From Aquabacterium humicola (lineage in GTDB: Bacteria; Pseudomonadota; Gammaproteobacteria; Burkholderiales; Burkholderiaceae_C), in assembly GCF_030167915.1 (NCBI RefSeq), contig NZ_JARGNB010000001.1, forward strand, positions 806,001 through 870,000: DNA of 64,000 bases. The letters run 5' to 3'. Shown here one piece after another: positions 1-64,000 of the stretch (its first letter is position 1; every line of letters starts with the position of its first letter). Under the pieces are notes generated by a model. The model had not been told where the DNA came from, did not search any database, and worked only from the letters and a program-made list of their open reading frames with translations. The translations under genes were made by a program, and so were the position numbers.

Positions 1-330
1 AGATCTGGCGCGGCAGCCTGGAAGCGGTGCCGCGCACGCAGGAAGAGGCGGCCCTGTGCCTGGCGCTGACCTGGCGCCAGCGGCTCGCGCACGTGATCCT
101 GCCGCAGGCCATGAAGATCGCCACGCCGCCGACGGTCGGCTTCATGGTGCAGATCGTCAAGAACACCTCGCTGGCGTCGGCGATCGGCTTCGTCGAGGTG
201 GTGCGCGCGGGGCAGATGATCAACAACGCGAGCTTCCGCCCCTTCGTCGTCTTCACGCTGATCGCCGCGCTGTACTTCACGCTGTGTTATCCGCTGTCGG
301 CCTGGAGCCGGCGGCTCGAGAGGCGCTTCG

Positions 331-347
<17 letters not shown>
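1..347 (+). CDS. Amino-acid-type ABC transporter permease, C-terminal part (5' truncated by window edge)
   Basis: The reading frame is open from the window edge (first full codon at base 3) to a TGA at 345-347, so only about the last 114 residues are present. It has the EAA-type cytoplasmic loop region (EAALCLALTWRQRLAHVILPQ) that contacts the ATPase, then two hydrophobic segments, as in HisM/GlnP-family permeases of polar amino acid importers. It overlaps the ATPase gene by 17 bases, so translation is probably coupled. The family normally carries polar amino acids, but the neighbouring sugar-acid enzymes suggest the real substrate may be a sugar acid or a related compound; that is inference. 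Confidence 0.85.
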
Positions 348-1059
<712 letters not shown>

Positions 1060-1099
1060 ACGACGGCTGCCCGACCCCACCTCAGCCAAGGAGACTTCG

Positions 1100-1861
1100 A
1101 TGATCCGCCGATCCACCGTGCTCAAGGGTTCGCTCGTGCTCGCCACCATCGTCGCGATGGGCAGCGCGCAGGCCGACCTGCTCGACGACGTCAAGGCCGC
1201 GAAGAAGATCCGCATCGCCATCGACCTCGGCGTGCCGCCCTACGGCATGACCGACGGGCAGATGAACCCCACCGGCTCCGACGTCGAGACCGCGCGCCTG
1301 CTGGCGCGGGACCTCGGCGTCGAGCTCGAGATCGTGCAGACCACCGGCGCCAACCGCATCCCGTTCCTGCAGACGGGCAAGGCCGACCTGGTGATCTCGT
1401 CGCTCTCGGTCACGCCCGAGCGCGAGAAGGTCATCGACTTCTCGGTACCGTACGCCCAGATCCAGTCGGTCGTCGCCGGCCCGAAGACGGTCGCGCTCAA
1501 GGGCTTCGATGACCTGGCCGGCAAGCGCATGGCCACCACCCGCGGCACCACGAACGACAAGCTGGCGACCGAAGGCGCGAAAGGCGCGCAGATCGTGCGC
1601 TTCGACGACGACGCGACGCTGATCACCGCCGTCGCCAGCGGCCAGGTGGAGATCGCCGCCACCTCGCCGGCGCTGATCAAGGCCATCCGCGACAGCGCGC
1701 CGCAGCGGGACATCGAGGTCAAGTTCGTGATGAAGAGCTTCCCGCTCGGCATCGGGCTGCGCAAGGGCGAGGCGCGCCTGCAGCGCTGGGTCAACGACTG
1801 GATCCAGGCCAACACCGCCAACGGCCAGCTGGCGGCGATCCATCGCCGCTTCCACGGTTGA
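1100..1861 (+). CDS. Periplasmic substrate-binding protein of amino-acid-type ABC importer (SBP_bac_3)
   Basis: A 253-residue family-3 solute-binding protein. The ATG at 1100 is chosen because AAGGAG sits at 1088-1093 and a Sec signal peptide follows directly (positive start, hydrophobic core, cleavage near AQA-D at about residue 25). The mature part has typical features: KIRIAIDLGVPPYG near the start, SSLSVTPEREKVIDFSVPY in the first lobe and LAGKRMATTRGTTND where the lobes cross. It captures a small polar ligand for the permease/ATPase pair upstream. A zinc alcohol dehydrogenase starts 10 bases after the stop. Ligand identity cannot be read from sequence; a sugar acid such as L-galactonate is a reasonable guess from context. 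Confidence 0.9.
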   Translation: MIRRSTVLKGSLVLATIVAMGSAQADLLDDVKAAKKIRIAIDLGVPPYGMTDGQMNPTGSDVETARLLARDLGVELEIVQTTGANRIPFLQTGKADLVISSLSVTPEREKVIDFSVPYAQIQSVVAGPKTVALKGFDDLAGKRMATTRGTTNDKLATEGAKGAQIVRFDDDATLITAVASGQVEIAATSPALIKAIRDSAPQRDIEVKFVMKSFPLGIGLRKGEARLQRWVNDWIQANTANGQLAAIHRRFHG

Positions 1862-1871
1862 GGGCCGCGCG

Positions 1872-2879
1872 GTGCTGGCGATCGTCTGCGATCAGCCCGG
1901 CCGGCTGCGGGCCGAGGAACGCCCGCTGCCGGTGCCCGCGGCGGGCGACGTGCTGCTGCGCGTGCGGCGCGTCGGCGTGTGCGGCACCGACCTGCACATC
2001 TACGCCGGCCGCCAGCCCTACCTGCAGTACCCGCGCGTGATGGGGCACGAGCTGTCGGCGACGGTCGCCGGCGCGCCGCGCGGCAGCACGCTGGCCGAAG
2101 GCGACGCGGTCTACGTGATGCCCTACCTGTCCTGCGGCCGCTGCGTGGCCTGCCGCCAGCAGCGCAGCAACTGCTGCGTGCAGCTGCAGGTGCTGGGCGT
2201 GCATCGCGACGGGGCCTTCGCCGAGTACCTGTGCGTGCCCGAGCCCTTCGTGCACCGCGCCGAGGGCCTGTCGCTGGACCAGGCCGCGATGATCGAGTTC
2301 CTCGCCATCGGCGCGCATGCCGTGCGGCGCGCGCAGGTGCGCGAAGGCCAGCGCGTGCTGGTGGTCGGGGCCGGCCCGATCGGCATGGGCGCGGTGCTGT
2401 TCGCGCGGCTGCGCGGCGCGAGCGTGGTGGCGATGGACGCGCGCGCCGACCGGCTCGCGCTGTGCCGGCAGCAGCTCGGCGCGCAGGCCGGCGTGATGCT
2501 CAGCGCCGGCGATGTGGACGAGCTCGCCGCGCTGACCGCGCACGAGTTCTTCGACGTCGTCTTCGACGCCACCGGCAGCCCCGCCGCGATGGAGCGCGGC
2601 TTCGGCTTCGTCGCCCATGGCGGCAGCTACGTGCTGATCTCGGTGGTGTCGGCCGACATCCGGTTCAACGACCCCGAGTTCCACAAGCGCGAGACCACGC
2701 TGCTGGGCAGCCGCAATGCAACGGCCGAGGACTTCGCGACCGTCGTGCAGGCGCTGCGCGCGGGCCAGGTGCCGGCCGGGCTCGCGACCCATCGCCTCGC
2801 GCTGGCCGAGCTGCCTGAACGCTTCGACGCGCTGCTCGACCCGGCAGCCGGCGTCGTCAAGGCCCTCGTCGAATGTTGA
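1872..2879 (+). CDS. lgoD: Zinc-dependent L-galactonate 5-dehydrogenase-like alcohol dehydrogenase (LgoD/YjjN type), copy 1
   Basis: A 335-residue medium-chain dehydrogenase with a GTG start. The catalytic zinc ligands are recognisable as Cys37 (VGVCGTD), His59-Glu60 (GHE) and a later Glu in MIEFLAIG. The structural-zinc Cys cluster is in YLSCGRCVACRQQRSNCC, and the NAD(P)-binding GAGPIGMGA follows. The C-terminal signature DPEFHKRETTLLGSRNAT closely matches what I recall of E. coli YjjN/LgoD, which oxidises L-galactonate to D-tagaturonate. A paralogue sits at 5531-6541 on the other strand. It directly follows an ABC importer, suggesting that the imported compound is its substrate or a precursor. 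An L-idonate- or L-fuconate-type activity is the main alternative. Confidence 0.8.
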   Translation: MLAIVCDQPGRLRAEERPLPVPAAGDVLLRVRRVGVCGTDLHIYAGRQPYLQYPRVMGHELSATVAGAPRGSTLAEGDAVYVMPYLSCGRCVACRQQRSNCCVQLQVLGVHRDGAFAEYLCVPEPFVHRAEGLSLDQAAMIEFLAIGAHAVRRAQVREGQRVLVVGAGPIGMGAVLFARLRGASVVAMDARADRLALCRQQLGAQAGVMLSAGDVDELAALTAHEFFDVVFDATGSPAAMERGFGFVAHGGSYVLISVVSADIRFNDPEFHKRETTLLGSRNATAEDFATVVQALRAGQVPAGLATHRLALAELPERFDALLDPAAGVVKALVEC

Positions 2880-2983
2880 CGAGCGCCTGCCCTCACCCGT
2901 CGCGGCGGTCTGGTGCTCGAGGCGCCGCCGAAGACGCGTTTCTCTCGAGCAAGACCCGATCGAGCCGACAAGGAGACAGACAG

Positions 2984-4009
2984 ATGAACGCAATCATGCG
3001 ACGCGGCTTCGCCCGCGCGGCCGCTGCGGCGGCCCTGCTGGGACTGGCCTGGACCTGCGGCGCGCGCGCCGCCGACGACGCGCCCGACGCCGCGCTGCGC
3101 GCGGCGGTGGAACAGGCCGAACAGAGCGCGCCACCTGGGCGGCGGCCCATCATCGACACCCACATCCACTTCTGGCAGGTCACGCGGCCCGGCGGCGTGC
3201 CCTGGCCGACGCCGGCGGAAGGGCCGATCTTCCGCGACGTGCTGCCGGCGGAGTACGCGGCGATCGCCCACGCCAGCGGCGTCGTCAGGGCCGGCATCGT
3301 CGAGGCGAGCGGCATCGTCGAGGACAACCAGTGGATCCTGGACCTGGTCCGCAACGACCGCTTCTATTCGTTCTTCGTCGGCAACCTGGAGATCGGCGCA
3401 CCGACCTTCGCCGCCGACCTGGCCCGCTTCGCGCGCGATCCGCGCTTCGTCGGCATCCGCGGCTACCTGACCGGCCCGGCCGAAGGCATCACGCTGAGCC
3501 CCGCGCAGCTGACCAGCCTGCGCGACCTGGCCCGGCGCGGCATGACGCTGGACATCATCAGCCGCGGCAGCAAGAACCCGAAGGACCAGGTGCAGGCGCT
3601 GTGCACGGCGGTGCCCGAGCTGCGCATCATCATCGACCACCTCGGCGGCGCGAAGGGACCGCCGCCGGTCGACCCGACCTGGGAGCTGGAGATCCGCCGC
3701 CTCGCCGACGTGTGCCCGAAGCTGTCCATGAAGTTCTCGTCGTTCTACGACATGTACGCACCGGGCGACGTGATCTTCGCCTCGCCGACCGACCTGGCGT
3801 CCTACAAGGCGCACTTCGACGTGCTGATGAGCGCCTTCGGCGCCGACCGCCTGATCTGGGCCAGCAACTGGCCGGTGATCACGCTGCACGGCAGCTTCGA
3901 GGCGCAGATCGCGATCGCCGAGGAGTACCTTGCGCCCTTTGGCACCAAGGTGCGCGACAAGGTGATGTACAGGAACGCGCTCGGCTTCTACCGCCGGCAC
4001 GGCCGCTAG
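2984..4009 (+). CDS. Secreted TIM-barrel amidohydrolase (COG3618 lactonase-like) with Asn at the usual catalytic Asp
   Basis: The chosen start has AAGGAG at 2970-2975 and an N-terminal export signal (arginines, hydrophobic core, cleavage near ARA-A at about residue 25), giving 341 residues. Amidohydrolase_2 hallmarks are present: HIHFW for the HxH metal site, IIDHLGG on a later strand, and a final motif ASNWPV. In the cytoplasmic relative at 6569-7513 the last motif is GSDWPV; here the Asp is Asn. Asn-containing subgroups exist in this family, so it may still be active with altered chemistry. A periplasmic sugar-lactone hydrolase is a plausible role given the LgoD gene before it. The 104-base gap upstream suggests separate translation initiation. 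Confidence 0.75.
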   Translation: MNAIMRRGFARAAAAAALLGLAWTCGARAADDAPDAALRAAVEQAEQSAPPGRRPIIDTHIHFWQVTRPGGVPWPTPAEGPIFRDVLPAEYAAIAHASGVVRAGIVEASGIVEDNQWILDLVRNDRFYSFFVGNLEIGAPTFAADLARFARDPRFVGIRGYLTGPAEGITLSPAQLTSLRDLARRGMTLDIISRGSKNPKDQVQALCTAVPELRIIIDHLGGAKGPPPVDPTWELEIRRLADVCPKLSMKFSSFYDMYAPGDVIFASPTDLASYKAHFDVLMSAFGADRLIWASNWPVITLHGSFEAQIAIAEEYLAPFGTKVRDKVMYRNALGFYRRHGR

Positions 4010-4039
4010 CGGCTGAATGGCGCGGCCCACCGCGGGGGC

Positions 4040-4369
4040 TCAGTCGACATGGAAGACGCGTTCCATCATCGCCCAGTGCTCGCCGGCGCGGCGGCTGGGC
4101 AGCGGGCGCTGGCAGGGGCTGCAGAAGGTCCACCAGCGCCGGGTGTCGGGATCGGCCGCGAGGGCGGCCATGTCGCCCTCGAAGTCGCTGCCGTGGTACT
4201 CCCAGTAGCCGAACAGCAGGTTCTCGGGCTCGCGCAGGAAGATGCTGTAGTTGCGCACATGCGACGCGGCCAGCCGCGCCAGCACCGCCGGCCAGACGGC
4301 GGCGTGCAGCCGCTTGTACTCGGCGATGCGCTCCGGCGCGATGCCAATGACCATGCCCATGCGTTGCAT
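4040..4369 (-). CDS. L-rhamnose mutarotase family protein (probable L-fucose/L-galactose mutarotase)
   Basis: A 109-residue protein of the COG3254/RhaM family, which interconverts alpha and beta anomers of deoxysugars. Typical features are the YKRLHAAVWP segment with its conserved His, FGYWEY in the middle and the aromatic RRWWTF/WAMMERVFHVD tail. It is the last gene of the - strand operon that also encodes an aldose dehydrogenase, a lactonase and LgoD. COG3254 members in Xanthomonas-type oxidative fucose pathways act on L-fucose; because no rhamnose-specific gene is nearby, an L-fucose/L-galactose role is more likely here than L-rhamnose. The gene converges on the secreted amidohydrolase with a 30-base gap. 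Confidence 0.85.
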   Translation of the reverse strand: MQRMGMVIGIAPERIAEYKRLHAAVWPAVLARLAASHVRNYSIFLREPENLLFGYWEYHGSDFEGDMAALAADPDTRRWWTFCSPCQRPLPSRRAGEHWAMMERVFHVD

Positions 4370-4388
4370 GCAGGCGCTCTGATCTCGT

Positions 4389-5516
4389 TCAGGCGCCCAT
4401 CGCCGCGACCAGGCGCGGCTGCGCGAGCGCGGGCACGAGCGATTGCGCCAGTTCGATGCAGGGCTGGAGGCGGCGCGCCTTCTTCTGCGCGTGGTTCTGC
4501 GCGATGTCGGCCAGGCGGTGGGCCAGGAACGGGTTGAGCAGGCGGTCGCGCAGCTCGGTCACGTAGGCGCGCGCGCCAGGACCGTCGCCCAGGGCATCGA
4601 ACACCGGCAGCACCTCCGCGTCCCACGCGGCCTCCAGCAGGTCGCGCAGCACGGGGGTCTGCATCGCCTGCAGCACCGTCATGTCGACCGGATGGCCTTG
4701 CGTCATCCATGCCTCGGCCAGCAGCGTGTGGCCCAGGTTCAGCAGGAAGAGCTTGCGGCGCTCGAAGGTCGCCAGGTCATCGGTGAGCACGATCGCCGGA
4801 TGGCGGCAGGGCGGCTGCAGCCGCGGCTGCTGTTCGATGGCCCACAGCGCATAGGGCTCGGTCATCGCGCCCACCGGCTCCAGCGCCTGCGACACGATGC
4901 GGTCGACGAGCGAGTTGGCCCACACCGGCTGCCGCTGCAGCCAGTCGACGAAGGCCGCAGGGCACGCCCACGCGCGCGCGAGCGTGGCGACGATCTCGCG
5001 CAGGGTCTCGCCATTGCGCGACACCAGCTCGCAGGGCAGCAGCGTCAGCTCGGCGCCGGGCCGGGCGCGCCAGCGCTCGTGCAGCAGCACCAGCAGCTTC
5101 GCCGGAAACGACGCCGGCGCCGCCGCCTCGTCGGCCAGTTGGTGCGCGCCGTCGCTCGCATCGAGCTGCCAGCCCTGGTCGGCCGTGTTCGAGACGATCA
5201 CCTGCACCGGGCCGCGCAGGCGCGCGCGCAGCAGCGGCCAGTGCACGCGCGCATCCAGCGCCTCGCGCACCGCGCGGCCGGTCTCGTGCCGCTCGACCGG
5301 CACGCCGCCCTCGAGCCCGCGCACGATCACCGGGTACCCCTCGGCGCGCGCCAGCGCCTGCATGCGCGCGATCGCGGCCGGCTGGCCGCTGGACTGCACG
5401 ACGGTGATGCCGCCGAGCGCGTCGCCGCGTTCGGCCGCCTGCGAGACGAACAGGTCGACATGGGCCTGCAGGAAGCGGCCGGTGCCGAACTGCAGGATCG
5501 GGGGCTCGGGCGTCAT
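4389..5516 (-). CDS. Mannitol dehydrogenase/tagaturonate reductase family oxidoreductase (UxaB-like, short)
   Basis: A 375-residue polyol-specific long-chain dehydrogenase. The nucleotide-binding start is LQFGTGRFLQAH at residues 8-19; NSLVDRIV is at about 201-208; the catalytic triad region is K255, N260 and H263 (FERRKLFLLNLGH). E. coli UxaB is about 480 residues, so this is a short form. The ATG at 5516 has GGAGGT just upstream, preferred over the in-frame GTG at 5537 that overlaps the next gene. In this operon it follows LgoD, whose product D-tagaturonate is the UxaB substrate, so D-tagaturonate to D-altronate is the inferred step. Fructuronate or another keto-sugar acid cannot be excluded. 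Confidence 0.75.
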   Translation of the reverse strand: MTPEPPILQFGTGRFLQAHVDLFVSQAAERGDALGGITVVQSSGQPAAIARMQALARAEGYPVIVRGLEGGVPVERHETGRAVREALDARVHWPLLRARLRGPVQVIVSNTADQGWQLDASDGAHQLADEAAAPASFPAKLLVLLHERWRARPGAELTLLPCELVSRNGETLREIVATLARAWACPAAFVDWLQRQPVWANSLVDRIVSQALEPVGAMTEPYALWAIEQQPRLQPPCRHPAIVLTDDLATFERRKLFLLNLGHTLLAEAWMTQGHPVDMTVLQAMQTPVLRDLLEAAWDAEVLPVFDALGDGPGARAYVTELRDRLLNPFLAHRLADIAQNHAQKKARRLQPCIELAQSLVPALAQPRLVAAMGA

Positions 5517-5530
5517 GGCCACCTCCGGTG

Positions 5531-6541
5531 TCAGCACTCCACCAGCGCCTTGATCACGCCCTCGGCCGGGTCGAGCAGACGCGCGAAGTCCGTGGGCAGA
5601 TTATTCAGCGCCAGCCGGTGCGTGGCCAGCGCGCGATCGGGCACGTGGCCGGCGCGCATCGCCGCGGCCACGGTCTCGAAGTCGTCCAGCGTCGCGTTGC
5701 GGCTGGACAGCAGCGTCGCCTCGCGCTTGTGGAACTCGGGGTCGGAGAAGCGGATCTCGCCCTGCACGATCGAGACCAGCACATAACGCCCGGCATGAGC
5801 GACGAAGCGGAAGCCACGCTCCATCGCCTGCGCGTTGCCGGTGGCATCGAACACCGCGTCGAAGAACTCGCCGCCGGTCAGCCGCGCGAGCTCGGCTTCG
5901 TCGCCCTCGCCCAAGGCCACGGTGGCGGCCACACCGACCTCGCGCTGCGCGAAGTCCAGGCGGTCGCGCCGGCCGTCGAGCGCCATGACCTCGGCGCCGC
6001 GCAGCCGCGCGAAGATCATCGCCGACAGGCCGATCGGACCGGCGCCGACCACCAGCACGCGCTCGCCCGCGCGCACGTCCGCGCGCCGGACGGCGTGCGC
6101 ACCGATGGCCAGGAACTCGAGCATCGCCGCCTGGTCCAGCGTCAGGCCCTCGGCCTTGTGCACCGCCTGGCGCGGCAGGCTCAGGAACTCGGTGAAGGCG
6201 CCGTCGCGGTGCACGCCCAGCACCTGGATGCGCACGCAGCAGTTCGTCCTGCCCTGGCGGCAGGCGATGCACTGGCCGCAGGACAGGTAGGGCATCACGT
6301 ACACCGTGTCGCCGGGCGCGAGCCCGCTGCCCGCATCGGCCTGCTCGACGACGCCGGACAGTTCATGCCCCATCACCCGCGGATAGCTCAGGTAGGGCTG
6401 GTGGCCGGTGAAGATGTGCAGGTCGGTGCCGCAGACGCCGACGCGCCGCACACGCAGCAGCACTTCACCGGGCGCGCGCGACGGGCGTTCGCGTTGCTGG
6501 GCGAGCAAGGTGCGTGGGGACTCGCAGATGACGGTGAGCAT
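5531..6541 (-). CDS. lgoD: Zinc-dependent L-galactonate 5-dehydrogenase-like alcohol dehydrogenase (LgoD/YjjN type), copy 2
   Basis: A 336-residue medium-chain dehydrogenase, paralogous to the gene at 1872-2879 (shared long stretches include RVRRVGVCGTDLHI and GVHRDGAF). The catalytic zinc site is Cys37 and His59-Glu60, the structural site is in LSCGQCIACRQGRTNCC, and the Rossmann motif is GAGPIGLSA. FSDPEFHKREATLLSSRNAT near the C terminus matches recalled LgoD/YjjN. Start chosen at ATG 6541; a TTG six codons upstream is possible but less likely. Its place between a lactonase and a UxaB-like gene is what an L-galactonate to D-tagaturonate enzyme would need. Confidence 0.82.
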   Translation of the reverse strand: MLTVICESPRTLLAQQRERPSRAPGEVLLRVRRVGVCGTDLHIFTGHQPYLSYPRVMGHELSGVVEQADAGSGLAPGDTVYVMPYLSCGQCIACRQGRTNCCVRIQVLGVHRDGAFTEFLSLPRQAVHKAEGLTLDQAAMLEFLAIGAHAVRRADVRAGERVLVVGAGPIGLSAMIFARLRGAEVMALDGRRDRLDFAQREVGVAATVALGEGDEAELARLTGGEFFDAVFDATGNAQAMERGFRFVAHAGRYVLVSIVQGEIRFSDPEFHKREATLLSSRNATLDDFETVAAAMRAGHVPDRALATHRLALNNLPTDFARLLDPAEGVIKALVEC

Positions 6542-6568
6542 GAGTGGCAGGGGAATCAAGGGTGGGGC

Positions 6569-7513
6569 TCAGGGCTCAGGGCCCGGGGCCGGCCCGGCCG
6601 GCGCAGCGGCGTGCGGGCGGCGGCCGGAGCCCGGGTGGCCGGTGAGCCGGTAGACGCGCTGAGCATGGCCGCCGAACAGCGCCGCGCGCTGCTCGTCGGT
6701 GGGTGCCGGCGCGAGGGTGGACAGCAGCGCCTGGCACATGTCGAGCCAGGCGCCGTAGTCGGCCGCCAGGCGCAGCACCGGCCAGTCGCTGCCCCACAGC
6801 AGCCGCGTGGGGCCGAACAAGGTCCACAGCGCCTGCACATAAGGCTGCAGCGCCTGCGCGCTGGCGTGCGGGCCGGCCTCGGTCAGCAGGCCGGAGACCT
6901 TGCAGTGCACGTTCGGCCGCGCGGCGAGCGGCGCGAGCGCAGCGCGCCACGGCTCGATCTGCCCGCGGGCGATCGGCGGCTTGGCGCCATGGTCGATGAC
7001 GATGGTGAGCCCGGGGTGGCGCGCGGCGAAGGTCTCGAGCGCGCCGAGATGGCGCGTGAGGACCAGCGCGTCGAAGACCAGCCCGTGCGCGCGCATCGCG
7101 CGCACCGCGGGATCGACGGCCGCGTCGGCGATCCAGGCATCGTCGTCCAGGTCCTGCAGCATCGGGCGCAGGCCCTTGAGCTTCGGATGCGCGGCGAGCG
7201 CGGCGATGCGCTGTGGCGCGTCCGGCGCCTTCATGTCCGCCCAGCCGACGACGCCGAGGATGAAGTCGTGGCGCTCGGCCAGGCCGAGCAGCTGCCGCGT
7301 CTCCTGCTCGCTGGGCAGCGACTGCACGACCACGGTGCCGTCGATGCCGGCGGCGCGGCGCAGCGGCTCGAAGTCCGCGGGCGTGAAGTCGCGGTGGATC
7401 GCCGCGAGCTCGGGCGGCGGCCACGCGCAGCCTCCCGAGTCGCTTGCGCGCTCGGCCAGCAGCCAGAAGTGCTGGTGCGCGTCGATGCGCGGGGTGCGCG
7501 GAACAGGGCTCAT
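6569..7513 (-). CDS. Cytoplasmic amidohydrolase-fold sugar lactonase (L-fucono/L-galactono-lactonase type)
   Basis: A 314-residue COG3618 amidohydrolase without a signal peptide. Metal-site motifs are DAHQHFW close to the N terminus, VIDHGAKPP in the second half and WGSDWPVL with the catalytic Asp. The C-terminal ~20 residues are Pro/Ala-rich and probably disordered. The ATG at 7513 overlaps the stop of the aldo-keto reductase as ATGA, implying coupled translation. In fucose oxidation the dehydrogenase product is a lactone opened by this family, so the order dehydrogenase then lactonase supports the call. The sequence alone does not distinguish L-fuconolactone from L-galactonolactone; both may be substrates. 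Confidence 0.82.
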   Translation of the reverse strand: MSPVPRTPRIDAHQHFWLLAERASDSGGCAWPPPELAAIHRDFTPADFEPLRRAAGIDGTVVVQSLPSEQETRQLLGLAERHDFILGVVGWADMKAPDAPQRIAALAAHPKLKGLRPMLQDLDDDAWIADAAVDPAVRAMRAHGLVFDALVLTRHLGALETFAARHPGLTIVIDHGAKPPIARGQIEPWRAALAPLAARPNVHCKVSGLLTEAGPHASAQALQPYVQALWTLFGPTRLLWGSDWPVLRLAADYGAWLDMCQALLSTLAPAPTDEQRAALFGGHAQRVYRLTGHPGSGRRPHAAAPAGPAPGPEP

Positions 7514-8523
7514 CGCTCGTCCCCGGGGCACGGCGCGGCCTCGGCCACGAGCCCTCGCGATCGCAGTGCCGTCCACAGTGCGGCGGGTATCGGCTGCTCG
7601 AACCAGGCGAGGTTCTGCGCCACCTGCCGAGCATCGCGCATGCCGGCGACGCAGGACGCGACCGCCGCATGCGCCAGCGGGAACTGCAGCGCCGCCGCCG
7701 GCAGCGGCACGTCGAACTCGCCGCAGGTGCGGCGCAGCGCGTCGGCGCGCGCCAGCAGCGCCGGCGGCGCATCGGCGTAGTCGAACTTGCCGTTGCCGGC
7801 GAGCAGGCCGGAGTTGAACGGCCCGCCGACGATGATCGCCGTGCCGCGCCGCGCGCACTCATCCAGCAGCCGCAGCGCGCCCTGCTCCAGCAGCGTGTAG
7901 CGGCCCGCGAGCAGCACGCAGTCGAGCTGCGCCTCCTGCAGGCTGTCGTGCACCACGGCGGCCTCGTTCACGCCCAGGCCGAAGGCGGCGATGCGGCCCT
8001 CGCGCCGCAGGGTCTCCAGGGCGCGGAAGCCGCCGCCGCGCGTCAAGGCCTGCCAGTGCGCGGCATGCGCGTCGCCGTGGGTCAGGCGGCCGATGTCGTG
8101 CACCAGCAGGATGTCGATGCGTGCCAGGCCCAGGCGCTGCAGGCTGTCCTCGAACGAGCGCATCACCGCGTCGTAGCCGTAGTCGAAGTGCGGCCGGAAC
8201 GGCAGCGGCCGTGCCCAGCCGTTGTCCATCGCCGGCACGCCGGCATCGGCCCGCATCAGCCGGCCCACCTTGGTGCTGAGCACGAAGGACTCGCGCGGCC
8301 TGTCGCGCAGGAAGCGGCCGACACGGTGCTCGCTCGCGGTGTAGCCATAGTACGGCGCGGTGTCGAAGCAGCGCAGGCCGGCGTCCCAGGCGGCTTGCAG
8401 CACGGCCTGGGCCTGCGCGTCCGACGCGGGCTCGTACAAGCCCGCCAGCGGAGCGCAGCCGAGGCCGAAGCGGGTCAGCTGCAGGCGGCCGTCGGCCACT
8501 GCACGCAGGTCGCTGACGTTCAC
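7510..8523 (-). CDS. Aldo/keto reductase, L-fucose/L-galactose (D-threo-aldose) 1-dehydrogenase type
   Basis: A 337-residue aldo-keto reductase. The catalytic tetrad is visible as D54 and Y59 (FDTAPYYGY), K85 (STKVG) and H142 (LLVHDI). The FDTAPYYGYTASEHRVG start and the PLPFRPHFDYGYDAVMRS region resemble D-threo-aldose dehydrogenases, which oxidise L-fucose and L-galactose at C1 with NAD(P). The gene is 8 bases from the binding-protein stop and overlaps the lactonase start by 4 bases. It would produce the aldonolactone that the next gene product hydrolyses. Pyridoxal dehydrogenases belong to the same family, but the context argues against that function. Confidence 0.85.
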   Translation of the reverse strand: MNVSDLRAVADGRLQLTRFGLGCAPLAGLYEPASDAQAQAVLQAAWDAGLRCFDTAPYYGYTASEHRVGRFLRDRPRESFVLSTKVGRLMRADAGVPAMDNGWARPLPFRPHFDYGYDAVMRSFEDSLQRLGLARIDILLVHDIGRLTHGDAHAAHWQALTRGGGFRALETLRREGRIAAFGLGVNEAAVVHDSLQEAQLDCVLLAGRYTLLEQGALRLLDECARRGTAIIVGGPFNSGLLAGNGKFDYADAPPALLARADALRRTCGEFDVPLPAAALQFPLAHAAVASCVAGMRDARQVAQNLAWFEQPIPAALWTALRSRGLVAEAAPCPGDER

Positions 8524-8530
8524 AGCTTCT

Positions 8531-9481
8531 TCAGTACAGGACGTTCTTCGCCTCGGGCTTGTCGATGTTGCCCTTGCCGACCATCACGACGCCGGTGTCG
8601 ACGAACTTCGCGACCTTCCTGCCGGCCATCACGTCGGCCAGTGTCTTCACGCCGAGCTCGCCCATCTGGTACGAGCCCTGCACCGCGATGGCCTCGAGCG
8701 TGCCGTCCTTGACGAACTTCTGCAGGTCCTCGTTGCCGTCGAAGCCCACGGCAACGACCTTGCCGGTCTTGCCGGACTGCACCAGCGCGCGGCCCATGCC
8801 GACGGCGGTCGGCTCGTTGGCGCCGAACAGGCCCTTCAGGTCGGGATTCGAAGCCAGCACGTCGGTCGTCTGGTTCAGCGCGGTCGCCATCTGCGACTGC
8901 GAGTAGAACGGCCCGACGATCTGCAGCTTGGAATGCCTGGCGATGTAGTCGCGGAAGCCGCCGACGCGGCCGATCTCGGAGCCGGCGCCCGCGACATAGG
9001 ACATCACCGCGATCTTGCCGGTGGTGCCGACCTTGGCGATCAGCTGCTTCGCGCACAGCTCGCCGGCGAGGCGGTTGTCGGTGGCGAGGAACGACTGGTA
9101 GTAGGGCTTGCCGGCGTCCGACACCATCGAATCGATCAGCACCACCGGGATGCGCGCCTCCCAGGCCTTCTTGATCGCCGGCACCAGCGCATCGGGGTCC
9201 GACGGCGCCAGCACGATGCCGGCGACCTTGCGGTTGACCGCGTTCTCGACCATGCCGACCTGGTCCGCGATCGCCGACTCCGACGCCGGGCCGGAGAAGG
9301 TCATCGTGTGGCCCTTCAGCGACTTGATCGCGGCGTCGGCGCCCTTGTTCACGTTCTGCCAGAACGTGGAATTGGTGGTCTTGACGATCACCGCGATCTC
9401 GCCGGCCTGTGCCGCGGCGGACGCGAGGCCGACGATCGCGAGGCCGACGAGGCTGCGCAGCGGGGCAAGGGTCTTCTTCAT
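8531..9481 (-). CDS. Periplasmic sugar-binding protein of ribose-type ABC importer (Peripla_BP_4)
   Basis: A 316-residue RbsB-like binding protein. The start at 9481 follows AGGAG by a normal distance and encodes a Sec signal peptide ending near AQA-G at about residue 27. Family motifs include IVLAPSDPDALVPAIKKAW in the first lobe, VVLIDS at the hinge, GLFGANEPTAVGMG and AVGFDGNED in the second lobe. It belongs with the permease (76 bases upstream) and the ATPase. The order ATPase, permease, binding protein then fucose-type enzymes suggests an importer for L-fucose, L-galactose or a related aldose; the ligand itself is inferred, not seen. Confidence 0.88.
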   Translation of the reverse strand: MKKTLAPLRSLVGLAIVGLASAAAQAGEIAVIVKTTNSTFWQNVNKGADAAIKSLKGHTMTFSGPASESAIADQVGMVENAVNRKVAGIVLAPSDPDALVPAIKKAWEARIPVVLIDSMVSDAGKPYYQSFLATDNRLAGELCAKQLIAKVGTTGKIAVMSYVAGAGSEIGRVGGFRDYIARHSKLQIVGPFYSQSQMATALNQTTDVLASNPDLKGLFGANEPTAVGMGRALVQSGKTGKVVAVGFDGNEDLQKFVKDGTLEAIAVQGSYQMGELGVKTLADVMAGRKVAKFVDTGVVMVGKGNIDKPEAKNVLY

Positions 9482-9500
9482 TCCGGTCTCCTGGGTGGTT

Positions 9501-9524
9501 CGGCTCAAACCGCGGCTCAAACCG
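9501..9524 (+). repeat. Tandem 12-bp repeat, two copies
   Basis: CGGCTCAAACCG occurs twice in direct succession, followed by another CGG, in the 76-base gap between the binding-protein and permease genes. It may be a replication-slippage product; no function is evident. Confidence 0.7.
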
Positions 9525-9557
9525 CGGCCCTGTCGGGCGGCGCGATGGCCGCGTTTT

Positions 9558-10541
9558 TCATCGCCTATGACGCCACTGGTCGATCCACACCGTGAGCAGG
9601 ATGACCAGGCCGATGATGATCTGCTGAGTGAACGCCGAGACGCCGTTCATGTTCAGGCCGTTGCGCAGGATGCCGATGACGAAAGAGCCGATCACCGTGC
9701 CCGACATCGTGCCGACGCCGCCGATCAGCGAGGTGCCGCCGATGACCGACGCGGCGATCGCGTCGAGCTCGTACATCACGCCCTCGTTGGGCTGGGCCGT
9801 CACCAGGCGCGACATCAGCACGCAGCCGGTCAGCCCCGCGAGCGCGCCGGACACGATGTAGGTGAACTGCACGATGCGGCCGGTGTGCACGCCCGACAGC
9901 CGCGCCGCCTCGGCGTTGGAGCCCACGGCGTGGATGTGCCGGCCCAGGCGCGTGCGCGTCAGCACCACCGATGCGACGATGGCGATCACCACCATCAGCA
10001 GCACCGGGTACGGGATGCCGGGGAAGACGACGTCCGGGAAGCCCTGCGCGTCGATGCGCTCGACGCGCCACAGCGAGCCGTTGCCGAGCACGCCGAAGGA
10101 TTCGCCCAGGCCCGACACCGCGCGCGCGCCGGTGATCTGCAGCGCGATGCCACGTGCCACCAGCATCATGCCTAGCGTCGCGATGAAGGGCGGCAGCTTC
10201 GCGCGGGTGACGAGCAGCCCGTTGGCCGCGCCGCACACCGCACCGGCCAGCACGCCCAGCGCCATCGCCAGCGGCACCGGCACGCCGGCCTTGGCTGCCA
10301 GCGCGGCGAGCACGCCCGCCAGCGCCAGCACCGAGCCCACCGACAGGTCGATGCCGCCGGCGATGATGACGTAGGTCGCGCCGACGCCGAGCAGCGCGAT
10401 CGAGGTGACCTGCAGAGACACCGTCATCGCGTTGCCGACGCTGAAGAAGGCCTCGCTCGTCAGCGAGAAGGCGATCACCAGCAGCAGCAGGCCGGCGAGC
10501 GCGCCGAACTTCTGGATCAGGTCCTGGCGGCGGTCGTTCAT
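9558..10541 (-). CDS. Ribose-type sugar ABC transporter permease
   Basis: A 327-residue inner-membrane permease of the RbsC/BPD_transp_2 family with about nine hydrophobic segments. The diagnostic VIIAGGIDLSVGS loop is at roughly residues 58-71 and the EAA-like region GSNAEAARLSGV is near residue 215. The ATG at 10541 overlaps the ATPase stop as ATGA. It forms the channel for the ATPase upstream and the binding protein downstream. Substrate is inferred from the downstream aldose dehydrogenase and lactonase genes. A much longer open frame runs upstream through the ATPase region, but it has no transporter sequence and is a high-GC artefact. Confidence 0.92.
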   Translation of the reverse strand: MNDRRQDLIQKFGALAGLLLLVIAFSLTSEAFFSVGNAMTVSLQVTSIALLGVGATYVIIAGGIDLSVGSVLALAGVLAALAAKAGVPVPLAMALGVLAGAVCGAANGLLVTRAKLPPFIATLGMMLVARGIALQITGARAVSGLGESFGVLGNGSLWRVERIDAQGFPDVVFPGIPYPVLLMVVIAIVASVVLTRTRLGRHIHAVGSNAEAARLSGVHTGRIVQFTYIVSGALAGLTGCVLMSRLVTAQPNEGVMYELDAIAASVIGGTSLIGGVGTMSGTVIGSFVIGILRNGLNMNGVSAFTQQIIIGLVILLTVWIDQWRHRR

Positions 10542-12136
10542 GGGGCGGCCGTTTCGAGCGCGGGCAGCGCCGCGATCGAGCCCTGCGCCACGCGGGCGCT
10601 CTCGAGGCCCGAGGCGTGGAGCAGGATCTCTTCCTGGGAGGTGCGGCGCGTGTCGAGCACCGCGGCGATGCAACCGGCGTGGAACACGGCCACGCGGTCG
10701 GTCAGGCCGAGGATCTCGGGCAGCTCGGAGCTGATCAGGATGACGCCGATGCCCTCGGCGGCCAGCCGGTCCATCAGCTCGTAGATCGCGACCTTGGCGC
10801 CGACGTCGATACCGCGCGTCGGCTCGTCGAAGATGATCACGCGCGCCTGGCGGAACAGCCACTTCGCGATCACCACCTTCTGCTGGTTGCCGCCGGACAG
10901 CAGCCGCGCCCGCTGCTGCGGCCCCGGGGTGCGGATGCCGAGCGTCCCGATGTAGTCGCGCGCGGCCTGCTGCTCGGCGCCGAAGCGGATGAAGCCGCCC
11001 GGGCCGCACACCGCCGCCAGGTTGGCCAGCGTGATGTTCTCGCCCACGCTCATCTCCAGCGCCAGGCCGTGGGCCTTGCGGTCCTCGCTGACGTAGGCGA
11101 TGCCATGGCCGATGGCCTCGATCGGCGAGCGGATCGCCAGGTCCTGCCCGTGCAGGCGGATGCGGCCACCGTCCTTCGCATCGGCGCCGAAGATCGCGCG
11201 CGCGACTTCGGTTCGGCCGGCGCCGATCAGGCCGGCGAAGCCGAGGATCTCGCCGCGCCGCAGCTCGAAGTTCACCGGGCCGAAGGCGGGGCGGCGCTGC
11301 AACTCGCGCACCTCGAGCAGCACCTCGCCGCCCGGCACGCGGCGCCGCGGCGGGAACTTCTCGTCCAGCGCGCGGCCGACCATCTGCGCGACGATCGCAT
11401 CCACCGTCGTGTCGGCGAAGACGCCGCTGGCCACCTGCCGCCCGTCGCGCAGCACCGTCACGCGGTCGACGATCTGCGCCAGCTCGTCGAGCCGGTGCGA
11501 GATGTAGACGATGCCCGCGCCACCGCGACGCAGCTCGCGCATCACCTCGAAGAGCTGGCGCGTCTCGGCCTCGGTGAGCGAGGACGTCGGCTCGTCCATG
11601 ATCAGCACGTCGGCGTCCATCGACAGCGCCTTGGCGATCTCCACCATCTGCTGCTGCGCCACCGGCAGCGTGTGGACGATCGCTTCGGGCGCTATGGAGG
11701 CGCCCAGCCGGTCGAGGCAGCGCTGCGCGTCGGCGCGCAGGCGCCGGCGGTCGATGAACCAGCCGCGCCGCGGTTCGCGGGCCAGGTAGATGTTCTCCGC
11801 CACCGTGAGGTGCGGGATCAGGTTCAGCTCCTGGTGGATCATCACCACCCCGCGCGCGGCGGCGTCCTGGGTGGAGGCGAAGCGCACCGGCTCGCCGCGG
11901 CAGTGCATGCTGCCGGCGTCGGGCTGGTAGACCCCGCTCATGATCTTCATCAGCGTGGACTTGCCGGCGCCGTTCTCGCCGCACACCGCGTGCACCTCGC
12001 CCGCGCGCACCTCCAGGTCCACGCCCTCGAGCGCGATCACGCCGCCGAAGGCCTTGCGAATGCCGGCCAGCCGCAACAGGGCCGGCGCGGCCGCACGATC
12101 GGGGGGCAAGGGGGAGTCGGCCGGCACGGTCGGCAT
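10538..12136 (-). CDS. Ribose-type sugar ABC transporter ATP-binding protein, two-domain
   Basis: A 532-residue double ATPase of the RbsA/MglA family. The first domain has GENGAGKST (about residues 53-61), IHQELNL, the degenerate signature LPVAQQQM and MDEPTSSLTEAE. The second has GLIGAGRTEV in place of a full Walker A, then LLSGGNQQK and [13 protein letters not shown], as usual for this family. ATG 12136 is the best start because upstream in-frame sequence has no family similarity, though no clear Shine-Dalgarno precedes it. It is the first gene of the operon that continues to 4040, and two inverted repeats lie just upstream. Confidence 0.9.
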   Translation of the reverse strand: MPTVPADSPLPPDRAAAPALLRLAGIRKAFGGVIALEGVDLEVRAGEVHAVCGENGAGKSTLMKIMSGVYQPDAGSMHCRGEPVRFASTQDAAARGVVMIHQELNLIPHLTVAENIYLAREPRRGWFIDRRRLRADAQRCLDRLGASIAPEAIVHTLPVAQQQMVEIAKALSMDADVLIMDEPTSSLTEAETRQLFEVMRELRRGGAGIVYISHRLDELAQIVDRVTVLRDGRQVASGVFADTTVDAIVAQMVGRALDEKFPPRRRVPGGEVLLEVRELQRRPAFGPVNFELRRGEILGFAGLIGAGRTEVARAIFGADAKDGGRIRLHGQDLAIRSPIEAIGHGIAYVSEDRKAHGLALEMSVGENITLANLAAVCGPGGFIRFGAEQQAARDYIGTLGIRTPGPQQRARLLSGGNQQKVVIAKWLFRQARVIIFDEPTRGIDVGAKVAIYELMDRLAAEGIGVILISSELPEILGLTDRVAVFHAGCIAAVLDTRRTSQEEILLHASGLESARVAQGSIAALPALETAAP

Positions 12137-12141
12137 GCTAA

Positions 12142-12158
12142 TTCGGTCGATGCCCGAA
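12142..12158. promoter_or_regulatory. Inverted repeat upstream of sugar ABC operon (candidate operator)
   Basis: TTCGG and CCGAA arms are separated by 7 bases, starting 6 bases upstream of the ATPase ATG on the - strand. The position fits an operator or a start-proximal hairpin. It is short, so chance occurrence is possible. Confidence 0.3.
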
Positions 12159-12164
12159 CCAATC

Positions 12165-12178
12165 AGGTGGAAACACCT
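12165..12178. promoter_or_regulatory. Inverted repeat AGGTG-GAAA-CACCT (candidate operator)
   Basis: A perfect 5-bp-arm inverted repeat with a 4-base centre in the 105-base gap between the divergent ATPase gene (-) and the 89-residue ORF (+). The half-site resembles general LacI-family operators only loosely. A divergent control site is a reasonable guess. Confidence 0.35.
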
Positions 12179-12241
12179 ACCGACAAGACCGTCCGGCGAC
12201 GGCAACCTTCGCACCCTCGCCTCTCGTCTCCTTTCGTTCCC

Positions 12242-12511
12242 ATGCCACGCAGTTCTCCGCAGGGTCCGTCGGCCGCGCCGCAGCCTGCCGACGCCGGCAG
12301 CGCCGAACCGGCGACGAGTGGCGCACCCGCCGCGCAGCTGCAGTTCCGGCCGCGCGGCGCCGGCCGCCGCCTGCTGTCCTTTCCATGCAACCCGAACGGC
12401 CAGGTCGAGATCGACCTGCTCAGCGCCCAGGCCCGCAACGACTACCTCTTCGCACGCGCCCTGCGCGGGCGTGACTACGCGTTCCCGATCGTGGTGCTGG
12501 TGGCCGCCTGA
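12242..12511 (+). CDS. Small conserved-looking hypothetical protein, 89 residues
   Basis: I cannot assign a function. The N-terminal ~33 residues are Pro/Ala/Ser-rich and look disordered. The C-terminal part has a compact pattern, LSFPCNPNGQVEIDLLSAQ followed by ARNDYLFARALRGRDYAFP, that resembles small conserved hypotheticals I associate with Burkholderiales. That regularity and the clean stop support real coding, although no Shine-Dalgarno is visible before the ATG. It starts 105 bases from the divergent sugar ABC operon and ends 30 bases before the GH39 gene, so it could be co-transcribed with it. No membrane segment or known binding motif is seen. Confidence 0.55.
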   Translation: MPRSSPQGPSAAPQPADAGSAEPATSGAPAAQLQFRPRGAGRRLLSFPCNPNGQVEIDLLSAQARNDYLFARALRGRDYAFPIVVLVAA

Positions 12512-12541
12512 CCCACCCGCCGACTCATCGACAACGATTCC

Positions 12542-14131
12542 ATGACGACCCCCTACCCTCCTCTGCGACTCCCCCTGATGCGGCCGCTGGCCGCCGCGGT
12601 GCTGATGCTCGGCCTCGGCGCTGCCACGGCCGCGGAGCCACCCGCACGCGAAGTGGCGCTGGACCGCTCGCGCGCCGGCGCGCCGGTCGACCGCTTCTTC
12701 GACCTGTCGGTCGGCGCCGACTACCCCGGCACCACGCGCCGCCCCGAGAACCTGGCGCAGCTGAAATCCGCCGTCGACGAGCTGGGCTTCCGCTACGTGC
12801 GCTTCCACGACATCTTCCATGACGAGCTGGGCACGGTGCGCCAGGTCGACGGCAAGCTGGTGTTCGACTTCCGCGCCATCGACCAGCTCTACGACGCGCT
12901 GCTCGCGCGCGGCATCAAGCCCTTCGTCGAGCTCGGCTTCACGCCGGGCGCGATGACGACCTCGAAGCAGACGATCTTCTACTGGAAGGGCAATACCTCG
13001 CATCCGCAGCCCGGCCCCTGGGTCGAGCTGATCGACGCCTTCGTGCGCCACCTGATCCAGCGCTACGGCGCCGAGGAGGTGCGCCGCTGGCCGTTCGAGG
13101 TGTGGAACGAGCCCAACCTGGACGGCTTCTGGGAGAAGGCGGACCAGAAGGCCTATTTCGACCTGTACGCGGCCACGGCGCGCGCGATCAAGAAGATCGA
13201 CCCCGCGCTGCGCGTGGGCGGTCCGTCCACCGCGGGCGCGGCCTGGGTGCCCGAGCTGCTGGCGTACTGCAAGGCGAACGGCGTCCCGGTGGACTTCGTC
13301 ACCACGCACACCTACGGCGTGGACGAGGGCTTCCTCGACGAGTACGGCAAGTCCGACCGCAAGCTCTCGCCCAACCCCGACTCGATCATCGGCGACGTCA
13401 GGCGCAACCGGCGCGAGATCAACGAGTCCGCCTTCCCCGGGCTGCCGCTGTACATCACCGAGTGGAGCACCAGCTACAACCCGCGCGACAAGGTGCACGA
13501 CAGCTACGTCAGCGCGTCGTGGATCCTCACCAAGCTGCGCGGCACCCAGGGCCATGCCCAGGCCATGAGCTACTGGACCTACAGCGACCTGTTCGAGGAG
13601 CCCGGTCCGCCCGACGCGCCCTTCCACGGCGGCTTCGGCCTGATGACACGCGACGGCGTGCGCAAGCCGGCGTGGTTCGCCTACAAGTACCTGAACGCGC
13701 TGCGCGGGCTCGAGATCCCCAGCGCCGACCCGGCGGTGATGGCCGCGGCCGACGGCGCGAAGACCGCCGTGCTGGTGTGGGACCCGCGGCAGCGCGAGCA
13801 GCCCACCAGCAACGGCGTCTACTTCGGCAAGCCGCTGCCGGCCATCGATGCACCGCCGGTGCAGCTGAGCCTGAAGCACCTGGCCCCCGGCAGCTACCGG
13901 CTCCAGGTGCGCCGCACCGGCTACAAGGCGAACGACGCCCACACCGCCTACCTCGAGATGGGCTCGCCCAGGCAGCTGAGCGCGCAGCAGCTGGGCACGC
14001 TTCAAGGCCTGACGACGGACAAGCCCGAACTCGACAAGGTGGTGAAGGTGGGCGCCCGGGGCGAGCTGCAGCAGAAGCTGCGCATGCGCAGCAACGACGT
14101 GGTGCTGGTGACGCTGGAACCCGCCCGGTGA
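12542..14131 (+). CDS. Secreted glycoside hydrolase family 39 (beta-xylosidase-like)
   Basis: A 529-residue exported enzyme with a Sec signal peptide (hydrophobic core after MRPLAAAV, cleavage near ATA-A). The GH39 clan-A catalytic pair is seen: acid/base E190 in WNEPN and nucleophile E307 in ITEWS, spaced 117 residues as expected. Strand-end motifs FRYVRFHDIFHDE and FVTTHTYG also fit. A C-terminal ~130-residue beta-rich part matches the accessory domain of GH39 proteins. Known GH39 activities are beta-xylosidase and alpha-iduronidase, with others reported. In this sugar-rich region it would act in the periplasm or outside on xylose- or arabinose-containing glycans. The start has no strong ribosome site. 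Confidence 0.85.
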   Translation: MTTPYPPLRLPLMRPLAAAVLMLGLGAATAAEPPAREVALDRSRAGAPVDRFFDLSVGADYPGTTRRPENLAQLKSAVDELGFRYVRFHDIFHDELGTVRQVDGKLVFDFRAIDQLYDALLARGIKPFVELGFTPGAMTTSKQTIFYWKGNTSHPQPGPWVELIDAFVRHLIQRYGAEEVRRWPFEVWNEPNLDGFWEKADQKAYFDLYAATARAIKKIDPALRVGGPSTAGAAWVPELLAYCKANGVPVDFVTTHTYGVDEGFLDEYGKSDRKLSPNPDSIIGDVRRNRREINESAFPGLPLYITEWSTSYNPRDKVHDSYVSASWILTKLRGTQGHAQAMSYWTYSDLFEEPGPPDAPFHGGFGLMTRDGVRKPAWFAYKYLNALRGLEIPSADPAVMAAADGAKTAVLVWDPRQREQPTSNGVYFGKPLPAIDAPPVQLSLKHLAPGSYRLQVRRTGYKANDAHTAYLEMGSPRQLSAQQLGTLQGLTTDKPELDKVVKVGARGELQQKLRMRSNDVVLVTLEPAR

Positions 14132-14162
14132 CCGGTCGCTGCGGCCCCGCCGAGGAGATGCC

Positions 14163-15065
14163 GTGATGCGATGGCGACGATGGCTGCACGCGGCGGCGCT
14201 GCTCGCGGCAGCGCCGCTCGGCGGGACGCCGCCCTCGGCCATCGCGGCGGACGCGCCGGACGGTCCCGCGACGGCCCCGGCGAGGCGGCTGTTGCTGGTG
14301 ACCACCACGCTGGGCTGGCGCCACAGCTCGATCGAGACCGCCGAACGGGTGATCGCGCAGCTTGGCGCCGCGGGCGGCTCGTTCACTGTCGAGCTGGCCG
14401 CGGTGACGCCGCCGCCCGAACCCGGCGCCGGCGTCACGGCGGCGCAGGTGGCGCAGTACGCCAGCGAGCGCGCGGCCTACGCCGACCGCGTGCGCGCCGT
14501 ACTGGCGGACAAGCTCGCTGCCGCGTCGCTATCGCGTTATGACGCGGTGGCGTTCGTCAATACCACCGGCGAGCTGCCGCTGCCCGACCCCGAGGCCTTG
14601 ATCGCGTGGGTGCGTGCCGGCGGCGCCTTCGTCGGCGTGCACAGCGCCAGCGACACGCTGCACGGCTTCCGGCCCTACATCGACATGCTGGGCGGCGAGT
14701 TCCACCACCACCGCGAGCAGGTGCGCGTCGAAGCCGTCAACCTCGCGCCCTCGCACCCGGCCACGCGCCACTTCGGCGCTCGCTGGAACCTGGGCGGCCT
14801 GCTCGAGGAGATCTACCTGCTGCAGAACCACCACCGCGACGCGGTGCAGCCGCTGCTGGCGCTGGAGCGGCACCCGCACAGCGGCGAGCCCGGCTACCAC
14901 GGCCTGTCGTGGTGCAAGCCCTTCGGGCGCGGCCGCGTCTTCTACACGGCGCTGGGCCACAACGAATCGGTGTGGGAACTGCCGGCCTTCCAGCAGCACC
15001 TGGCCGGCGGCATCGCGTGGGCCTTGCGGCGGCAGGAAAACACCGCGGCCCCCGGGACGCGCTGA
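14163..15065 (+). CDS. Secreted ThuA-domain protein
   Basis: A 300-residue protein with an N-terminal signal (cleavage near AIA-A at about residue 27) and a ThuA (trehalose-utilisation-like) glutamine-amidotransferase-like fold. Visible family features are LLLVTTTLGWRHSS at the start of the domain, GGAFVGVHSASDT around the centre, GGEFHHH, and GRGRVFYTALGHNESVW near the end. GTG at 14163 and ATG at 14166 both follow GAGGAG closely; I use the GTG. The exact reaction of ThuA proteins is not settled; roles in sugar metabolism are assumed from context. It lies 31 bases after GH39 and is probably in the same transcript. Confidence 0.85.
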   Translation: MMRWRRWLHAAALLAAAPLGGTPPSAIAADAPDGPATAPARRLLLVTTTLGWRHSSIETAERVIAQLGAAGGSFTVELAAVTPPPEPGAGVTAAQVAQYASERAAYADRVRAVLADKLAAASLSRYDAVAFVNTTGELPLPDPEALIAWVRAGGAFVGVHSASDTLHGFRPYIDMLGGEFHHHREQVRVEAVNLAPSHPATRHFGARWNLGGLLEEIYLLQNHHRDAVQPLLALERHPHSGEPGYHGLSWCKPFGRGRVFYTALGHNESVWELPAFQQHLAGGIAWALRRQENTAAPGTR

Positions 15066-15070
15066 GGCCG

Positions 15071-15120
15071 CCCCGGCGCGGCGGCCCGCCGGGCCGCACG
15101 GGCCGCCCGCTTTGCCGGGG
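15071..15120. terminator. GC-rich nested hairpin between convergent genes
   Basis: Outer arms CCCCGGC (15071-15077) and GCCGGGG (15114-15120) enclose inner arms GGCGGCCCG (15080-15088) and CGGGCCGCC (15099-15107). It lies between the converging ThuA and xylG stops and could end transcription from both sides. No U-tract follows, so a rho-independent mechanism is not proven. Confidence 0.5.
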
Positions 15121-15125
15121 TCTTC

Positions 15126-15896
15126 CTAGGCCTCGAGCCGGGTGCACGGCGCCACGGCGTCGGGCAACCGGCCGGCGATGATCATGCCGAGCACCGCCTC
15201 CTCGTCCACGTCCTTCGTGCGGTAGGTGCCGATGGTGCGGCCGTTCTTCATCACGCACAGCCGGTCGCTGAGCGCGAAGACGTCGGGCATGTCGTGCGAG
15301 ATCAGGATGATCCCGACGCCCTGGGCCTGCAGCGTGCGCACAAGGTCGTGCACCATGCGCGTCTCCTCCGGGCCGAGCGCGGCGCAGGGTTCGTCCATGA
15401 TCAGCACGCGGGCGTTGAAGTACAGCGCGCGTGAGATCGCCACCACCTGCCGCTGCCCGCCGGAGAGGGCCCGCACCGGCACGCGGATGTTCCGGAAGTT
15501 CGGGTTCAGCTTGCGGAACACCGCGCGCGCGGCGGCTTCCATCGCGTAGTCGTCCAGCGTGCCCCAGCGCGTGCGGATCTCGCGGCCGAGGAAGAGGTTG
15601 GCCACCGCATCGAGGTTGTCGGCCAGCGCCAGCGTCTGGTAGATGGTCTCGATGCCCAGCGCCTGCGCCTGCACCGGCGTGCGGATGTGCACCGGCCGGC
15701 CGTCGACGCGGATCTCGCCGGCGTCGTGGCCGCAGGCGCCGGCCAGGATCTTCATCAGCGTGGACTTGCCGGCGCCGTTGTGGCCCAGCAGCGCCAGCAC
15801 CTCGCCGGGGTGCACGGCCAGGCTCGCGCCCTGCACCGCCTGCACGCCGCCGAAGGCCTTGTCGATGCCCGTCATGCTGACCAGCGGCGCGCTCAT
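15126..15896 (-). CDS. xylG: D-xylose-type ABC transporter ATP-binding protein, single domain
   Basis: A 256-residue ATPase with one nucleotide-binding domain: GHNGAGKST (about residues 38-46), [12 protein letters not shown] after the Q loop, signature LSGGQRQ, and [13 protein letters not shown] as Walker B/D-loop. The Cys after DEP replaces the usual Thr and is unlikely to matter. E. coli XylG has two domains; single-domain partners of XylF/XylH are common in other proteobacteria. It overlaps xylH by 4 bases (ATGA) and is the last gene of the - strand operon, so D-xylose released from xyloglucan is the expected cargo. Confidence 0.88.
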
Positions 15897-17074
15897 GCCA
15901 CCCGCTCCCCGGTCGCGCGCCGGAACAGCACGTCGAAGACGACGGCGACGATCAGCACCTGGCCGACGATCACCATGCGCCAGCCGATGTCCACGTCGAG
16001 CAGCAGCAGACCGCCCTCGAGGAACTGGATGATCAGCGCGCCCAGCACCGTGCCCAGCACCGTGCCGCTGCCGCCCGACAGCGCGACGCCGCCGATCACT
16101 GCCGCGGCGATCACGTAGAGCTCCTGGTTGGTGCCGAGCGAGTTGGTGCCGGCGTTGAGCCGCGCCACCGCGACGATCGCCGCGACGGTGACCAGCACCG
16201 CCAGCAGCATGAAGAGCTGCAGCATCACCCGGCGCACCGGGATGCCCACCAGCCGCGCCGCTTCCGGGTTGCCGCCGATCGCATAGACATAACGTCCGAA
16301 GCGCGTGCGGTTGACGAGGAACGAGACCGCGCCGACGACCGCGGCCCAGATCAGCACCGGCACCGGAATGCCCTGCCCCTGCGGCTTGTCGCCGATGCGG
16401 TAGGCGCCCATGGCGGCGGCGAAGCCGAGCGCCGCGATGCAGAAGAGACCGGTGGCGATGACGTCGAACCAGAGCGGCCGCGGCGTCACGCCGTGCGCCC
16501 GCTGCTGGCGCCGCCGCTGCGCCGTGCGCGCGACCAGCCACAGCGACAGCAGCCCCGCGAGCACCCCGCTGGGCAGCGGTCCGATCGCGCCGTCGAGCCC
16601 GCCGCCGAGCATCAGGAACCACGGGTCGGTGATCGGCTGCGTCTTGCCCGAGGCGACGAGGAAGGCCGCGCCGCGCAGCGACATCAGGCCGCCGAGCGTC
16701 ACCACGAACGAGGCCACGCCCAGCCCCGCCACCAGCCAGCCCTGGTACACGCCGACCAGCAGCGCCACCGCCAGCCCGGCCAGGCAGGCGGGCACCGGAT
16801 GCCAGCCCTTGGTGTACATCAGGAAGGCGATCAGCACGCCGACCAGCCCCAGCGCCGAGCCCACCGACAGGTCGATGTGCCGCGCGACGATCACCAGCGC
16901 CATCGCCGCGGCCATGATGCCCACCACCGCCGTCTGCTGCGCGATGTTGTAGAGGTTCTCCGGCGTGAGGAACTGCCCCGTCAGCGCGTGAAAGGCCAGG
17001 CCCAGCGCGCCCAGCACCGCGGCCATGATGAGCAGCCGCAGGTCGAGCGCACTGAGCTGCAATCGGCTCAGCAT
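15893..17074 (-). CDS. xylH: D-xylose-type ABC transporter permease
   Basis: A 393-residue inner-membrane permease, the longer form typical of XylH, with about ten hydrophobic segments. The [16 protein letters not shown] loop is near residue 60 and the [12 protein letters not shown] coupling region is near residue 268. A hydrophilic RRRQQR stretch near residue 180 is probably a cytoplasmic loop. Its ATG shares one base with the xylF stop (TGATG) and its stop overlaps the xylG start, so the three genes are translationally coupled. It works with XylF and XylG in D-xylose import. Confidence 0.9.
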
Positions 17075-18096
17075 CACTTGCAGGCGGCCGGCGCATCGGC
17101 CGCGTTGACGCCCTTGCACAGCTCGGCCTTGCCGATGTGCCCGGCCTTGATGACGACGTCGAGGTTGGCGCGCGTGATCGGCACCGCCTTCAGGAACATT
17201 GCGTCCATCGTCAGCTTCTTCTCGCCGCCGGACCACTTGGTGGCGCCGGCCACCGGCTTGCCGGCGGCCATCTGCAGCGCGGCCTTGGCGGCCTCGCGGC
17301 CGAGGTCGCGCGCGTCCTTCCACACTGACACCGTCTGCGTGCCCAGCGCCACGCGGTTCAGCGCCGCATGGTCGCCGTCCTGGCCCGAGACCGGCACGCC
17401 CTTGAGGCCGCGCGCGGACAGCGCCGCGATCACGCCGCCGGCGGTGCCGTCGTTGCTGGCGACCACGGCATCCACCTTGCCGCCGGCGCGCGTGAGGATC
17501 TGCTCCATGTTGCGCTGCGCCACCTCGGGCTTCCAACCTTCGGTGTACTCCTCGCCGACGATCTTCACGTCGCCCTTCCTGATCGCCGCCTCCAGCACCT
17601 CCTGCTGGCCGGCGCGCAGGAAGTCGGCGTTGGGGTCGGTCGGCGAGCCCTTGATCATCACGTACTGGCCCTTCGGCTTCGCCGCGAAGACGCCGCGCGC
17701 CTGCATGCGCCCCACCTCCTTGTTGTCGAAGGTGATGTAGAAGACGCCGGGCGCCTCGATCAGGCGGTCGTAGGCGATGACCGGGATGTTGCGTGCCTTC
17801 GCCTTGGCGATGGCCGGCTGGATCGCGTCCTTGTCCATCGCCAGCACGATCAGCACCTTGGCGCCCTTGGCGATCAGGCTGTCGATGTCACCCAGCTGCT
17901 TTTCCGGCGAGCCGCCGGCATCCGCGCTGACGTAGCTGGCGCCGGCCTTGACCAGCTCGTCCTTGATGGCCTTCTCGTCGGTCTTCCAGCGCTCTTCCTG
18001 GAAGTTGGACCAGCTCACGCCGACCGTCTGGGCCTGGGCGCCGAAGGCCAGGCCGGCGAGCGTCGCGGCCAGCAAGTGCTTGGTGGGGGTCTTCAT
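17074..18096 (-). CDS. xylF: Periplasmic D-xylose-binding protein
   Basis: A 340-residue periplasmic binding protein; ATG 18096 follows AGGAG and a signal peptide with cleavage near AQA-Q at about residue 22. It closely follows recalled XylF sequence: [53 protein letters not shown] and [14 protein letters not shown]. These cover the hinge and both ligand-facing lobes. Xylose is the side-chain sugar removed by the GH31 enzyme encoded at 33033, so its position at the end of the receptor operon is functionally sensible. Two cysteines near the C terminus could form a disulfide. Confidence 0.9.
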
Positions 18097-18181
18097 GGCA
18101 GATCTCCTGCAGAGGGACAAGGGAAGCGCCGACGCGCAGCGTGAGCCGCGCGCCGCGAGGGGTCAAGGGGGACGAACCGCG

Positions 18182-21100
18182 TCACCGCGCGGCCGCCCGC
18201 GCCGCTGCGGGCACGGCGGGCGCGGCCTCGCTGTCGTCCAGCGAGCGCAGGTACTCGACCAGCGCGTCGCGGTCCGCTGCGGACAGCGCGCGCGTGGCGC
18301 CATGCCCGCCCGCGATCACGTCGCGCAATGTCGCGGCCTGCCCGTTGTGGAAGAAGGCGCGTGCGTTCCACAGCCCGTACAGCGTGGGCGTGTCGAAGCC
18401 GATGCCGGCCAGCGCCTGCCCGATGCCGCGGCCGGACGAGGGCTGGATCGTGCCGACGTCATGCCGCAGGCCGTCGCGCATCGTCGCGCCGGCGTGGCAG
18501 CTCGCGCAGCGCAGCGAGTCGAAGAGCTGCTGTCCGCGCAGCGCGTGCACGCTCAGGCGGCCGTCCGCCAGCCGCGCCGGGCTGCGGCCGTGGCGCGACA
18601 GCGAGCCAAGGTAGGCCGCGAGGTCGTCGAGGTCGCGGCTGAGCCCCGCCTTCGGCGCACCCAGCGGGTCCGACGTGGCCTCGAAATCGGCGTTGCTCAT
18701 GAAGCCCGCGCCGCCGAAGGCCTGGCGGATGTCGTGCTCGAAGTCCTGCAGCTCGTCGAAGTTCGCGCTCCAGTGCACGCGGCCATGGCCCAGGCCCTGG
18801 CGGCCGAGCAGGCTGGGGGTGCGGCGCAGCCCCTCGCCGCGCTGCGTGAAGTCCCACACCATGCCGTCGTCGCCGCCATCGGCATGGCAGCTGGCGCAGG
18901 ACATGTAGTTGTCGCGGCTCATGCGCCGGTCCGCCGCGTTGTAGAACAGCCGCTTGCCGCGCAGCACGGCCTCGGCCAGCGGCTCGGTCGCCACCGCGGC
19001 CACCGTGGCCAGCGGCCTCGCAGCGAAGGACTGGCCCGACAGCACCACCGCGATGTCGTACGCCGCCACCGAGCGGCCGAGGAAGTTGTTGACGAACAGG
19101 CGCTGGCGCCCGGCGTCGACGTGCAGGCCGTGCGGTGCCCGGTCGGTCGTGATCTCGCCGCGCACCGAGCGGTCGAAGGCATCGACGATCGCGACGCGGT
19201 TGCCCTCCATCTGCGCGACGAACAGGTAGTCGCCGTTCGGCGACCAGGCCGCCGCACGCGCCGGCGCCCGGTCGTTGAAGTCGAGCTGCGCGTCGAACAG
19301 CTCCACCGCCGCCGGCTGCAACGCGATCTGCGAGACGATCGAGCGCACGGTGGTGTCGTGCTCGAGCGGGCGGCCGTCGCGGAACAGGCCACCGGCGATG
19401 TTGTCCTTCTTCGAGGGCAGCGCCGCCCGCCGGCCGTCCGGCGAGATGAGCACCTGGTGCAGGTAGTTCGGCACCCCGCGGGCGCGGTTCTCGGCGTCGA
19501 CGGTCGTCCTGTCGACCCGCAGCCGGAGGGTCTGCCGCAGCGCCAGCGTCCGGCCCTGGGCACCCAGCGACACGCGATGCACCTGGCCGCCGTCCATGCG
19601 CGAGCGGAAGCGGGTCACCAGGGCCTGCGCCGAATCGGCGGTGACGGCGATGCCGCGCACATCGTCGGTCAGCGCCAGCAGTGCGCGCATCGCCCCGCTG
19701 GCGGGGTCGAAGCTCATCAGGCTCGAACGGCCCTCGAGCGTGACGAGGCCCGTGCGCCCGTCCGGCGTGAACACGATGCCGTGCGGCGCGCTGCCATAGG
19801 GCAGCGGAACGCTGGTGGACAGCTGGCCATCCGCCGCGCGCAGCGCGACCAGCTTGTCCTCGCCCTGCACGGCCACCCAGACACGGCCGTCCGGTGCCAC
19901 GGCCAGCGTGCGCGGTTCGGTGCCGACGCGCGTCTCCCAGGTCTTGGCGAGCGTGGTCGCGTCGATCGCGGTGACCGTGCCGCTGTCCGGGTTGACGCTG
20001 TAGACCCGCGTCGCATCGCCCGTGATGTTGCTGCTGTGCGTGGGCGCCAGCGCGGTGGGCGGATGGATGACCGTGCGGCGGAACGCATGCGTCGACTGCG
20101 CGCCGTCGGCGGTGCGCACCGTCAGCACCACGGTGTGGTGGCCGGGCGCCTTGAAGCGGTGCGTGGCCCGCAGCGTGGCGGAGAAGGCGGTGGGCGGCGA
20201 ACCGTCGCCGAAGCTCCAGCGGTACCGCGCGCCCGGGCGTGCCAGCGCGACCGGATCGAAGACTGCCGGCGCGTTCACGTGCAGCGTCTGCGCGTCGGCG
20301 GGGTCGGCGATGCGCATCGCCTGCTGGCCGCCGGGCCGTGGCGCGCGTGCGGCGGCCTCGACCTGCGGAGCTGTCGTGAACTGCGCGCTGAACGCCTTGG
20401 TGATGGCATTGCCGGCGTAGTCGCGCAGGCCGCCGGCCGGCACGAGCACCTCGTACGTGGTGTCCGGCGACAGCGGCACGGCCGGCGCGAAGTTGACCAG
20501 CCCCAGCTGCACGCTGTAGGTGCCGGCCAGCGGCGCGCCGCCGCGCGGACGCACGATGAAGCTGGACGCGCCGATGCTCTCCGGCAGGATGTTGTCGGAC
20601 AGCGCGATGCCGATGCGCGAGCTCGTCGCCTGGTGGCGCGCGCCGTCGCGCGGCGAGACCTGTCGCACCTGCGGCGGCGTGGTGTCCGGCCGGCGGTCGT
20701 GCACGATGAAGCCGCTGCCGTTGCCGTGGTCGTTGCCGATGAACAGCAGGTTGCCCATCGGCGTCACCTGCCCGTGGTCGGAGTGGCGCGCCTGATCGGA
20801 GCCTTCGGGGAACAGGCCGCCCACGCCGACCTGGACGTGGTGCAGCGGATCGCTCACGTCCACCTTGTGGACCTTTTCCTGCGCACCCTGGAATACGAAC
20901 GCATCCTGCGTGGCGCAGTACAGCTGCTCGTCCGCCTGCAGCCGCTTGTCCTGCGCGACGAAGCGCGCCGGATCGCTCAGGTCGTAGCTGAACATGCGCG
21001 CCCCGCGGCCACGCACCGCCCCGTAGAGCGTGCGGCCGTCGAAGCAGGTGGCGTAGTAGAACGGCAGCGCACCGACGGTGTCGAGCAGCCGCGGGTCCAA

Positions 21101-21949
21101 CGGATCGGAGATGTCCAGGCTGGCCAGGCCCGAGGCCGCTTCCATCGAGCTCAGCACCAGGTGGTTGCCCAGCGTGAAGACGGGCCCGATCCGGAAGCCG
21201 CCGAGCTCGCCGGTGGGCACCGGGTTCGGCCGGCCCTCGCCGCGCTCGGCGAGCACCGGCTTGGTGGGGTCGCGCGCGTCGACGATGTACAGGCCGTCTT
21301 CGGCGGACGCGACGTAGACGTAGGGCGCCTGCCACCACAGCTGCCAGGTGACGTTGGAGTAGTCGCCGCCGTGCACCGTCGGCAGCGCGAGCTTGCTGAC
21401 CTGGCGGATGTCATCGATGTCGGTGAAGTCCCAGAACTCGATGCCGCGGGTGCTGGGCACGACGATGAGCGTGCGCCCGTCGATGGTCGCCTGCCCGATG
21501 GCGTGCGGCTCGCGGAACTCCGCGGTGCGGCCGGTGGGCTCGTAGATCCGCTTCACCAGCCGCGGGCTTCGCGGGTTGGAGACGTCGTAGACGAGGAAAC
21601 CGCCGGGCGGGTAGCCGCTGTCGGGGGCGAACATCACCACGAACCAGCCGTTGACCATCAGGCCGACGTTGGTGCCGAAGTCCTTGCGCCCCGGGTGGCG
21701 GAACGGCATCTCGCCATCGCCCGCTCCGGGCGCGCTCTCGGTCTTGATCATCGAGAGCGGCCCGAACAGCTCGGCCTCGGTGTACGCGAGGTTGCCCAGG
21801 CCGGGCCCTTGCGCGGCCTGGCCGCCGGCCCGCGGCGCGACCGGGCTCGTGGCGGAGAGCGCCGCGTGGGCCAGCACCAGCGCCAGCACGCTCGCCAGCG
21901 TGGCGGCCGCCGTCCGGATGTGCCTCATCGATCGGACCTTCGTCAGCAT
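18182..21949 (-). CDS. Exported multidomain protein: LVIVD propeller, Ig-like, PKD, second beta-propeller and di-heme cytochrome c
   Basis: A 1255-residue exported protein; ATG 21949 follows GAGGTGA and starts 4 bases after the GH9 stop. In order: signal peptide (about 1-33); LVIVD-type repeats (about 55-410; units such as GLYIVDARDPTKPVLAE and GLASLDISDPLDPRLLD); an SbsA-like Ig domain (about 425-525); a PKD domain (about 545-635; YRWSFGDGSPP); a YVTN/YncE-like propeller (about 640-965); and a cytochrome c-peroxidase/MauG-like end with two CxxCH sites, C1018-H1022 and C1148-H1152. Two covalent hemes imply periplasmic or surface electron transfer. Substrate and partner are unknown. Its place between GH9 and xylF suggests a role in polysaccharide attack or redox chemistry. 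Confidence 0.85.
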   Translation of the reverse strand: MLTKVRSMRHIRTAAATLASVLALVLAHAALSATSPVAPRAGGQAAQGPGLGNLAYTEAELFGPLSMIKTESAPGAGDGEMPFRHPGRKDFGTNVGLMVNGWFVVMFAPDSGYPPGGFLVYDVSNPRSPRLVKRIYEPTGRTAEFREPHAIGQATIDGRTLIVVPSTRGIEFWDFTDIDDIRQVSKLALPTVHGGDYSNVTWQLWWQAPYVYVASAEDGLYIVDARDPTKPVLAERGEGRPNPVPTGELGGFRIGPVFTLGNHLVLSSMEAASGLASLDISDPLDPRLLDTVGALPFYYATCFDGRTLYGAVRGRGARMFSYDLSDPARFVAQDKRLQADEQLYCATQDAFVFQGAQEKVHKVDVSDPLHHVQVGVGGLFPEGSDQARHSDHGQVTPMGNLLFIGNDHGNGSGFIVHDRRPDTTPPQVRQVSPRDGARHQATSSRIGIALSDNILPESIGASSFIVRPRGGAPLAGTYSVQLGLVNFAPAVPLSPDTTYEVLVPAGGLRDYAGNAITKAFSAQFTTAPQVEAAARAPRPGGQQAMRIADPADAQTLHVNAPAVFDPVALARPGARYRWSFGDGSPPTAFSATLRATHRFKAPGHHTVVLTVRTADGAQSTHAFRRTVIHPPTALAPTHSSNITGDATRVYSVNPDSGTVTAIDATTLAKTWETRVGTEPRTLAVAPDGRVWVAVQGEDKLVALRAADGQLSTSVPLPYGSAPHGIVFTPDGRTGLVTLEGRSSLMSFDPASGAMRALLALTDDVRGIAVTADSAQALVTRFRSRMDGGQVHRVSLGAQGRTLALRQTLRLRVDRTTVDAENRARGVPNYLHQVLISPDGRRAALPSKKDNIAGGLFRDGRPLEHDTTVRSIVSQIALQPAAVELFDAQLDFNDRAPARAAAWSPNGDYLFVAQMEGNRVAIVDAFDRSVRGEITTDRAPHGLHVDAGRQRLFVNNFLGRSVAAYDIAVVLSGQSFAARPLATVAAVATEPLAEAVLRGKRLFYNAADRRMSRDNYMSCASCHADGGDDGMVWDFTQRGEGLRRTPSLLGRQGLGHGRVHWSANFDELQDFEHDIRQAFGGAGFMSNADFEATSDPLGAPKAGLSRDLDDLAAYLGSLSRHGRSPARLADGRLSVHALRGQQLFDSLRCASCHAGATMRDGLRHDVGTIQPSSGRGIGQALAGIGFDTPTLYGLWNARAFFHNGQAATLRDVIAGGHGATRALSAADRDALVEYLRSLDDSEAAPAVPAAARAAAR

Positions 21950-21953
21950 CGGC

Positions 21954-24125
21954 TCACCTCACGAAACGCGCCAGCAGCCGGATATAGGCCGACTGGTAGC
22001 CGTTGGAGTTCTCGCTGATCGGCCAGGAGTTCAGCGGCCAGCCGTCGTTGAAATCGAGGTAGGACTTCTGCGCCGGCTGACCGTAGGGCGGCGTCGGACG
22101 GCTCGAACCGCAGGCCGTCGAGACACCGGGGCAGCGCGAGTCCCAGTCCCACTGGTTGTAGTTCGGGCCGCCGGTGACGATGCCCGGTGCGGGGCCGTAG
22201 GTCGAGGTCTTGGCGCTGTCCCACAACGCGCTGCCGTCGCTGAACCAGGAGTGGAAGATCTGGTTGACCGAGTTCTCGGCGCCGAAGCTCACCATGTTCG
22301 TGAGGTAGGCCTTGCCGAGCGGGTTCACGCCGTGCAGGTAATGCAGGTAGCCGGCGGCGGCGGCGGACACCTGGTCCGCGGTGTGGCGGCTGATGCCGTA
22401 GAAGGTCTCGGCCGCGAACAACGTGCCGCCCAGCGCCTTCACCGCATTGCTGCCCCAGGTGTAGTCGGTGATGTAGGCGCGGTACGGGTCGCGCTGCGAG
22501 TCGACCGCGCCCCAGCCGCCGTAGTCGCTGCGCCCCCACAGGTCGAGGAAGCGCGTGCGGATGTTGCTCGCCACGCCGGCGGTGGCACCGGGCAGCGCCG
22601 CGTAGTACAGCAGCTGGTGCGCATGGCCCGCGTTGAAGGCCGACAGGTACCACTGCGCGAACATCGGCGTGATGGTGTAGCTGGCATCGACGACGTCGCG
22701 GTAGCTCGCTTCACCGGTGGCCGCGAACAGCTTGATGGCCGCGTACAGGCGCAGCTCGGCACGGCCGGCGTCGTCGGTCTCCTGCTGGCCGGCGCCCAGG
22801 CCGGCGGTGCCGCTGGCCTCGTCGTTGTTGCGGAAGACGACGTTGGGGTTGGCCGCCGCCCAGGCCCAGGCGCGCCGCGCCCGCGCCAGCAGGTCGGCAG
22901 CGTAGGTGTTCATCGCCGCGTTGTTGAGGCTGCCGAAGACCTTGGCGCCGTGCGCATAGGCCGCGGCCGCGGCCAGCGTGGCGGAAGTGCTGGCATCGCC
23001 GTAATAACTCGGACCGGTGGCGGCCGACGGCGGGCTGGCATGCGACACGCCCTGGATGGACAGCACCGAGCCGTCGCTGTTCTGCATGCGCACCAGCCAG
23101 TCCAGGCCCCACTTCACTTCGTCGAGCAGGTCGGGCAGGCCGTTGTACGACTCGGGCAGGTTGAAGTCGTCGGTCCAGACGCCGGGGTTCTGGCTGTAGG
23201 CCTCCAGCAGGTCCTGCACGTAGCCGGCCGTCCAGCTGGTGTACTTGTTGAAGTCGCCCGCGTCGTACCAGCCGCCGCGCAGGTCGCGCGCGGTGGCGGC
23301 GTTGTTCCTGTCGAGGTAGCGGCGCGCCTGCGTGTCCTGCCCGGCCTTCAGGTGGCTGGCGCCATCGGCCCAGCCCGCGCCGGCCTGTGCCGCGTTCTTG
23401 GCCTGGCCCGCGCGCTGGTAGAAGAAGGTCCGCACCGCCTGCACCAGCACGTTGCGGTAGAGGTTGTCGCCGATCTCGAAGCGCGCGGAGCGCTGGTTGC
23501 GGTCGACGTCGACGATCTCGTAGGTGCCGGGCGCGGTGACCTGGCTGAAGTCGAAGCTCCACGCCTGGTCGCCCGACGACTCGTCGATCTGCCGGTCCTT
23601 CCACTCCTGGGGCCACCACTCGTAGGCCACCGCGCCGGTGGCCGCGTTCACCACCTGCAGCCGGCCGGGCCAGTAGAACTCGCTGCTGTCGTAGCCGACG
23701 CGCGGCCAGCGCAGCACCGCCACCTTCTTCATCGTCGGCAGGTAGCCGAACTGGTCGACCAGGATGTACTTGCCGGCGTTGGCGGCCATCGCCGGCCAGA
23801 CGGTGAAGTTGTACGCCTGCACCGTGCGGGCGCCGCAGCTGTTGGTATAGGTGGCCGTGGCGGTGCAGCTCGCGGTGAGCTTGAGCGTCTGTTCGCGCGA
23901 CGAGCCCGAGGCCCCGCAGCCGCTCCACGACCAGCTGCCGCTGATCGGCTGCGGCCCGAGCACGACGGTGGACCCGGCGTTCAGCGTGGCCGAGGACTTC
24001 ACGGCCCAGGCATTGGTGCCGTTGAGGTTGAGGTACGGGGTGACGGCGCTGGGCTGGCACGTCTGCGCCCAGGCAGGCGCGCTCAGGGCTGCCAACAAAA
24101 GCAGCACGCTCTTCCTGATCTTCAC
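21954..24125 (-). CDS. Secreted glycoside hydrolase family 9 (endoglucanase/xyloglucanase)
   Basis: A 723-residue exported enzyme starting at GTG 24125, six bases after GGAG, with a signal peptide ending near AWA-Q at about residue 21. An N-terminal ~90-residue Cys-containing module precedes a CelD-type Ig-like domain (ILVDQFGYLPTMKKVAVLR) and the GH9 (alpha/alpha)6 catalytic domain. The catalytic Asp pair is D288 and D291 in GWYDAGDFNKY; the proton donor is probably E705 in SENSNGYQSAYI. It would cut beta-1,4-glucan backbones outside the inner membrane. It follows the halogenase by 58 bases. The variant final motif compared with the second GH9 (TNEVAINWN) suggests a distinct subfamily. Confidence 0.88.
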   Translation of the reverse strand: MKIRKSVLLLLAALSAPAWAQTCQPSAVTPYLNLNGTNAWAVKSSATLNAGSTVVLGPQPISGSWSWSGCGASGSSREQTLKLTASCTATATYTNSCGARTVQAYNFTVWPAMAANAGKYILVDQFGYLPTMKKVAVLRWPRVGYDSSEFYWPGRLQVVNAATGAVAYEWWPQEWKDRQIDESSGDQAWSFDFSQVTAPGTYEIVDVDRNQRSARFEIGDNLYRNVLVQAVRTFFYQRAGQAKNAAQAGAGWADGASHLKAGQDTQARRYLDRNNAATARDLRGGWYDAGDFNKYTSWTAGYVQDLLEAYSQNPGVWTDDFNLPESYNGLPDLLDEVKWGLDWLVRMQNSDGSVLSIQGVSHASPPSAATGPSYYGDASTSATLAAAAAYAHGAKVFGSLNNAAMNTYAADLLARARRAWAWAAANPNVVFRNNDEASGTAGLGAGQQETDDAGRAELRLYAAIKLFAATGEASYRDVVDASYTITPMFAQWYLSAFNAGHAHQLLYYAALPGATAGVASNIRTRFLDLWGRSDYGGWGAVDSQRDPYRAYITDYTWGSNAVKALGGTLFAAETFYGISRHTADQVSAAAAGYLHYLHGVNPLGKAYLTNMVSFGAENSVNQIFHSWFSDGSALWDSAKTSTYGPAPGIVTGGPNYNQWDWDSRCPGVSTACGSSRPTPPYGQPAQKSYLDFNDGWPLNSWPISENSNGYQSAYIRLLARFVR

Positions 24126-24183
24126 GGGAGTCTCCGTTGTATTGCAGGTCGGCCCTTGCCGGGATGGCTGCGGCCGGTCCCCG

Positions 24184-25659
24184 TCAGCGCAGCACCTGCT
24201 GCAGCGTGCGGTGGTGCGCAGGCAGCCGCTCCACCGTCGCGGCGATGCCGTCGCGCCGCGACGCCAGCGCACGCACCGCCCGGTCGAAGGGCACTTCGGC
24301 GTGCACCGGGTCGTCCCGCTCGGGCCAGTGGTCCATGCCGGCCAGCACGGCGAGCCAGCTGGTGGCGTCGAAGCCTTCCTCGTCGGCCTGGTGAAGCAGG
24401 CCGTGGCGGCGCCAGGCGTCGAGCTTGAAGGCCAGCGTCTCGGGCAGTTCCATGCTCGCGACGTGGCGCCACAGCGCGCTGTCGCGCCGGCGCGTGAGGC
24501 AGTAGTGCAGGATGATGAAGTCGCGGATGCGCGCGAAGCGCCGCACCGCCCCTTCGTTGTAGTCCTCGCGGTCCGAGGCGACCAGCGGCCGCCCGCTGGT
24601 CAGCAGCGTCATCAACCGGCCGATGCCGTCCTGGACCAGGTAGATGCTGGTCGACTCCAGCGGCTCCAGGAAACCCGAGGACAGGCCGACCGCGACCACG
24701 TTGTGCACCCAGAAGCGACGCCGGTGGCCGGTGGCAAAGCGCAGCAGCCGCGGCTCGGCCACCGGCGGGCCGTCCAGCTGCGCCATCAGCTGCTCGCGTG
24801 CACGGTCGGCGTCGATGAAGCGGCTGCTGAAGACGTGGCCGTGGCCGGTGCGGCTTTGCAGCGGGATGCGCCAGGCCCAGCCGCCTTCGAGCGCGGTGGC
24901 GCGGGTGTAGGGGGTCAGCTCGTCGCCCGCGCGTTCGCAGGGGCAGGCCCAGGCGCTGTCGACCGGCAGCCAGTGGCTGTAGTCGACGAAGGGCTCGTCG
25001 AGCGTGCGGCCCAGCAGCAGCGAGCCGAAGCCCGAGCAGTCGATGAACAGGTCGCCCTCGATGCGCCGGCCGTCGGCCAGCACCAGCGCGGCGACGCCGC
25101 CGTCGTCGCGCCGCACCACGTCGACGATGCGGCCGGTGGTGTGGCGCGCGCCGCGCTCGATCGCCAGCCTGCGCAGGAAGGCCGCGTACTGCACCGCATC
25201 GAAGTGGTAGGCGTACTTGAACTGCGCGTTGTCCTCGTCGGGCAGCACGAAGCGGCCCTTCATCGCCATCACCGTCGGCACGCACTGCAGGCCCAGCGGC
25301 TCGTCGAGGCCCACCCGCCGGTGCTGCGCCCACAGCGTCTGCGAGCCGAAGAGGTTGCCGAAGTGGCCGAAGGTGTGGAAGTAGTCGCGGCCGCGCTCGA
25401 GCCAGTCGCAGAACCGGATGCCGAGCTTGTAGGTGCCGTTGGTCGCGCGCAGGAACTCGCGCTCGTCGATGCCGACGAGCCGGTTGTACTCGCGGATCGA
25501 CGGGAACGTGGCCTCGCCGACGCCGATGATGCCGATCTCCTCGGACTCCACCACCGCCACCGTGCTGCGCCCGCGCAGTCCGGTGGCGATGGCGGTGGCG
25601 GTCATCCAGCCGGCGCTGCCGCCGCCGACGACGACGATGCGATCGAACTTCGGAACCAT
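24184..25659 (-). CDS. Flavin-dependent tryptophan-halogenase family protein
   Basis: A 491-residue FAD-dependent protein of the PrnA/RebH family. FAD binding is by GGGSAGW (residues 12-18), the catalytic lysine equivalent of PrnA K79 is K78 in TNGTYKLG, the WxWxIP barrier motif is WAWRIP, and FLEPLESTSIYL carries the second active-site Glu/Ser region. AGGAGG precedes the ATG. Members of this family are often found beside TonB-dependent receptors in polysaccharide loci of alpha- and gammaproteobacteria, where their substrate is unknown. All visible key residues are intact, so a catalytically competent enzyme is likely. Whether it halogenates anything here is open. Confidence 0.9.
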   Translation of the reverse strand: MVPKFDRIVVVGGGSAGWMTATAIATGLRGRSTVAVVESEEIGIIGVGEATFPSIREYNRLVGIDEREFLRATNGTYKLGIRFCDWLERGRDYFHTFGHFGNLFGSQTLWAQHRRVGLDEPLGLQCVPTVMAMKGRFVLPDEDNAQFKYAYHFDAVQYAAFLRRLAIERGARHTTGRIVDVVRRDDGGVAALVLADGRRIEGDLFIDCSGFGSLLLGRTLDEPFVDYSHWLPVDSAWACPCERAGDELTPYTRATALEGGWAWRIPLQSRTGHGHVFSSRFIDADRAREQLMAQLDGPPVAEPRLLRFATGHRRRFWVHNVVAVGLSSGFLEPLESTSIYLVQDGIGRLMTLLTSGRPLVASDREDYNEGAVRRFARIRDFIILHYCLTRRRDSALWRHVASMELPETLAFKLDAWRRHGLLHQADEEGFDATSWLAVLAGMDHWPERDDPVHAEVPFDRAVRALASRRDGIAATVERLPAHHRTLQQVLR

Positions 25660-25698
25660 GGTCCTCCTCGGCGCGGCACGGCGGCCTGTCGGCCTCGA

Positions 25699-28600
25699 TC
25701 AGAACTCGTAGCGGCCGCTGAGGTAGTAGCTGCGGCCCGGGTACTTCCAGACCTTGCCCATGTCGCCGGGGCCCTGCTGCCGCGTCTCGCGGACCTGCAC
25801 GTTGTTCAGGTTGGAGATGTTGAGCGACAGCGAGAACTTGTCGGTGAAGGCGTACGACATGCCGCCGTCCCACTGGCCGTAGGCTTCCTGCCACAGCGGC
25901 AGACCCCACCAGGTGTCCTGCGCACCTGGGCGCGCCGGGTCGGCGCTGGTGCCGTTGTTGCCGCTGTGGCCGAAGCCGCCGATGCTCTTCAGCGAGCGGC
26001 TGTTCCAGTTGTAGGCCAGGCGTGCCGAGAAGCCGTTGCGGTCGTAGCGGAACGCGAAGTTGGCGGCGTGCTTGGCCAGGCCTTCCAGCGGCATGTCGCC
26101 GAACGGCACGCCGTTGGTGTCGCAGCCGGAGAGTTTCACCGGGTCGGTGCCGATCGCGCTGTCGGCCGGGCAGTACTTCATCCCGGAGGTCTTGTAGAGC
26201 TCCTTCTTGCTGTCGATGTAGGTGTAGTTGGCCGAGAAGCCAATGCCCTTGGCCCAGTCGGGCAGCGTGTCCTTCAACGCGTCGAAGTGGTCGAGGTAGG
26301 TCTCGGCCGCCAGCTCGATGCCCGCGACCTTGCCGCGCGCCGCGTTCTGCGGACCGGTGATCACGAAGGTCTGCGGGTTGCCGGCCAGGCTGTTGTAGGT
26401 GCGCGTGTAGGCGCTGTCGTAGATGATGTCCTTGACGTCCTTGTAGAACGCCACGGCGGTGACCGCCTGGCCATTGCGCGGGTACCACTCGAGCGAGACG
26501 TCGACGTTGTCGGACGTCAGCGGTTTGAGCTTGACGTTGCCGGTGTTCTCGCCGGTGTAGGTGACCTGGTTGGTCGAGCTGTTGTGGTTCTGCGAGAGCT
26601 TGATCGACTCCTGCAGCTGGTTGAAGCCCGGGCGGTACATGCTGCGTGCCAGGGCGATGCGGCTGATCAGCTTGTTGTCGCCGCTCAGGTTGAACTTCAG
26701 GTTCATCGAGGGCAGCACGTCGATGTGGCTGTCCGAGACGTCGATCTTCTCGTTGATCGGCCCGAAGCGCGGCAAGTCGGGCGGCGTCGTATTCGAGTAG
26801 TTGGGCGTGAACACCGTGTAGCCGTGGGCCACCGCCTTGCTGTAGACCACGCGCACGCCGACGTTGCCCTCGACCGGCACCTTCCACTCGTCGAAGCCGA
26901 AGCGCAGGTTGCCGTACACCGCCTGCGTGGTCTCGGTGTGCCGGCTGGTCATGTTCGGATTGAGGCCGTACCGCAACGTGGGGTCGAAGTTGAAGTCCTT
27001 CGGATCGCAGCTGCCCGATCCCTTGTCGCGCACGCCGTCCAGGCACTGCTGGTACTTCAGTTCACCGAGCAGCTTCGCGTAGGTGGCCGGGTAGTCCCCG
27101 GTGAACGCCACGGTGGGGAACACCACGTTCGGCAGCACTCCGAACTGGCCGGCATGGAAGTTGTTGAAGGCGTAGACCTCCGTGGGCAACTGGTAGCGGG
27201 GATCGTTCAGGTAGGCGAGGCTGCCGCCGCGCTGCCAGCCGTACTCGGACTGGCCGGGAAGCTGGCCCGGCACCTTGGTGGGCGTGACGGCCCAGGGCTC
27301 GGCAATCGACCGCCAGCCGGTGCTGCCCAAGTCGCCTGCGAAGACGGCGGCCTCGCGTTCCGAGGCCTTGTGCGCAGCGCGGTAGCCGAAGCGCAGGTCG
27401 CGCAGCACCGGGTCCTCGAACTTGAACTTCGCGTCGATCTTCCAGGCGACCATTTCCGCGTCGCCGCGGTACTGCTTCGGCTGGACGACGTTCCAGTAGT
27501 AGTTGCCCGGATCGGCCAGGAAGTCGCGCGACTTCTGGTCGAAGTCGATGCGCAGCGGGCCGTTGCCCGGGATCGACAGGTCCATGCTGGGCACGAAGGT
27601 GCCGAGCTGCACCTCACGGCCGATGGTGTCGAATTTCGAGCGCACGTACTGCAGGTCGTTCTGCAGCGACCAGCGGTCGTTGATGGCCCACTTGAAGTTC
27701 CAGGCCAGCTCGCCGGTGTTGGTCTTGTGCTCGTTGTAGGAACGCGTGGTGCCCAGGCCGATGCCGCCGTCGGCATAGCGGTTCGCACCCAGGCCGCCTA
27801 CGGGATAGCGGTAGTGTCCCGCCACCAGCACGCCGCGGTCGTCGACCACCGGGTTGTCGATCACCGAGCCGTAGGGCGTCTCGTAGGTTCCGCCGCGGTA
27901 CATGCCCGCGCCGGAGTCGCGCTCGCGACCCTTCGTCAGGAAATAGGTCAGCGACGACTGCATGTCGTTCTTCTTCCACTGCAGTGCGCCATAGAAGCCG
28001 ACACGGTCGGACTTGCCGACGTTGTTGGACCAGCTCGCGCCATCCGGCACCCAGACCGTCTGCCCGGGGACGACGTTGGTGCGCGGGAAGTAGGCACCCA
28101 GGTCGACCGACTCGGACGCATAGGTCGAGTTGTTCATGCTCAGGTCGACGAGCACGCCCCAGCGCCCGGACTCGGCCTCCCATTGCGTCGAGTACAGGCC
28201 CGACAGCGACGGCGACGACTTCTTCGTCGTCTGCTCGTAGGTGCTGCCGAAGGACACATAGCGCTTGGTGCCCTTGTAGTCGAAGGGCAGCGCGGTGCGC
28301 AGGTTCACCAGGCCGCTGACACCACCCTCGATCTGCTCGGCCGAAGGGTTCTTGTACACATCCACGCCAGCCATCAGCTCGGTGGGCACCGCGCCCCAGC
28401 TCAGGTCACGGCCCGGCCACCCGGCCGAGAAGATCTCGCGGCCATTGAGATTCGACGCGCCCCAGGACAGGCCGCGCACCTTGATGCCCGAGCCTTCTTC
28501 CGAGTAGTGCTTGGCATCGATGTCGATCGTGCGCTGGCGCTGCACCGTGACCCCCACGACGCGCTGCAGCACCTCGGTGATCGAGCGGTCGGGCAGCTTG

Positions 28601-28818
28601 CCCGCCTCTTCGGCGACGACCGAGTCGACGATCTCCTCGGCCTCCTGCTTGATCTTCTGCGCGGTCTGCAGCGCCTGGCGCTGGCCGGTCACCACCACCG
28701 TCGTCGGATTGGCGTCGGGCTTCGGCGCCGCCGACTGCGCGCACGCCATGCCGGCGCCGCCGAACAGGGCGATGTGGGCCACGGCCAGGGAGATCGCGGT
28801 CCGCTTGGGTTGTCTCAT
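25699..28818 (-). CDS. TonB-dependent outer-membrane receptor, Caulobacter type
   Basis: A 1039-residue outer-membrane receptor. The signal peptide (about 1-28) is followed by a TonB-box-like TTVVVTGQRQAL and the plug (SITEVLQRVVGVTVQR; IKVRGLSWGASNLNGREI; GVSGLVNLRTALPFDYKG). A long beta-barrel ends in SYYLSGRYEF with the terminal Phe needed for barrel assembly. Length and plug wording fit the TIGR01782-type receptors that import oligosaccharides in Caulobacter and Xanthomonas. It is flanked by an exported lipoprotein and a halogenase-family gene in the same operon. Xyloglucan oligosaccharides are the inferred ligand because of the GH74, GH9 and GH31 genes nearby. Confidence 0.92.
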   Translation of the reverse strand: MRQPKRTAISLAVAHIALFGGAGMACAQSAAPKPDANPTTVVVTGQRQALQTAQKIKQEAEEIVDSVVAEEAGKLPDRSITEVLQRVVGVTVQRQRTIDIDAKHYSEEGSGIKVRGLSWGASNLNGREIFSAGWPGRDLSWGAVPTELMAGVDVYKNPSAEQIEGGVSGLVNLRTALPFDYKGTKRYVSFGSTYEQTTKKSSPSLSGLYSTQWEAESGRWGVLVDLSMNNSTYASESVDLGAYFPRTNVVPGQTVWVPDGASWSNNVGKSDRVGFYGALQWKKNDMQSSLTYFLTKGRERDSGAGMYRGGTYETPYGSVIDNPVVDDRGVLVAGHYRYPVGGLGANRYADGGIGLGTTRSYNEHKTNTGELAWNFKWAINDRWSLQNDLQYVRSKFDTIGREVQLGTFVPSMDLSIPGNGPLRIDFDQKSRDFLADPGNYYWNVVQPKQYRGDAEMVAWKIDAKFKFEDPVLRDLRFGYRAAHKASEREAAVFAGDLGSTGWRSIAEPWAVTPTKVPGQLPGQSEYGWQRGGSLAYLNDPRYQLPTEVYAFNNFHAGQFGVLPNVVFPTVAFTGDYPATYAKLLGELKYQQCLDGVRDKGSGSCDPKDFNFDPTLRYGLNPNMTSRHTETTQAVYGNLRFGFDEWKVPVEGNVGVRVVYSKAVAHGYTVFTPNYSNTTPPDLPRFGPINEKIDVSDSHIDVLPSMNLKFNLSGDNKLISRIALARSMYRPGFNQLQESIKLSQNHNSSTNQVTYTGENTGNVKLKPLTSDNVDVSLEWYPRNGQAVTAVAFYKDVKDIIYDSAYTRTYNSLAGNPQTFVITGPQNAARGKVAGIELAAETYLDHFDALKDTLPDWAKGIGFSANYTYIDSKKELYKTSGMKYCPADSAIGTDPVKLSGCDTNGVPFGDMPLEGLAKHAANFAFRYDRNGFSARLAYNWNSRSLKSIGGFGHSGNNGTSADPARPGAQDTWWGLPLWQEAYGQWDGGMSYAFTDKFSLSLNISNLNNVQVRETRQQGPGDMGKVWKYPGRSYYLSGRYEF

Positions 28819-28869
28819 GTCTCGTCTCTACTTTCTTTGGGGCAGGCGCAATGACGATGTTTTCGGGCG

Positions 28870-30285
28870 TTACTGGATCGTGATGGCACCGATGACCGAC
28901 AGGTCGGAGGCGTAGAAGTCGCCGTCCGAAGGCGCCGACGTGTCGCTGTTGACGTCCATCAGCCGCAGCCGAACGCGCACGACGGTGGACGACCTGATCA
29001 GCTGCAGCGCCGATTCGCGGGCCGGCTTGAACTTGTCGAGCGCCGCCTGGTACGCCGCCATGGCGGCCGCGAAGTCCGCCGGGCTGCTGCCCCAGGGGCT
29101 CGGCAGCTTGCGCACGTCGTCATCGAGCGAGGCGGTGTTGACGCCCGCGAGCCCGCAGGCCTCGGTCACCGCGAAGTCGCCGAGCGCGATGCCGTAGCCG
29201 CCCACCATCGCAGCCGGCCAGAGCAGGCTGCTCACGGTCACGTTGCAGCCGTTGTTGCGCTTGCCCAGGTCGAGCTGCACCACCACCGGCTTCTTCGCCT
29301 TCAGCAGGCCCTCGTTGACGCCGAGGTTGATCGCGAACGCGGTCTCGGTCGTCACCTTCAGGCCGCCGGCGGTGTCGCCCGCCGTGTCGAAGGCCTTCAG
29401 CCCGGGCGCGAAGATGTCGATGGTGTTGGAGCTCGCATGCCAGCCTCCGGGGGTCCACTTCGACTTCGGGATATGCAGCGCCGAGGTGAATGCCCGCCCG
29501 TCCGCCGACTCCGCACGGAAGCAGGTGTTGTCGGTGTTGCCGCACCACTCCCAGCCGCCGCCGATGATGCTCGACCAGGCGTTGACCGACACCGCGCCGC
29601 CCTGCCGGGTGACGGCGTCGTTGGTGGATCCCTGGCCGGCGCCGATGATGCCGTCGGCGACGATCAGCGGATCGACCGCGATGAAGCCGGCGGCCGTGGT
29701 TTCGTTGTGGTTGGCATCGCCGGCCTGGCGGGCGGTCACCGCGCACGAGCCCTTGCCGAGCAGCCGCAGCTTGTCGCCTTCGAGCGTGCAGACGCCAGGC
29801 GTGCCGCCGGTGATCACGACCGGCAGTCCGGAGCTGGCCTTGGCCTTCAGCGTGACCTCGCGGGTCTGGCTGCTCAGCACGTAGTCCGGCGCCTCGATCG
29901 TGATCGTCTGGCTGCGCTTGAGCACGTTGAACAGCTGGCTGACGTCTTCCGCCTTCGCCCACTTGACGCCGTCGGCCGAGGTGCCGCCCTCCTGGCTGGC
30001 GACGACGCGGCACTCGCCCGTGGCCACCAGCGTCATCTGGTCACCGGAGACGGTGCAGATGGCCGGTGTCGTCGACTCGAACTTGACCGGCAGACCGGAG
30101 GTGGTCGTCGCCTTGAGCTTCTGGGGCGGCGACAGCAGCGTGCCGCCGCCGGGATAGTCGAAGGTGATGAGCTGGAGCCGGCCTTCGCCTGCGCTGCTGC
30201 CGCCCCCACCGCCGCACGCCGCCAGCATCACGCCGCAGGCCATGGATACCAGGGTCATGCGCCCCCGCCGAAGCTCTTGTCTCAC
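28870..30285 (-). CDS. Surface or periplasmic lipoprotein with two Ig-like repeats (probable glycan-binding partner of the receptor)
   Basis: A 471-residue lipoprotein starting at GTG 30285, seven bases after AAGGAG. The lipobox is LAAC with Cys24, followed by a Gly/Ser linker. Two tandem bacterial-Ig-like repeats follow (about 36-105 and 110-205), each with a SGLPV core and a TPxxCT then GxCxVxA pattern. The C-terminal ~260 residues (GGGWEWCGNTDNTCFRAES and beyond) match no family I recognise and contain paired cysteines and aromatics that could bind sugar. It is the first gene of the receptor operon, 51 bases before the TonB receptor. Its position resembles that of SusE/SusF-like glycan-binding proteins; that role is inference. 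Confidence 0.75.
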   Translation of the reverse strand: MRQELRRGRMTLVSMACGVMLAACGGGGGSSAGEGRLQLITFDYPGGGTLLSPPQKLKATTTSGLPVKFESTTPAICTVSGDQMTLVATGECRVVASQEGGTSADGVKWAKAEDVSQLFNVLKRSQTITIEAPDYVLSSQTREVTLKAKASSGLPVVITGGTPGVCTLEGDKLRLLGKGSCAVTARQAGDANHNETTAAGFIAVDPLIVADGIIGAGQGSTNDAVTRQGGAVSVNAWSSIIGGGWEWCGNTDNTCFRAESADGRAFTSALHIPKSKWTPGGWHASSNTIDIFAPGLKAFDTAGDTAGGLKVTTETAFAINLGVNEGLLKAKKPVVVQLDLGKRNNGCNVTVSSLLWPAAMVGGYGIALGDFAVTEACGLAGVNTASLDDDVRKLPSPWGSSPADFAAAMAAYQAALDKFKPARESALQLIRSSTVVRVRLRLMDVNSDTSAPSDGDFYASDLSVIGAITIQ

Positions 30286-30709
30286 GCTCGTTCTCCTTAT
30301 TTCCGCAACGCGGCGAGCCGGGCGGCTCTGCGCCGTCACGCCATCCGCACGCGCCGCTGCGCGGTCGCTGATTTGTCCATAAATCAATCACGAAAAAAGA
30401 CGGGCCGATGCCGACGCGACGGGCCCCGGCGTTGACAGCCGGGCAGCGGGCCGGCACGGCCCCTTCGAAACGCCCCTGGCCGGGGCCGCAAAGCGGTGAC
30501 TTCGAGAGGCGGTCCGGCAGGACCACCTTCCCTTGTGCGACAGCTTCCGAGGCGCCAGCATAGTTCGATCGTCGAAGGAATGAATACATGGCAAACACCT
30601 AGTTGTCGACCAGGGTTTACGCGCTTATCTTTCGTTCCCCGCTCGAACTAATAATCGTTGGCTGCCTTGCGCGGCACCCCTCCGCACGAGCCCCAACGAG
30701 GACCCCACC
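30286..30709. promoter_or_regulatory. Divergent intergenic region between receptor operon and GH74 gene
   Basis: This 424-base region has no convincing gene and is the longest gap in the window. It holds the 18-bp palindrome at 30369-30386, a TTCGA-TCG-TCGAA palindrome at 30564-30576, and AT-rich TAATAAT at 30649-30655, which could be a -10 element for GH74. A TTGACA at 30432 lacks a matching -10. It should carry promoters for both flanking transcripts. Confidence 0.6.
30369..30386. promoter_or_regulatory. 18-bp AT-rich palindrome upstream of receptor operon (candidate operator)
   Basis: TGATTTGTCCATAAATCA: perfect 6-bp arms TGATTT/AAATCA around 6 bases, centred about 90 bases upstream of the lipoprotein GTG. 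Read on the - strand it is TGATTTATGGACAAATCA and matches the site before the GH31 gene (33012-33029) at 14 of 18 positions. In such GC-rich DNA this is unlikely to be chance. Confidence 0.6.
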
Positions 30710-32944
30710 TTGACCCGGCCAGACACCGCCGCCGCCGCCATCGCTCCGCTGCTGCCTCGGCGGCGGCTGCTGTTGGGCGCGGCCTGCGCCGCCTCCGGGG
30801 CGATGGCCGGTGCGGGCGCCGCGCCGGCGCCGTCCGCCGCACCCTACCAGTGGCAGAGCGTGCCCTTCGGCGCCGGCGGCTTCGTGACCGGCTTCCTCTT
30901 CCACCCGCGCCAGCGCGGCCTGCTGTACCTGCGCACCGACATCGGCGGCGCCTATCGGTTCGACGACGCCGCGCAGGCCTGGGTGCCGCTGCTCGATCAC
31001 TTGTCGAAGGCCGACGCCGACCTGATGGGCGTGCTGAGCCTGGCGATCGACGTCAACGAGCCGGACCGCCTCTACGCCGCCTGCGGCCTGTACCTGGACG
31101 AACGCGTGCGCCGCGGCGCGTTGCTGAGCTCGAGCAACCGCGGTGCGAGCTGGCAGGTGCACGAGCTCGGCTTCCACCTCGGCGGCAATTCACCCGGCCG
31201 CGGCTCCGGCGAGCGGCTGCAGGTGGACCCGCACGACGGCCGCGTGCTGTGGCTCGGCAGTTCGCGCGACGGGCTGTTCAAGAGCACCGACCGCGGCGCC
31301 AGCTTCCGCCCGGCCGGATTCGCACCCCGCCACGTGTCCTGCGTGCTGCTCGATCCGGCCAGCGGCGCGCCGGGCAACGCCTGCGGCACGCTCTACGTGG
31401 GCAGCCACGACCAGCCCGGGTTGTACGTCTCGCACGACTTCGGCCAGAGCTTCGAGCGCGTGGCCGCCACGCCGCGGCAGGCGCCGCAGCAGGCCGCCTT
31501 CGGGCCGGACGGCACGCTGGTGGTCAGCTTCGCGCTCGGCGAGTCGGCCGTCGCCTGCAATCCGAGCCACGCCCGCACCGGCAGCGTCTGGAAGCGCGAC
31601 GCGCACGGGCGCTGGAGCGACATCACGCCCGAGCGCCCGGGCACCGGCCGGCAGGGCTTCGGCTACGCGGGCCTGGATGTGGGCCCGCAGGGCCGGCTCG
31701 TGGTCTCCACCATCGAACGCCATGGCGCCGGCGACGAGATCTTCCTGTCCGACGATGGCGGCGCGCACTGGACCGCCCTCGGGCCGCATTCGCGGCACGA
31801 CGCGGCGGGCTACCCGTGGCTGCAGGACTACATGCGCACCGAGCGCAACCTGGGCCACTGGACCTCGGCGGTGCGCATCGACCCGTTCGACCGCGAGCGA
31901 GCCCTGTACGGCACCGGCTACGGCGTCTGGCTGACACGCCGGCTCGGCGCCGCGGCGCATGGCGGCCCGGTGCCCTGGGTCTTCACCGTGGCCAACCTCG
32001 AGGAGACCGCGACGCTCGAGATCCGCAGTCCGGCCGCCGGTGCACGGCTGCTCGCCGCGGTGGGCGACGTGGCCGGCGGCGCGTGGGCCGATCCGGCGCG
32101 CCCGCTCGGCCAGGGCTTCTTCACGCCGACCAAGGAAACCAACCGCGCGATCGACTTTGCCGAGCTCGCGCCGGCGATCATCGCCCGCACCGGCGACGGC
32201 CCCGCGCGCGGCCACTGGTCCGACGACGGCGGCCAGCGCTGGCAGCCGTTCGCAACGCCGCCGATCGCCGGCCGCGGCCACACCGGGCGCATCGCGGTGT
32301 CGGCGCGCGGAACGGCCTTCGTCTTCGCGCAGCGCGGCGCGGCGGTGTGCACGCACGACCGCGGCGCGACGTGGATGGCCTGCCGCGGCTGGCCCGACGG
32401 CGGGCACGACGTCCTGCCGCCCGTTGCCGACCGCGCGGCCGATGGCGTCTTCTACGTGCACGACCGCGACGGCGGCCGCGTGCTGATCAGCCACGACGGC
32501 GGCCGGCGCTTCGAACCGCTGCTGACCGACCTGCCGCGGTTGCGGCGCGACGACGACGGGCAGTTGATGAGCACGCCCGGCATCGAGGGCGCGCTGTGGC
32601 TCGCGCTGGACGACCGGCTGCTGCACCGGCCCGGTCCAGGGCAGGCGCCGCGCACGATCGCCGCCGTCGAGCAGGCCTGGATGCTGGCGCTGGGCCGTGG
32701 CGCGGCCGGCGCCGCGTATCCCCACAGCCTCTACCTGTGGGGCCGCGTGCACCAGGACGGCGGCGCCGTCGAAGGCCTGTTCCGTTCCGACGACGGCGGC
32801 GAGCGCTTTGTACGCATCAACGACGATCGCCACCGCTACGGCCGGCTGCTGTCGATGGCCGGCGATGCCCGCGAGCACGGCGTGCTCTACATCGCCCCGC
32901 ACGGTCGCGGCGTGCTGGCCGGCCGCCCTGCCGCGCCACGCTGA
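30710..32944 (+). CDS. Secreted GH74 xyloglucanase
   Basis: A 744-residue exported enzyme with a twin-Arg signal (PRRRLLLGAACAASGA) and the two seven-bladed propellers of GH74. Family hallmarks include PYQWQSVPFGAGGFVTGF at the start of the mature protein, RTDIGGAYRF with candidate catalytic D77, repeated SxDxGxxF/W Asp-box blades (STDRGASFRP, SDDGGAHWT, SHDGGRRFEP, SDDGGERFVR) and IDPFDRERALYGTGYGVW with candidate second acid D391. GH74 enzymes cleave the glucan backbone of xyloglucan. The start is TTG, the only one that keeps the Tat signal whole; a GAGG lies upstream. No carbohydrate-binding module is attached. Probably its own transcription unit, divergent from the receptor operon. Confidence 0.9.
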   Translation: MTRPDTAAAAIAPLLPRRRLLLGAACAASGAMAGAGAAPAPSAAPYQWQSVPFGAGGFVTGFLFHPRQRGLLYLRTDIGGAYRFDDAAQAWVPLLDHLSKADADLMGVLSLAIDVNEPDRLYAACGLYLDERVRRGALLSSSNRGASWQVHELGFHLGGNSPGRGSGERLQVDPHDGRVLWLGSSRDGLFKSTDRGASFRPAGFAPRHVSCVLLDPASGAPGNACGTLYVGSHDQPGLYVSHDFGQSFERVAATPRQAPQQAAFGPDGTLVVSFALGESAVACNPSHARTGSVWKRDAHGRWSDITPERPGTGRQGFGYAGLDVGPQGRLVVSTIERHGAGDEIFLSDDGGAHWTALGPHSRHDAAGYPWLQDYMRTERNLGHWTSAVRIDPFDRERALYGTGYGVWLTRRLGAAAHGGPVPWVFTVANLEETATLEIRSPAAGARLLAAVGDVAGGAWADPARPLGQGFFTPTKETNRAIDFAELAPAIIARTGDGPARGHWSDDGGQRWQPFATPPIAGRGHTGRIAVSARGTAFVFAQRGAAVCTHDRGATWMACRGWPDGGHDVLPPVADRAADGVFYVHDRDGGRVLISHDGGRRFEPLLTDLPRLRRDDDGQLMSTPGIEGALWLALDDRLLHRPGPGQAPRTIAAVEQAWMLALGRGAAGAAYPHSLYLWGRVHQDGGAVEGLFRSDDGGERFVRINDDRHRYGRLLSMAGDAREHGVLYIAPHGRGVLAGRPAAPR

Positions 32945-33011
32945 ATGCCACGCACCGGCAACCCCCGACGTGCACCCCAGCGCAGCGCGCCGGTGTACGA
33001 TTTCGCATCAC

Positions 33012-33029
33012 TGATTTATTGATAAATTC
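33012..33029. promoter_or_regulatory. AT-rich palindrome directly before the GH31 operon (second copy of shared motif)
   Basis: TGATTTATTGATAAATTC contains the perfect palindrome ATTTAT-TG-ATAAAT (33014-33027) and ends 3 bases before the GTG start. It matches the 30369-30386 site at 14 of 18 positions. Sitting where a ribosome site would be, it suggests either a repressor site over a near-leaderless start or control of initiation. Confidence 0.6.
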
Positions 33030-33032
33030 CTC

Positions 33033-35321
33033 GTGAAATTCACCGACGGACAATGGCTGCTGCAGCCCGGGCTCACCGCGCACTACGCGGTCGAGGCGTA
33101 CGACATCCAGGCCTTCGACGACCGCCTCGTCGTGCTGGCGACCACGCGCCCGATCAAGCACCGCGGCGACACCCTCGCCGGCCCGGTGCTGACGGTCACG
33201 CTCAGCTCGCCGGCTGAAGGCGTGTTGCGCGTCAGCGTCGCGCACTACAGCGATTCCGAGCCGCCGCGGCTGCACGTGCCAATGCCGGGCGCCGGCCGGC
33301 CTGCCGTGCGCATCGAACAGGACGACCAGACCGCGACGCTCACCAGCGGCGCCATCAGCGTCGAGGTCAACAAGGGCGAGGGCTGGCGGCTGACCTTCCG
33401 CGAAGGCGATCGCGTGCTGACGCGCAGCGACTGGCGCAGCCTGGGCTACCTGCAGTGGGGCGACCGCGGCAACTTCGTGCACGAGCAGCTGACGCTGCAG
33501 GTGGGCGAGAACGTCTACGGCCTCGGCGAGCGCTTCACGCCGTGGGTCAAGAACGGCCAGGTGGTCGAGAACACCAACAAGGACGGCGGCACCGCCTGCG
33601 AGCAGGCCTACAAGAGCGTGCCGTTCTACCTCAGCAGCCGCGGCTACGGCGTGCTGGTCAACGAAGCCGGGCCGGTGTCGTTCGAGGTGGCTTCGGAGAA
33701 GACCACGCGCGTGCAGTTCAGCCGCGCCGGCGAGAGCCTGGACTACTGCGTGATCGCCGGCCCGACGCCGAAGCACGTGCTGCAGCGACTCACGGCCCTC
33801 ACCGGCCGCGCGCCGCTGCCGCCGGCGTGGACCTTCGGCCTGTGGCTGACGACCTCGTTCACGACGCAGTACGACGAGGCCACCGCGACGCACTTCATCG
33901 ACGAGATGGCGCGCCGCGAGCTGCCGCTGTCGGTGTTCCACTTCGACTGCTTCTGGATGCGCGAATTCCAGTGGTGCGATTTCCAGTGGGACCCGCGCGG
34001 CTTCCCCGATCCCGAAGGCATGCTCGCGCGCCTGCATGCCAAGGGCCTGAAGATCAGCCTCTGGATCAACCCGTACATCGCGCAGAAGTCGCCGCTGTTC
34101 GCCGAGGGCCAGCGCGAGGGCTACTTCCTGAAGCGGCAGGACCCGGCCAGCAAGGGCCTGACCTGGCAGACCGACCTGTGGCAGCCCGGCATGGCGATCG
34201 TCGACTTCACGAACCCGGCCGCGGTGGCCTGGTACCAGGGCCACCTGCGCCGGCTGCTGGCGATGGGCGTCGACTGCTTCAAGACCGATTTCGGCGAGCG
34301 CATCCCGAGCGAGGGCGTGGTCTACCACGACGGCTCCGACCCGGTGGAGATGCACAACCTCTACGCGCTGAAGTACAACGAGGCGGTGTTCGAGCTGCTG
34401 CGTGAAGTACGCGGCCCGGAAGAGGCCGTCCTCTTCGCCCGCTCCACCTACGCCAGCGGCCAGCGCTACCCGGTGCACTGGGGCGGCGACTGCTGGAGCA
34501 ACTTCGAATCGATGGCCGAGAGCCTGCGCGGCGGGCTGTCGCTGACCAGCTGCGGCTTCGCGTTCTGGAGCCACGACATCGGCGGCTTCGAAGGCAAGCC
34601 GCCGCCGGCGGTGTACAAGCGCTGGATCCAGTTCGGCCTGCTGTCCTCGCACAGCCGGCTGCACGGCAGCAGCTTCTACCGCGTGCCGTGGCTGGTGGAC
34701 GAAGAAAGCTGCGACGTGCTGCGTGCCTTCACGCAGCTGAAGCACCGCCTGATGCCCTACCTCTACGCGAAGGCGATCGAGGCCACAGAGACCGGCGTGC
34801 CGGTGATGCGCGCGATGGTGGTCGAACATCCCGACGACCCCGCCTGCGCGCCGCTGGACCGCCAGTACCAGCTCGGTGAATCGCTGCTGGTGGCGCCGGT
34901 GTTCACCGACAGCGGCGAGGTCGACTTCTACCTGCCGGGCACCGGCACCTGGACCGACCTGCTCAGCGGCGAGAAGCGCGCCGGCGGCCGCTGGCTGCGC
35001 GAGACGCACGGCTTCCTGAGCCTGCCGCTGTACGTCGCGCCCAACACCGTGCTGCCCTGGGGCGCCGACGACCAGCGGCCCGACTACGACTACGCCCGCG
35101 GCGTGGTGCTGCGCGTCTTCGAGCTGGCCGACGGCGCGCGCGCCGGCTTCACCGTGCCGACGGTGGATGGCTGCATCGCCGCGCGCGGCGAGGTGCGGCG
35201 CGAGGGCACGCAGTACACCGCGGTGATCAGCGAGGGCCGGCTGCACGACTGGCGCCTCGAGGTCGACGGCCGCCGGGGTCCCGTGCAGGCCGGCGGCGAC
35301 ACCGCGCGCCTGGACGTCTGA
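33033..35321 (+). CDS. yicI: GH31 alpha-xylosidase (YicI/XylS type), cytoplasmic
   Basis: A 762-residue GH31 enzyme with no signal peptide. The YicI-type active site is complete: nucleophile D419 in KTDFGERIP and acid/base D486 in HWGGDCWSNFESM, 67 residues apart as in YicI (D416/D482). YGLGERFTPWVKNG and FHFDCFWM also match alpha-xylosidases rather than alpha-glucosidases. It removes alpha-1,6-linked xylose from the non-reducing end of xyloglucan oligosaccharides. The start is GTG without a recognisable Shine-Dalgarno, immediately after the palindrome. It opens a seven-gene operon with 0-26 base spacing. Cytoplasmic location implies that oligosaccharides are brought in, probably by the MFS carrier in the operon. 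Confidence 0.93.
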   Translation: MKFTDGQWLLQPGLTAHYAVEAYDIQAFDDRLVVLATTRPIKHRGDTLAGPVLTVTLSSPAEGVLRVSVAHYSDSEPPRLHVPMPGAGRPAVRIEQDDQTATLTSGAISVEVNKGEGWRLTFREGDRVLTRSDWRSLGYLQWGDRGNFVHEQLTLQVGENVYGLGERFTPWVKNGQVVENTNKDGGTACEQAYKSVPFYLSSRGYGVLVNEAGPVSFEVASEKTTRVQFSRAGESLDYCVIAGPTPKHVLQRLTALTGRAPLPPAWTFGLWLTTSFTTQYDEATATHFIDEMARRELPLSVFHFDCFWMREFQWCDFQWDPRGFPDPEGMLARLHAKGLKISLWINPYIAQKSPLFAEGQREGYFLKRQDPASKGLTWQTDLWQPGMAIVDFTNPAAVAWYQGHLRRLLAMGVDCFKTDFGERIPSEGVVYHDGSDPVEMHNLYALKYNEAVFELLREVRGPEEAVLFARSTYASGQRYPVHWGGDCWSNFESMAESLRGGLSLTSCGFAFWSHDIGGFEGKPPPAVYKRWIQFGLLSSHSRLHGSSFYRVPWLVDEESCDVLRAFTQLKHRLMPYLYAKAIEATETGVPVMRAMVVEHPDDPACAPLDRQYQLGESLLVAPVFTDSGEVDFYLPGTGTWTDLLSGEKRAGGRWLRETHGFLSLPLYVAPNTVLPWGADDQRPDYDYARGVVLRVFELADGARAGFTVPTVDGCIAARGEVRREGTQYTAVISEGRLHDWRLEVDGRRGPVQAGGDTARLDV

Positions 35322-35323
35322 CG

Positions 35324-38300
35324 ATGCGGCGGCCGGCTCCCTGCGCGCGCGCGCCCATGCCGTGGCGTGCGCTGCAAGTCCTGTCGACCTTCGGGGCGCT
35401 GCTCGGCATTGCCGTGCTGCTGCTGGCGGCGGCCGGGCCCGCCGGGGCGGCCGGGGCCGCCGGGCGGGAGCGCCTGTCGCTCGACGCCGGCTGGCTGTTC
35501 CACCGCGGCGACGTGCCCGCGCAGCCGGTCAAGGGCCACGGCGCCAGTTACCACCAGGCGAAGGCCGGCGGCGCCGTGGGCGCCGGCGCGCCCGACTTCG
35601 ACGACTCCGGCTGGCGCAGGCTGGACCTGCCGCACGACTGGGCCATCGAGAACCCGCTCGACCGCAACGAGAACGCCTCGCAGGGCTACCGTGCGCGCGG
35701 CTTCGGCTGGTACCGGCGCTACTTCCAGCTGCCCGAAGCGGACCGCGGCCGCCACATCGAGCTGCAGTTCGACGGCATCGCCACGCACAGCACGGTGTGG
35801 GTCAACGGCATCGTCGTCGACCGCAACTTCTCCGGCTACAACGGCCGCAGCATCGATGTCACGCCTTTCGTGCGTTATGGCGAGGACGTCAACAGCATCG
35901 CCGTGCGCGTCGACGCGCAGGCGCAGGAAGGCTGGTGGTACGAAGGCGCCGGCATCTACCGCCACGCCTGGCTGGTCAAGCGGGACTCCCTGCACATCGC
36001 CACCGACGGCGTGCACGCCAACCCGGTGCAGAAGAACGGCCGCTGGACCGTGCCGGTGGCGGTGGACGTGCGCAGTGCCGACCGCGGCCCGCGCGACGCG
36101 GTGCTGAAGGTGCGCCTGATCGACCCTGACGGCACCCCCGTGGCCCGCGGCAGCCGACGCGTGCGCGTGGCCGCGCTGGCCACGCAGACGGCGACGCTGG
36201 ACCTGGCGGTGCCGCGGCCGCAGATGTGGTCGGTGAACGATCCGCGCCTGTACAAGGTCGAGGCGGCACTGCGCGGCGCCGCGGCCGGCCCCCGCGAGCT
36301 GGACCGCGCCGAGCTGCACACCGGTTTCCGCACGATCCGCTTCGACGCCGAGCGCGGCTTCTTCCTCAACGGCCAGCCGCTGAAGCTGCACGGCGTCTGC
36401 ATCCACCAGGACCACGCCGGCGTCGGCGTGGCCGTGCCCGCGGCGATCTGGGAGTTCCGGCTGCGGCGGCTGAAGCAGATGGGCGTCAACGCGGTCCGCT
36501 TCGCGCACAACGCGGTGGCGCCCGAGGTGATGGACCTCACCGACCGCCTGGGCCTGCTGGTGATGAACGAGAACCGCAACTTCAGCGCCAGCGCGGAGGT
36601 CACGGCCCAGCTGGAATGGCTGGTGCGGCGCGACCGCAACCGCCCGAGCGTCATCCTGTGGTCGATCTTCAACGAGGAGCCGCTGCAGAGCACCGAGCAG
36701 GGCCTGGAGATGGCGCGGCGCATGGTCGCGACGATCAAGCGCCTGGACCCGACGCGCCCCGTGACCGCCGGCATGCACGACGGCCTCTTCGCCGAGCGCA
36801 ACGCCGCCCAGGCGCTGGACGTGGTCGGCATCAACTACCAGACCTGGGCCTACGACCGCTACCACCGCGAGCACCCCGGCCGGCCGCTGCTGAGCAGCGA
36901 GGACACCTCGGCCTTCATGACGCGCGGCGCCTGGGCCAGCGACCAGCCCGCCCAGGTGCTGGCGGGCTACGACGAGGAGCCCTCGTCGTGGGGCGCGACG
37001 CACCGCGAATCGTGGAAGCAGATCGCGAGCCGGCCATTCCTCGCCGGCGCCTTCGTCTGGAGCGGCATCGACTACCACGGCGAGCCGACGCCCTTCGAGT
37101 GGCCGAGCGCCAGCACCTTCTTCGGCGCGATCGACCTCACCGGGGCGCCCAAGGCGGCGTTCCACATCCGCCAGGCGCACTGGGTGAAACCGCCCCCGGA
37201 CGGCGGCAAACACCCGCCGTCGCCCGGCAAGGGGGGTGAGTCGTCCCGGGAACGGCCCTTCGCTGACTCGGGCCGAACCGTGGTGAAAGTGCTGCCGCAC
37301 TGGAACTGGGCCGGCCGCGAAGGCCAGCCGGTGAAGGTGATGGTGGCCAGCAACGCGCCGCGGGTGCGGCTGCTGCTGAACGGTAGCGTGGTCGGCGAGC
37401 AGGACGTGGACCCGATCGACATGGTCAGCTTCCAGGTGCCCTACGCGCCCGGCCGGCTCGAGGCGGTGGCGCTGGGCGCCGGCGCCCAGGCGGGCCGCGA
37501 GCTCGGCCGTGACGTCGTGGAGACCACCGGCGCGCCGGTGCGTCTGGTGCTGACCCCCGACCGCGCGATGTCGGACCGCGCGATGCCCGGCACCGACGGC
37601 CGGGCCGTGCTGGCCGGCGACGGGCGCGACGCCATCGCCGTGATGGTCAGCGCCGTCGATGCGCAGGGCCGCGCCGTGCCGACTGCGAACTTGCCGGTGC
37701 GCTTCGACGTGGCGGGCGCGGGCCGGCTCATCGGCGTCGGCAATGGCGACCCGAACTCGCACGAGTCGTCCAAGGCGCCTGAACGCTCGCTGTTCAACGG
37801 CCTGGCGCAGGTGATCCTGCAGAGCCGGCGCAACAGCCAGGGCACGCTCACTTTGCGCGCCAGCGCGCCGGGGCTGCAAGGCGCCGAGCTCGCGCTGCCG
37901 GTGCAGCCGGTGGCGCCGGTCGCCGCGGTGCCGGTGGCCGAGGCGGTCACGCGGGTCGACGGCTGGCGCATCTCGCCGCCGCAGGCCGAGCGGCCCGACC
38001 CGAACCAGGTGCTGGCGGGCAACGACATGAACAGCTGGGGCTGGGGCACGCCGCCGATCCGGCAGACGCCGGAGCCCGCGTCCTGGCGCGCCTACCGTGC
38101 CAACCTCAAGCTGCGCGCCGACCGCAACGACGGCCGCGGCCGCCTGGTGTTCCGCGAGATCGTCGGCCAGGCCGAAGTGTGGGCCGATGGCGTGAAGCTC
38201 GGCGAGAAGACCACCTTCGAGGCGAGCCCGCTGACAGTGCCCCTCGTCGCCGGCTCGGGCTGGCGCACGCTGACGGTGCTGGTGCGCGCGCAGCCGGGCC

Positions 38301-38350
38301 AGCCCTCGGGCCTGACCGGCCGCGTATTCGCCGAGGCCGGGACGCCATGA
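35324..38350 (+). CDS. Exported GH2 beta-galactosidase-like enzyme with an in-frame repeat insertion
   Basis: A 1008-residue GH2 protein, exported through a long signal (hydrophobic core LLGIAVLLLAAAGPAGA). Domains in order: sugar-binding jelly roll (ASQGYRARGFGWYRRYF), Ig-like domain, TIM barrel, then C-terminal beta domains. The acid/base is E451 in IFNEEPLQ and the nucleophile is E526 in LSSEDTS. It should remove beta-galactose from xyloglucan side chains in the periplasm. Between QAHWV and VVKVLPHWNW there is a ~28-residue Pro/Gly/Ser/Arg-rich insert where relatives have a few residues. It begins 2 bases after the GH31 stop and overlaps the next GH2 gene as ATGA. Beta-glucuronidase or beta-mannosidase activity is less likely. 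Confidence 0.87.
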   Translation: MRRPAPCARAPMPWRALQVLSTFGALLGIAVLLLAAAGPAGAAGAAGRERLSLDAGWLFHRGDVPAQPVKGHGASYHQAKAGGAVGAGAPDFDDSGWRRLDLPHDWAIENPLDRNENASQGYRARGFGWYRRYFQLPEADRGRHIELQFDGIATHSTVWVNGIVVDRNFSGYNGRSIDVTPFVRYGEDVNSIAVRVDAQAQEGWWYEGAGIYRHAWLVKRDSLHIATDGVHANPVQKNGRWTVPVAVDVRSADRGPRDAVLKVRLIDPDGTPVARGSRRVRVAALATQTATLDLAVPRPQMWSVNDPRLYKVEAALRGAAAGPRELDRAELHTGFRTIRFDAERGFFLNGQPLKLHGVCIHQDHAGVGVAVPAAIWEFRLRRLKQMGVNAVRFAHNAVAPEVMDLTDRLGLLVMNENRNFSASAEVTAQLEWLVRRDRNRPSVILWSIFNEEPLQSTEQGLEMARRMVATIKRLDPTRPVTAGMHDGLFAERNAAQALDVVGINYQTWAYDRYHREHPGRPLLSSEDTSAFMTRGAWASDQPAQVLAGYDEEPSSWGATHRESWKQIASRPFLAGAFVWSGIDYHGEPTPFEWPSASTFFGAIDLTGAPKAAFHIRQAHWVKPPPDGGKHPPSPGKGGESSRERPFADSGRTVVKVLPHWNWAGREGQPVKVMVASNAPRVRLLLNGSVVGEQDVDPIDMVSFQVPYAPGRLEAVALGAGAQAGRELGRDVVETTGAPVRLVLTPDRAMSDRAMPGTDGRAVLAGDGRDAIAVMVSAVDAQGRAVPTANLPVRFDVAGAGRLIGVGNGDPNSHESSKAPERSLFNGLAQVILQSRRNSQGTLTLRASAPGLQGAELALPVQPVAPVAAVPVAEAVTRVDGWRISPPQAERPDPNQVLAGNDMNSWGWGTPPIRQTPEPASWRAYRANLKLRADRNDGRGRLVFREIVGQAEVWADGVKLGEKTTFEASPLTVPLVAGSGWRTLTVLVRAQPGQPSGLTGRVFAEAGTP
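37186..37275 (+). repeat. Palindrome-rich insertion inside the GH2 gene
   Basis: This in-frame stretch has arms ACGGCGG (37200-37206) and CCGCCGT (37214-37220), plus GAGTC (37238-37242) and GACTC (37265-37269). It encodes a low-complexity peptide at a normally short linker. It looks like a small REP-like palindromic element that landed in frame; a second copy was not found in this window. Confidence 0.45.
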
Positions 38351-40389
38351 GGGGGCTGCCTCTCGTGCGCGCGGCACTGCTCGTCGCCGGCCTGCTGGCA
38401 GCTGGCGCGGCGTCCGCGATGCGCACCACCACGCTGCTGGACGGCCCCTGGCGCTTCCAGCGCGCAGATTCAGCCGGCGCGGCCGAGCCGGCGTTCGACG
38501 ACACCGCCTGGCAGCGCGTGACGCTGCCGCACACCTGGAACGCGCCGGACGGCGAGGTGGGCGGCGCCTACCATCGCGGCGCCGGCTGGTACCGCCGGAT
38601 CATCGACCGGCCCGCCGGCGCCACGCCCGGCCGGCGCCAGTTCCTGGAGTTCGACGGCGCGACGCTGGCCGCCGACGTGTGGGTCAACGGCCGCCTCGCC
38701 GGCCGGCATGAAGGCGGCTACGCCCGCTTCCGCTTCGACATCACGCCGCTGCTGAAGGCCGGGCGCAACGTGCTCGCCGTGCGGGTCGACAACAGCCCCC
38801 TGCCGCACGTCGCGCCGCTGGGCGGCGACTTCACCGTCTTCGGCGGCCTGGTGCGGCCGGTGCGCCTGGTCGAGACCGACAGCGCGCACATCGAGCTGCT
38901 GGACCACGGCAGCCCGGGCGTCAAGGTGGACACCGAAGCGCTGGTCGCCGCCGCGGCCCGGCTGAGCGTGCAGGTCGACCTGCGCAACCACGGTGCCGCG
39001 GCCGAACGCGAGCTGCTGCTCACCTTGCGTGATGGCGAGGGCCAGGTGGTGCTGCGCCATCGCCAGCCGGTGCAGCTGGCCGCCACCGCCGCGCAGCGCG
39101 CCAGCGTGCTGCTGCACGTGCCCAAGCCGCGCCTGTGGCAGGGCGTGCACGACCCGCACCTTTATCGCCTGCAGGTCGAGCTGCTGGATGGCAGGCGCGT
39201 GGGCGACAGCGTGCAGCTGCCGCTCGGCCTGCGCCGCTTCGATGTCGATCCGCAGCGCGGCTTCCTGCTCAACGGCCGGCCCTACCCGCTCCACGGCGTC
39301 AACTACTTCCACGCCGGCCGGCCCGGCCGCGGCGTGGCGGTGGGCGATGCGGAGGTCGACGAGGACCTGCGCATCCTGAAGGACTTGGGCCTCACCGCCC
39401 TGCGCCTGGTGCACTACCAGCACCCGCCGCGCGCCTACGAGCGTGCCGACGAGCTGGGCCTGGTGCTGTGGACCGAGATCCCGTTGAACGCGGCGATGCA
39501 GCAGACGCCGGCCTTCCGCGACAACCTGCACCAGCAGCTGCGCGAGCTGGTGCGGCAGAACCGCCACCATGCGTCGGTGGCGGTCTGGGGCGTCGGCAAC
39601 GAGGTCTACCGTGCCGACGAGCCGATCACGAGGCTGCTGGGCGAGCTGCATGCGCTGGCCAAGCAGGAAGACCCGTCGCGCCTGACCAGCTACGCCCACT
39701 GCTGCGCGCCCGACGACCACCCGATGGCGCTGCAGACCGACCTCGCGTCGTACAACCGCTACTGGGGCTGGTACGACGGGCAGTTCGCCGACATCGGCCC
39801 GTGGGCCGACCGCCTGCACGCGAAGCTGCCGGCCAGGCCGATCGGCCTGGGCGAATACGGCGCCGGCGCCAGCGTGCTGCAGCAGCAGGACCCGCCGCAG
39901 CGCCCCGAGCCCGGCGGCCGCTGGCACCCCGAGCAGTACCAGGCGCTGTTCCACGAGACCTACGCGGCCGAGATCTCGCGCCGGCCCTTCTTCTGGGGCC
40001 GCTTCGTCTGGCTGGGCTTCGACCATGCCTCGGCCGGACGCCACGAGGGCGACGCCACCGGCATCAACGACAAGGGCCTCGTCACCTACGACCGGCGCTA
40101 CCGCAAGGACGCGTACTTTCTCTACCAGGCGCATTGGTCGAAAGAGCCGATGGTGCACATCGCCAGCCGCCGCCTGAGCCCGCGCCCGGCGGGCAGCGTG
40201 ACGCTGAAGGCCTACAGCAATGCCCGCCGCCTGACGCTGGAAGTGAGCGGCCGCGTGGTCGGCAGCGCGGACGTGATCGACCGCATCGCCACCTGGCCCG
40301 GCGTGGTGCTGGCGCCGGGTCGGCAGCAGATCGTCGTGCGCGGCGACCACGGCGCCGGCGACAGCGTCGCGTGGGAGGTCACGCCATGA
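38347..40389 (+). CDS. Exported GH2 glycosidase (second copy, shorter; beta-galactosidase-like)
   Basis: A 680-residue GH2 enzyme with a signal peptide (cleavage near ASA-M at about residue 24). The sandwich, Ig-like and TIM-barrel domains are complete, with acid/base E419 in GVGNEVY and nucleophile E503 in GLGEYGAG; the barrel strand LHGVNYFHAGRPG is also clear. It lacks the extra C-terminal domains of the preceding GH2 and is not a close duplicate of it. The pair may act on different galactose linkages or on galactose versus another beta-sugar such as arabinopyranose. The ATG overlaps the upstream stop as ATGA, and its own stop overlaps the deacetylase start in the same way. Confidence 0.85.
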   Translation: MRGLPLVRAALLVAGLLAAGAASAMRTTTLLDGPWRFQRADSAGAAEPAFDDTAWQRVTLPHTWNAPDGEVGGAYHRGAGWYRRIIDRPAGATPGRRQFLEFDGATLAADVWVNGRLAGRHEGGYARFRFDITPLLKAGRNVLAVRVDNSPLPHVAPLGGDFTVFGGLVRPVRLVETDSAHIELLDHGSPGVKVDTEALVAAAARLSVQVDLRNHGAAAERELLLTLRDGEGQVVLRHRQPVQLAATAAQRASVLLHVPKPRLWQGVHDPHLYRLQVELLDGRRVGDSVQLPLGLRRFDVDPQRGFLLNGRPYPLHGVNYFHAGRPGRGVAVGDAEVDEDLRILKDLGLTALRLVHYQHPPRAYERADELGLVLWTEIPLNAAMQQTPAFRDNLHQQLRELVRQNRHHASVAVWGVGNEVYRADEPITRLLGELHALAKQEDPSRLTSYAHCCAPDDHPMALQTDLASYNRYWGWYDGQFADIGPWADRLHAKLPARPIGLGEYGAGASVLQQQDPPQRPEPGGRWHPEQYQALFHETYAAEISRRPFFWGRFVWLGFDHASAGRHEGDATGINDKGLVTYDRRYRKDAYFLYQAHWSKEPMVHIASRRLSPRPAGSVTLKAYSNARRLTLEVSGRVVGSADVIDRIATWPGVVLAPGRQQIVVRGDHGAGDSVAWEVTP

Positions 40390-41189
40390 CGGCCGGCCAC
40401 GCCACCCGCATGCCGGCGCCTCGGTCGCGCAGGCCGCTGGCATCGACGCTGGCGATGGCCACGCTGCTGGCGCTCGCCGGCTGCGCCGGGCCGCTCGCGT
40501 TGCCGCCGCCCGCCGCGACGGGCTGCGACGCCACGGCGCTCGGCACCCACCGCACGCTGGTGCTGCCGCGCGAGGGCGCGGCCTACGGCCGTGTCCAGCA
40601 CGGCCCGCTGCCGCTGGGCCCGCGCGAGGTGGTGCTCACCTTCGACGACGGCCCGCGGCCCGAGGCCACGCCGCAGGTGCTGCAGGCGCTGAAGGCCGAG
40701 TGCGTGCGCGCCACCTTCTTCCTGATCGGCGAGCCGCTGCTGCGCCACCCCGAGCTCGCGCGTCGCATCCAGGCCGAGGGCCACACGGTGGCGATGCACA
40801 GCTTTCGCCACCAGAGCCTGCCCAGCCTGTCGCCGCCGGACCAGCGGGCCGACCTGCAGGCGATGCAGCAAGCCCACCGCAGCGTGCTGGGCGGCGACCC
40901 GCCGGCCTGGCGCTACCCGTACCTTCACGAGTCCGACGCCCTGCGCGAGAGGCTTCGCGAAGAACGCATCACGGTCCTGTCCACCGACGTCGGCATCGAA
41001 GACTGGCAGCCGGGGCAGTCGCCCGCGGTGCTCGCCGACCGCCTGATCGCCCGCCTGCGCGAGCGCGGCGGTGGCATCGTGCTGCTGCACGACGCGATGG
41101 ACCAGACCGCCGCCGCGATGCCCCTGCTGCTGCGCCGCCTGAAGGACGACGGCTGGCGCGTCGTGCACCTGCAGTGGTCGCCGCGCTGA
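40386..41189 (+). CDS. Polysaccharide deacetylase family lipoprotein (NodB/CE4 fold)
   Basis: A 267-residue protein with a lipobox LAGC in its signal region, so probably membrane-anchored. NodB motifs are TFDDGP (D86-D87), HSFRH (H138 and H142, metal ligands), RYPY in place of the usual RxPY/RPPY motif, and LLHD near the C terminus. These are the metal-dependent deacetylase elements of CE4 enzymes. In a xyloglucan operon, removal of O-acetyl groups from side-chain galactose or from another acetylated glycan is a reasonable role, but CE4 enzymes also act on chitin-like and peptidoglycan substrates. It overlaps both neighbours (ATGA upstream, TGATG downstream). Confidence 0.8.
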   Translation: MTAGHATRMPAPRSRRPLASTLAMATLLALAGCAGPLALPPPAATGCDATALGTHRTLVLPREGAAYGRVQHGPLPLGPREVVLTFDDGPRPEATPQVLQALKAECVRATFFLIGEPLLRHPELARRIQAEGHTVAMHSFRHQSLPSLSPPDQRADLQAMQQAHRSVLGGDPPAWRYPYLHESDALRERLREERITVLSTDVGIEDWQPGQSPAVLADRLIARLRERGGGIVLLHDAMDQTAAAMPLLLRRLKDDGWRVVHLQWSPR

Positions 41190-43021
41190 TGCGCCCCCTC
41201 GTCTTCATGCCCATGTCGATCCCCGTGCTGAACACCCCTGTCCGCCACGCCGCCGCGTTGGCCCTCGTCTTCGTGCTGCAGGCCTGCGCCCAGGCACCGG
41301 GCACCTCGTCCTCGCCGGCCGCCACGACGCCCGGCTCGGCGCCCGGCGCGGCCACGCCCGCCATCCAGGTCAACCAGGTCGGCTTCCTGCCGGGCGCGGC
41401 GAAATGGGCCGTCGTGCCGGCCGCCGTGCCGACCGTCGTACCGGCCGAGTTCGCGCTGATCGATGCCGCCTCCGGGCGCGAGGTCTTCCGCGGTCCGCTC
41501 GCCGCCGCCGCGCATTGGGAGCCCGCGCAGGAAGCGCTGCGACTGGCCGACTTCTCCGGCTTCCGCATCGCCGGCGAGTACCGCCTGCGCGTCGAGGGCC
41601 TGCCCGAGTCGGCGCGCTTCGTGATCGACGCGCGGGCCTACGAGCGGGTGAACGCGGCCGCGCTGCGGGCCTTCTTCTTCAACCGCGCCGGCATCGAGCT
41701 GAAGCCCGAACACGCCGGCCCCTGGGCCCGGCCGGCCGGCCACCCCGACACCCGCGTGCTGGTGCATGCCTCGGCCGCCGGACCGGTCCGGCCCGCCGGC
41801 ACGGTGATCAGCGCGCCCAAGGGCTGGTACGACGCCGGCGACTACAACAAGTACATCGTCAATTCCGGCATCACGATGTACACGCTGCTCGCCGCCTGGG
41901 AACACTTCCCCGCTCACTTCGAACGTCAGCGCCTGGACATCCCCGAGAGCGGCGATGCGCTGCCCGACCTGCTCGACGAGGTGCTGTGGAACCTCGAGTG
42001 GATGCTGGCGATGCAGGACCCCGCCGACGGCGGCGTCTACCACAAGCTCACCGACAAGGGCTTCGACGGCGTGGTGATGCCGCACCAGGCGAGGAACGAG
42101 CGTTACGTCGTGATGAAGACGACGGCCGCGACGCTGGACTTCGCGGCCGTGGCCGCACAGGCCAGCCGGGTCTTCGCGGCCTTCGAGGCGCAACGCCCCG
42201 GCCTGTCGGCGCGCCTGCTGGCCGCGGCGAAGGCGGCCTGGGGCTGGGCGCATGCGCACCCGGCGGTGGTCTACCAGCAGCCCGCCGACATCCACACCGG
42301 CGGCTACGACGACAGCAAGCTCGGCGACGAGTTCGCCTGGGCCGCGGCCGAGCTGTACGTGACGACGCGCGACGACGCCTACCTCGCCGCGCTGAAGGCC
42401 CGGGCCCAGCCGGCCGGCGTGCCCGGCTGGGGCGACGTCGGCAGCCTGGCCTGGATCACGCTGGCGCACCACCGCGAGCGCCTGACGCCCGCGGCCGACC
42501 GCGCCGAGATCGCGCGCCAGATCACCGCGCAGGCCGGCAAGCTCGCCGCGCAGTGGCAGGCCTCGCCCTACCGCGTCGCGATGCAGCGCGACGATTTCTA
42601 CTGGGGCAGCAACGCGGTGGCGCTGAATCAGGCGTTGATGCTGGTCCAGGGTTATCGCCTGAACGGGGACCGCCGCCAGCTCGATGCCGCGCAGGCCGCG
42701 CTCGACTTCGTGCTCGGCCGCCATCCCACCGGCTACTCGATGGTCACCGGCTTCGGCGAACGCGCGCCGCGCGAGCCGCACCACCGCCCCTCCGGCGCCG
42801 ACGGCGTGACCGATCCGGTGCCGGGCTTCATCGTCGGCGGCCCTCGCCACGAGACCTCGGACGACTGCAGGCCGCTCGCCTATCCCTCGAAAGCCGCGGC
42901 CAAGGCCTGGCTCGACCGCTTCTGCAGCTACACGACGAACGAGGTGGCGATCAACTGGAACGCGCCGCTGGTCTACGTCAGCGCGGCGCTGCAGGTGCTC
43001 ACACCCGGAGCCCGACCATGA
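41189..43021 (+). CDS. GH9 endoglucanase lipoprotein (CelD-like)
   Basis: A 610-residue GH9 enzyme beginning at ATG 41189, which shares one base with the deacetylase stop. The signal ends in a lipobox (LQAC), followed by a Ser/Thr/Pro/Ala linker. An N-terminal Ig-like domain (IQVNQVGFLPGAAKWAVV) precedes the catalytic domain. Catalytic residues are D215 and D218 (GWYDAGDYNKY) and E585 (TTNEVAINWN), with the conserved His region GRHPTGYSMVTGFG. It would hydrolyse beta-1,4-glucan or xyloglucan fragments at the membrane surface. Its motifs are closer to canonical GH9 than those of the enzyme at 21954, so the two probably differ in substrate or position of attack. Confidence 0.9.
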   Translation: MRPLVFMPMSIPVLNTPVRHAAALALVFVLQACAQAPGTSSSPAATTPGSAPGAATPAIQVNQVGFLPGAAKWAVVPAAVPTVVPAEFALIDAASGREVFRGPLAAAAHWEPAQEALRLADFSGFRIAGEYRLRVEGLPESARFVIDARAYERVNAAALRAFFFNRAGIELKPEHAGPWARPAGHPDTRVLVHASAAGPVRPAGTVISAPKGWYDAGDYNKYIVNSGITMYTLLAAWEHFPAHFERQRLDIPESGDALPDLLDEVLWNLEWMLAMQDPADGGVYHKLTDKGFDGVVMPHQARNERYVVMKTTAATLDFAAVAAQASRVFAAFEAQRPGLSARLLAAAKAAWGWAHAHPAVVYQQPADIHTGGYDDSKLGDEFAWAAAELYVTTRDDAYLAALKARAQPAGVPGWGDVGSLAWITLAHHRERLTPAADRAEIARQITAQAGKLAAQWQASPYRVAMQRDDFYWGSNAVALNQALMLVQGYRLNGDRRQLDAAQAALDFVLGRHPTGYSMVTGFGERAPREPHHRPSGADGVTDPVPGFIVGGPRHETSDDCRPLAYPSKAAAKAWLDRFCSYTTNEVAINWNAPLVYVSAALQVLTPGARP

Positions 43022-44355
43022 ACACGCTCGCCGACACCGCCCGCGCCGTGGCGCCCGAGACAGCCCGCCGGCGCCACCCGCTCGCCTGGGTGCCCACGCT
43101 GTACCTGGCGATGGGCCTGCCCAACGTGATGGTCGGCGTGGTCGCCGCGATCATCTACAAGAACCTCGGCGTCTCGAACGAGGACATCGCGCTCTACACC
43201 TCGCAGATGTACCTGCCGTGGGTGCTCAAGCCGCTGTGGGCGCCGCTGCTCGAAGCCCATCGCACCAAGCGCTGGTGGGTCATCAGCATGCAGTTCCTGA
43301 TGGCCGCCTCGCTGGGCCTGGTGGCCTTCTGCCTGCCGCTGGAAGGCTTCTTCAAGCTGTCGCTGGCGTTCTTCTGGATCACCGGCTTCGCCAGCGCCAC
43401 GCAGGACACCTGCGCCGACGGCGTGTTCATGAGCACCGTCTCGCTGAAGGACCAGGCGCGTTACTCCGGCCTGCAGGGCATGTGCTGGAACCTGGGCGCG
43501 GTGATCGGCTCGGGGCTGCTGGTCTCGTTGACCGGCTGGCTGCACGAGCGGCAGGGACTGCCCTGGGTGCAGTGCTGGATGATCGTGGTGTGCATGGCCG
43601 CGGCCACGATGGCGCTGTTCGGCCTGTGGCACCTGCGCGTGCTGCCGCCAGGCGGGCCGCCCGCGATGGCCAGCGGCGCGGGCGCGGGCGCGGGCAGCTT
43701 CGCCGCGATGCGCGAGGCCTGGGTCAGCTTCTTTGCCAAGCCGCAGATCTGGATGATGCTGGCGGTCATCTTCTTCTACCGCTTCGGCGAAGGCTTCATC
43801 GAGAAGTTCGGGCCGCTGTTCCTGCTCGACCCGCGCGCGGCCGGCGGGCTGGGCCTGGACAACGCGGCGCTCGGCCACATCAACGGCACGGTGGGCACGA
43901 TCGCCTTCATCGCCGGCGCGTTCCTCGGCGGCTTCCTGGTGGCCCGGCGCACGCTGCCGCGCTCGTTCTTCGTGCTGGCGCTGGTGCTGAACGTGCCGCA
44001 CCTGACCTACTTCTACCTGTCCACGGCACTGCCGCAGGACCCGCTGTGGATCGGCGCCATCGTCGCGGCCGAGAAGTTCGGCTTCGGCATGGGCTCGGTG
44101 GGCCACATGCTGTACATGATGCAGCAGGTGGCGCCGGGCCCCTTCCGCATGGCGCACTACGCGATGGCCACCGGCGTGATGGCGCTGACCAAGTGGTCCA
44201 CCGGCACCGTCAGCGGCTGGGTGTGGAACGCGGTCGGGCATGACTACGCGAGCTTCTTCGGCCTGGTGCTGCTGTTCTCGGTGCCGCCGGTGATCCTGGC
44301 GTGGCTGGCTCCGTTCCCGCATGCGGCCGAGCCGGACGCGCCGGCGCGCTCCTGA
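43018..44355 (+). CDS. AmpG-like MFS transporter (probable oligosaccharide importer)
   Basis: A 445-residue protein with about twelve membrane segments and no signal peptide. It resembles the AmpG/PAT branch of the major facilitator superfamily (WVPTLYLAMGLPNVMVGVV at the start; QDTCADGVFM after helix 4; FGFGMGSVGHMLYMM in helix 10). AmpG relatives move muropeptides or oligosaccharides. Between a periplasmic GH9/GH2 set and a cytoplasmic alpha-xylosidase, inward transport of xyloglucan oligosaccharides is the best inference. The start overlaps the GH9 stop as ATGA. A Gly/Ala-rich central loop (GAGAGAGS, about residue 220) separates the two halves. Confidence 0.87.
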   Translation: MNTLADTARAVAPETARRRHPLAWVPTLYLAMGLPNVMVGVVAAIIYKNLGVSNEDIALYTSQMYLPWVLKPLWAPLLEAHRTKRWWVISMQFLMAASLGLVAFCLPLEGFFKLSLAFFWITGFASATQDTCADGVFMSTVSLKDQARYSGLQGMCWNLGAVIGSGLLVSLTGWLHERQGLPWVQCWMIVVCMAAATMALFGLWHLRVLPPGGPPAMASGAGAGAGSFAAMREAWVSFFAKPQIWMMLAVIFFYRFGEGFIEKFGPLFLLDPRAAGGLGLDNAALGHINGTVGTIAFIAGAFLGGFLVARRTLPRSFFVLALVLNVPHLTYFYLSTALPQDPLWIGAIVAAEKFGFGMGSVGHMLYMMQQVAPGPFRMAHYAMATGVMALTKWSTGTVSGWVWNAVGHDYASFFGLVLLFSVPPVILAWLAPFPHAAEPDAPARS

Positions 44356-44381
44356 GTCGCGGTCGTCCCGGCCCGCTGTCG

Positions 44382-45167
44382 ATGGACCTGCCGGGCGCAA
44401 TCTCGATAACACCCGAAGCGTGCGGGTGGCAGGTCACGCGGCTGGAACACGAACGCGTGCTGCGCAACGTCGGCGCCGCGGCGCTGCTGCCCGTCGAGCC
44501 GGCGCCGGGCCGCGGCAACGGCCGCGCGGTGCTGGTCGTGCCGGGCGGCGGCTTTCTCTTCGTCGCCGTCGAGAACGAAGGTCTGCCAGTCGCCCGGCGC
44601 CTGGCCAAGGCGGGCTACACCGCTTTCGTGCTCGTCTACCGCACCCGGCCCACGACCGACGACGACCGCAGCTTCGAGCAGGGATTGCCGCGAGCCTGGC
44701 AGGACTTGGCAGAACGCATCCAGGCCGACGGCGACCTCGCGCTGCATGGCCCGGCGCTGGACGACACCCGCACGGCGATGCGCTGGCTGCGCGCGCACGC
44801 CGCGAGCTTCGGCTTCGATCCCGCGCGGCTCGGCCTGCTGGGCTTCTCGGCCGGCGCGCGCTGCGGCCGCGCGCTGGTGGCGCAGGCCACGGCCGAGGAG
44901 ATGCCCGACAGCCTGGCACTGGTCTACGGCGGATTCGCCGCCACCGTGCCGCGCGCGCCGGTGCCGCCGCTGTTCCTGGCCCAGGCTGCCGACGACCCGC
45001 TGTTCGACAGCGGGCAGCTGGCCATCCTCGACGACTGGCGCCGCGCCGGCCAGCGTGCCGAACTGCACCTGTACGAACGCGGTGGCCACGGCTTCGGCCT
45101 GCGCAAGCAAGGTGCCACCAGCGACCACTGGTTCGATGCCTACCGCGCCTGGCTGGATCGACAGTGA
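44382..45167 (+). CDS. Alpha/beta-hydrolase esterase (acetyl-xylan-esterase-like), cytoplasmic
   Basis: A 261-residue alpha/beta hydrolase without a signal. The oxyanion segment is VVPGGGFLF, the nucleophile is S156 in GFSAGA, the acid is probably D204 (ADDPLF) and the base is H236 (GGHGFG). These match small carbohydrate acetylesterases. In this operon it would remove acetyl groups from imported xyloglucan oligosaccharides, complementing the exported deacetylase. The ATG at 44382 is preferred over an upstream in-frame start inside the MFS gene, although the ribosome site is weak. It is the last gene of the operon that begins with GH31. Confidence 0.82.
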   Translation: MDLPGAISITPEACGWQVTRLEHERVLRNVGAAALLPVEPAPGRGNGRAVLVVPGGGFLFVAVENEGLPVARRLAKAGYTAFVLVYRTRPTTDDDRSFEQGLPRAWQDLAERIQADGDLALHGPALDDTRTAMRWLRAHAASFGFDPARLGLLGFSAGARCGRALVAQATAEEMPDSLALVYGGFAATVPRAPVPPLFLAQAADDPLFDSGQLAILDDWRRAGQRAELHLYERGGHGFGLRKQGATSDHWFDAYRAWLDRQ

Positions 45168-45249
45168 GCGCCTGCTGATGCCGCCTCGTGGCCCCTGACG
45201 GGCGCCACCGCGCACCGGATCGGCCGGAAATCTCACAATTCCGGATCAC

Positions 45250-45263
45250 GATCAGTTCTGATC
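45250..45263. promoter_or_regulatory. Perfect 14-bp palindrome GATCAGTTCTGATC
   Basis: GATCAG-TT-CTGATC lies in the 138-base gap between the esterase and the 95-residue ORF, about 43 bases before that ORF's ATG. Local DNA is unusually AT-rich, including GATCATATG at 45269-45277. It could be an operator for the small gene. Confidence 0.45.
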
Positions 45264-45305
45264 TGAGCGATCATATGTCAAGGCGGTACCGACTGGAGAG
45301 AACTG

Positions 45306-45593
45306 ATGGATGGTCCAATCGACTCGACCCGCCCGACCGGGCGTGTGCGTCCTGAGCGGGCGGTTCAGCAGATGGCGGCTGGGCTGGCGGTCGTCGCTGT
45401 CCAGGGCGAGCGCTTGCAGAGCTTGTGCGACGACCTTCGACCGGCGCTGGCGCAGATGCACGCGGACCCGCTGCTGCGCCCGGCCGGTGCCCTGCTGGCG
45501 GAGGCCCTGGTGGCCCTCACCGACATCGCCAGCGACATCGCCGCCGTCACCGACAGGCTCGCCGCCGGCCTGGAGACCGACACCCCGCAGTAG
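45306..45593 (+). CDS. Small hypothetical protein, 95 residues, helical
   Basis: I do not recognise this family. The ATG is preceded by GGAGAG at 45295-45300 with proper spacing, and a perfect palindrome sits upstream, so it is probably a real, regulated gene. After a charged N terminus the sequence is Ala/Leu-rich and predicted mainly helical (VQQMAAGLAVVAVQGERLQSL and LLAEALVALTDIASDIAAV patterns), compatible with a small coiled-coil or four-helix protein. No signal peptide, metal motif or DNA-binding motif is seen. It converges on the sensor kinase gene, which ends 33 bases away on the other strand. Confidence 0.6.
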   Translation: MDGPIDSTRPTGRVRPERAVQQMAAGLAVVAVQGERLQSLCDDLRPALAQMHADPLLRPAGALLAEALVALTDIASDIAAVTDRLAAGLETDTPQ

Positions 45594-45626
45594 CGCCGCC
45601 GCCCGGCCCGCCGGCGGCGCGATCCG

Positions 45627-48284
45627 TCAGGACGCCACCGCCGGCTTGGCGGCGTCCGCCAGGCGCCCCTGCTGCTGCATCGCCGCGAGCAGCTCGGTGA
45701 TGGCCGCCGATTCGTAACCCTCGGCCAGCGTGCACAGCCGCTCGGCCAGCGGCTGGAAGCGTTTGTCGAGCGCACCGAGCTGCTCGGCCCGCTCGCGGAT
45801 GCTGCGCATGTTGCCGATGCGGGCCAGCCGGACCAGCACCTCGAGCTCCTCGGGCGGCGGTGGCACCAGCGGCGCGGGTGGCGGCCCGGCCTCGGCGACC
45901 GCGCCGCGGCGGACCCAGCGCACACCGAGCAGGCGCGCGATCTCGCCCAGCAGCCGCGCGAAGTCGACCGGCTTGGCGATGAAGGCATCGGCCCCGACCT
46001 GCAGGCTCGCCTCGCGGTCGGCCTCGGAGGCGTTGGCCGACACCATGATGATCGGCAGCGCGCGGAAGTGCTCGTCGCTGCGCAGGCGGCGAACGGTCTC
46101 CGGCCCGTCCATCACGGGCATCACGCTGTCCATCAGCACCAGGTCCGGCGGCGCCTGCTCGATCTGGCTCAGCGCGTCGCCGCCGTGCGCCGCCTCCATC
46201 GTGCCGAAGCCCAGCCGCGTCAGCGCCTGCACCAGCGGCATGCGGTTCGCCGGCAGGTCGTCGACGATCAGCACGCACCGCCGCCGCCCTTCATAACCCA
46301 CGATGTCCTCGGTGGCCGGCGCGTCCGGCGCGGCGGCAGGCGTCGCCAGCGGCAACTCGAGCTCGAACCAGAACCGGCTGCCCGCGCCCTCGCGGCTGTC
46401 GACGCGGATGTCGCTGTCCATCAGCTGCACCAGCTGACGGCAGATCGCCAGGCCCAGCCCGGCGCCCCCGAAGCGGCGCTGCACGCCGCTGGCTTGCTCG
46501 AAGGGCTGGAACAGGCGCGCCAGCTGGTCCGCGGCGATGCCGATGCCGGTGTCCACCACCTCGAAGCGCAGACGGGTCCGCTGCCCGTCCGAAGCGAGCG
46601 CGCTGACGCGCAGGCTCACGCTGCCCTGCGCGGTGAACTTCACCGCGTTGTTGACCAGGTTCAGCAACACCTGGCGCAGACGCTTGTCGTCGGCGTACAC
46701 GGTGCGCGGCAGGTCACCGACGACCTCGTAGGTGAAGGCCAGCCCCTTGCGCTGCGCCTCCACGCGCACGATGTCGCACACCGTGTGCAGCAGCACGGGC
46801 AGGTCCGTCACCTGGACGTCCAGGTCCACCTTGCCGGCTTCGATGCGCGCGAGGTCGAGCACGTCGTTGATCAGCAGCAGCAGGTGCTCTCCGCTGCGCC
46901 GGATGATGTCGACGCCCTTGGCATCGCGCGCCTGCAGGCCCTGCGCGTGCTGCAGCATCTGCGCGTAGCCGAGGATCGCGTTCAGCGGCGTGCGCAGCTC
47001 GTGGCTCATGGTGGCGAGGAAGGCGCTCTTGGCGCGGTTGGCCGTCTCGGCCGCGTCCTTGGCCTGGCTCGCCTCGCCATAGGCCGCTTCCAGCCGCGCG
47101 ATGGTCTCCGCCAGGCGGTCGGTCATGATGTTGAAGCTTTCTGCCAGGCGGCCGATCTCGTCGCGGGCCTCCACCGGCGCGCGCGCTTCGAGCTGGCCGC
47201 CCGCGATCCGTCCGGCCACCGCGGTCAGGCGTCGCACCGGCTCGACGATGCTTCGACGCAGCAGGAAGGCCATCACGATGCCGAATACCAGCGCCAGCGC
47301 ACCACCGGTCAAGGTCCAGGTGCGCGCGCGCGCCAGGCTCTTCCGGGCGTGGGCCAGCTCGCCCTGCAGCAGCTGCTGCTGCCGCGCCGTCACCTGGCGC
47401 AGCAAGTCGAGCAGCGCCGCGGACTGCGGCACCACCTGCGTTCGGTACAGGTAGAGGTCTTCGAACGCACGATCGCCCTCGAGGATCGCACGCACCTCCA
47501 GCGCGGACTCGGTGAGCCGCTGGCGCGCCCGGCCGATGCGGTCCAGCTGCTCGCGCTGCGCCGGCGTCAGCGAGGGGCGCCGCGCCAGCAGCGCGTCCCA
47601 CAGCGCCGCGTTGGCCACCAGTTGCGGCGCGTAGTTCAGGCGGAAGCCGTTGTCGCCCGACGCGCCGTAGGCGATCACGTTGGTCGTCATCGCGTCGATC
47701 GAGCTCTGGAACGCGACCATGGCGGCCATCGTCTCGGCATTCGCTTCGCGGGCCGGGCGGGCCTTCTGCAGCGCGATCATCGCCTCGACCTCGGCCATCA
47801 CGCGCACGCGCTGGCTCTGCACGTCGACACGCGACAGGCGCAGCGCCGGCCGGTTGCGCAGCGGGTTGTCATGCAGATCGAACAGCTGCGGCGGCAGCTT
47901 CTTCCACAGCGCATACTTTTCGGTCAGCGCCTGCACGCGCCGGCCGTCGTCCTCGTCCCAGGCGCGGGACGAGCGCTGCAGCGCGGCCAGTCCGCTCTCG
48001 AAGGTCATGCGCGCGGCGTGGTACTGCTCGATGTTCGCCGGGTCCGACAGCACAAGGTAACCGCGCACGTTCAGTTGCATGCGCAGCAGCGCCTCCTGCG
48101 CCTGCGCTGCGGTCAGCGCGGCCGGTGCGCGCACGGCTTCGCTGGCTTCGATGTCGCGCGTGGCCTCGCGCCCGGCGACGAAGGCGAGCGTCACCACCGT
48201 CAGCGTGAAGAAAACCAGGACCCCGATGCCGGCGGTCAGGCGGGTGCCGATGCCCGGCGCCTGGGTCTGCAGCCAGCGCCGCAT
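45627..48284 (-). CDS. Membrane hybrid sensor histidine kinase with receiver domain
   Basis: An 885-residue inner-membrane sensor. TM1 is at about 20-37; a long helical periplasmic sensor of ~285 residues follows; TM2 is at about 324-342; HAMP runs to about 400. The HisKA domain has H428 in MSHELRTPLN, the ATPase has N545 in NLVNNAVKF and the G1/G2 boxes VDTGIGI and GGAGLGLA. The receiver has phospho-acceptor D719 in LVLMDSVMP. A ~110-residue helical tail lacks a clear HPt histidine. No output regulator is adjacent. The gene starts 9 bases after the binding-protein gene upstream, which suggests that the binding protein delivers the signal. Ligand and regulon are unknown. Confidence 0.88.
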   Translation of the reverse strand: MRRWLQTQAPGIGTRLTAGIGVLVFFTLTVVTLAFVAGREATRDIEASEAVRAPAALTAAQAQEALLRMQLNVRGYLVLSDPANIEQYHAARMTFESGLAALQRSSRAWDEDDGRRVQALTEKYALWKKLPPQLFDLHDNPLRNRPALRLSRVDVQSQRVRVMAEVEAMIALQKARPAREANAETMAAMVAFQSSIDAMTTNVIAYGASGDNGFRLNYAPQLVANAALWDALLARRPSLTPAQREQLDRIGRARQRLTESALEVRAILEGDRAFEDLYLYRTQVVPQSAALLDLLRQVTARQQQLLQGELAHARKSLARARTWTLTGGALALVFGIVMAFLLRRSIVEPVRRLTAVAGRIAGGQLEARAPVEARDEIGRLAESFNIMTDRLAETIARLEAAYGEASQAKDAAETANRAKSAFLATMSHELRTPLNAILGYAQMLQHAQGLQARDAKGVDIIRRSGEHLLLLINDVLDLARIEAGKVDLDVQVTDLPVLLHTVCDIVRVEAQRKGLAFTYEVVGDLPRTVYADDKRLRQVLLNLVNNAVKFTAQGSVSLRVSALASDGQRTRLRFEVVDTGIGIAADQLARLFQPFEQASGVQRRFGGAGLGLAICRQLVQLMDSDIRVDSREGAGSRFWFELELPLATPAAAPDAPATEDIVGYEGRRRCVLIVDDLPANRMPLVQALTRLGFGTMEAAHGGDALSQIEQAPPDLVLMDSVMPVMDGPETVRRLRSDEHFRALPIIMVSANASEADREASLQVGADAFIAKPVDFARLLGEIARLLGVRWVRRGAVAEAGPPPAPLVPPPPEELEVLVRLARIGNMRSIRERAEQLGALDKRFQPLAERLCTLAEGYESAAITELLAAMQQQGRLADAAKPAVAS

Positions 48285-48293
48285 GCGCCGTCG

Positions 48294-49877
48294 TCAGAAT
48301 CCGAGCGACGTGCGATAGGCCTCGCGCTGCCGCTCGCGGCCGAGCCGGATGGTGATCTCCTCGAAGTCGACGACGGCCGCCTGCAGCGCACTGGCCGCGC
48401 TCATCTGGCCGCTCGCCGCGGCGACCAGGTGCAGGTCCAGCGCCAGCCAGTAGCTGTAGGCCCCCGGAATGCGCAGGTAGGGGAACTGCTGCTTGTCGGC
48501 GAAGGTGCGCTGGAACGCGCGCAGGTAGTCACGGACGTCGGCCTCGTCCCAGCCCATGCGCAGGTAGGGCTCGATCGAGCCGGTGCCCTCGGGCGGCAGG
48601 AACTGGTAGCTGCGCCCGGGGTCGACGCCGTCCGAGCCGCGCGCGCCGTAGACCATCTGCTTGTCCTTGGCGGCCAGCAGCGCCAGCAGGAAGTAGGTGG
48701 CCTCCGGCACCTTCGAGTAGCGGGAGATGACCCCCGCCCAGGAGGCGCCGGTGGTATTGCCGACACGGTTGATGCCTTCGGTCCGCACCCAGCGGCCCTG
48801 TGCGATGTCGTAGTACTCCTGCGTGCCCGGCACCTGCGCGGCGCCGGTGCGGCCCTTGACCTTGCTGCCGGGCTGCTGCGCCAGCGCCCCGAGGTCGCCC
48901 CAGGTGATCGCGAAGGCGGCGCGCCCGGCGAGGAAGTGGTCCCAGCCGCGACCGTGGTCCCAGCCCAGCATCTCCCGCGGACCGCTCTTGACCAGCTCGG
49001 TGAACAGCTCCAGCGCGCGCACATGGCCGGGGCTGTCGACCAGCGGCTTCATCGACTGCGGGTCGAACCAGTACAGGCGCGGGTTGCCGGGGCCGATCAG
49101 GAACGACGCCGACAGCGTCATGAAGTTGAACATGCCCTGGCTGCCCGGCTTCAGCGCCAGCACGATGCCGTGGTCCGGCACGCCGTCGCCGTCCAGGTCC
49201 TGCCCGTTGAAGTAGGCCACCGCGTCGCGGAACTGGGCCCAGGTCTGCGGTACGCCGAGCGCATAACCGTACTTCTGGCGGAACGCCGCCTGGTGGCGCG
49301 CATCGTTGAGGAGGTCACGCCGGTAGTACATGACCTGGCCGTCGTGGTCGTAGGCCACCATGTACTTGCGGCCGCCGTAGCTGAGCAGGTGGCGCGGGCC
49401 CGGCAGCACGTCGTCGACGCTCCACTTCGGGAAGCGGGGGTCGTCGTAGAAGCGGTCGTAGGGCAGCAGGTGCCCGCCGGCCACCATGTCGCCGATCCAC
49501 CAGCCGCCGGCGATCGACGCGTCGTACTTGCCGACCTTGTTCGTCATGTCCGAAATGATGGTCGGGTAGTGCTCGACGCCGGGCAGGCGCACGATCTCGA
49601 GCTCGGCGCCGGTGGCGGCTTCGTACTCGTCCTTGACCTCGAGCAGGGCCAGGCTGATGGCGCTGCGGGTGGCGATCACCGTCACCTTCTGCCCGGCGAA
49701 CGGGCACTTGCCCGCGGCGCACGGCGGCAGCACCCTTGGCACCGGCAGGTCGGCGGGCTGCACCACCGTCGTCGTGGTGCTCTCGGGCCGCGCCGCCGGG
49801 GCGGTCTGCGCCACGAGGGCATTCGGTGCCGCGACCGCGGCCAGCCCGATCAATGCGGCGATCCACCTGTACACCAT
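48294..49877 (-). CDS. Orphan extracellular solute-binding protein (family 1), probable co-sensor of the adjacent kinase
   Basis: A 527-residue exported binding protein; ATG 49877 follows GGAGGTGACC and a signal peptide ending near VAQ-T at about residue 25. Mature features are a CAAGKC cysteine pair, KVTVIATRSAISLALLEVKD at the first strand and IAGGWWIGDMVAGGHLLPYD at the ligand-facing region, like maltose-type (SBP_bac_1) proteins. No cognate permease or ATPase is next to it. Instead it is followed after 9 bases by the hybrid kinase, an arrangement seen where a binding protein presents its ligand to a sensor. A sugar or polyol ligand is likely from the surrounding genes but not shown. Confidence 0.8.
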   Translation of the reverse strand: MVYRWIAALIGLAAVAAPNALVAQTAPAARPESTTTTVVQPADLPVPRVLPPCAAGKCPFAGQKVTVIATRSAISLALLEVKDEYEAATGAELEIVRLPGVEHYPTIISDMTNKVGKYDASIAGGWWIGDMVAGGHLLPYDRFYDDPRFPKWSVDDVLPGPRHLLSYGGRKYMVAYDHDGQVMYYRRDLLNDARHQAAFRQKYGYALGVPQTWAQFRDAVAYFNGQDLDGDGVPDHGIVLALKPGSQGMFNFMTLSASFLIGPGNPRLYWFDPQSMKPLVDSPGHVRALELFTELVKSGPREMLGWDHGRGWDHFLAGRAAFAITWGDLGALAQQPGSKVKGRTGAAQVPGTQEYYDIAQGRWVRTEGINRVGNTTGASWAGVISRYSKVPEATYFLLALLAAKDKQMVYGARGSDGVDPGRSYQFLPPEGTGSIEPYLRMGWDEADVRDYLRAFQRTFADKQQFPYLRIPGAYSYWLALDLHLVAAASGQMSAASALQAAVVDFEEITIRLGRERQREAYRTSLGF

Positions 49878-49965
49878 GGTCACCTCCGTGTCGTCGACAC
49901 GCACCATTCTGTGCGCAACGGCCCCGCGGCGAAAGGCGGGACCTGCCGGTGGCTCGACGATGCGG

Positions 49966-49980
49966 CGGGGCGACGCCCCG
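49966..49980 (-). terminator. GC hairpin 7 bases past dgoA
   Basis: CGGGGCG-A-CGCCCCG lies just downstream of the dgoA stop on the - strand; physically about CGGGG/CCCCG arms with a five-base loop. It probably ends the twelve-gene operon. No U-tract follows. Confidence 0.45.
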
Positions 49981-49987
49981 CGGGCAC

Positions 49988-50605
49988 TCAGGCGTTCCAG
50001 GCGGCCATGAAGGCGCGTGAACGGGCCGCGATCTCGTCGAGCTCGAACTCGGGCTTGAACAAGGCGCCCCCGATGCCGAAGCCGGTGGCGCCGGCCGCCC
50101 GCCACGCGCCCAGATGCCGGGGCTCGATGCCGCCGACCGGCCACACCGGCGTGCCCCGCGGCAGCACGGTGAGCAACGCGCGCAGGGCCGCCGGGCTGCT
50201 GGCTTCTGCAGGGAACAGCTTCAGCACCTGCGCACCGGCACGCAGCGCGGCGAAGGCTTCGCTGGGCGTGAAGATGCCGGGCGCGGCGATCAAGCCCCGC
50301 TCGACCGCACGGGTGACGACCGCGGCATCGAAGTGCGGCGACACGATGAGCCGCCCGCCGGCCTGCGCGACCGCGTCGACGTCGGCCGCGTCGAGCACGG
50401 TGCCGGCCCCCACCAGCGCACCGGGCGGCGCCATCGCCGCCAGCGTCGCGATCGCCGCCAGCGCGCCCGGGCGGTTCAGCGGCACCTCGAGGCCGCGGAA
50501 GCCGCTGTCGAACAGCACCCGGCCGACCGCGGCCGCGCGCTCGGGCTGCAGCCCGCGAAGAATGGCCACCAGCGGCGGCAGCGGGGTGGCGTTGGCAGTG
50601 GTCAT
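49988..50605 (-). CDS. dgoA: 2-dehydro-3-deoxy-6-phosphogalactonate aldolase
   Basis: A 205-residue class I aldolase of the KDPG/KDPGal family. The Schiff-base lysine is K129 in LKLFPAE, the general acid/base Glu is E40 in GLEVPLN, and VAILRGL with R17 forms the phosphate/carboxylate site. It splits 2-keto-3-deoxy-6-phosphogalactonate to pyruvate and glyceraldehyde 3-phosphate, the last step of the De Ley-Doudoroff galactose route. Together with DgoK, whose stop it overlaps as ATGA, the galactonate assignment is stronger than KDPG. It is the last gene of the operon. Confidence 0.9.
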   Translation of the reverse strand: MTTANATPLPPLVAILRGLQPERAAAVGRVLFDSGFRGLEVPLNRPGALAAIATLAAMAPPGALVGAGTVLDAADVDAVAQAGGRLIVSPHFDAAVVTRAVERGLIAAPGIFTPSEAFAALRAGAQVLKLFPAEASSPAALRALLTVLPRGTPVWPVGGIEPRHLGAWRAAGATGFGIGGALFKPEFELDEIAARSRAFMAAWNA

Positions 50606-51561
50606 CGCGGGGGCTCCGTCAGCGCTCGTTGGAAGGCCCGCCATGCGGCGTGCTGCGCCGCCTGCGGGTCCAGCGTCTCGGTGCGGCAGCCGAAGTGGCG
50701 CGCGCAACGGGCATGGCGCTCGACCAGCGCCGGTTCGCCGAGCAGGCGCACCGGCTGCTCGCGCGGCAGACCCCGGCGCAGCGCGTCGCGCCACTCCGCG
50801 GCGATCAGCAGACCGCTGACGTGCTCGGCGCTGCCCGCGGCGGTTGCACCGCCGGCCATCACGCGGGCCCGCGCGCCGAAGAGCGCGTGGCTGATCTCCT
50901 CGTCGCCCAGCGCGCGCACGCCGCGGTCGAACGCCTCGCCGGCATCATCGGCGGCAACGGCCATCAGCGGCGCGAGCGTGCCCTGCGCGCGCAGCGACGC
51001 GAACAGCTCGCCGGTCAGGTAGGTGCGCAGCACGCTCACCGCGCCGGCCTGCAGCCGCACCCATTTGCCGTGCGTGCCGGGCAGCACCGTCCAGCCGTCG
51101 CCGGCGGCGAGCGCGAGCGCGCCCAGCAGCTGCGTCTCCTCGCCGCGCATCACGTCGGCGCGCCCGCTCGCATCGCGCCAGCACATGCCGGGCACGATGC
51201 GCCAGCGCGCCCGCGCCGGGGCGTCGCCGACCGCGACCAGGTGGCGCGGCAGCGCACTCAGCGGCACGCCGGCGTCCAGGTACGGCGCCTCCTGCCAGCC
51301 CAGTGCCGAGCCGACCATGCCGGACATCACGACCGGCACCTGCCGGGCCTGCGGCCACAGCGACAACAAGTCCTCTAACGCCGCTCGGAAGCGGCCACGA
51401 CAGGCCAGGCTGCCCTGCTCGTCCCGATAGGTGGCGAGCACCTCGCCCGCCACATCCAGCAGCCAGGCGCGGCGGTTGCTCGTGCCCCAGTCGATGCCGA
51501 TGAAGTCCGGCCGGCGCAACGCGCTGCCGGGCTCGGCGTGCGGGGGCATCGGCATGTTCAT
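50602..51561 (-). CDS. dgoK: 2-dehydro-3-deoxygalactonokinase
   Basis: A 319-residue kinase of the DgoK family. FIGIDWGTSNRRAWLLD (residues 20-36) is the phosphate-binding start; PVVMSGMVGSALGW and WTVLPGTHGKWV are family signatures, the latter with the probable catalytic region. It phosphorylates 2-keto-3-deoxygalactonate before DgoA. It overlaps glk upstream and dgoA downstream by ATGA junctions. The galactose dehydrogenase, lactonase and galactonate dehydratase needed to make its substrate are not in this operon and must be encoded elsewhere. Confidence 0.92.
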   Translation of the reverse strand: MNMPMPPHAEPGSALRRPDFIGIDWGTSNRRAWLLDVAGEVLATYRDEQGSLACRGRFRAALEDLLSLWPQARQVPVVMSGMVGSALGWQEAPYLDAGVPLSALPRHLVAVGDAPARARWRIVPGMCWRDASGRADVMRGEETQLLGALALAAGDGWTVLPGTHGKWVRLQAGAVSVLRTYLTGELFASLRAQGTLAPLMAVAADDAGEAFDRGVRALGDEEISHALFGARARVMAGGATAAGSAEHVSGLLIAAEWRDALRRGLPREQPVRLLGEPALVERHARCARHFGCRTETLDPQAAQHAAWRAFQRALTEPPR

Positions 51562-52571
51562 TCGCCGGCCACCGGCTCGATGCCGGCCGCGCAGCCGGTG
51601 AGCGCGACCAGCGTGTCGGTGATCAGCGCGGTCGGGATCGACTCGACGTAGGGCCGCATGCGCCCCTTGGCCTCGAAGCGCTCGCGGAACGCGGACGCGA
51701 AGAAGCGCTCGGCGATGCGCGGCACGATGCCGCCGCCGATGAAGACGCCGCCGCGTGCGCCCAGCGTCAGCGCGACGTTGCCGGCAAAGCTGCCCAGCAG
51801 CGCGCAGAACGTGTCGAGCGTGCGTGCGCACAGCGGATCGGCCCCGTCGCCGCCCTGCTCCACCACCTGCTCGGCGGACATCACCCCGGTGGGTCGGTCC
51901 AGCGCCGCGGCGACCGCCTGGTGCAGCGTCGGCAGGCCGATGCCCGACAGCAGCCGCTCGGCCGACACGTGGCCGTGCTGCGCACGCGCGGCGCGCAGCA
52001 CCTCGGCCTCGAAGTCGTCGCCGGCGGCCAGCGTGCTGTGGCCGCCCTCGCCCGGCAGCGCCTGCCAGCCGGCGCGCGTGCGCACCACGCCGGCCACGCC
52101 GAGGCCGGTGCCGGGGCCCACCACCGCCAGCACGCCGCCATCGGCCCGCGGCAGCGCGCCGTGCGCACGCAGCTGGGCCGGCTTCAGGTGCGGCAGTGCC
52201 AGCGCCAGGGCCTCGAAGTCGTTGAGCACCTGGAGGCCGGCGAGGCCCAGCTCGTGCTGAAGGCCGCGGCGCGAAAAGGACCAGTGGCTGTTGGTGAAGC
52301 GGATCTGGTCGCCCTCGACCGGCGTCGCCACGGCCAGCGCCGCCTGCCGCGGCGAGCGGAAGGCCGTTCCCAGCACCGGCGCCAGCTCGGCCAGGTAGGC
52401 CCGCACCGCGCCGGCGGGGCTGTCGTAGCCGGGCACCGGCAGCTTGCGCACGTGCGCGACGTCGGCGCCGGGCAGGTCGATCCAGCCGAAGCGCGCGTTG
52501 CTGCCGCCGATGTCGGCGACCAGGCGGGGATAACCGGCCGCGTGGCCGGAGAAGGTGTCGGTCGAGGTCAT
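51558..52571 (-). CDS. glk: Glucokinase (proteobacterial Glk family)
   Basis: A 337-residue glucokinase. The phosphate loop is DIGGSNARFGW (residues 20-30), the catalytic Asp is D118 in LNDFEALAL, GPGTGLGVAG binds ATP, and EGGHSTLA carries the conserved sugar-binding His. It phosphorylates cytoplasmic glucose. Its presence in a galactose/arabinose import operon suggests that the ChvE-type importer also brings in glucose, or that glucose is released from oligosaccharides. It starts 7 bases after yjfF and overlaps dgoK. No N-terminal regulatory domain is present. Confidence 0.92.
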   Translation of the reverse strand: MTSTDTFSGHAAGYPRLVADIGGSNARFGWIDLPGADVAHVRKLPVPGYDSPAGAVRAYLAELAPVLGTAFRSPRQAALAVATPVEGDQIRFTNSHWSFSRRGLQHELGLAGLQVLNDFEALALALPHLKPAQLRAHGALPRADGGVLAVVGPGTGLGVAGVVRTRAGWQALPGEGGHSTLAAGDDFEAEVLRAARAQHGHVSAERLLSGIGLPTLHQAVAAALDRPTGVMSAEQVVEQGGDGADPLCARTLDTFCALLGSFAGNVALTLGARGGVFIGGGIVPRIAERFFASAFRERFEAKGRMRPYVESIPTALITDTLVALTGCAAGIEPVAGE

Positions 52572-52578
52572 GAGGTTC

Positions 52579-53589
52579 TCAGGTCGAGGGTCCCGGCCGG
52601 CGCTCGAACAGCCGCTGCAGCACGCAGAACCCGAACAGCAGCGCGCCGATCACGATACGCGTCCACCAGGAGCTGAGGCTGCCGTCGAAGCTGATCAGCG
52701 TCTGGATCACGCCGAGGATCAGCACGCCGAACAAGGTGCCGGCCAGCGTGCCGACGCCGCCGGACAGCAGCGTGCCGCCGATCACCACGGCGGCGATGGC
52801 GTCCAGCTCCAGCCCCATCGCGTGAAGGCCGTATCCGGACAGCATGTAGGACGCGAAGACCAGGCCCGCCAGCGCCGAGCACAGGCCCGACAGCGTATAC
52901 ACCAGCACCGTCGTGCGCGCGACAGGCAGACCCATCAGCAGCGCCGAGTGTGCGTTGCCGCCTATCGCATAGACGGCGCGGCCGAAGTCACTGGCATGCG
53001 CGAGGTACAGCCCGGCGGCCAGCAGCGCCAGCGCGACGAGCGCGCCGACGCTGACCGAGGCGTCTTCGCCCAGCGCCACGCGTGCCTGCGAGACGGCGAC
53101 GAAGCCCGCGTGCTCGATGCTGATGGAATCGATGCTGATCACGTAGCACAGCCCGCGCGCGAGGAACATGCCGGCCAGCGTGACGATGAAGGGCTGCAGC
53201 CGGAAGCGCTGCACCAGCCAGCCCTGCAGCGCGCCGAAGGCGGTGCCGAGCACCAGCACCAGCGTGATCGCCGCCACCGGCGGCCAAGCCTGGCGCTCGA
53301 CCAGCCAGGCCAGCAGCATCGTCGACAGCGCGATCACCGCGCCCACCGACAGGTCGATGCCCCCGGACAGGATCACGAAGGTCATGCCGATCGCGACGAT
53401 CAGCAGGAAGGCGTTGTCGATCAGCAGGTTCAGCAGCACCTGGGCGGAGAAGAAGCTGTCGTAGGCGATGCCGCCGTAGCCGACCATCGCGGCGAAGAGC
53501 ATCATCGTGACCGCGAGCGGGACATGGCGCGGGTCGAGACGCGGGCCGCGCGCCCGTCGCGCCGGTGGCTGCGGCGCCTCGATGCCCAT
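52579..53589 (-). CDS. yjfF: Galactofuranose-type sugar ABC transporter permease (YjfF-like)
   Basis: A 336-residue permease of the RbsC family; E. coli YjfF is of similar length. The VILSGGIDLSVGAV loop is at about residue 75 and GGNAHSALLMGLPV forms the ATPase-coupling loop. A Pro/Arg-rich cytoplasmic N terminus precedes the first of about nine helices. It starts 29 bases after ytfT and is the second permease of the YtfQ-YtfR-YtfT-YjfF importer, which takes up galactofuranose in E. coli; L-arabinose and galactose have been linked to related systems. Confidence 0.85.
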   Translation of the reverse strand: MGIEAPQPPARRARGPRLDPRHVPLAVTMMLFAAMVGYGGIAYDSFFSAQVLLNLLIDNAFLLIVAIGMTFVILSGGIDLSVGAVIALSTMLLAWLVERQAWPPVAAITLVLVLGTAFGALQGWLVQRFRLQPFIVTLAGMFLARGLCYVISIDSISIEHAGFVAVSQARVALGEDASVSVGALVALALLAAGLYLAHASDFGRAVYAIGGNAHSALLMGLPVARTTVLVYTLSGLCSALAGLVFASYMLSGYGLHAMGLELDAIAAVVIGGTLLSGGVGTLAGTLFGVLILGVIQTLISFDGSLSSWWTRIVIGALLFGFCVLQRLFERRPGPST

Positions 53590-53618
53590 CGGCGGCCCCT
53601 CCGGCCGGGCGGCGGCGC

Positions 53619-54668
53619 TCAACGAGCACCCCCTGGCGCCGGCCGCAGCGCCCATTGCCGCAGCATCGCGCGGAACTCCGGCGACTGCAGCAGCATCACG
53701 ACGAACACCACCGCCGCCTTCACCAGCAGGTTCACCTCGGGCGGCACGCCGATCGAGTAGATCGTCGAGGTCAGCGTCTGGATGATCAGCGCGCCGAGCA
53801 CGGTGCCAGCCAGGCTGAAGCGGCCGCCGGTCAGCAGCGTGCCGCCGAGCGTGACGGCGAGGATCGCGTCCAGCTCCATCAGCAGGCCGGCGTTGTTGCC
53901 GTCGGCGCTCTTGACGTTGGAGCTGATCAAGAGGCCCGCGATCCCGGCGCACAGGCCGCAGAACACGTAGGCGGCGACGGTCAGGCGCTTCTGGCGCACG
54001 CCGGCCATGTGGGCGGCCGCCGGATTGATGCCGATCGCCTGCACGAACAGGCCGAGCGCGGTGCGCGTGAGCATGAGGTGCAGCGCCAGCACCACCGCGC
54101 CGGCGACGAAGACCGAGAACGGCAGCCCCAGCAGGTAGCCGTTGCCGAGGTAGAAGTACGGTGAGTAGTACACGGTGATGATCTGGCCGCCGGTGAGCAG
54201 CTGCGCGACGCCGCGCCCGGCCACCATCAGGATCAGCGTCGCAATGATCGGCTGCATGCCGACGCCTGCCACCAGCACGCCGTTCCACAGACCGCACAGC
54301 GCGGCCACGCCGAGCGCCGCCGCCAGCGCGAGCGGCATCGGAAAGCGGCTGCCGACCGTCTTCACGCCGTCCACCATCGTGAGCTCGCCGCCGACCATCA
54401 GCGCGGCGATCGCGGCGCTGATCGCCACCACCGCGCCCACCGAGATGTCGATGCCGCGCGTCGCGATCACCATCGTCATGCCCAGCGACACCAGCACCAG
54501 CGGCGCGGCGCGGTTGAGGATGTCGATCAGGCTGCCGTAGAGGTGGCCGTCGCGCCAGCGCAGCTGCAGGAAGCCGGGATTGAACGCTGCGTTCAGCGCC
54601 AGCAGCGCGAACAGGGTGAACACCGGCCAGAACAGCCGGTGGCCGCTCACTTTGCGAAACAGGATCAT
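53619..54668 (-). CDS. ytfT: Galactofuranose-type sugar ABC transporter permease (YtfT-like)
   Basis: A 349-residue permease. VIATRGIDISVGAVVAIS is the conserved loop, and the long loop IITVYYSPYFYLGNGY plus SADGNNAGLLMELDAILAV match YtfT proteins. It overlaps ytfR by 4 bases (ATGA) and pairs with YjfF to form the heterodimeric channel used by the YtfR ATPase. Confidence 0.87.
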   Translation of the reverse strand: MILFRKVSGHRLFWPVFTLFALLALNAAFNPGFLQLRWRDGHLYGSLIDILNRAAPLVLVSLGMTMVIATRGIDISVGAVVAISAAIAALMVGGELTMVDGVKTVGSRFPMPLALAAALGVAALCGLWNGVLVAGVGMQPIIATLILMVAGRGVAQLLTGGQIITVYYSPYFYLGNGYLLGLPFSVFVAGAVVLALHLMLTRTALGLFVQAIGINPAAAHMAGVRQKRLTVAAYVFCGLCAGIAGLLISSNVKSADGNNAGLLMELDAILAVTLGGTLLTGGRFSLAGTVLGALIIQTLTSTIYSIGVPPEVNLLVKAAVVFVVMLLQSPEFRAMLRQWALRPAPGGAR

Positions 54669-56152
54669 GCCGCGGCCCCGGTGATCAGCCGGCCGATGGT
54701 GGCCTCGTCGCTGCCGCCGGGCAGCTCGCCGGCGACGCGCCGCTCGCGCAGCACGACGATGCGGTCGGCCAGGCGGGCGATCTCGTCGAGCTCGGACGAG
54801 ATGAACAGCACCGACAGCCCCGCGCGCGCCAGCCGCACGATCTCGCCCATGATCTCCTGCTTCGCCGCGACATCGATGCCGCGCGTCGGCTCGTCGAGGA
54901 TCAGCAGACGCGGCTCGGTCGCCAGCCAGCGCGCCAGGATCGCCTTCTGCTGGTTGCCCCCCGACAGCTGCCCGATCGGCGTGTCCGCGTCGGCGGTGCG
55001 GATGTCGAGCGCGCGGATGTAGCGCTCGGCGATCTCCTGCTGCCGCCGCCGCGACAGCACCTTCCACAGCCCCTGCCGCGCCTGCAGCGCGAGCACGATG
55101 TTCTCGCGCACCGAGAGCTCGGCGACGATGCCGTCGACCTTGCGCTCCTCCGGGCACATCGCCAGGCCGAGCGCGACGGCCTGCGCCGGGTGCTCGAGGC
55201 GCACCGCGCGGCCGTCGACGCGCAGCTCGCCGCGGTCGGGCCGGTCCATGCCGAAGAGCAGGCGTGCGAGCTCAGTCCGGCCGGAGCCGAGCAGGCCGGC
55301 CAGGCCCAGCACCTCGCCGGGCCGCAGTTGCAGGTCGGCCGGTTGCAATGCGCCGCGGCGCGCGAGGCCGCGCGCCTCGACCAGCGGCGCGGCATCCGGC
55401 GCGACGACCGAGGCAGGCTGGCGGGCGGCATCGGCCGCCAGCTCGCGGCCGATCATCGCGGCCACCAGCGCCGGCGCGGGCAGCCGGGCCGGCGTGTATT
55501 CGCCGACGAATTCGCCGTTGCGCAGCACGGTGATGCGATCGGCCAGCGCATAGACCTCGTCGAGGAAGTGCGTGACGAAGAGGATCGCCAGGCCCTGCGA
55601 ACGCAGCTCGCGCAGCACGGCGAAGAGATGCTGCACCTCGTCGACATCGAGGCTGGACGAAGGCTCGTCGAGGATCAGCACGCGCGATCGCAGGCCGAGC
55701 GCCCGCGCGATGGCCACCATCTGCTGCACGGCCACCGGAAAGCGGCCCAGCGGCTGCCGCACGTCGATTTCCAGGTGCAGCCGGCCCAGCAGCGCCTGCG
55801 CCTCGCGCGCCATGCGCCCGCGGTCGATGAAGCCGGCACGGCGCGGCAGCCGGCCGGCGAAGATGTTCTCGGCCACCGAGAGGTTGCCGCAGAGGTTCAC
55901 TTCCTGGTAGACGGTGGCGACGCCCAGCGCCTGCGCCTCGGCCGGCGAGCGCGGGTGGATCGGCTGGCCCGCCAGCCGGATCTCGCCGCCGTCGGCCGGA
56001 TGCACGCCGGTGAGCACCTTGATCAGCGTGGACTTGCCAGCGCCGTTCTGCCCCATCAGCGCGTGCACCTCCCCCGCGCGCAGGTGCAGCTGCACGTCGC
56101 GCAGCGCCTGGACACCGACGAAACGCTTGCTGATCCCGGACAACCGCAGCAT
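54665..56152 (-). CDS. ytfR: Galactofuranose-type sugar ABC transporter ATP-binding protein (YtfR-like)
   Basis: A 495-residue double ATPase. Domain 1 has GQNGAGKST (about residues 35-43), VYQEVNL, the atypical signature FPVAVQQM and LDEPSSSLDVDE. Domain 2 has the degenerate [19 protein letters not shown] and [24 protein letters not shown] is typical of sugar ATPases of this family. The VYQEVNLCGNLSVAENIFAG wording fits YtfR. It lies 3 bases after gguB, although its binding protein YtfQ is encoded upstream of chvE; the operon interleaves two importers. Confidence 0.87.
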   Translation of the reverse strand: MLRLSGISKRFVGVQALRDVQLHLRAGEVHALMGQNGAGKSTLIKVLTGVHPADGGEIRLAGQPIHPRSPAEAQALGVATVYQEVNLCGNLSVAENIFAGRLPRRAGFIDRGRMAREAQALLGRLHLEIDVRQPLGRFPVAVQQMVAIARALGLRSRVLILDEPSSSLDVDEVQHLFAVLRELRSQGLAILFVTHFLDEVYALADRITVLRNGEFVGEYTPARLPAPALVAAMIGRELAADAARQPASVVAPDAAPLVEARGLARRGALQPADLQLRPGEVLGLAGLLGSGRTELARLLFGMDRPDRGELRVDGRAVRLEHPAQAVALGLAMCPEERKVDGIVAELSVRENIVLALQARQGLWKVLSRRRQQEIAERYIRALDIRTADADTPIGQLSGGNQQKAILARWLATEPRLLILDEPTRGIDVAAKQEIMGEIVRLARAGLSVLFISSELDEIARLADRIVVLRERRVAGELPGGSDEATIGRLITGAAA

Positions 56153-56155
56153 CGG

Positions 56156-57373
56156 CTACTTGTTCTTGTTGTAGACGTCCAGGCACACCGCGGCCAGCAG
56201 CACGCCGCCCTTGATGACCTGCTGGTAGTCGATGCCGACGCCGAGGATGGACATGCCGTTGTTCATCACGCCCATCACGAACGCGCCGATCACCGCGCCC
56301 ATCACCTTGCCGACGCCGCCGGAGGCCGACGCGCCGCCGATGAAGCAGGCGGCGATCACGTCCAGCTCGAAGCCGAGGCCCGCCTTCGGCGTCGCGGTGT
56401 TCAGCCGCGCGGCGAATACCAGGCCCGCCAGCGCCGCCAGCACGCCCATGTTGACGAAGGTGAGGAAGGCCAGGCGCTCGGTCTTGATGCCCGACAGCCG
56501 CGCCGCCTTTTCGTTGCCGCCCAGCGCGTAGAGGCGGCGGCCCGGCACCGTCCGGGTGGTGACGAAGTCGTAGGCCAGCGTCAGCATGAACATCACGACG
56601 AGCACGTTCGGCAGGCCCTTGTACGAGGCCATCAGCCACGACAGCGCGACGAGGATGCCCGCGAAGGCCGCGTTGCGCACGACGAAGAGCACGACCGGCT
56701 CGGTCTCCATGCCGTGCACCTGCGCATGGCCCCGCGCGCGCCAGGCCGCCACCACCAGCGTCACGGCGACGCCGATGCCCAGCAGCAGCGACGTCATGCG
56801 CAGCTCGCCGCCGCCGGTGCCGAGGGCCTCGGGAATGAAGCCCGAGCTCAGCAGCTGGAAGGACTCCGGGAACGGCCCGAGCGACTGCCCTTGCAGCAGC
56901 GCCAGCGCGAGCCCCTTGAACACCAGCATGCCGGCCAGCGTGACGATGAAGCTGGGGATCTTGAAGTACGCGACGAACCAGCCCTGCGCCGCGCCGATCA
57001 CCGCGCCGGCGGCCAGGCAGGCCAGCGTGGCCGGCACGAAGTGCCAGTCGAACTGCACCATCAGCACCGCCGCGAGCGCGCCGACGAAGCCGCACACCGA
57101 ACCGACCGACAGGTCGATGTGCCCGGCCACGATCACCAGCAGCATGCCCAGCGCCATGATGACGATGTAGCTGTTCTGCAGCACCAGGTTGGTCAGGTTC
57201 AGCGGCTGCAGCAAGGTGCCGTCGGTGACGACCTGGAAGAAGCCCATGATCACCACGAGCGACAGCAGCATGCCGTACTCGCGCAGGTTCTGCTTCAGGA
57301 AGTGCACGGCCTGTCGCGTGCCCGCGGGCTGCGGCCGGGTTGCGGGGAGATGGACTTCAGGCACGGCGTTCAT
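56156..57373 (-). CDS. gguB: Multiple-sugar ABC transporter permease GguB
   Basis: A 405-residue permease, the longer form seen in GguB/XylH-type proteins, with about ten helices. [20 protein letters not shown] and [12 protein letters not shown] are the permease signatures, and the C terminus ends in LDVYNKNK. The ATG at 57373 lies 17 bases inside the gguA gene; an in-frame start at 57397 is possible. It belongs with GguA and ChvE, which in Agrobacterium form an importer for galactose, arabinose, xylose and glucose. Confidence 0.9.
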
Positions 57374-58898
57374 GTCTCGACCCGTTGACGATGGCATGCA
57401 TGATCCGCTCCTGCGAGGCCTCGGCCGCCGTGAGCTCCGCGACGAAGGACCCTTCGTTCATCACGTACAGGCGGTCGGACAGGCCCAGCAGCTCGGGCAT
57501 TTCGGAGGAGATCAGCAGGATGGCGACGCCGTCTTCGGCCAGCCGCGCGATCAGGGAATAGATCTCGAACTTGGCGCCCACGTCGATGCCGCGCGTGGGC
57601 TCGTCGAGGATCAGCAGCTCGGGCCCGGAGAACAGCCACTTGGCCAGCACCACCTTCTGCTGGTTGCCGCCCGAGAGGTTGGCCACCGGCTGGTGAACAC
57701 CGGCGCAGCGCGTCGCGAGCTTGCGCCTGAAGTCCTCGGCCACGCGGTGCTCGCGGCCTTCGTCGATCACGCCGCGGCGCGAGACGCCCTCGAGGTTCGC
57801 CAGCGAGGTGTTGTGCGCGATGGAGTCGTTCAGCACCAGCCCCAGCGACTTGCGGTCCTCGGTGACGTAGGCCAGGCCCGCGGCGACGGCCTTGCGCACC
57901 GTCGACAGGTCGCGCGGCTGGCCGTGCACCAGCGCCGTGCCGCGGATGCGCTGGCCCCAGCTGCGGCCGAACACGCTCATCGCCAGCTCGGTGCGGCCGG
58001 CGCCCATCAGCCCGGCGATGCCGACGATCTCGCCGCGCCGGACGTGCAGGTTCACGCCCTTCACGACGGCCCGATCGGCATGCTGCGGGTGGTGCACCCA
58101 CCAATCGCGCAGCTCGAACAGCGTGTCGCCGATCTTCGGCGTGCGCTTCGGATAGCGGTCCGCCATCTCGCGGCCGACCATGTGGCGCACGACCACGTCC
58201 TGCCCGACGGCCACGTCGCGGCAGTCGAAGTGCGCCACGGTCGCGCCGTCGCGCAGCACGGTGAGCGCATCGGCGACCTGCTCGATCTCGTTGAGCTTGT
58301 GCGAGATCAGGATGCAGGCGATGCCCTGCCGCTTCAGCTCCTGCAGCAGCCGCAGCAGCGCGGCGCTGTCGCTTTCGTTCAGGCTGGCGGTCGGCTCGTC
58401 GAGGATCAGCAGCCTGACCTGCTTGGCCAGCGCCTTGGCGATCTCGACCAGCTGCTGCTTGCCGACGCCGAGGTCGGTCACCAGGGTGGCGGGCGATTCA
58501 TCCAGCCCCACGCGCGCCAGCAGCTCGCGCGTGCGGCGGTGGGCCTCGGCCCAGTCGATCACGCCATGCCGGGCCGGCTCGTTGCCCAGGAACATGTTCT
58601 CGGCGATCGACAGCAGCGGCACCAGCGCGAGTTCCTGGTGGATGATGATGATGCCCTGCGCCTCGCTGTCGGCGATGCCGCCGAAGCGGCGCGACTGGCC
58701 GGCGAAGCGGATCTCGCCGTCGAAGCTGCCGTGCGGGTAGACGCCCGACAGCACCTTCATCAGCGTCGACTTGCCGGCGCCGTTCTCGCCGACGATGGCG
58801 TGGATCGCGCCGGCACGGACGCACAGGTTCACGCCGTCGAGCGCGACGACGCCGGGGAAGGTCTTGCGGATGCCCCGCATTTCGAGCAGTACGTCCAT
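57357..58898 (-). CDS. gguA: Multiple-sugar ABC transporter ATP-binding protein GguA
   Basis: A 513-residue double ATPase, the usual GguA length. Domain 1: GENGAGKST (about residues 38-46), [31 protein letters not shown] as divergent signature and [12 protein letters not shown]. Domain 2: [30 protein letters not shown] and [25 protein letters not shown] and the [11 protein letters not shown] wording fit GguA/XylG-type proteins. It is separated from chvE by 71 bases containing a strong hairpin and overlaps gguB by 17 bases. Confidence 0.9.
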
Positions 58899-58913
58899 GG
58901 CGAGGGCGCCGGG

Positions 58914-58959
58914 GCCCGCGCACGCCCGGCAACGTGTGCGCCGGGCAGCGTGCGCGGGC
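58914..58959 (-). terminator. Strong nested hairpin between chvE and gguA (likely transcript-processing or partial terminator)
   Basis: Outer 11-bp arms GCCCGCGCACG (58914-58924) and CGTGCGCGGGC (58949-58959) enclose inner arms GCCCGGC (58924-58930) and GCCGGGC (58940-58946). It starts 10 bases past the chvE stop. Such hairpins after binding-protein genes commonly protect the upstream mRNA or reduce downstream transcription, giving excess binding protein over transporter. Confidence 0.7.
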
Positions 58960-58969
58960 GGCCCGGCCT

Positions 58970-60034
58970 TCAGCGCACCTGCGATTCCTTGTAGTAGCCG
59001 CTGTCGACGAGCGTCTTCTTCCAGTTGCCGTTGTCCACGGCCACCGGCTTCAGCAGGTAGGACGGCACCACCTTGACGCCGTTGTTGTAGGTCTTGGTGT
59101 CGTTGACCTCGGGCTGCTTGCCGGCCAGCATGGCGTCGACCAGGTTCACCGTTACCCGCGCCAGCTCGCGGGTGTCCTTGAACACGGTGGACGACTGCTC
59201 GCCCTTGAGGATCGACTTCACCGACGGGATCTCCGCGTCCTGGCCGCTGACCACCGGGCACGGCTGCTGCGCGCTGCAGTAGCCCACGCCTTTCAGCGAC
59301 GACAGGATGCCGATCGAGATGCCGTCGTACGGGCTCAGCACCGCGTGGACCTTCTCCTTGCCGTAGAAGGCCGACAGCAGGTTGTCCATGCGCGCCTGCG
59401 CGGTCGCGCCGTCCCAGCGCAGCGTGCCGACCTTGTCCATGCCCATCTGCTTGCTGCGCACGACGAGCTTGCCCGAGTCGATGTAGGGCTTGAGCACGCT
59501 CATCGCGCCGTCGTAGAAGAAGAAGGCGTTGTTGTCGTCCGGGCTGCCGCCGAAGAGCTCGATGTTGAACGGGCCCTTGCCGGTCTTCAGGCCGAGCTTG
59601 TCGACGATCGAGTTCGCCTGCAGCACGCCGACCTGGAAGTTGTCGAAGGTGGTGTAGTAGTCGACGTTCTTCGTGCCCTTGATCAGGCGGTCGTAGGCGA
59701 TGACCTTGATGCCCTTGTCGGCCGCCTTCTGCAGCGCGCCGGACAGCGTGGTGCCGTCGATCGACGCCACCACCAGCACCTTCACGCCCTTGGTGATCAT
59801 GTTCTCGATCTGGGCCAGCTGGTTCGGGATGTCGTCCTCGGCGTACTGCAGGTCCGCCTTGTAGCCCTTGGCCTGGAACTCCTTGACCATGTTCTGGCCG
59901 TCGGCGATCCAGCGCGACGACGACTTGGTCGGCATCGCGATGCCGATGGTGCCCTTGTCCTGCGCCGCCGCCGGCTGCATGAAGGCGGCCGTGCAGGCCG
60001 CAACCGCGGCCAGCCGCGTGATCCACTGCTTCAT
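58970..60034 (-). CDS. chvE: ChvE-family multiple-sugar-binding periplasmic protein
   Basis: A 354-residue periplasmic protein; ATG 60034 follows AGGAG and a signal peptide ending near AAA-Q. ChvE-type features are [19 protein letters not shown] at the mature N terminus, [20 protein letters not shown] at the hinge, [20 protein letters not shown] and the late [17 protein letters not shown]. ChvE binds several aldoses, feeds GguAB and can signal to a sensor kinase in Agrobacterium. Two Cys flanking AQQP (about residue 253) may form a disulfide. It is followed by the hairpin and then gguA. Confidence 0.92.
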
Positions 60035-60061
60035 CGTCGTCTCCTGGATGATCTCGACAAC

Positions 60062-61021
60062 TCAATACTTGCGCTTGGGGAATTCCTTGGCGGCCACTTC
60101 CATCGGGAAGATGGTCTCCTCGGTCACGATGCGCTTGGGCAATGTCTTGCCGGCCTTCAGGTCCTTGACGGCCTGCATCAGCTGCGGCCCGAGCAGCGGG
60201 CTGCACTCGACGCTGACGTTGAGCTTGCCAGCGATCATGGCCTCGAACGCCCCCTTGACCGCGTCGATCGAGATGATCGTGATGTCCTTGGCCGGCTTCA
60301 GGCCCGCTTCCTCGATCGCCTGGATCGCGCCGATGGCCATGTCGTCGTTGTGCGCGTAGAGCACGTTGATCTTCTTGCCCTCGGCCTTCAGGAAGGCTTC
60401 CATCACCTCCTTGCCCTTGGCACGGGTGAAGTCGCCGGTCTGGCTGCGGATGATCTTGAACTTCGGGTCGGCCTTCAGGATCTCCTCGAAGCCCTTCTTG
60501 CGGTCGATCGCCGGCGCCGAGCCCACGGTGCCCTGCAGCTCGACGATGTTGACCTCGCCCTTGTGGTCCTTCATCTTCTCGACGAGCCAGCGGCCGGCCT
60601 TGCGGCCTTCCTCGACGAAGTCCGAGCCCATGAAGGTGACCCACAGCGAGTCGTCCTTCTCATTGACCGCGCGGTCGGTCAGGATCACCGGGATCTTCGC
60701 GGCCTTGGCCTCGCGCAGCACCGTGCCCCAGCCGCTCTCGACCACCGGCGAGAACGCGATCACGTCCACCTTCTGCGCGATGAACGAGCGGATCGCCTTG
60801 ATCTGGTTCTCCTGCTTCTGCTGCGCATCGGAGAACTTCAGCTCGATGCCGGCGTCCTTGGCCGAGGACTTGATCGACTCGGAGTTGGCGGTGCGCCATT
60901 CGCTCTCGGCGCCGATCTGGCTGAAGCCGAGCACGATCTTCTTCTGCGCGAAGGCGGGCAGCGCGACGCTCAGGGCCAGGGCCCCGGCGGCCGCCAGGGT
61001 GGTGCGACGGGTGGTTCTCAT
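60062..61021 (-). CDS. ytfQ: YtfQ-like periplasmic sugar-binding protein (galactofuranose type)
   Basis: A 319-residue binding protein; ATG 61021 follows AGAGGAG and an N terminus with Arg pairs and a hydrophobic core ending at AFA-Q (about residue 25). [48 protein letters not shown] and [17 protein letters not shown] match YtfQ, which binds galactofuranose. It lies 27 bases before chvE, apart from its presumed transporter genes ytfR-ytfT-yjfF, which come after gguB. Confidence 0.9.
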
Positions 61022-61050
61022 GCGGGTCTCCTCTGCGGTCGTGCGTGTGG

Positions 61051-62484
61051 TCACGCGTGGATGTAGGCGGTCTTGACCGTGGTGTAGAACTCCACGGCAT
61101 GGCGGCCCTGCTCGCGCGGGCCGTGGCTGGAACCCTTGCGGCCGCCGAAGGGCACGTGGAAATCGACGCCGGCGGTCGGCAGGTTCACCATCACCATGCC
61201 GACCTGCGCATGGCGCCGGAAGTGAGCGGCATGCTTCAGGCTCGTCGTGCAGATGCCGGCGCACAGGCCGAACGGCGTGTCGTTGGCCAGCGCCAGCGCA
61301 TGCTCGTAGTCGTTGGCGCGGATCAGGCAGGCGACCGGTCCGAAGATCTCCTCGCGCGCGATGCGGTGCTGCGGCTCGGCGATGAACAGCGCCGGGCTCA
61401 TGTAGTGGCCGCGCGTGTCGCGCTGCAGCCGCTCGCCGCCGGCCAGCCATTCGGCGCCTTCGGCGCGGCCGATCTCCAGGTACGCCAGGTTCTGCTCCAG
61501 CTGCGCCTGGCTGACCACCGGGCCGATGTCGGTTCCGCGCTCGAGCGCATGGCCCACCACCAGGGCCCGCGTGCGCTCGCGCAGCGCCGTGACGAAGCGG
61601 TCGAAGATGCCGGGCGTGACGATGATGCGGCTGGAGGCCGTGCAGCGCTGGCCGGTCGAGTAGAAGCTGCCCTGCACCGCGCAGTCGACGGCGCGCGCGA
61701 GCTCGGCATCGTCGAGCACCACCAGCGGGTTCTTGCCGCCCATCTCGAGCTGCACGCGCGCCTGGCGCGCGGCGGCGGCCTTCAGCAGCTGCTGCCCGAC
61801 CGAGACCGAGCCGGTGAAGCTGATCGCATCGACCAGCGGGCTGTCGACGATGGTCTGGCCGACCAGCCGGCCGCTGCCCATCACCAGGTTGAACACACCC
61901 GCGGGCAGGCCCGCGCGGCTGATGATCTCGGCCAGCGCCGCGCCGCAGGCCGGCACCAGCTCGGCGGGCTTGAAGACCACGCTGTTGCCATAGGCCAGCG
62001 CCGGCGCGATCTTCCACGCCGGAATGGCGAGCGGGAAGTTCCACGGCGCGATCAGCCCGACCACGCCCACCGGCTCGCGCGTGACGTCGACCTCGACGCC
62101 CGGGCGCACCGAGGCCAGCTTCTCGCCGGGGATGCGCAGCGCCTCGGCGGCGAAGAACTTGAAGATCTGGCCGGCGCGCGCGGTCTCGGCGATGCCCTCG
62201 GGCAGCGTCTTGCCTTCTTCGCGCGACAGCAGGCGGCCGAGCTCGTCCTTGCGGGCGAGGATCTCGCTGCCGATCGCATCCAGCACCTCGAAGCGGCGCT
62301 GCGGCGTGCTGTGCGCCCAGTCCTCGCGCGCATCGGCCGCCGCGCGGATCGCGGCCTCGGTCTGCGTCGCATCGGCGCGGGCGAACTCGGCCACCGTGTC
62401 CGACAGGTCCGACGGGTTCTCGCTGCTGCCCAGCGTGACGCCGGTCTCCCAGCGGCCGTTGATCAGGTGCTTCAGCGCGGGCAT
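61051..62484 (-). CDS. Aldehyde dehydrogenase, probable alpha-ketoglutarate-semialdehyde dehydrogenase
   Basis: A 477-residue NAD(P)-dependent aldehyde dehydrogenase. Catalytic C281 (STGQRCTASSR), general base E247 (QLEMGGKNP) and N149 (PWNFPLAIP) are all present, and FTGSVSVGQ is the cofactor loop. Wording such as NGRWETG at the N terminus and VDFHVPFGGRKGSSHGPREQG near the end fits ketoglutarate-semialdehyde dehydrogenases of non-phosphorylative pentose oxidation. It follows gguC by 5 bases. The gguC product would form the semialdehyde that this enzyme oxidises to 2-oxoglutarate. Confidence 0.85.
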   Translation of the reverse strand: MPALKHLINGRWETGVTLGSSENPSDLSDTVAEFARADATQTEAAIRAAADAREDWAHSTPQRRFEVLDAIGSEILARKDELGRLLSREEGKTLPEGIAETARAGQIFKFFAAEALRIPGEKLASVRPGVEVDVTREPVGVVGLIAPWNFPLAIPAWKIAPALAYGNSVVFKPAELVPACGAALAEIISRAGLPAGVFNLVMGSGRLVGQTIVDSPLVDAISFTGSVSVGQQLLKAAAARQARVQLEMGGKNPLVVLDDAELARAVDCAVQGSFYSTGQRCTASSRIIVTPGIFDRFVTALRERTRALVVGHALERGTDIGPVVSQAQLEQNLAYLEIGRAEGAEWLAGGERLQRDTRGHYMSPALFIAEPQHRIAREEIFGPVACLIRANDYEHALALANDTPFGLCAGICTTSLKHAAHFRRHAQVGMVMVNLPTAGVDFHVPFGGRKGSSHGPREQGRHAVEFYTTVKTAYIHA

Positions 62485-62489
62485 GGCGG

Positions 62490-63494
62490 TCACAGCAGGT
62501 GCATGCCGCCGGGCGCGAAGGCGGCGGGCGCGGCCGCCAGCGCATTGACCAGCGGCTCGCCGAAGCCCGGCAGCTCGATCTCGAAGCGGTCGCCCGGCTG
62601 CGCCTGGATGCCATCGGCGAAGCTCAGGGTCGCGGTGCCGAAGAAGTGCAGGTGCACGTCGCCCGGCCGGCAGTGGGCCGCGTACTTGAAGTGATGGAAC
62701 TCCAGGTTCGCCAGCGAATGGCACATGTTGGCCTCGCCGGTGACGAAGGGCTTCTCCCACAGCACCGCATCGCCGCGGCGGATGCGGCTCGCGCCGCGCA
62801 GGTCGGCCGGCAGCGCGCCCAGCCGCAGCTCCGGCCCGATGGCGCAGGGCCGCAGCTTCGAATGCGCGAGGTAGAGGTAGTTCTGGCGCTCGACCACATG
62901 GTCCGAGAACTCGTTGCCGATCGCGAAGCCCAGGCGCGCGGGCCGGCCGTCGGGCCCGATGACGTACAGGCCGACGAGCTCCGGCTCCTCGCCGCCGTCG
63001 AGCGCGAATGCCGGCGACGCCAGCGGCGCACCCGGCCGGGCGACGATGTCGCCGTCGCCCTTGTAGAACCACTCGGGCTGCACGCCGGCGGCACCGGCGG
63101 CCGGCCGGCCCCCGTCGACGCCCCACTTGAACATGCGCATCGAGTCCGACAGCGCGGCCTCGTCGCCGGCGAGCTTCTGGTGCATCGCGTCGCGCGTCGC
63201 GGCGCTGCCCAGGTGCGTCAGGCCGGTGCCGCTGACGAGGCAGCGCGACGGATCGGCATGCGTCAGCGGCGGCAGCACGCGGCCTTCGTCCAGCAGCTCG
63301 CCGTAGGTCTCGGCGCTCGGCTCGGCCGGCAAGCTGTGCACCTGCGCCTGCAGCGAGCGCCCGGCGGCCAGCGCGGCCAGCGCCAGCGCGCGCGTGCTGC
63401 CGGCGCCCACCACCACGCGCACCGGTTCGGCCCGGCCGGCGGTCACGCCCACCTGCTCGCGCCCCTGGGCGTCGAGGTACTGGATCAGTCGCAT
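62490..63494 (-). CDS. gguC: GguC/AraD1-type FAH-fold protein, probable 2-keto-3-deoxy-pentonate dehydratase
   Basis: A 334-residue protein starting at ATG 63494 after AGGAG. It belongs to the fumarylacetoacetate-hydrolase superfamily branch called GguC/AraD1: VSGTGLTHLGSAATRDAMH in the middle, MFKWGVDGG, PEWFYKGDGDIV, and EEPELVGLYVIG with the metal-ligand Glu pair, then GFAIGNEFSDHVVE. FAH-fold relatives such as Caulobacter XylX dehydrate 2-keto-3-deoxy-pentonates to alpha-ketoglutarate semialdehyde. The adjacent aldehyde dehydrogenase supports that reaction here. It is the first gene of the twelve-gene operon and is divergent from the LysR gene. Confidence 0.82.
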   Translation of the reverse strand: MRLIQYLDAQGREQVGVTAGRAEPVRVVVGAGSTRALALAALAAGRSLQAQVHSLPAEPSAETYGELLDEGRVLPPLTHADPSRCLVSGTGLTHLGSAATRDAMHQKLAGDEAALSDSMRMFKWGVDGGRPAAGAAGVQPEWFYKGDGDIVARPGAPLASPAFALDGGEEPELVGLYVIGPDGRPARLGFAIGNEFSDHVVERQNYLYLAHSKLRPCAIGPELRLGALPADLRGASRIRRGDAVLWEKPFVTGEANMCHSLANLEFHHFKYAAHCRPGDVHLHFFGTATLSFADGIQAQPGDRFEIELPGFGEPLVNALAAAPAAFAPGGMHLL

Positions 63495-63631
63495 CGTGTC
63501 TCCTGCGCACCGATGTCCGTCCACCGGTGTTCGTGCGGGGCGATGGTACGAACGCGACCGATAACTAACCAATAGAGATTGCGGCTGGAGTCATATACGA
63601 TTTGGCATCCGTCAATCCGAGGCTGCGACCG
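63495..63631. promoter_or_regulatory. Divergent promoter region between gguC operon and LysR gene
   Basis: This 137-base gap must hold both promoters and the LysR-type binding site. The stretch 63560-63610 is clearly AT-richer than its surroundings and includes CAAT-AGAG-ATTG (63570-63581). I could not define a convincing T-N11-A operator or -35/-10 pair. Confidence 0.5.
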
Positions 63632-64000
63632 ATGCCCGCTCCGTACACCCACTGGTTCATCCGCGCCCGGCTGAAGACGCGGCAGCTGCTGCTGCTGGTG
63701 GCGATGGAGGAGGAAGGCAACATCCACCGCGCCGCGCAGGTGCTGAACATGACCCAGCCGGCGGCGTCCAAGCTGCTGAAGGACCTGGAGGACGCGCTGG
63801 GCGCGCCGCTGTTCGAGCGGCTGCCGCGCGGCATGCGGCCGACGTGGTACGGCGAGACGATGATCCGGCACGCGCGCATGGCGCTGGCCAGCCTGTCGCA
63901 GGCGCATGACGAGATCGAGGCGCTGAAGGCCGGCCGCTTCGGCCAGGTCAGCGTCGGCGCGATCACCGCGCCCGGCATGACGCTGCTGCCGGCGGCCACC
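63632..64000 (+). CDS. LysR-family transcriptional regulator, N-terminal part (GbpR-like; cut by window edge)
   Basis: The first 123 codons of a LysR regulator, open to the window edge. The winged helix-turn-helix is clear: RQLLLLVAMEEEGNIHRAAQ then VLNMTQPAASKLLKDLE and PLFERLPRGMRPTWYG. The start of the effector domain (VSVGAITAPGMTLLPAAT) follows. Its divergence from a chvE/ggu-type operon and its sequence style resemble GbpR, the sugar-responsive LysR regulator of chvE-like genes in Agrobacterium and Azospirillum. It probably controls the gguC-dgoA operon and itself. Confidence 0.88.
   Translation, partial: MPAPYTHWFIRARLKTRQLLLLVAMEEEGNIHRAAQVLNMTQPAASKLLKDLEDALGAPLFERLPRGMRPTWYGETMIRHARMALASLSQAHDEIEALKAGRFGQVSVGAITAPGMTLLPAAT

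Follow-up and report, generated by a model that had tools for sequence, protein, structure and literature searches.

The xyloglucan cluster of Aquabacterium humicola very probably consists of genes from the usual xyloglucan locus of its family, regrouped with a GH2/GH9 module. The cluster occupies positions 15126-45167 of the window, the whole 64-kb stretch of DNA that was analysed, and is made up of two divergent gene runs with intergenic gaps of no more than 88 nt within each arm. Profile and homology searches located all of the genes named in a preliminary description of this DNA (GH74, YicI-type GH31, two exported GH2, two GH9, a deacetylase and an esterase), with the AmpG-like MFS transporter, TonB receptor, Ig-like lipoprotein and XylFHG likewise found. 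Its division into two divergent units agrees with the gene order and the short gaps in each arm.

The right arm lies on the forward strand and opens with a putative GH74 endo-xyloglucanase (30710..32944) whose reading frame is open from a TTG at 30710, with a codon-based start at 30803. A Tat-like leader was recognized; this and all other leader and signal peptide calls were judged by eye. The GH74 protein aligns over its full length with solved xyloglucanases (best E 8e-133), and an Asp pair, D46 and D475, which we take to be the catalytic residues, is invariant in 9/9 aligned sequences. It is followed by a YicI-type GH31 alpha-xylosidase (33033..35321) with no signal peptide seen, which scored 1155.8 bits against the NCBIfam alpha-xylosidase cut-off of 606 and matched E. 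coli YicI with an E-value of 1.5e-278. Two GH2 genes with signal-like leaders come next: a GalA-type beta-galactosidase (35357..38350; 1014 bits, cut-off 900) and a beta-glycosidase (38347..40389) that has Pfam GH2 domains above cut-off, reached no NCBIfam equivalog cut-off and begins in an overlap with the stop of the preceding GH2. The arm continues with a polysaccharide deacetylase with a lipoprotein-like leader (40455..41189; PF01522, E 3.2e-31), a GH9 glucanase identified by profile search with a lipoprotein-like leader (41174..43021; LQAC), and an AmpG-like MFS transporter (43018..44355; TIGR00901 132.6 bits, below the cut-off of 350). It closes with an alpha/beta-hydrolase esterase (44382..45167) of uncertain start and with no leader seen.

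The left arm runs on the reverse strand, beginning with a lipoprotein (28870..30258) and a sugar-type TonB-dependent receptor (25699..28818; TIGR01782 513.2 bits, cut-off 310). Beyond a halogenase (24184..25659) lie a GH9 glucanase with a signal-like leader (21954..24125) and a 1255-aa protein (18182..21949) with LVIVD, Big_5, PKD and propeller regions and a di-haem MauG-type domain, both from profile searches. The run ends with the xylose-binding protein XylF (17074..18096; TIGR02634 406.6 bits, cut-off 389.55), the permease XylH (15893..17074) and the single-domain ATPase XylG (15126..15896), the last two assigned by profile. The flavin-dependent halogenase adjoining the receptor and the propeller/di-haem protein had been overlooked in the preliminary description. 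The di-haem protein makes a weak candidate for a core part of the locus, being absent from the corresponding place in the same-genus genome G143 and present in 25/250 family genomes, its own included. Among five genomes in which its surroundings were compared, it adjoins a GH2-GH2-deacetylase-GH9 block in one (G156); in the other four, the only matches above 80 bits were to the di-haem protein itself or to the sugar-ABC queries. Elsewhere in the window are a GH39 gene (12578..14131, forward strand), a family also found near GH74 loci in relatives, and a reverse-strand set of KDPG/KHG-type aldolase, DGOK kinase and glucokinase (49988..52571) that may account for the fate of galactose and glucose.

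The two arms are separated by 544 nt up to the called GH74 start, or ~450 nt if the GH74 leader is counted, and this gap (30259..30709) would hold the divergent promoters. A block at 30556-30656 is conserved in G143 and includes a palindrome, TTCGATCGTCGAA (30564-30576), one base of which is altered in that genome. An operator search allowing one mismatch found this palindrome alone in the window, a yield no higher than chance would give (shuffle mean 0.77), and scans of the 64-kb window with Rfam at gathering threshold and for tRNAs gave no match.

Xyloglucan use by this cluster is well supported by profile and homology evidence, as GH74 and the YicI-type GH31 stand beside a sugar-type TonB receptor, in keeping with the locus type first proposed. 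The components expected of a proteobacterial xyloglucan locus are present as endo-xyloglucanase, GH31 alpha-xylosidase, beta-galactosidase and TonB-dependent transporter, with fucosidases in the flanks (GH95 to the left of the window, GH29 to the right). Alternatively, the cluster might serve a wider range of beta-glucans and hemicelluloses, such as cellulose, mixed-linkage glucan and arabinoxylan, with xyloglucan as only one substrate. This alternative fits the presence, within or close to the interval, of two GH9, GH5, GH51, GH43, GH39 and XylFHG, and also fits Roseateles chitinivorans, where a halogenase of the window type (68%) adjoins a receptor with GH51, GH2 and GH3 matches. However, the pairing of GH74 with a YicI-type GH31 in one operon-like run indicates xyloglucan, and we consider the wider range rather improbable. 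The GH9 enzymes and the second GH2 could nonetheless act on other glucans.

The flanks bear directly on how the cluster arose. Between 2 and 40 kb to the left of the window are GH95 (~20 kb away), a GH35-like gene, GH1, GH43, xylA, xylB, a second GH74, a TonB receptor and a halogenase; xylA was assigned by profile similarity and xylB by eye. Profiles also detected GH51 and a SASA esterase in the left flank. The GH35-like protein scored 499.7, just under the NCBIfam cut-off of 500, and in Pfam reached 31.9 bits for GH35 (cut-off 27) and 36.6 for GH42. To the right, GH29 (~10 kb) and GH3 lie within 10-15 kb of the window, and profiles also detected GH5 in this flank. The genes scanned in 15126-45167 themselves include no GH35, GH95, GH29, GH1 or GH3. 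The preliminary description was thus correct that the window genes scanned include no fucosidase or beta-glucosidase, but GH95 and GH1 on the left and GH29 and GH3 on the right supply these families nearby. Once the flanks were scanned, the reading of GH35, GH95 and GH1 as truly absent was rejected; their apparent absence is an effect of the window edge, from which absences must not be read.

The same description had proposed an independently assembled locus in which GH2 takes the place of GH35, and in which fucose and the glucose backbone would not be handled. Besides the families missing from the interval, this proposal could draw on the recurrence of the GH2-GH2-deacetylase-GH9 block as a module in G156. 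Against it, the missing families adjoin in the flanks, a GH35-like gene among them within 40 kb, and GH74, GH31 and the MFS transporter have their orthologues in the locus usual for the family, which makes independent assembly very unlikely. Other genera in this family carry orthologues of all three (55-60%, 78-81% and 74-81%, respectively), grouped with GH35, GH95, GH1, xylA and xylB. The nearest named GH74 loci with matching order are those of R. chitinivorans, which has the same gene order around a GH74 of 57%, and of a Burkholderiales bin. GH74 occurs in 15/250 family genomes and, counting this one, in 2 of 21 genus genomes (12 of which pass the completeness filter), so the locus is accessory. 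Regrouping of the family's usual genes with a GH2/GH9 module, a direction of rearrangement that we infer from these comparisons, would mean that parts of a known xyloglucan system have been regrouped and doubled within one bacterial family.

The gene content suggests a route for xyloglucan through the cell. Exported GH74 and the two GH9 enzymes would cut the polymer at or outside the cell surface, where the lipoprotein may hold xyloglucan chains, and the TonB receptor would import the oligosaccharides. In the periplasm, the GH2 beta-galactosidase and the deacetylase would trim them, joined by GH95, the GH35-like enzyme and the exported GH31 of the neighbouring arm. We propose that the MFS transporter carries trimmed oligosaccharides into the cytosol. 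There, xylose would be removed by the YicI-type GH31, which lacks a leader, and glucose by GH1. XylFHG would recover free xylose, and XylA/XylB, the DGOK-aldolase route and glucokinase would feed the sugars into metabolism.

The lipoprotein beside the receptor has a lipobox (LAAC), Ig-like domains assigned from the predicted fold, and a beta-rich C-terminal domain, and it matched no Pfam or NCBIfam family. Its homologues lie directly upstream of a TonB receptor in 6/6 aligned cases. When a model of the C-terminal domain (pLDDT 73, pTM 0.79) was searched with Foldseek, the top matches were not CBMs; CBM11 appeared with E-values of 0.016-0.025, and CBM16, 28 and 4 were weaker. Relatives were found in 9 of 300 genomes in an order-level search, its own included, mostly through the Ig part only, and a class-level search with the C-terminal domain returned its own genome only (1/274). 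The lipoprotein match in G461 stands alone: its contig, 9.9 kb long, gave no match to the remaining query genes. The protein is a candidate surface glycan-capture protein, and one outside Bacteroidota.

The neighbouring halogenase (PF04820, E 2.4e-161; no signal peptide seen) keeps Lys78, Glu335 and the WxWxIP motif, as well as GxGxxG. Its closest solved relatives are BrvH and Xcc4156 (6frl, 6y1w; E ~1e-115), which share the same Lys, Glu and WxWxIP. The available portions of the reports on these enzymes describe assays on indole-type test substrates and state that native substrates "remain unknown" (PMC7336383, PMC5945002).

The receptor and halogenase here are one instance of a pairing that recurs. 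Among the receptors listed, at least 51 of 73 halogenases of the clade in 13 family genomes lie within 10 kb of a sugar-type TonB receptor, compared to 3.8 expected under uniform placement, and at least 40/84 do so in the genomes behind the named GH74 loci (4.6 expected). The halogenase adjoins a ROK-xylB-xylA-TBDR block in 6 of the 8 loci where its place is visible, and catalytic residues are kept in all 21 halogenases examined. All of this argues against the view that the halogenase is here by chance and plays no part in polysaccharide utilization; we regard that view as unlikely even though several counts lean that way: 22 of the 73 have no listed receptor within 10 kb (13 of these being on contigs without a listed receptor), 6/15 GH74-bearing genomes have no halogenase of the clade anywhere, and none adjoins the canonical block in G218 or R. 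chitinivorans. In addition, among 80 named GH74 loci a halogenase turned up just once in the fetched sequence (up to 10 kb each side, with many contigs short), so it can be rejected as a standard component of loci for xyloglucan; it tracks receptors, not xyloglucan. Two Xanthomonas genomes carry such halogenases outside the XyGUL, 2/3 near a receptor in each.

TonB receptors of Caulobacter, Xanthomonas and Alteromonads have been remarked to have "tryptophan halogenase" genes beside them; we therefore do not claim the link as unpublished. In open-licence PMC literature, tryptophan halogenase was not found paired with polysaccharide utilization or xyloglucan. The word "TonB" is absent from PMC7336383 and PMC8269204, the available portions of PMC7336383 and PMC5945002 make no mention of receptor linkage for BrvH/Xcc4156-type halogenases, and "halogenase" is absent from PMC8245568 (on the Xanthomonas XyGUL) and PMC1790865. 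Our guess is that the halogenase acts on aromatics that enter with plant polysaccharide. More broadly, we tentatively suggest that lipoprotein, receptor and halogenase form one plant-polysaccharide uptake unit in Burkholderiales, in which an SGBP-like lipoprotein of an undescribed family, with a CBM-like domain, would capture glycan, and the halogenase would act either on glycan-borne aromatics or on a component of the uptake machine. The halogenase clade, as part of this suggestion, may possibly prove large and tied to sugar-type TonB receptors across several proteobacterial groups. If true, such a unit would place BrvH/Xcc4156-type halogenases, so far orphans, in a physiological setting, and the receptor link makes the cellular role of BrvH-type halogenases a testable question.

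Several known xyloglucan systems share parts with this cluster. The Cellvibrio japonicus XyGUL has GH31, GH35, GH95 and a TonB receptor, of which the GH35, GH95 and receptor kinds occur in the left flank here and GH31 in both arms. According to the available part of its description, that locus encodes neither an endo-xyloglucanase nor a beta-glucosidase (PMC4285296), so it was wrongly cited in the preliminary description as a GH74 locus. The Bacteroides ovatus XyGUL, as far as the accessible text describes it (PMC4967831), has GH2, a GH9 endo-xyloglucanase, GH31 and a TBDT in common with the present cluster, and surface glycan-binding proteins to which the lipoprotein here is a candidate counterpart. 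Its GH2 is a xyloglucan beta-galactosidase and it uses SGBP-A/B; its GH31 is periplasmic, whereas the YicI-type GH31 here has no leader. Descent of the lipoprotein from the Bacteroides SGBP/SusD families is not demonstrated, since it matched no Pfam or NCBIfam family and a PDB sequence search found no relative at E up to 1. The Xanthomonas XyGUL, in the excerpts available (PMC8245568), comprises two TBDTs, GH74, GH31, GH35, GH95 and a CE20 esterase with xylA, xylB and an MFS gene adjacent; like kinds of gene make up the window cluster with its left flank, and the arrangement in the other family genera is close. Unlike that locus, the present cluster has two arms, GH2 and GH9 modules, the lipoprotein, halogenases and, in addition to an exported GH31, one of YicI type that has no leader. 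Because the same excerpts place Xanthomonas xyloglucan oligosaccharide breakdown in the periplasm, the cytosolic GH31 step proposed here would be a departure from the Xanthomonas system.

Codon-based gene calls with Pfam and NCBIfam profile scans bore out the gene list of the preliminary description for the xyloglucan cluster (15126-45167), and two genes that it had not named were found, a halogenase (24184-25659) and a di-haem protein (18182-21949). The minus arm consists, in order, of the lipoprotein, a TonB receptor, the halogenase, a GH9, the di-haem protein, XylF, XylH and XylG, and the divergent plus arm of GH74, GH31, GH2a (35357-38350), GH2b (38347-40389), deacetylase, GH9b (41174-43021), MFS transporter and esterase, with adjacent genes in each arm overlapping or at most 88 nt apart. 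GH74 matches solved xyloglucanases over its full length (top, 6p2m, E 8e-133). GH31 is a YicI relative scoring 1155.8 bits against an alpha-xylosidase profile with a cut-off of 606, and no leader was seen when one was looked for. GH2a exceeds the cut-off of the GalA beta-galactosidase profile, XylF exceeds that of TIGR02634, and GH2b has a signal-like N-terminal stretch when its start is set to 38347. Gene identities and order were established directly, and it is from the enzyme families that we infer substrate, localisation and sugar flow.

GH2 had been taken to replace GH35, and fucosidase and beta-glucosidase to be lacking; these absences proved to be window-edge effects, because the flanks carry those families. 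In the 7.39 Mb genome, the left flank (G000:C1:766001-804107) of the window (C1:806001-870000) is a second xyloglucan/arabinan arm. Profiles there identify a SASA (CE20-like) esterase, GH51, GH43, GH95, a GDSL esterase, GH1, a GH35-like and a xylA-like protein, and a GPH transporter, xylB, a ROK regulator, GH27, GH97 and GH127 were read from sequence by eye. This arm also holds a second GH74 (39-40% identical to that of the window), a TonB receptor, a second halogenase and an exported GH31-family protein scoring under the equivalog cut-offs. The right flank carries GH29, GH5 (by profile) and GH3.

By similarity to these flank genes, relatives in the family (G144, G206, G238, G218) share the order ROK-xylB-xylA-TBDR-GH35-GH74-GH95-u2-GH1-GPH, which is visible in part, with contig ends intervening, in G223 and G156 and also surrounds the GH74 of Roseateles chitinivorans. 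GH31 and/or MFS genes lie near this block in G144, G206, G238, G223 and G218, and identities to the window proteins are 55-60% (GH74), 78-81% (GH31) and 74-81% (MFS). The window genus (G000, the genome itself, and G143) joins GH74, GH31 and MFS with GH2a, GH2b, the deacetylase and GH9b, with the remaining arm nearby on the same contig; a second GH74 was not found in G143 at the threshold used. The GH2-GH2-deacetylase-GH9 block recurs in another genus (G156:C27; 63%, 73%, 64% and 68%), adjoining a di-haem homologue of 75%. GH74 is present in 15 of 250 family genomes sampled and in 2 of 21 of the genus, own counted, and the cluster is therefore accessory.

The part of the locus worth pursuing is the association of receptor, halogenase and lipoprotein. 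The closest solved structures to the halogenase are 6y1w (Xcc4156) and 6frl (BrvH); K83, E349 and the WxWxIP motif of BrvH correspond to Lys78, Glu335 and WxWxIP, present in all 21 distinct halogenases from fetched DNA aligned over >400 residues (GxGxxG in 20, the other lying outside alignment coverage). Of 30 family genomes that we chose, half carrying a GH74 match and half lacking one, 13 had such a halogenase (9 of the 15 carriers and 4 of the 15 others). These 13 held 73 halogenase places (75 rows before three fragments of a single gene were joined) and 114 receptors listed over the cut-off from at most 35 scored candidates per genome. A listed receptor lay within 10 kb of 51 places and within 2 kb of 34, against 3.8 and 1.3 expected under uniform placement, which ignores sugar-gene clustering; 13 of the 22 more distant halogenases sit on a contig for which no receptor is listed. 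Conversely, 41 of the 114 listed receptors had a halogenase within 10 kb. In a single receptor-rich genus, G030, G156 and G238 have 17, 13 and 10 halogenase matches, respectively, of which some are arranged in tandem.

A second sample comprised 17 genomes that we picked from those behind 80 named GH74 loci (Roseateles, Novosphingobium, Caulobacter, Asticcacaulis, Lysobacter, Dyella, Pinirhizobacter, Xanthomonas, Pseudoxanthomonas, Stenotrophomonas). Halogenases occurred in 14, at 84 places (85 rows, two joined), and at least 40 lay within 10 kb of one of 150 listed receptors, with 4.6 expected if placement were uniform and sugar-gene clustering ignored. Only 1 of the 80 loci had a halogenase within its fetched flanks. 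Counting blocks with this place in view (thus excluding G156:C23 and L109), a halogenase adjoins ROK-xylB-xylA-TBDR in G000, G143, G144, G206, G238 and G223, and none was found beside it in G218 or R. chitinivorans.

The lipoprotein (28870-30258) matched no Pfam or NCBIfam profile. In an alignment of six homologues, own counted (the other five 37-85% identical to it), a TonB receptor lies directly downstream on the same strand in all six, and a halogenase adjoins the pair in five, the sixth having its receptor at a contig start. Further, weaker matches, mostly to the Ig part, occur in 32 of the 299 family genomes, counting the own genome. Structural comparison of the full-length model (pLDDT 74) gave matches of Ig, cadherin and S-layer type. 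A C-terminal model built from the six sequences (pLDDT 73, pTM 0.79) gave weak Foldseek matches, led by the flagellar sheath protein FlaA1 and a complex I assembly intermediate and followed by CBM11 (E 0.016-0.025, TM by target 0.51-0.55), CBM16, CBM28 and CBM4; this weak CBM-like resemblance suggests a candidate glycan-binding domain.

Between GH9 and XylF, the LVIVD/Big_5/PKD/propeller/di-haem protein is missing from G143, which has 88 nt at that junction; homologues, mostly within longer open frames, occur in 25 of 250 family genomes. Upstream of GH74, the palindrome TTCGATCGTCGAA (30564-30576) is a possible operator, inside a block (30556-30656) that is conserved in G143 with one base of the palindrome changed. 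At 4040-12136, a RhaM-type mutarotase, mannitol-DH, Zn-ADH, amidohydrolase-type lactonase, AKR and ribose-type ABC transporter look like a set for oxidative L-fucose or L-arabinose catabolism; the set is retained next to the halogenase-receptor-lipoprotein genes in G156:C33, and in R. chitinivorans (L220), too, mutarotase and mannitol-DH genes have a receptor and a halogenase in their vicinity. GH39 and ThuA genes (12578-15065) are flanked by two sugar ABC sets, and GH39 is also near GH74 loci of G206, G238 and Novosphingobium. Next to the locus, 45627-63494 carries galactose/arabinose catabolism genes: glucokinase, DGOK, a KDPG/KHG-type aldolase, an aldehyde dehydrogenase and GguC/AraD1, together with a hybrid histidine kinase, a solute-binding protein and two sugar ABC systems with ChvE.

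The cluster is an expected kind of xyloglucan locus in rearranged form. Compared with the Xanthomonas locus, as described in PMC8245568, it differs in having a leaderless GH31 with an MFS transporter in the same run, a GH2/GH9 module, and the lipoprotein and halogenases. In B. ovatus, GH2 and GH9 enzymes are used for the same purposes (PMC4967831).
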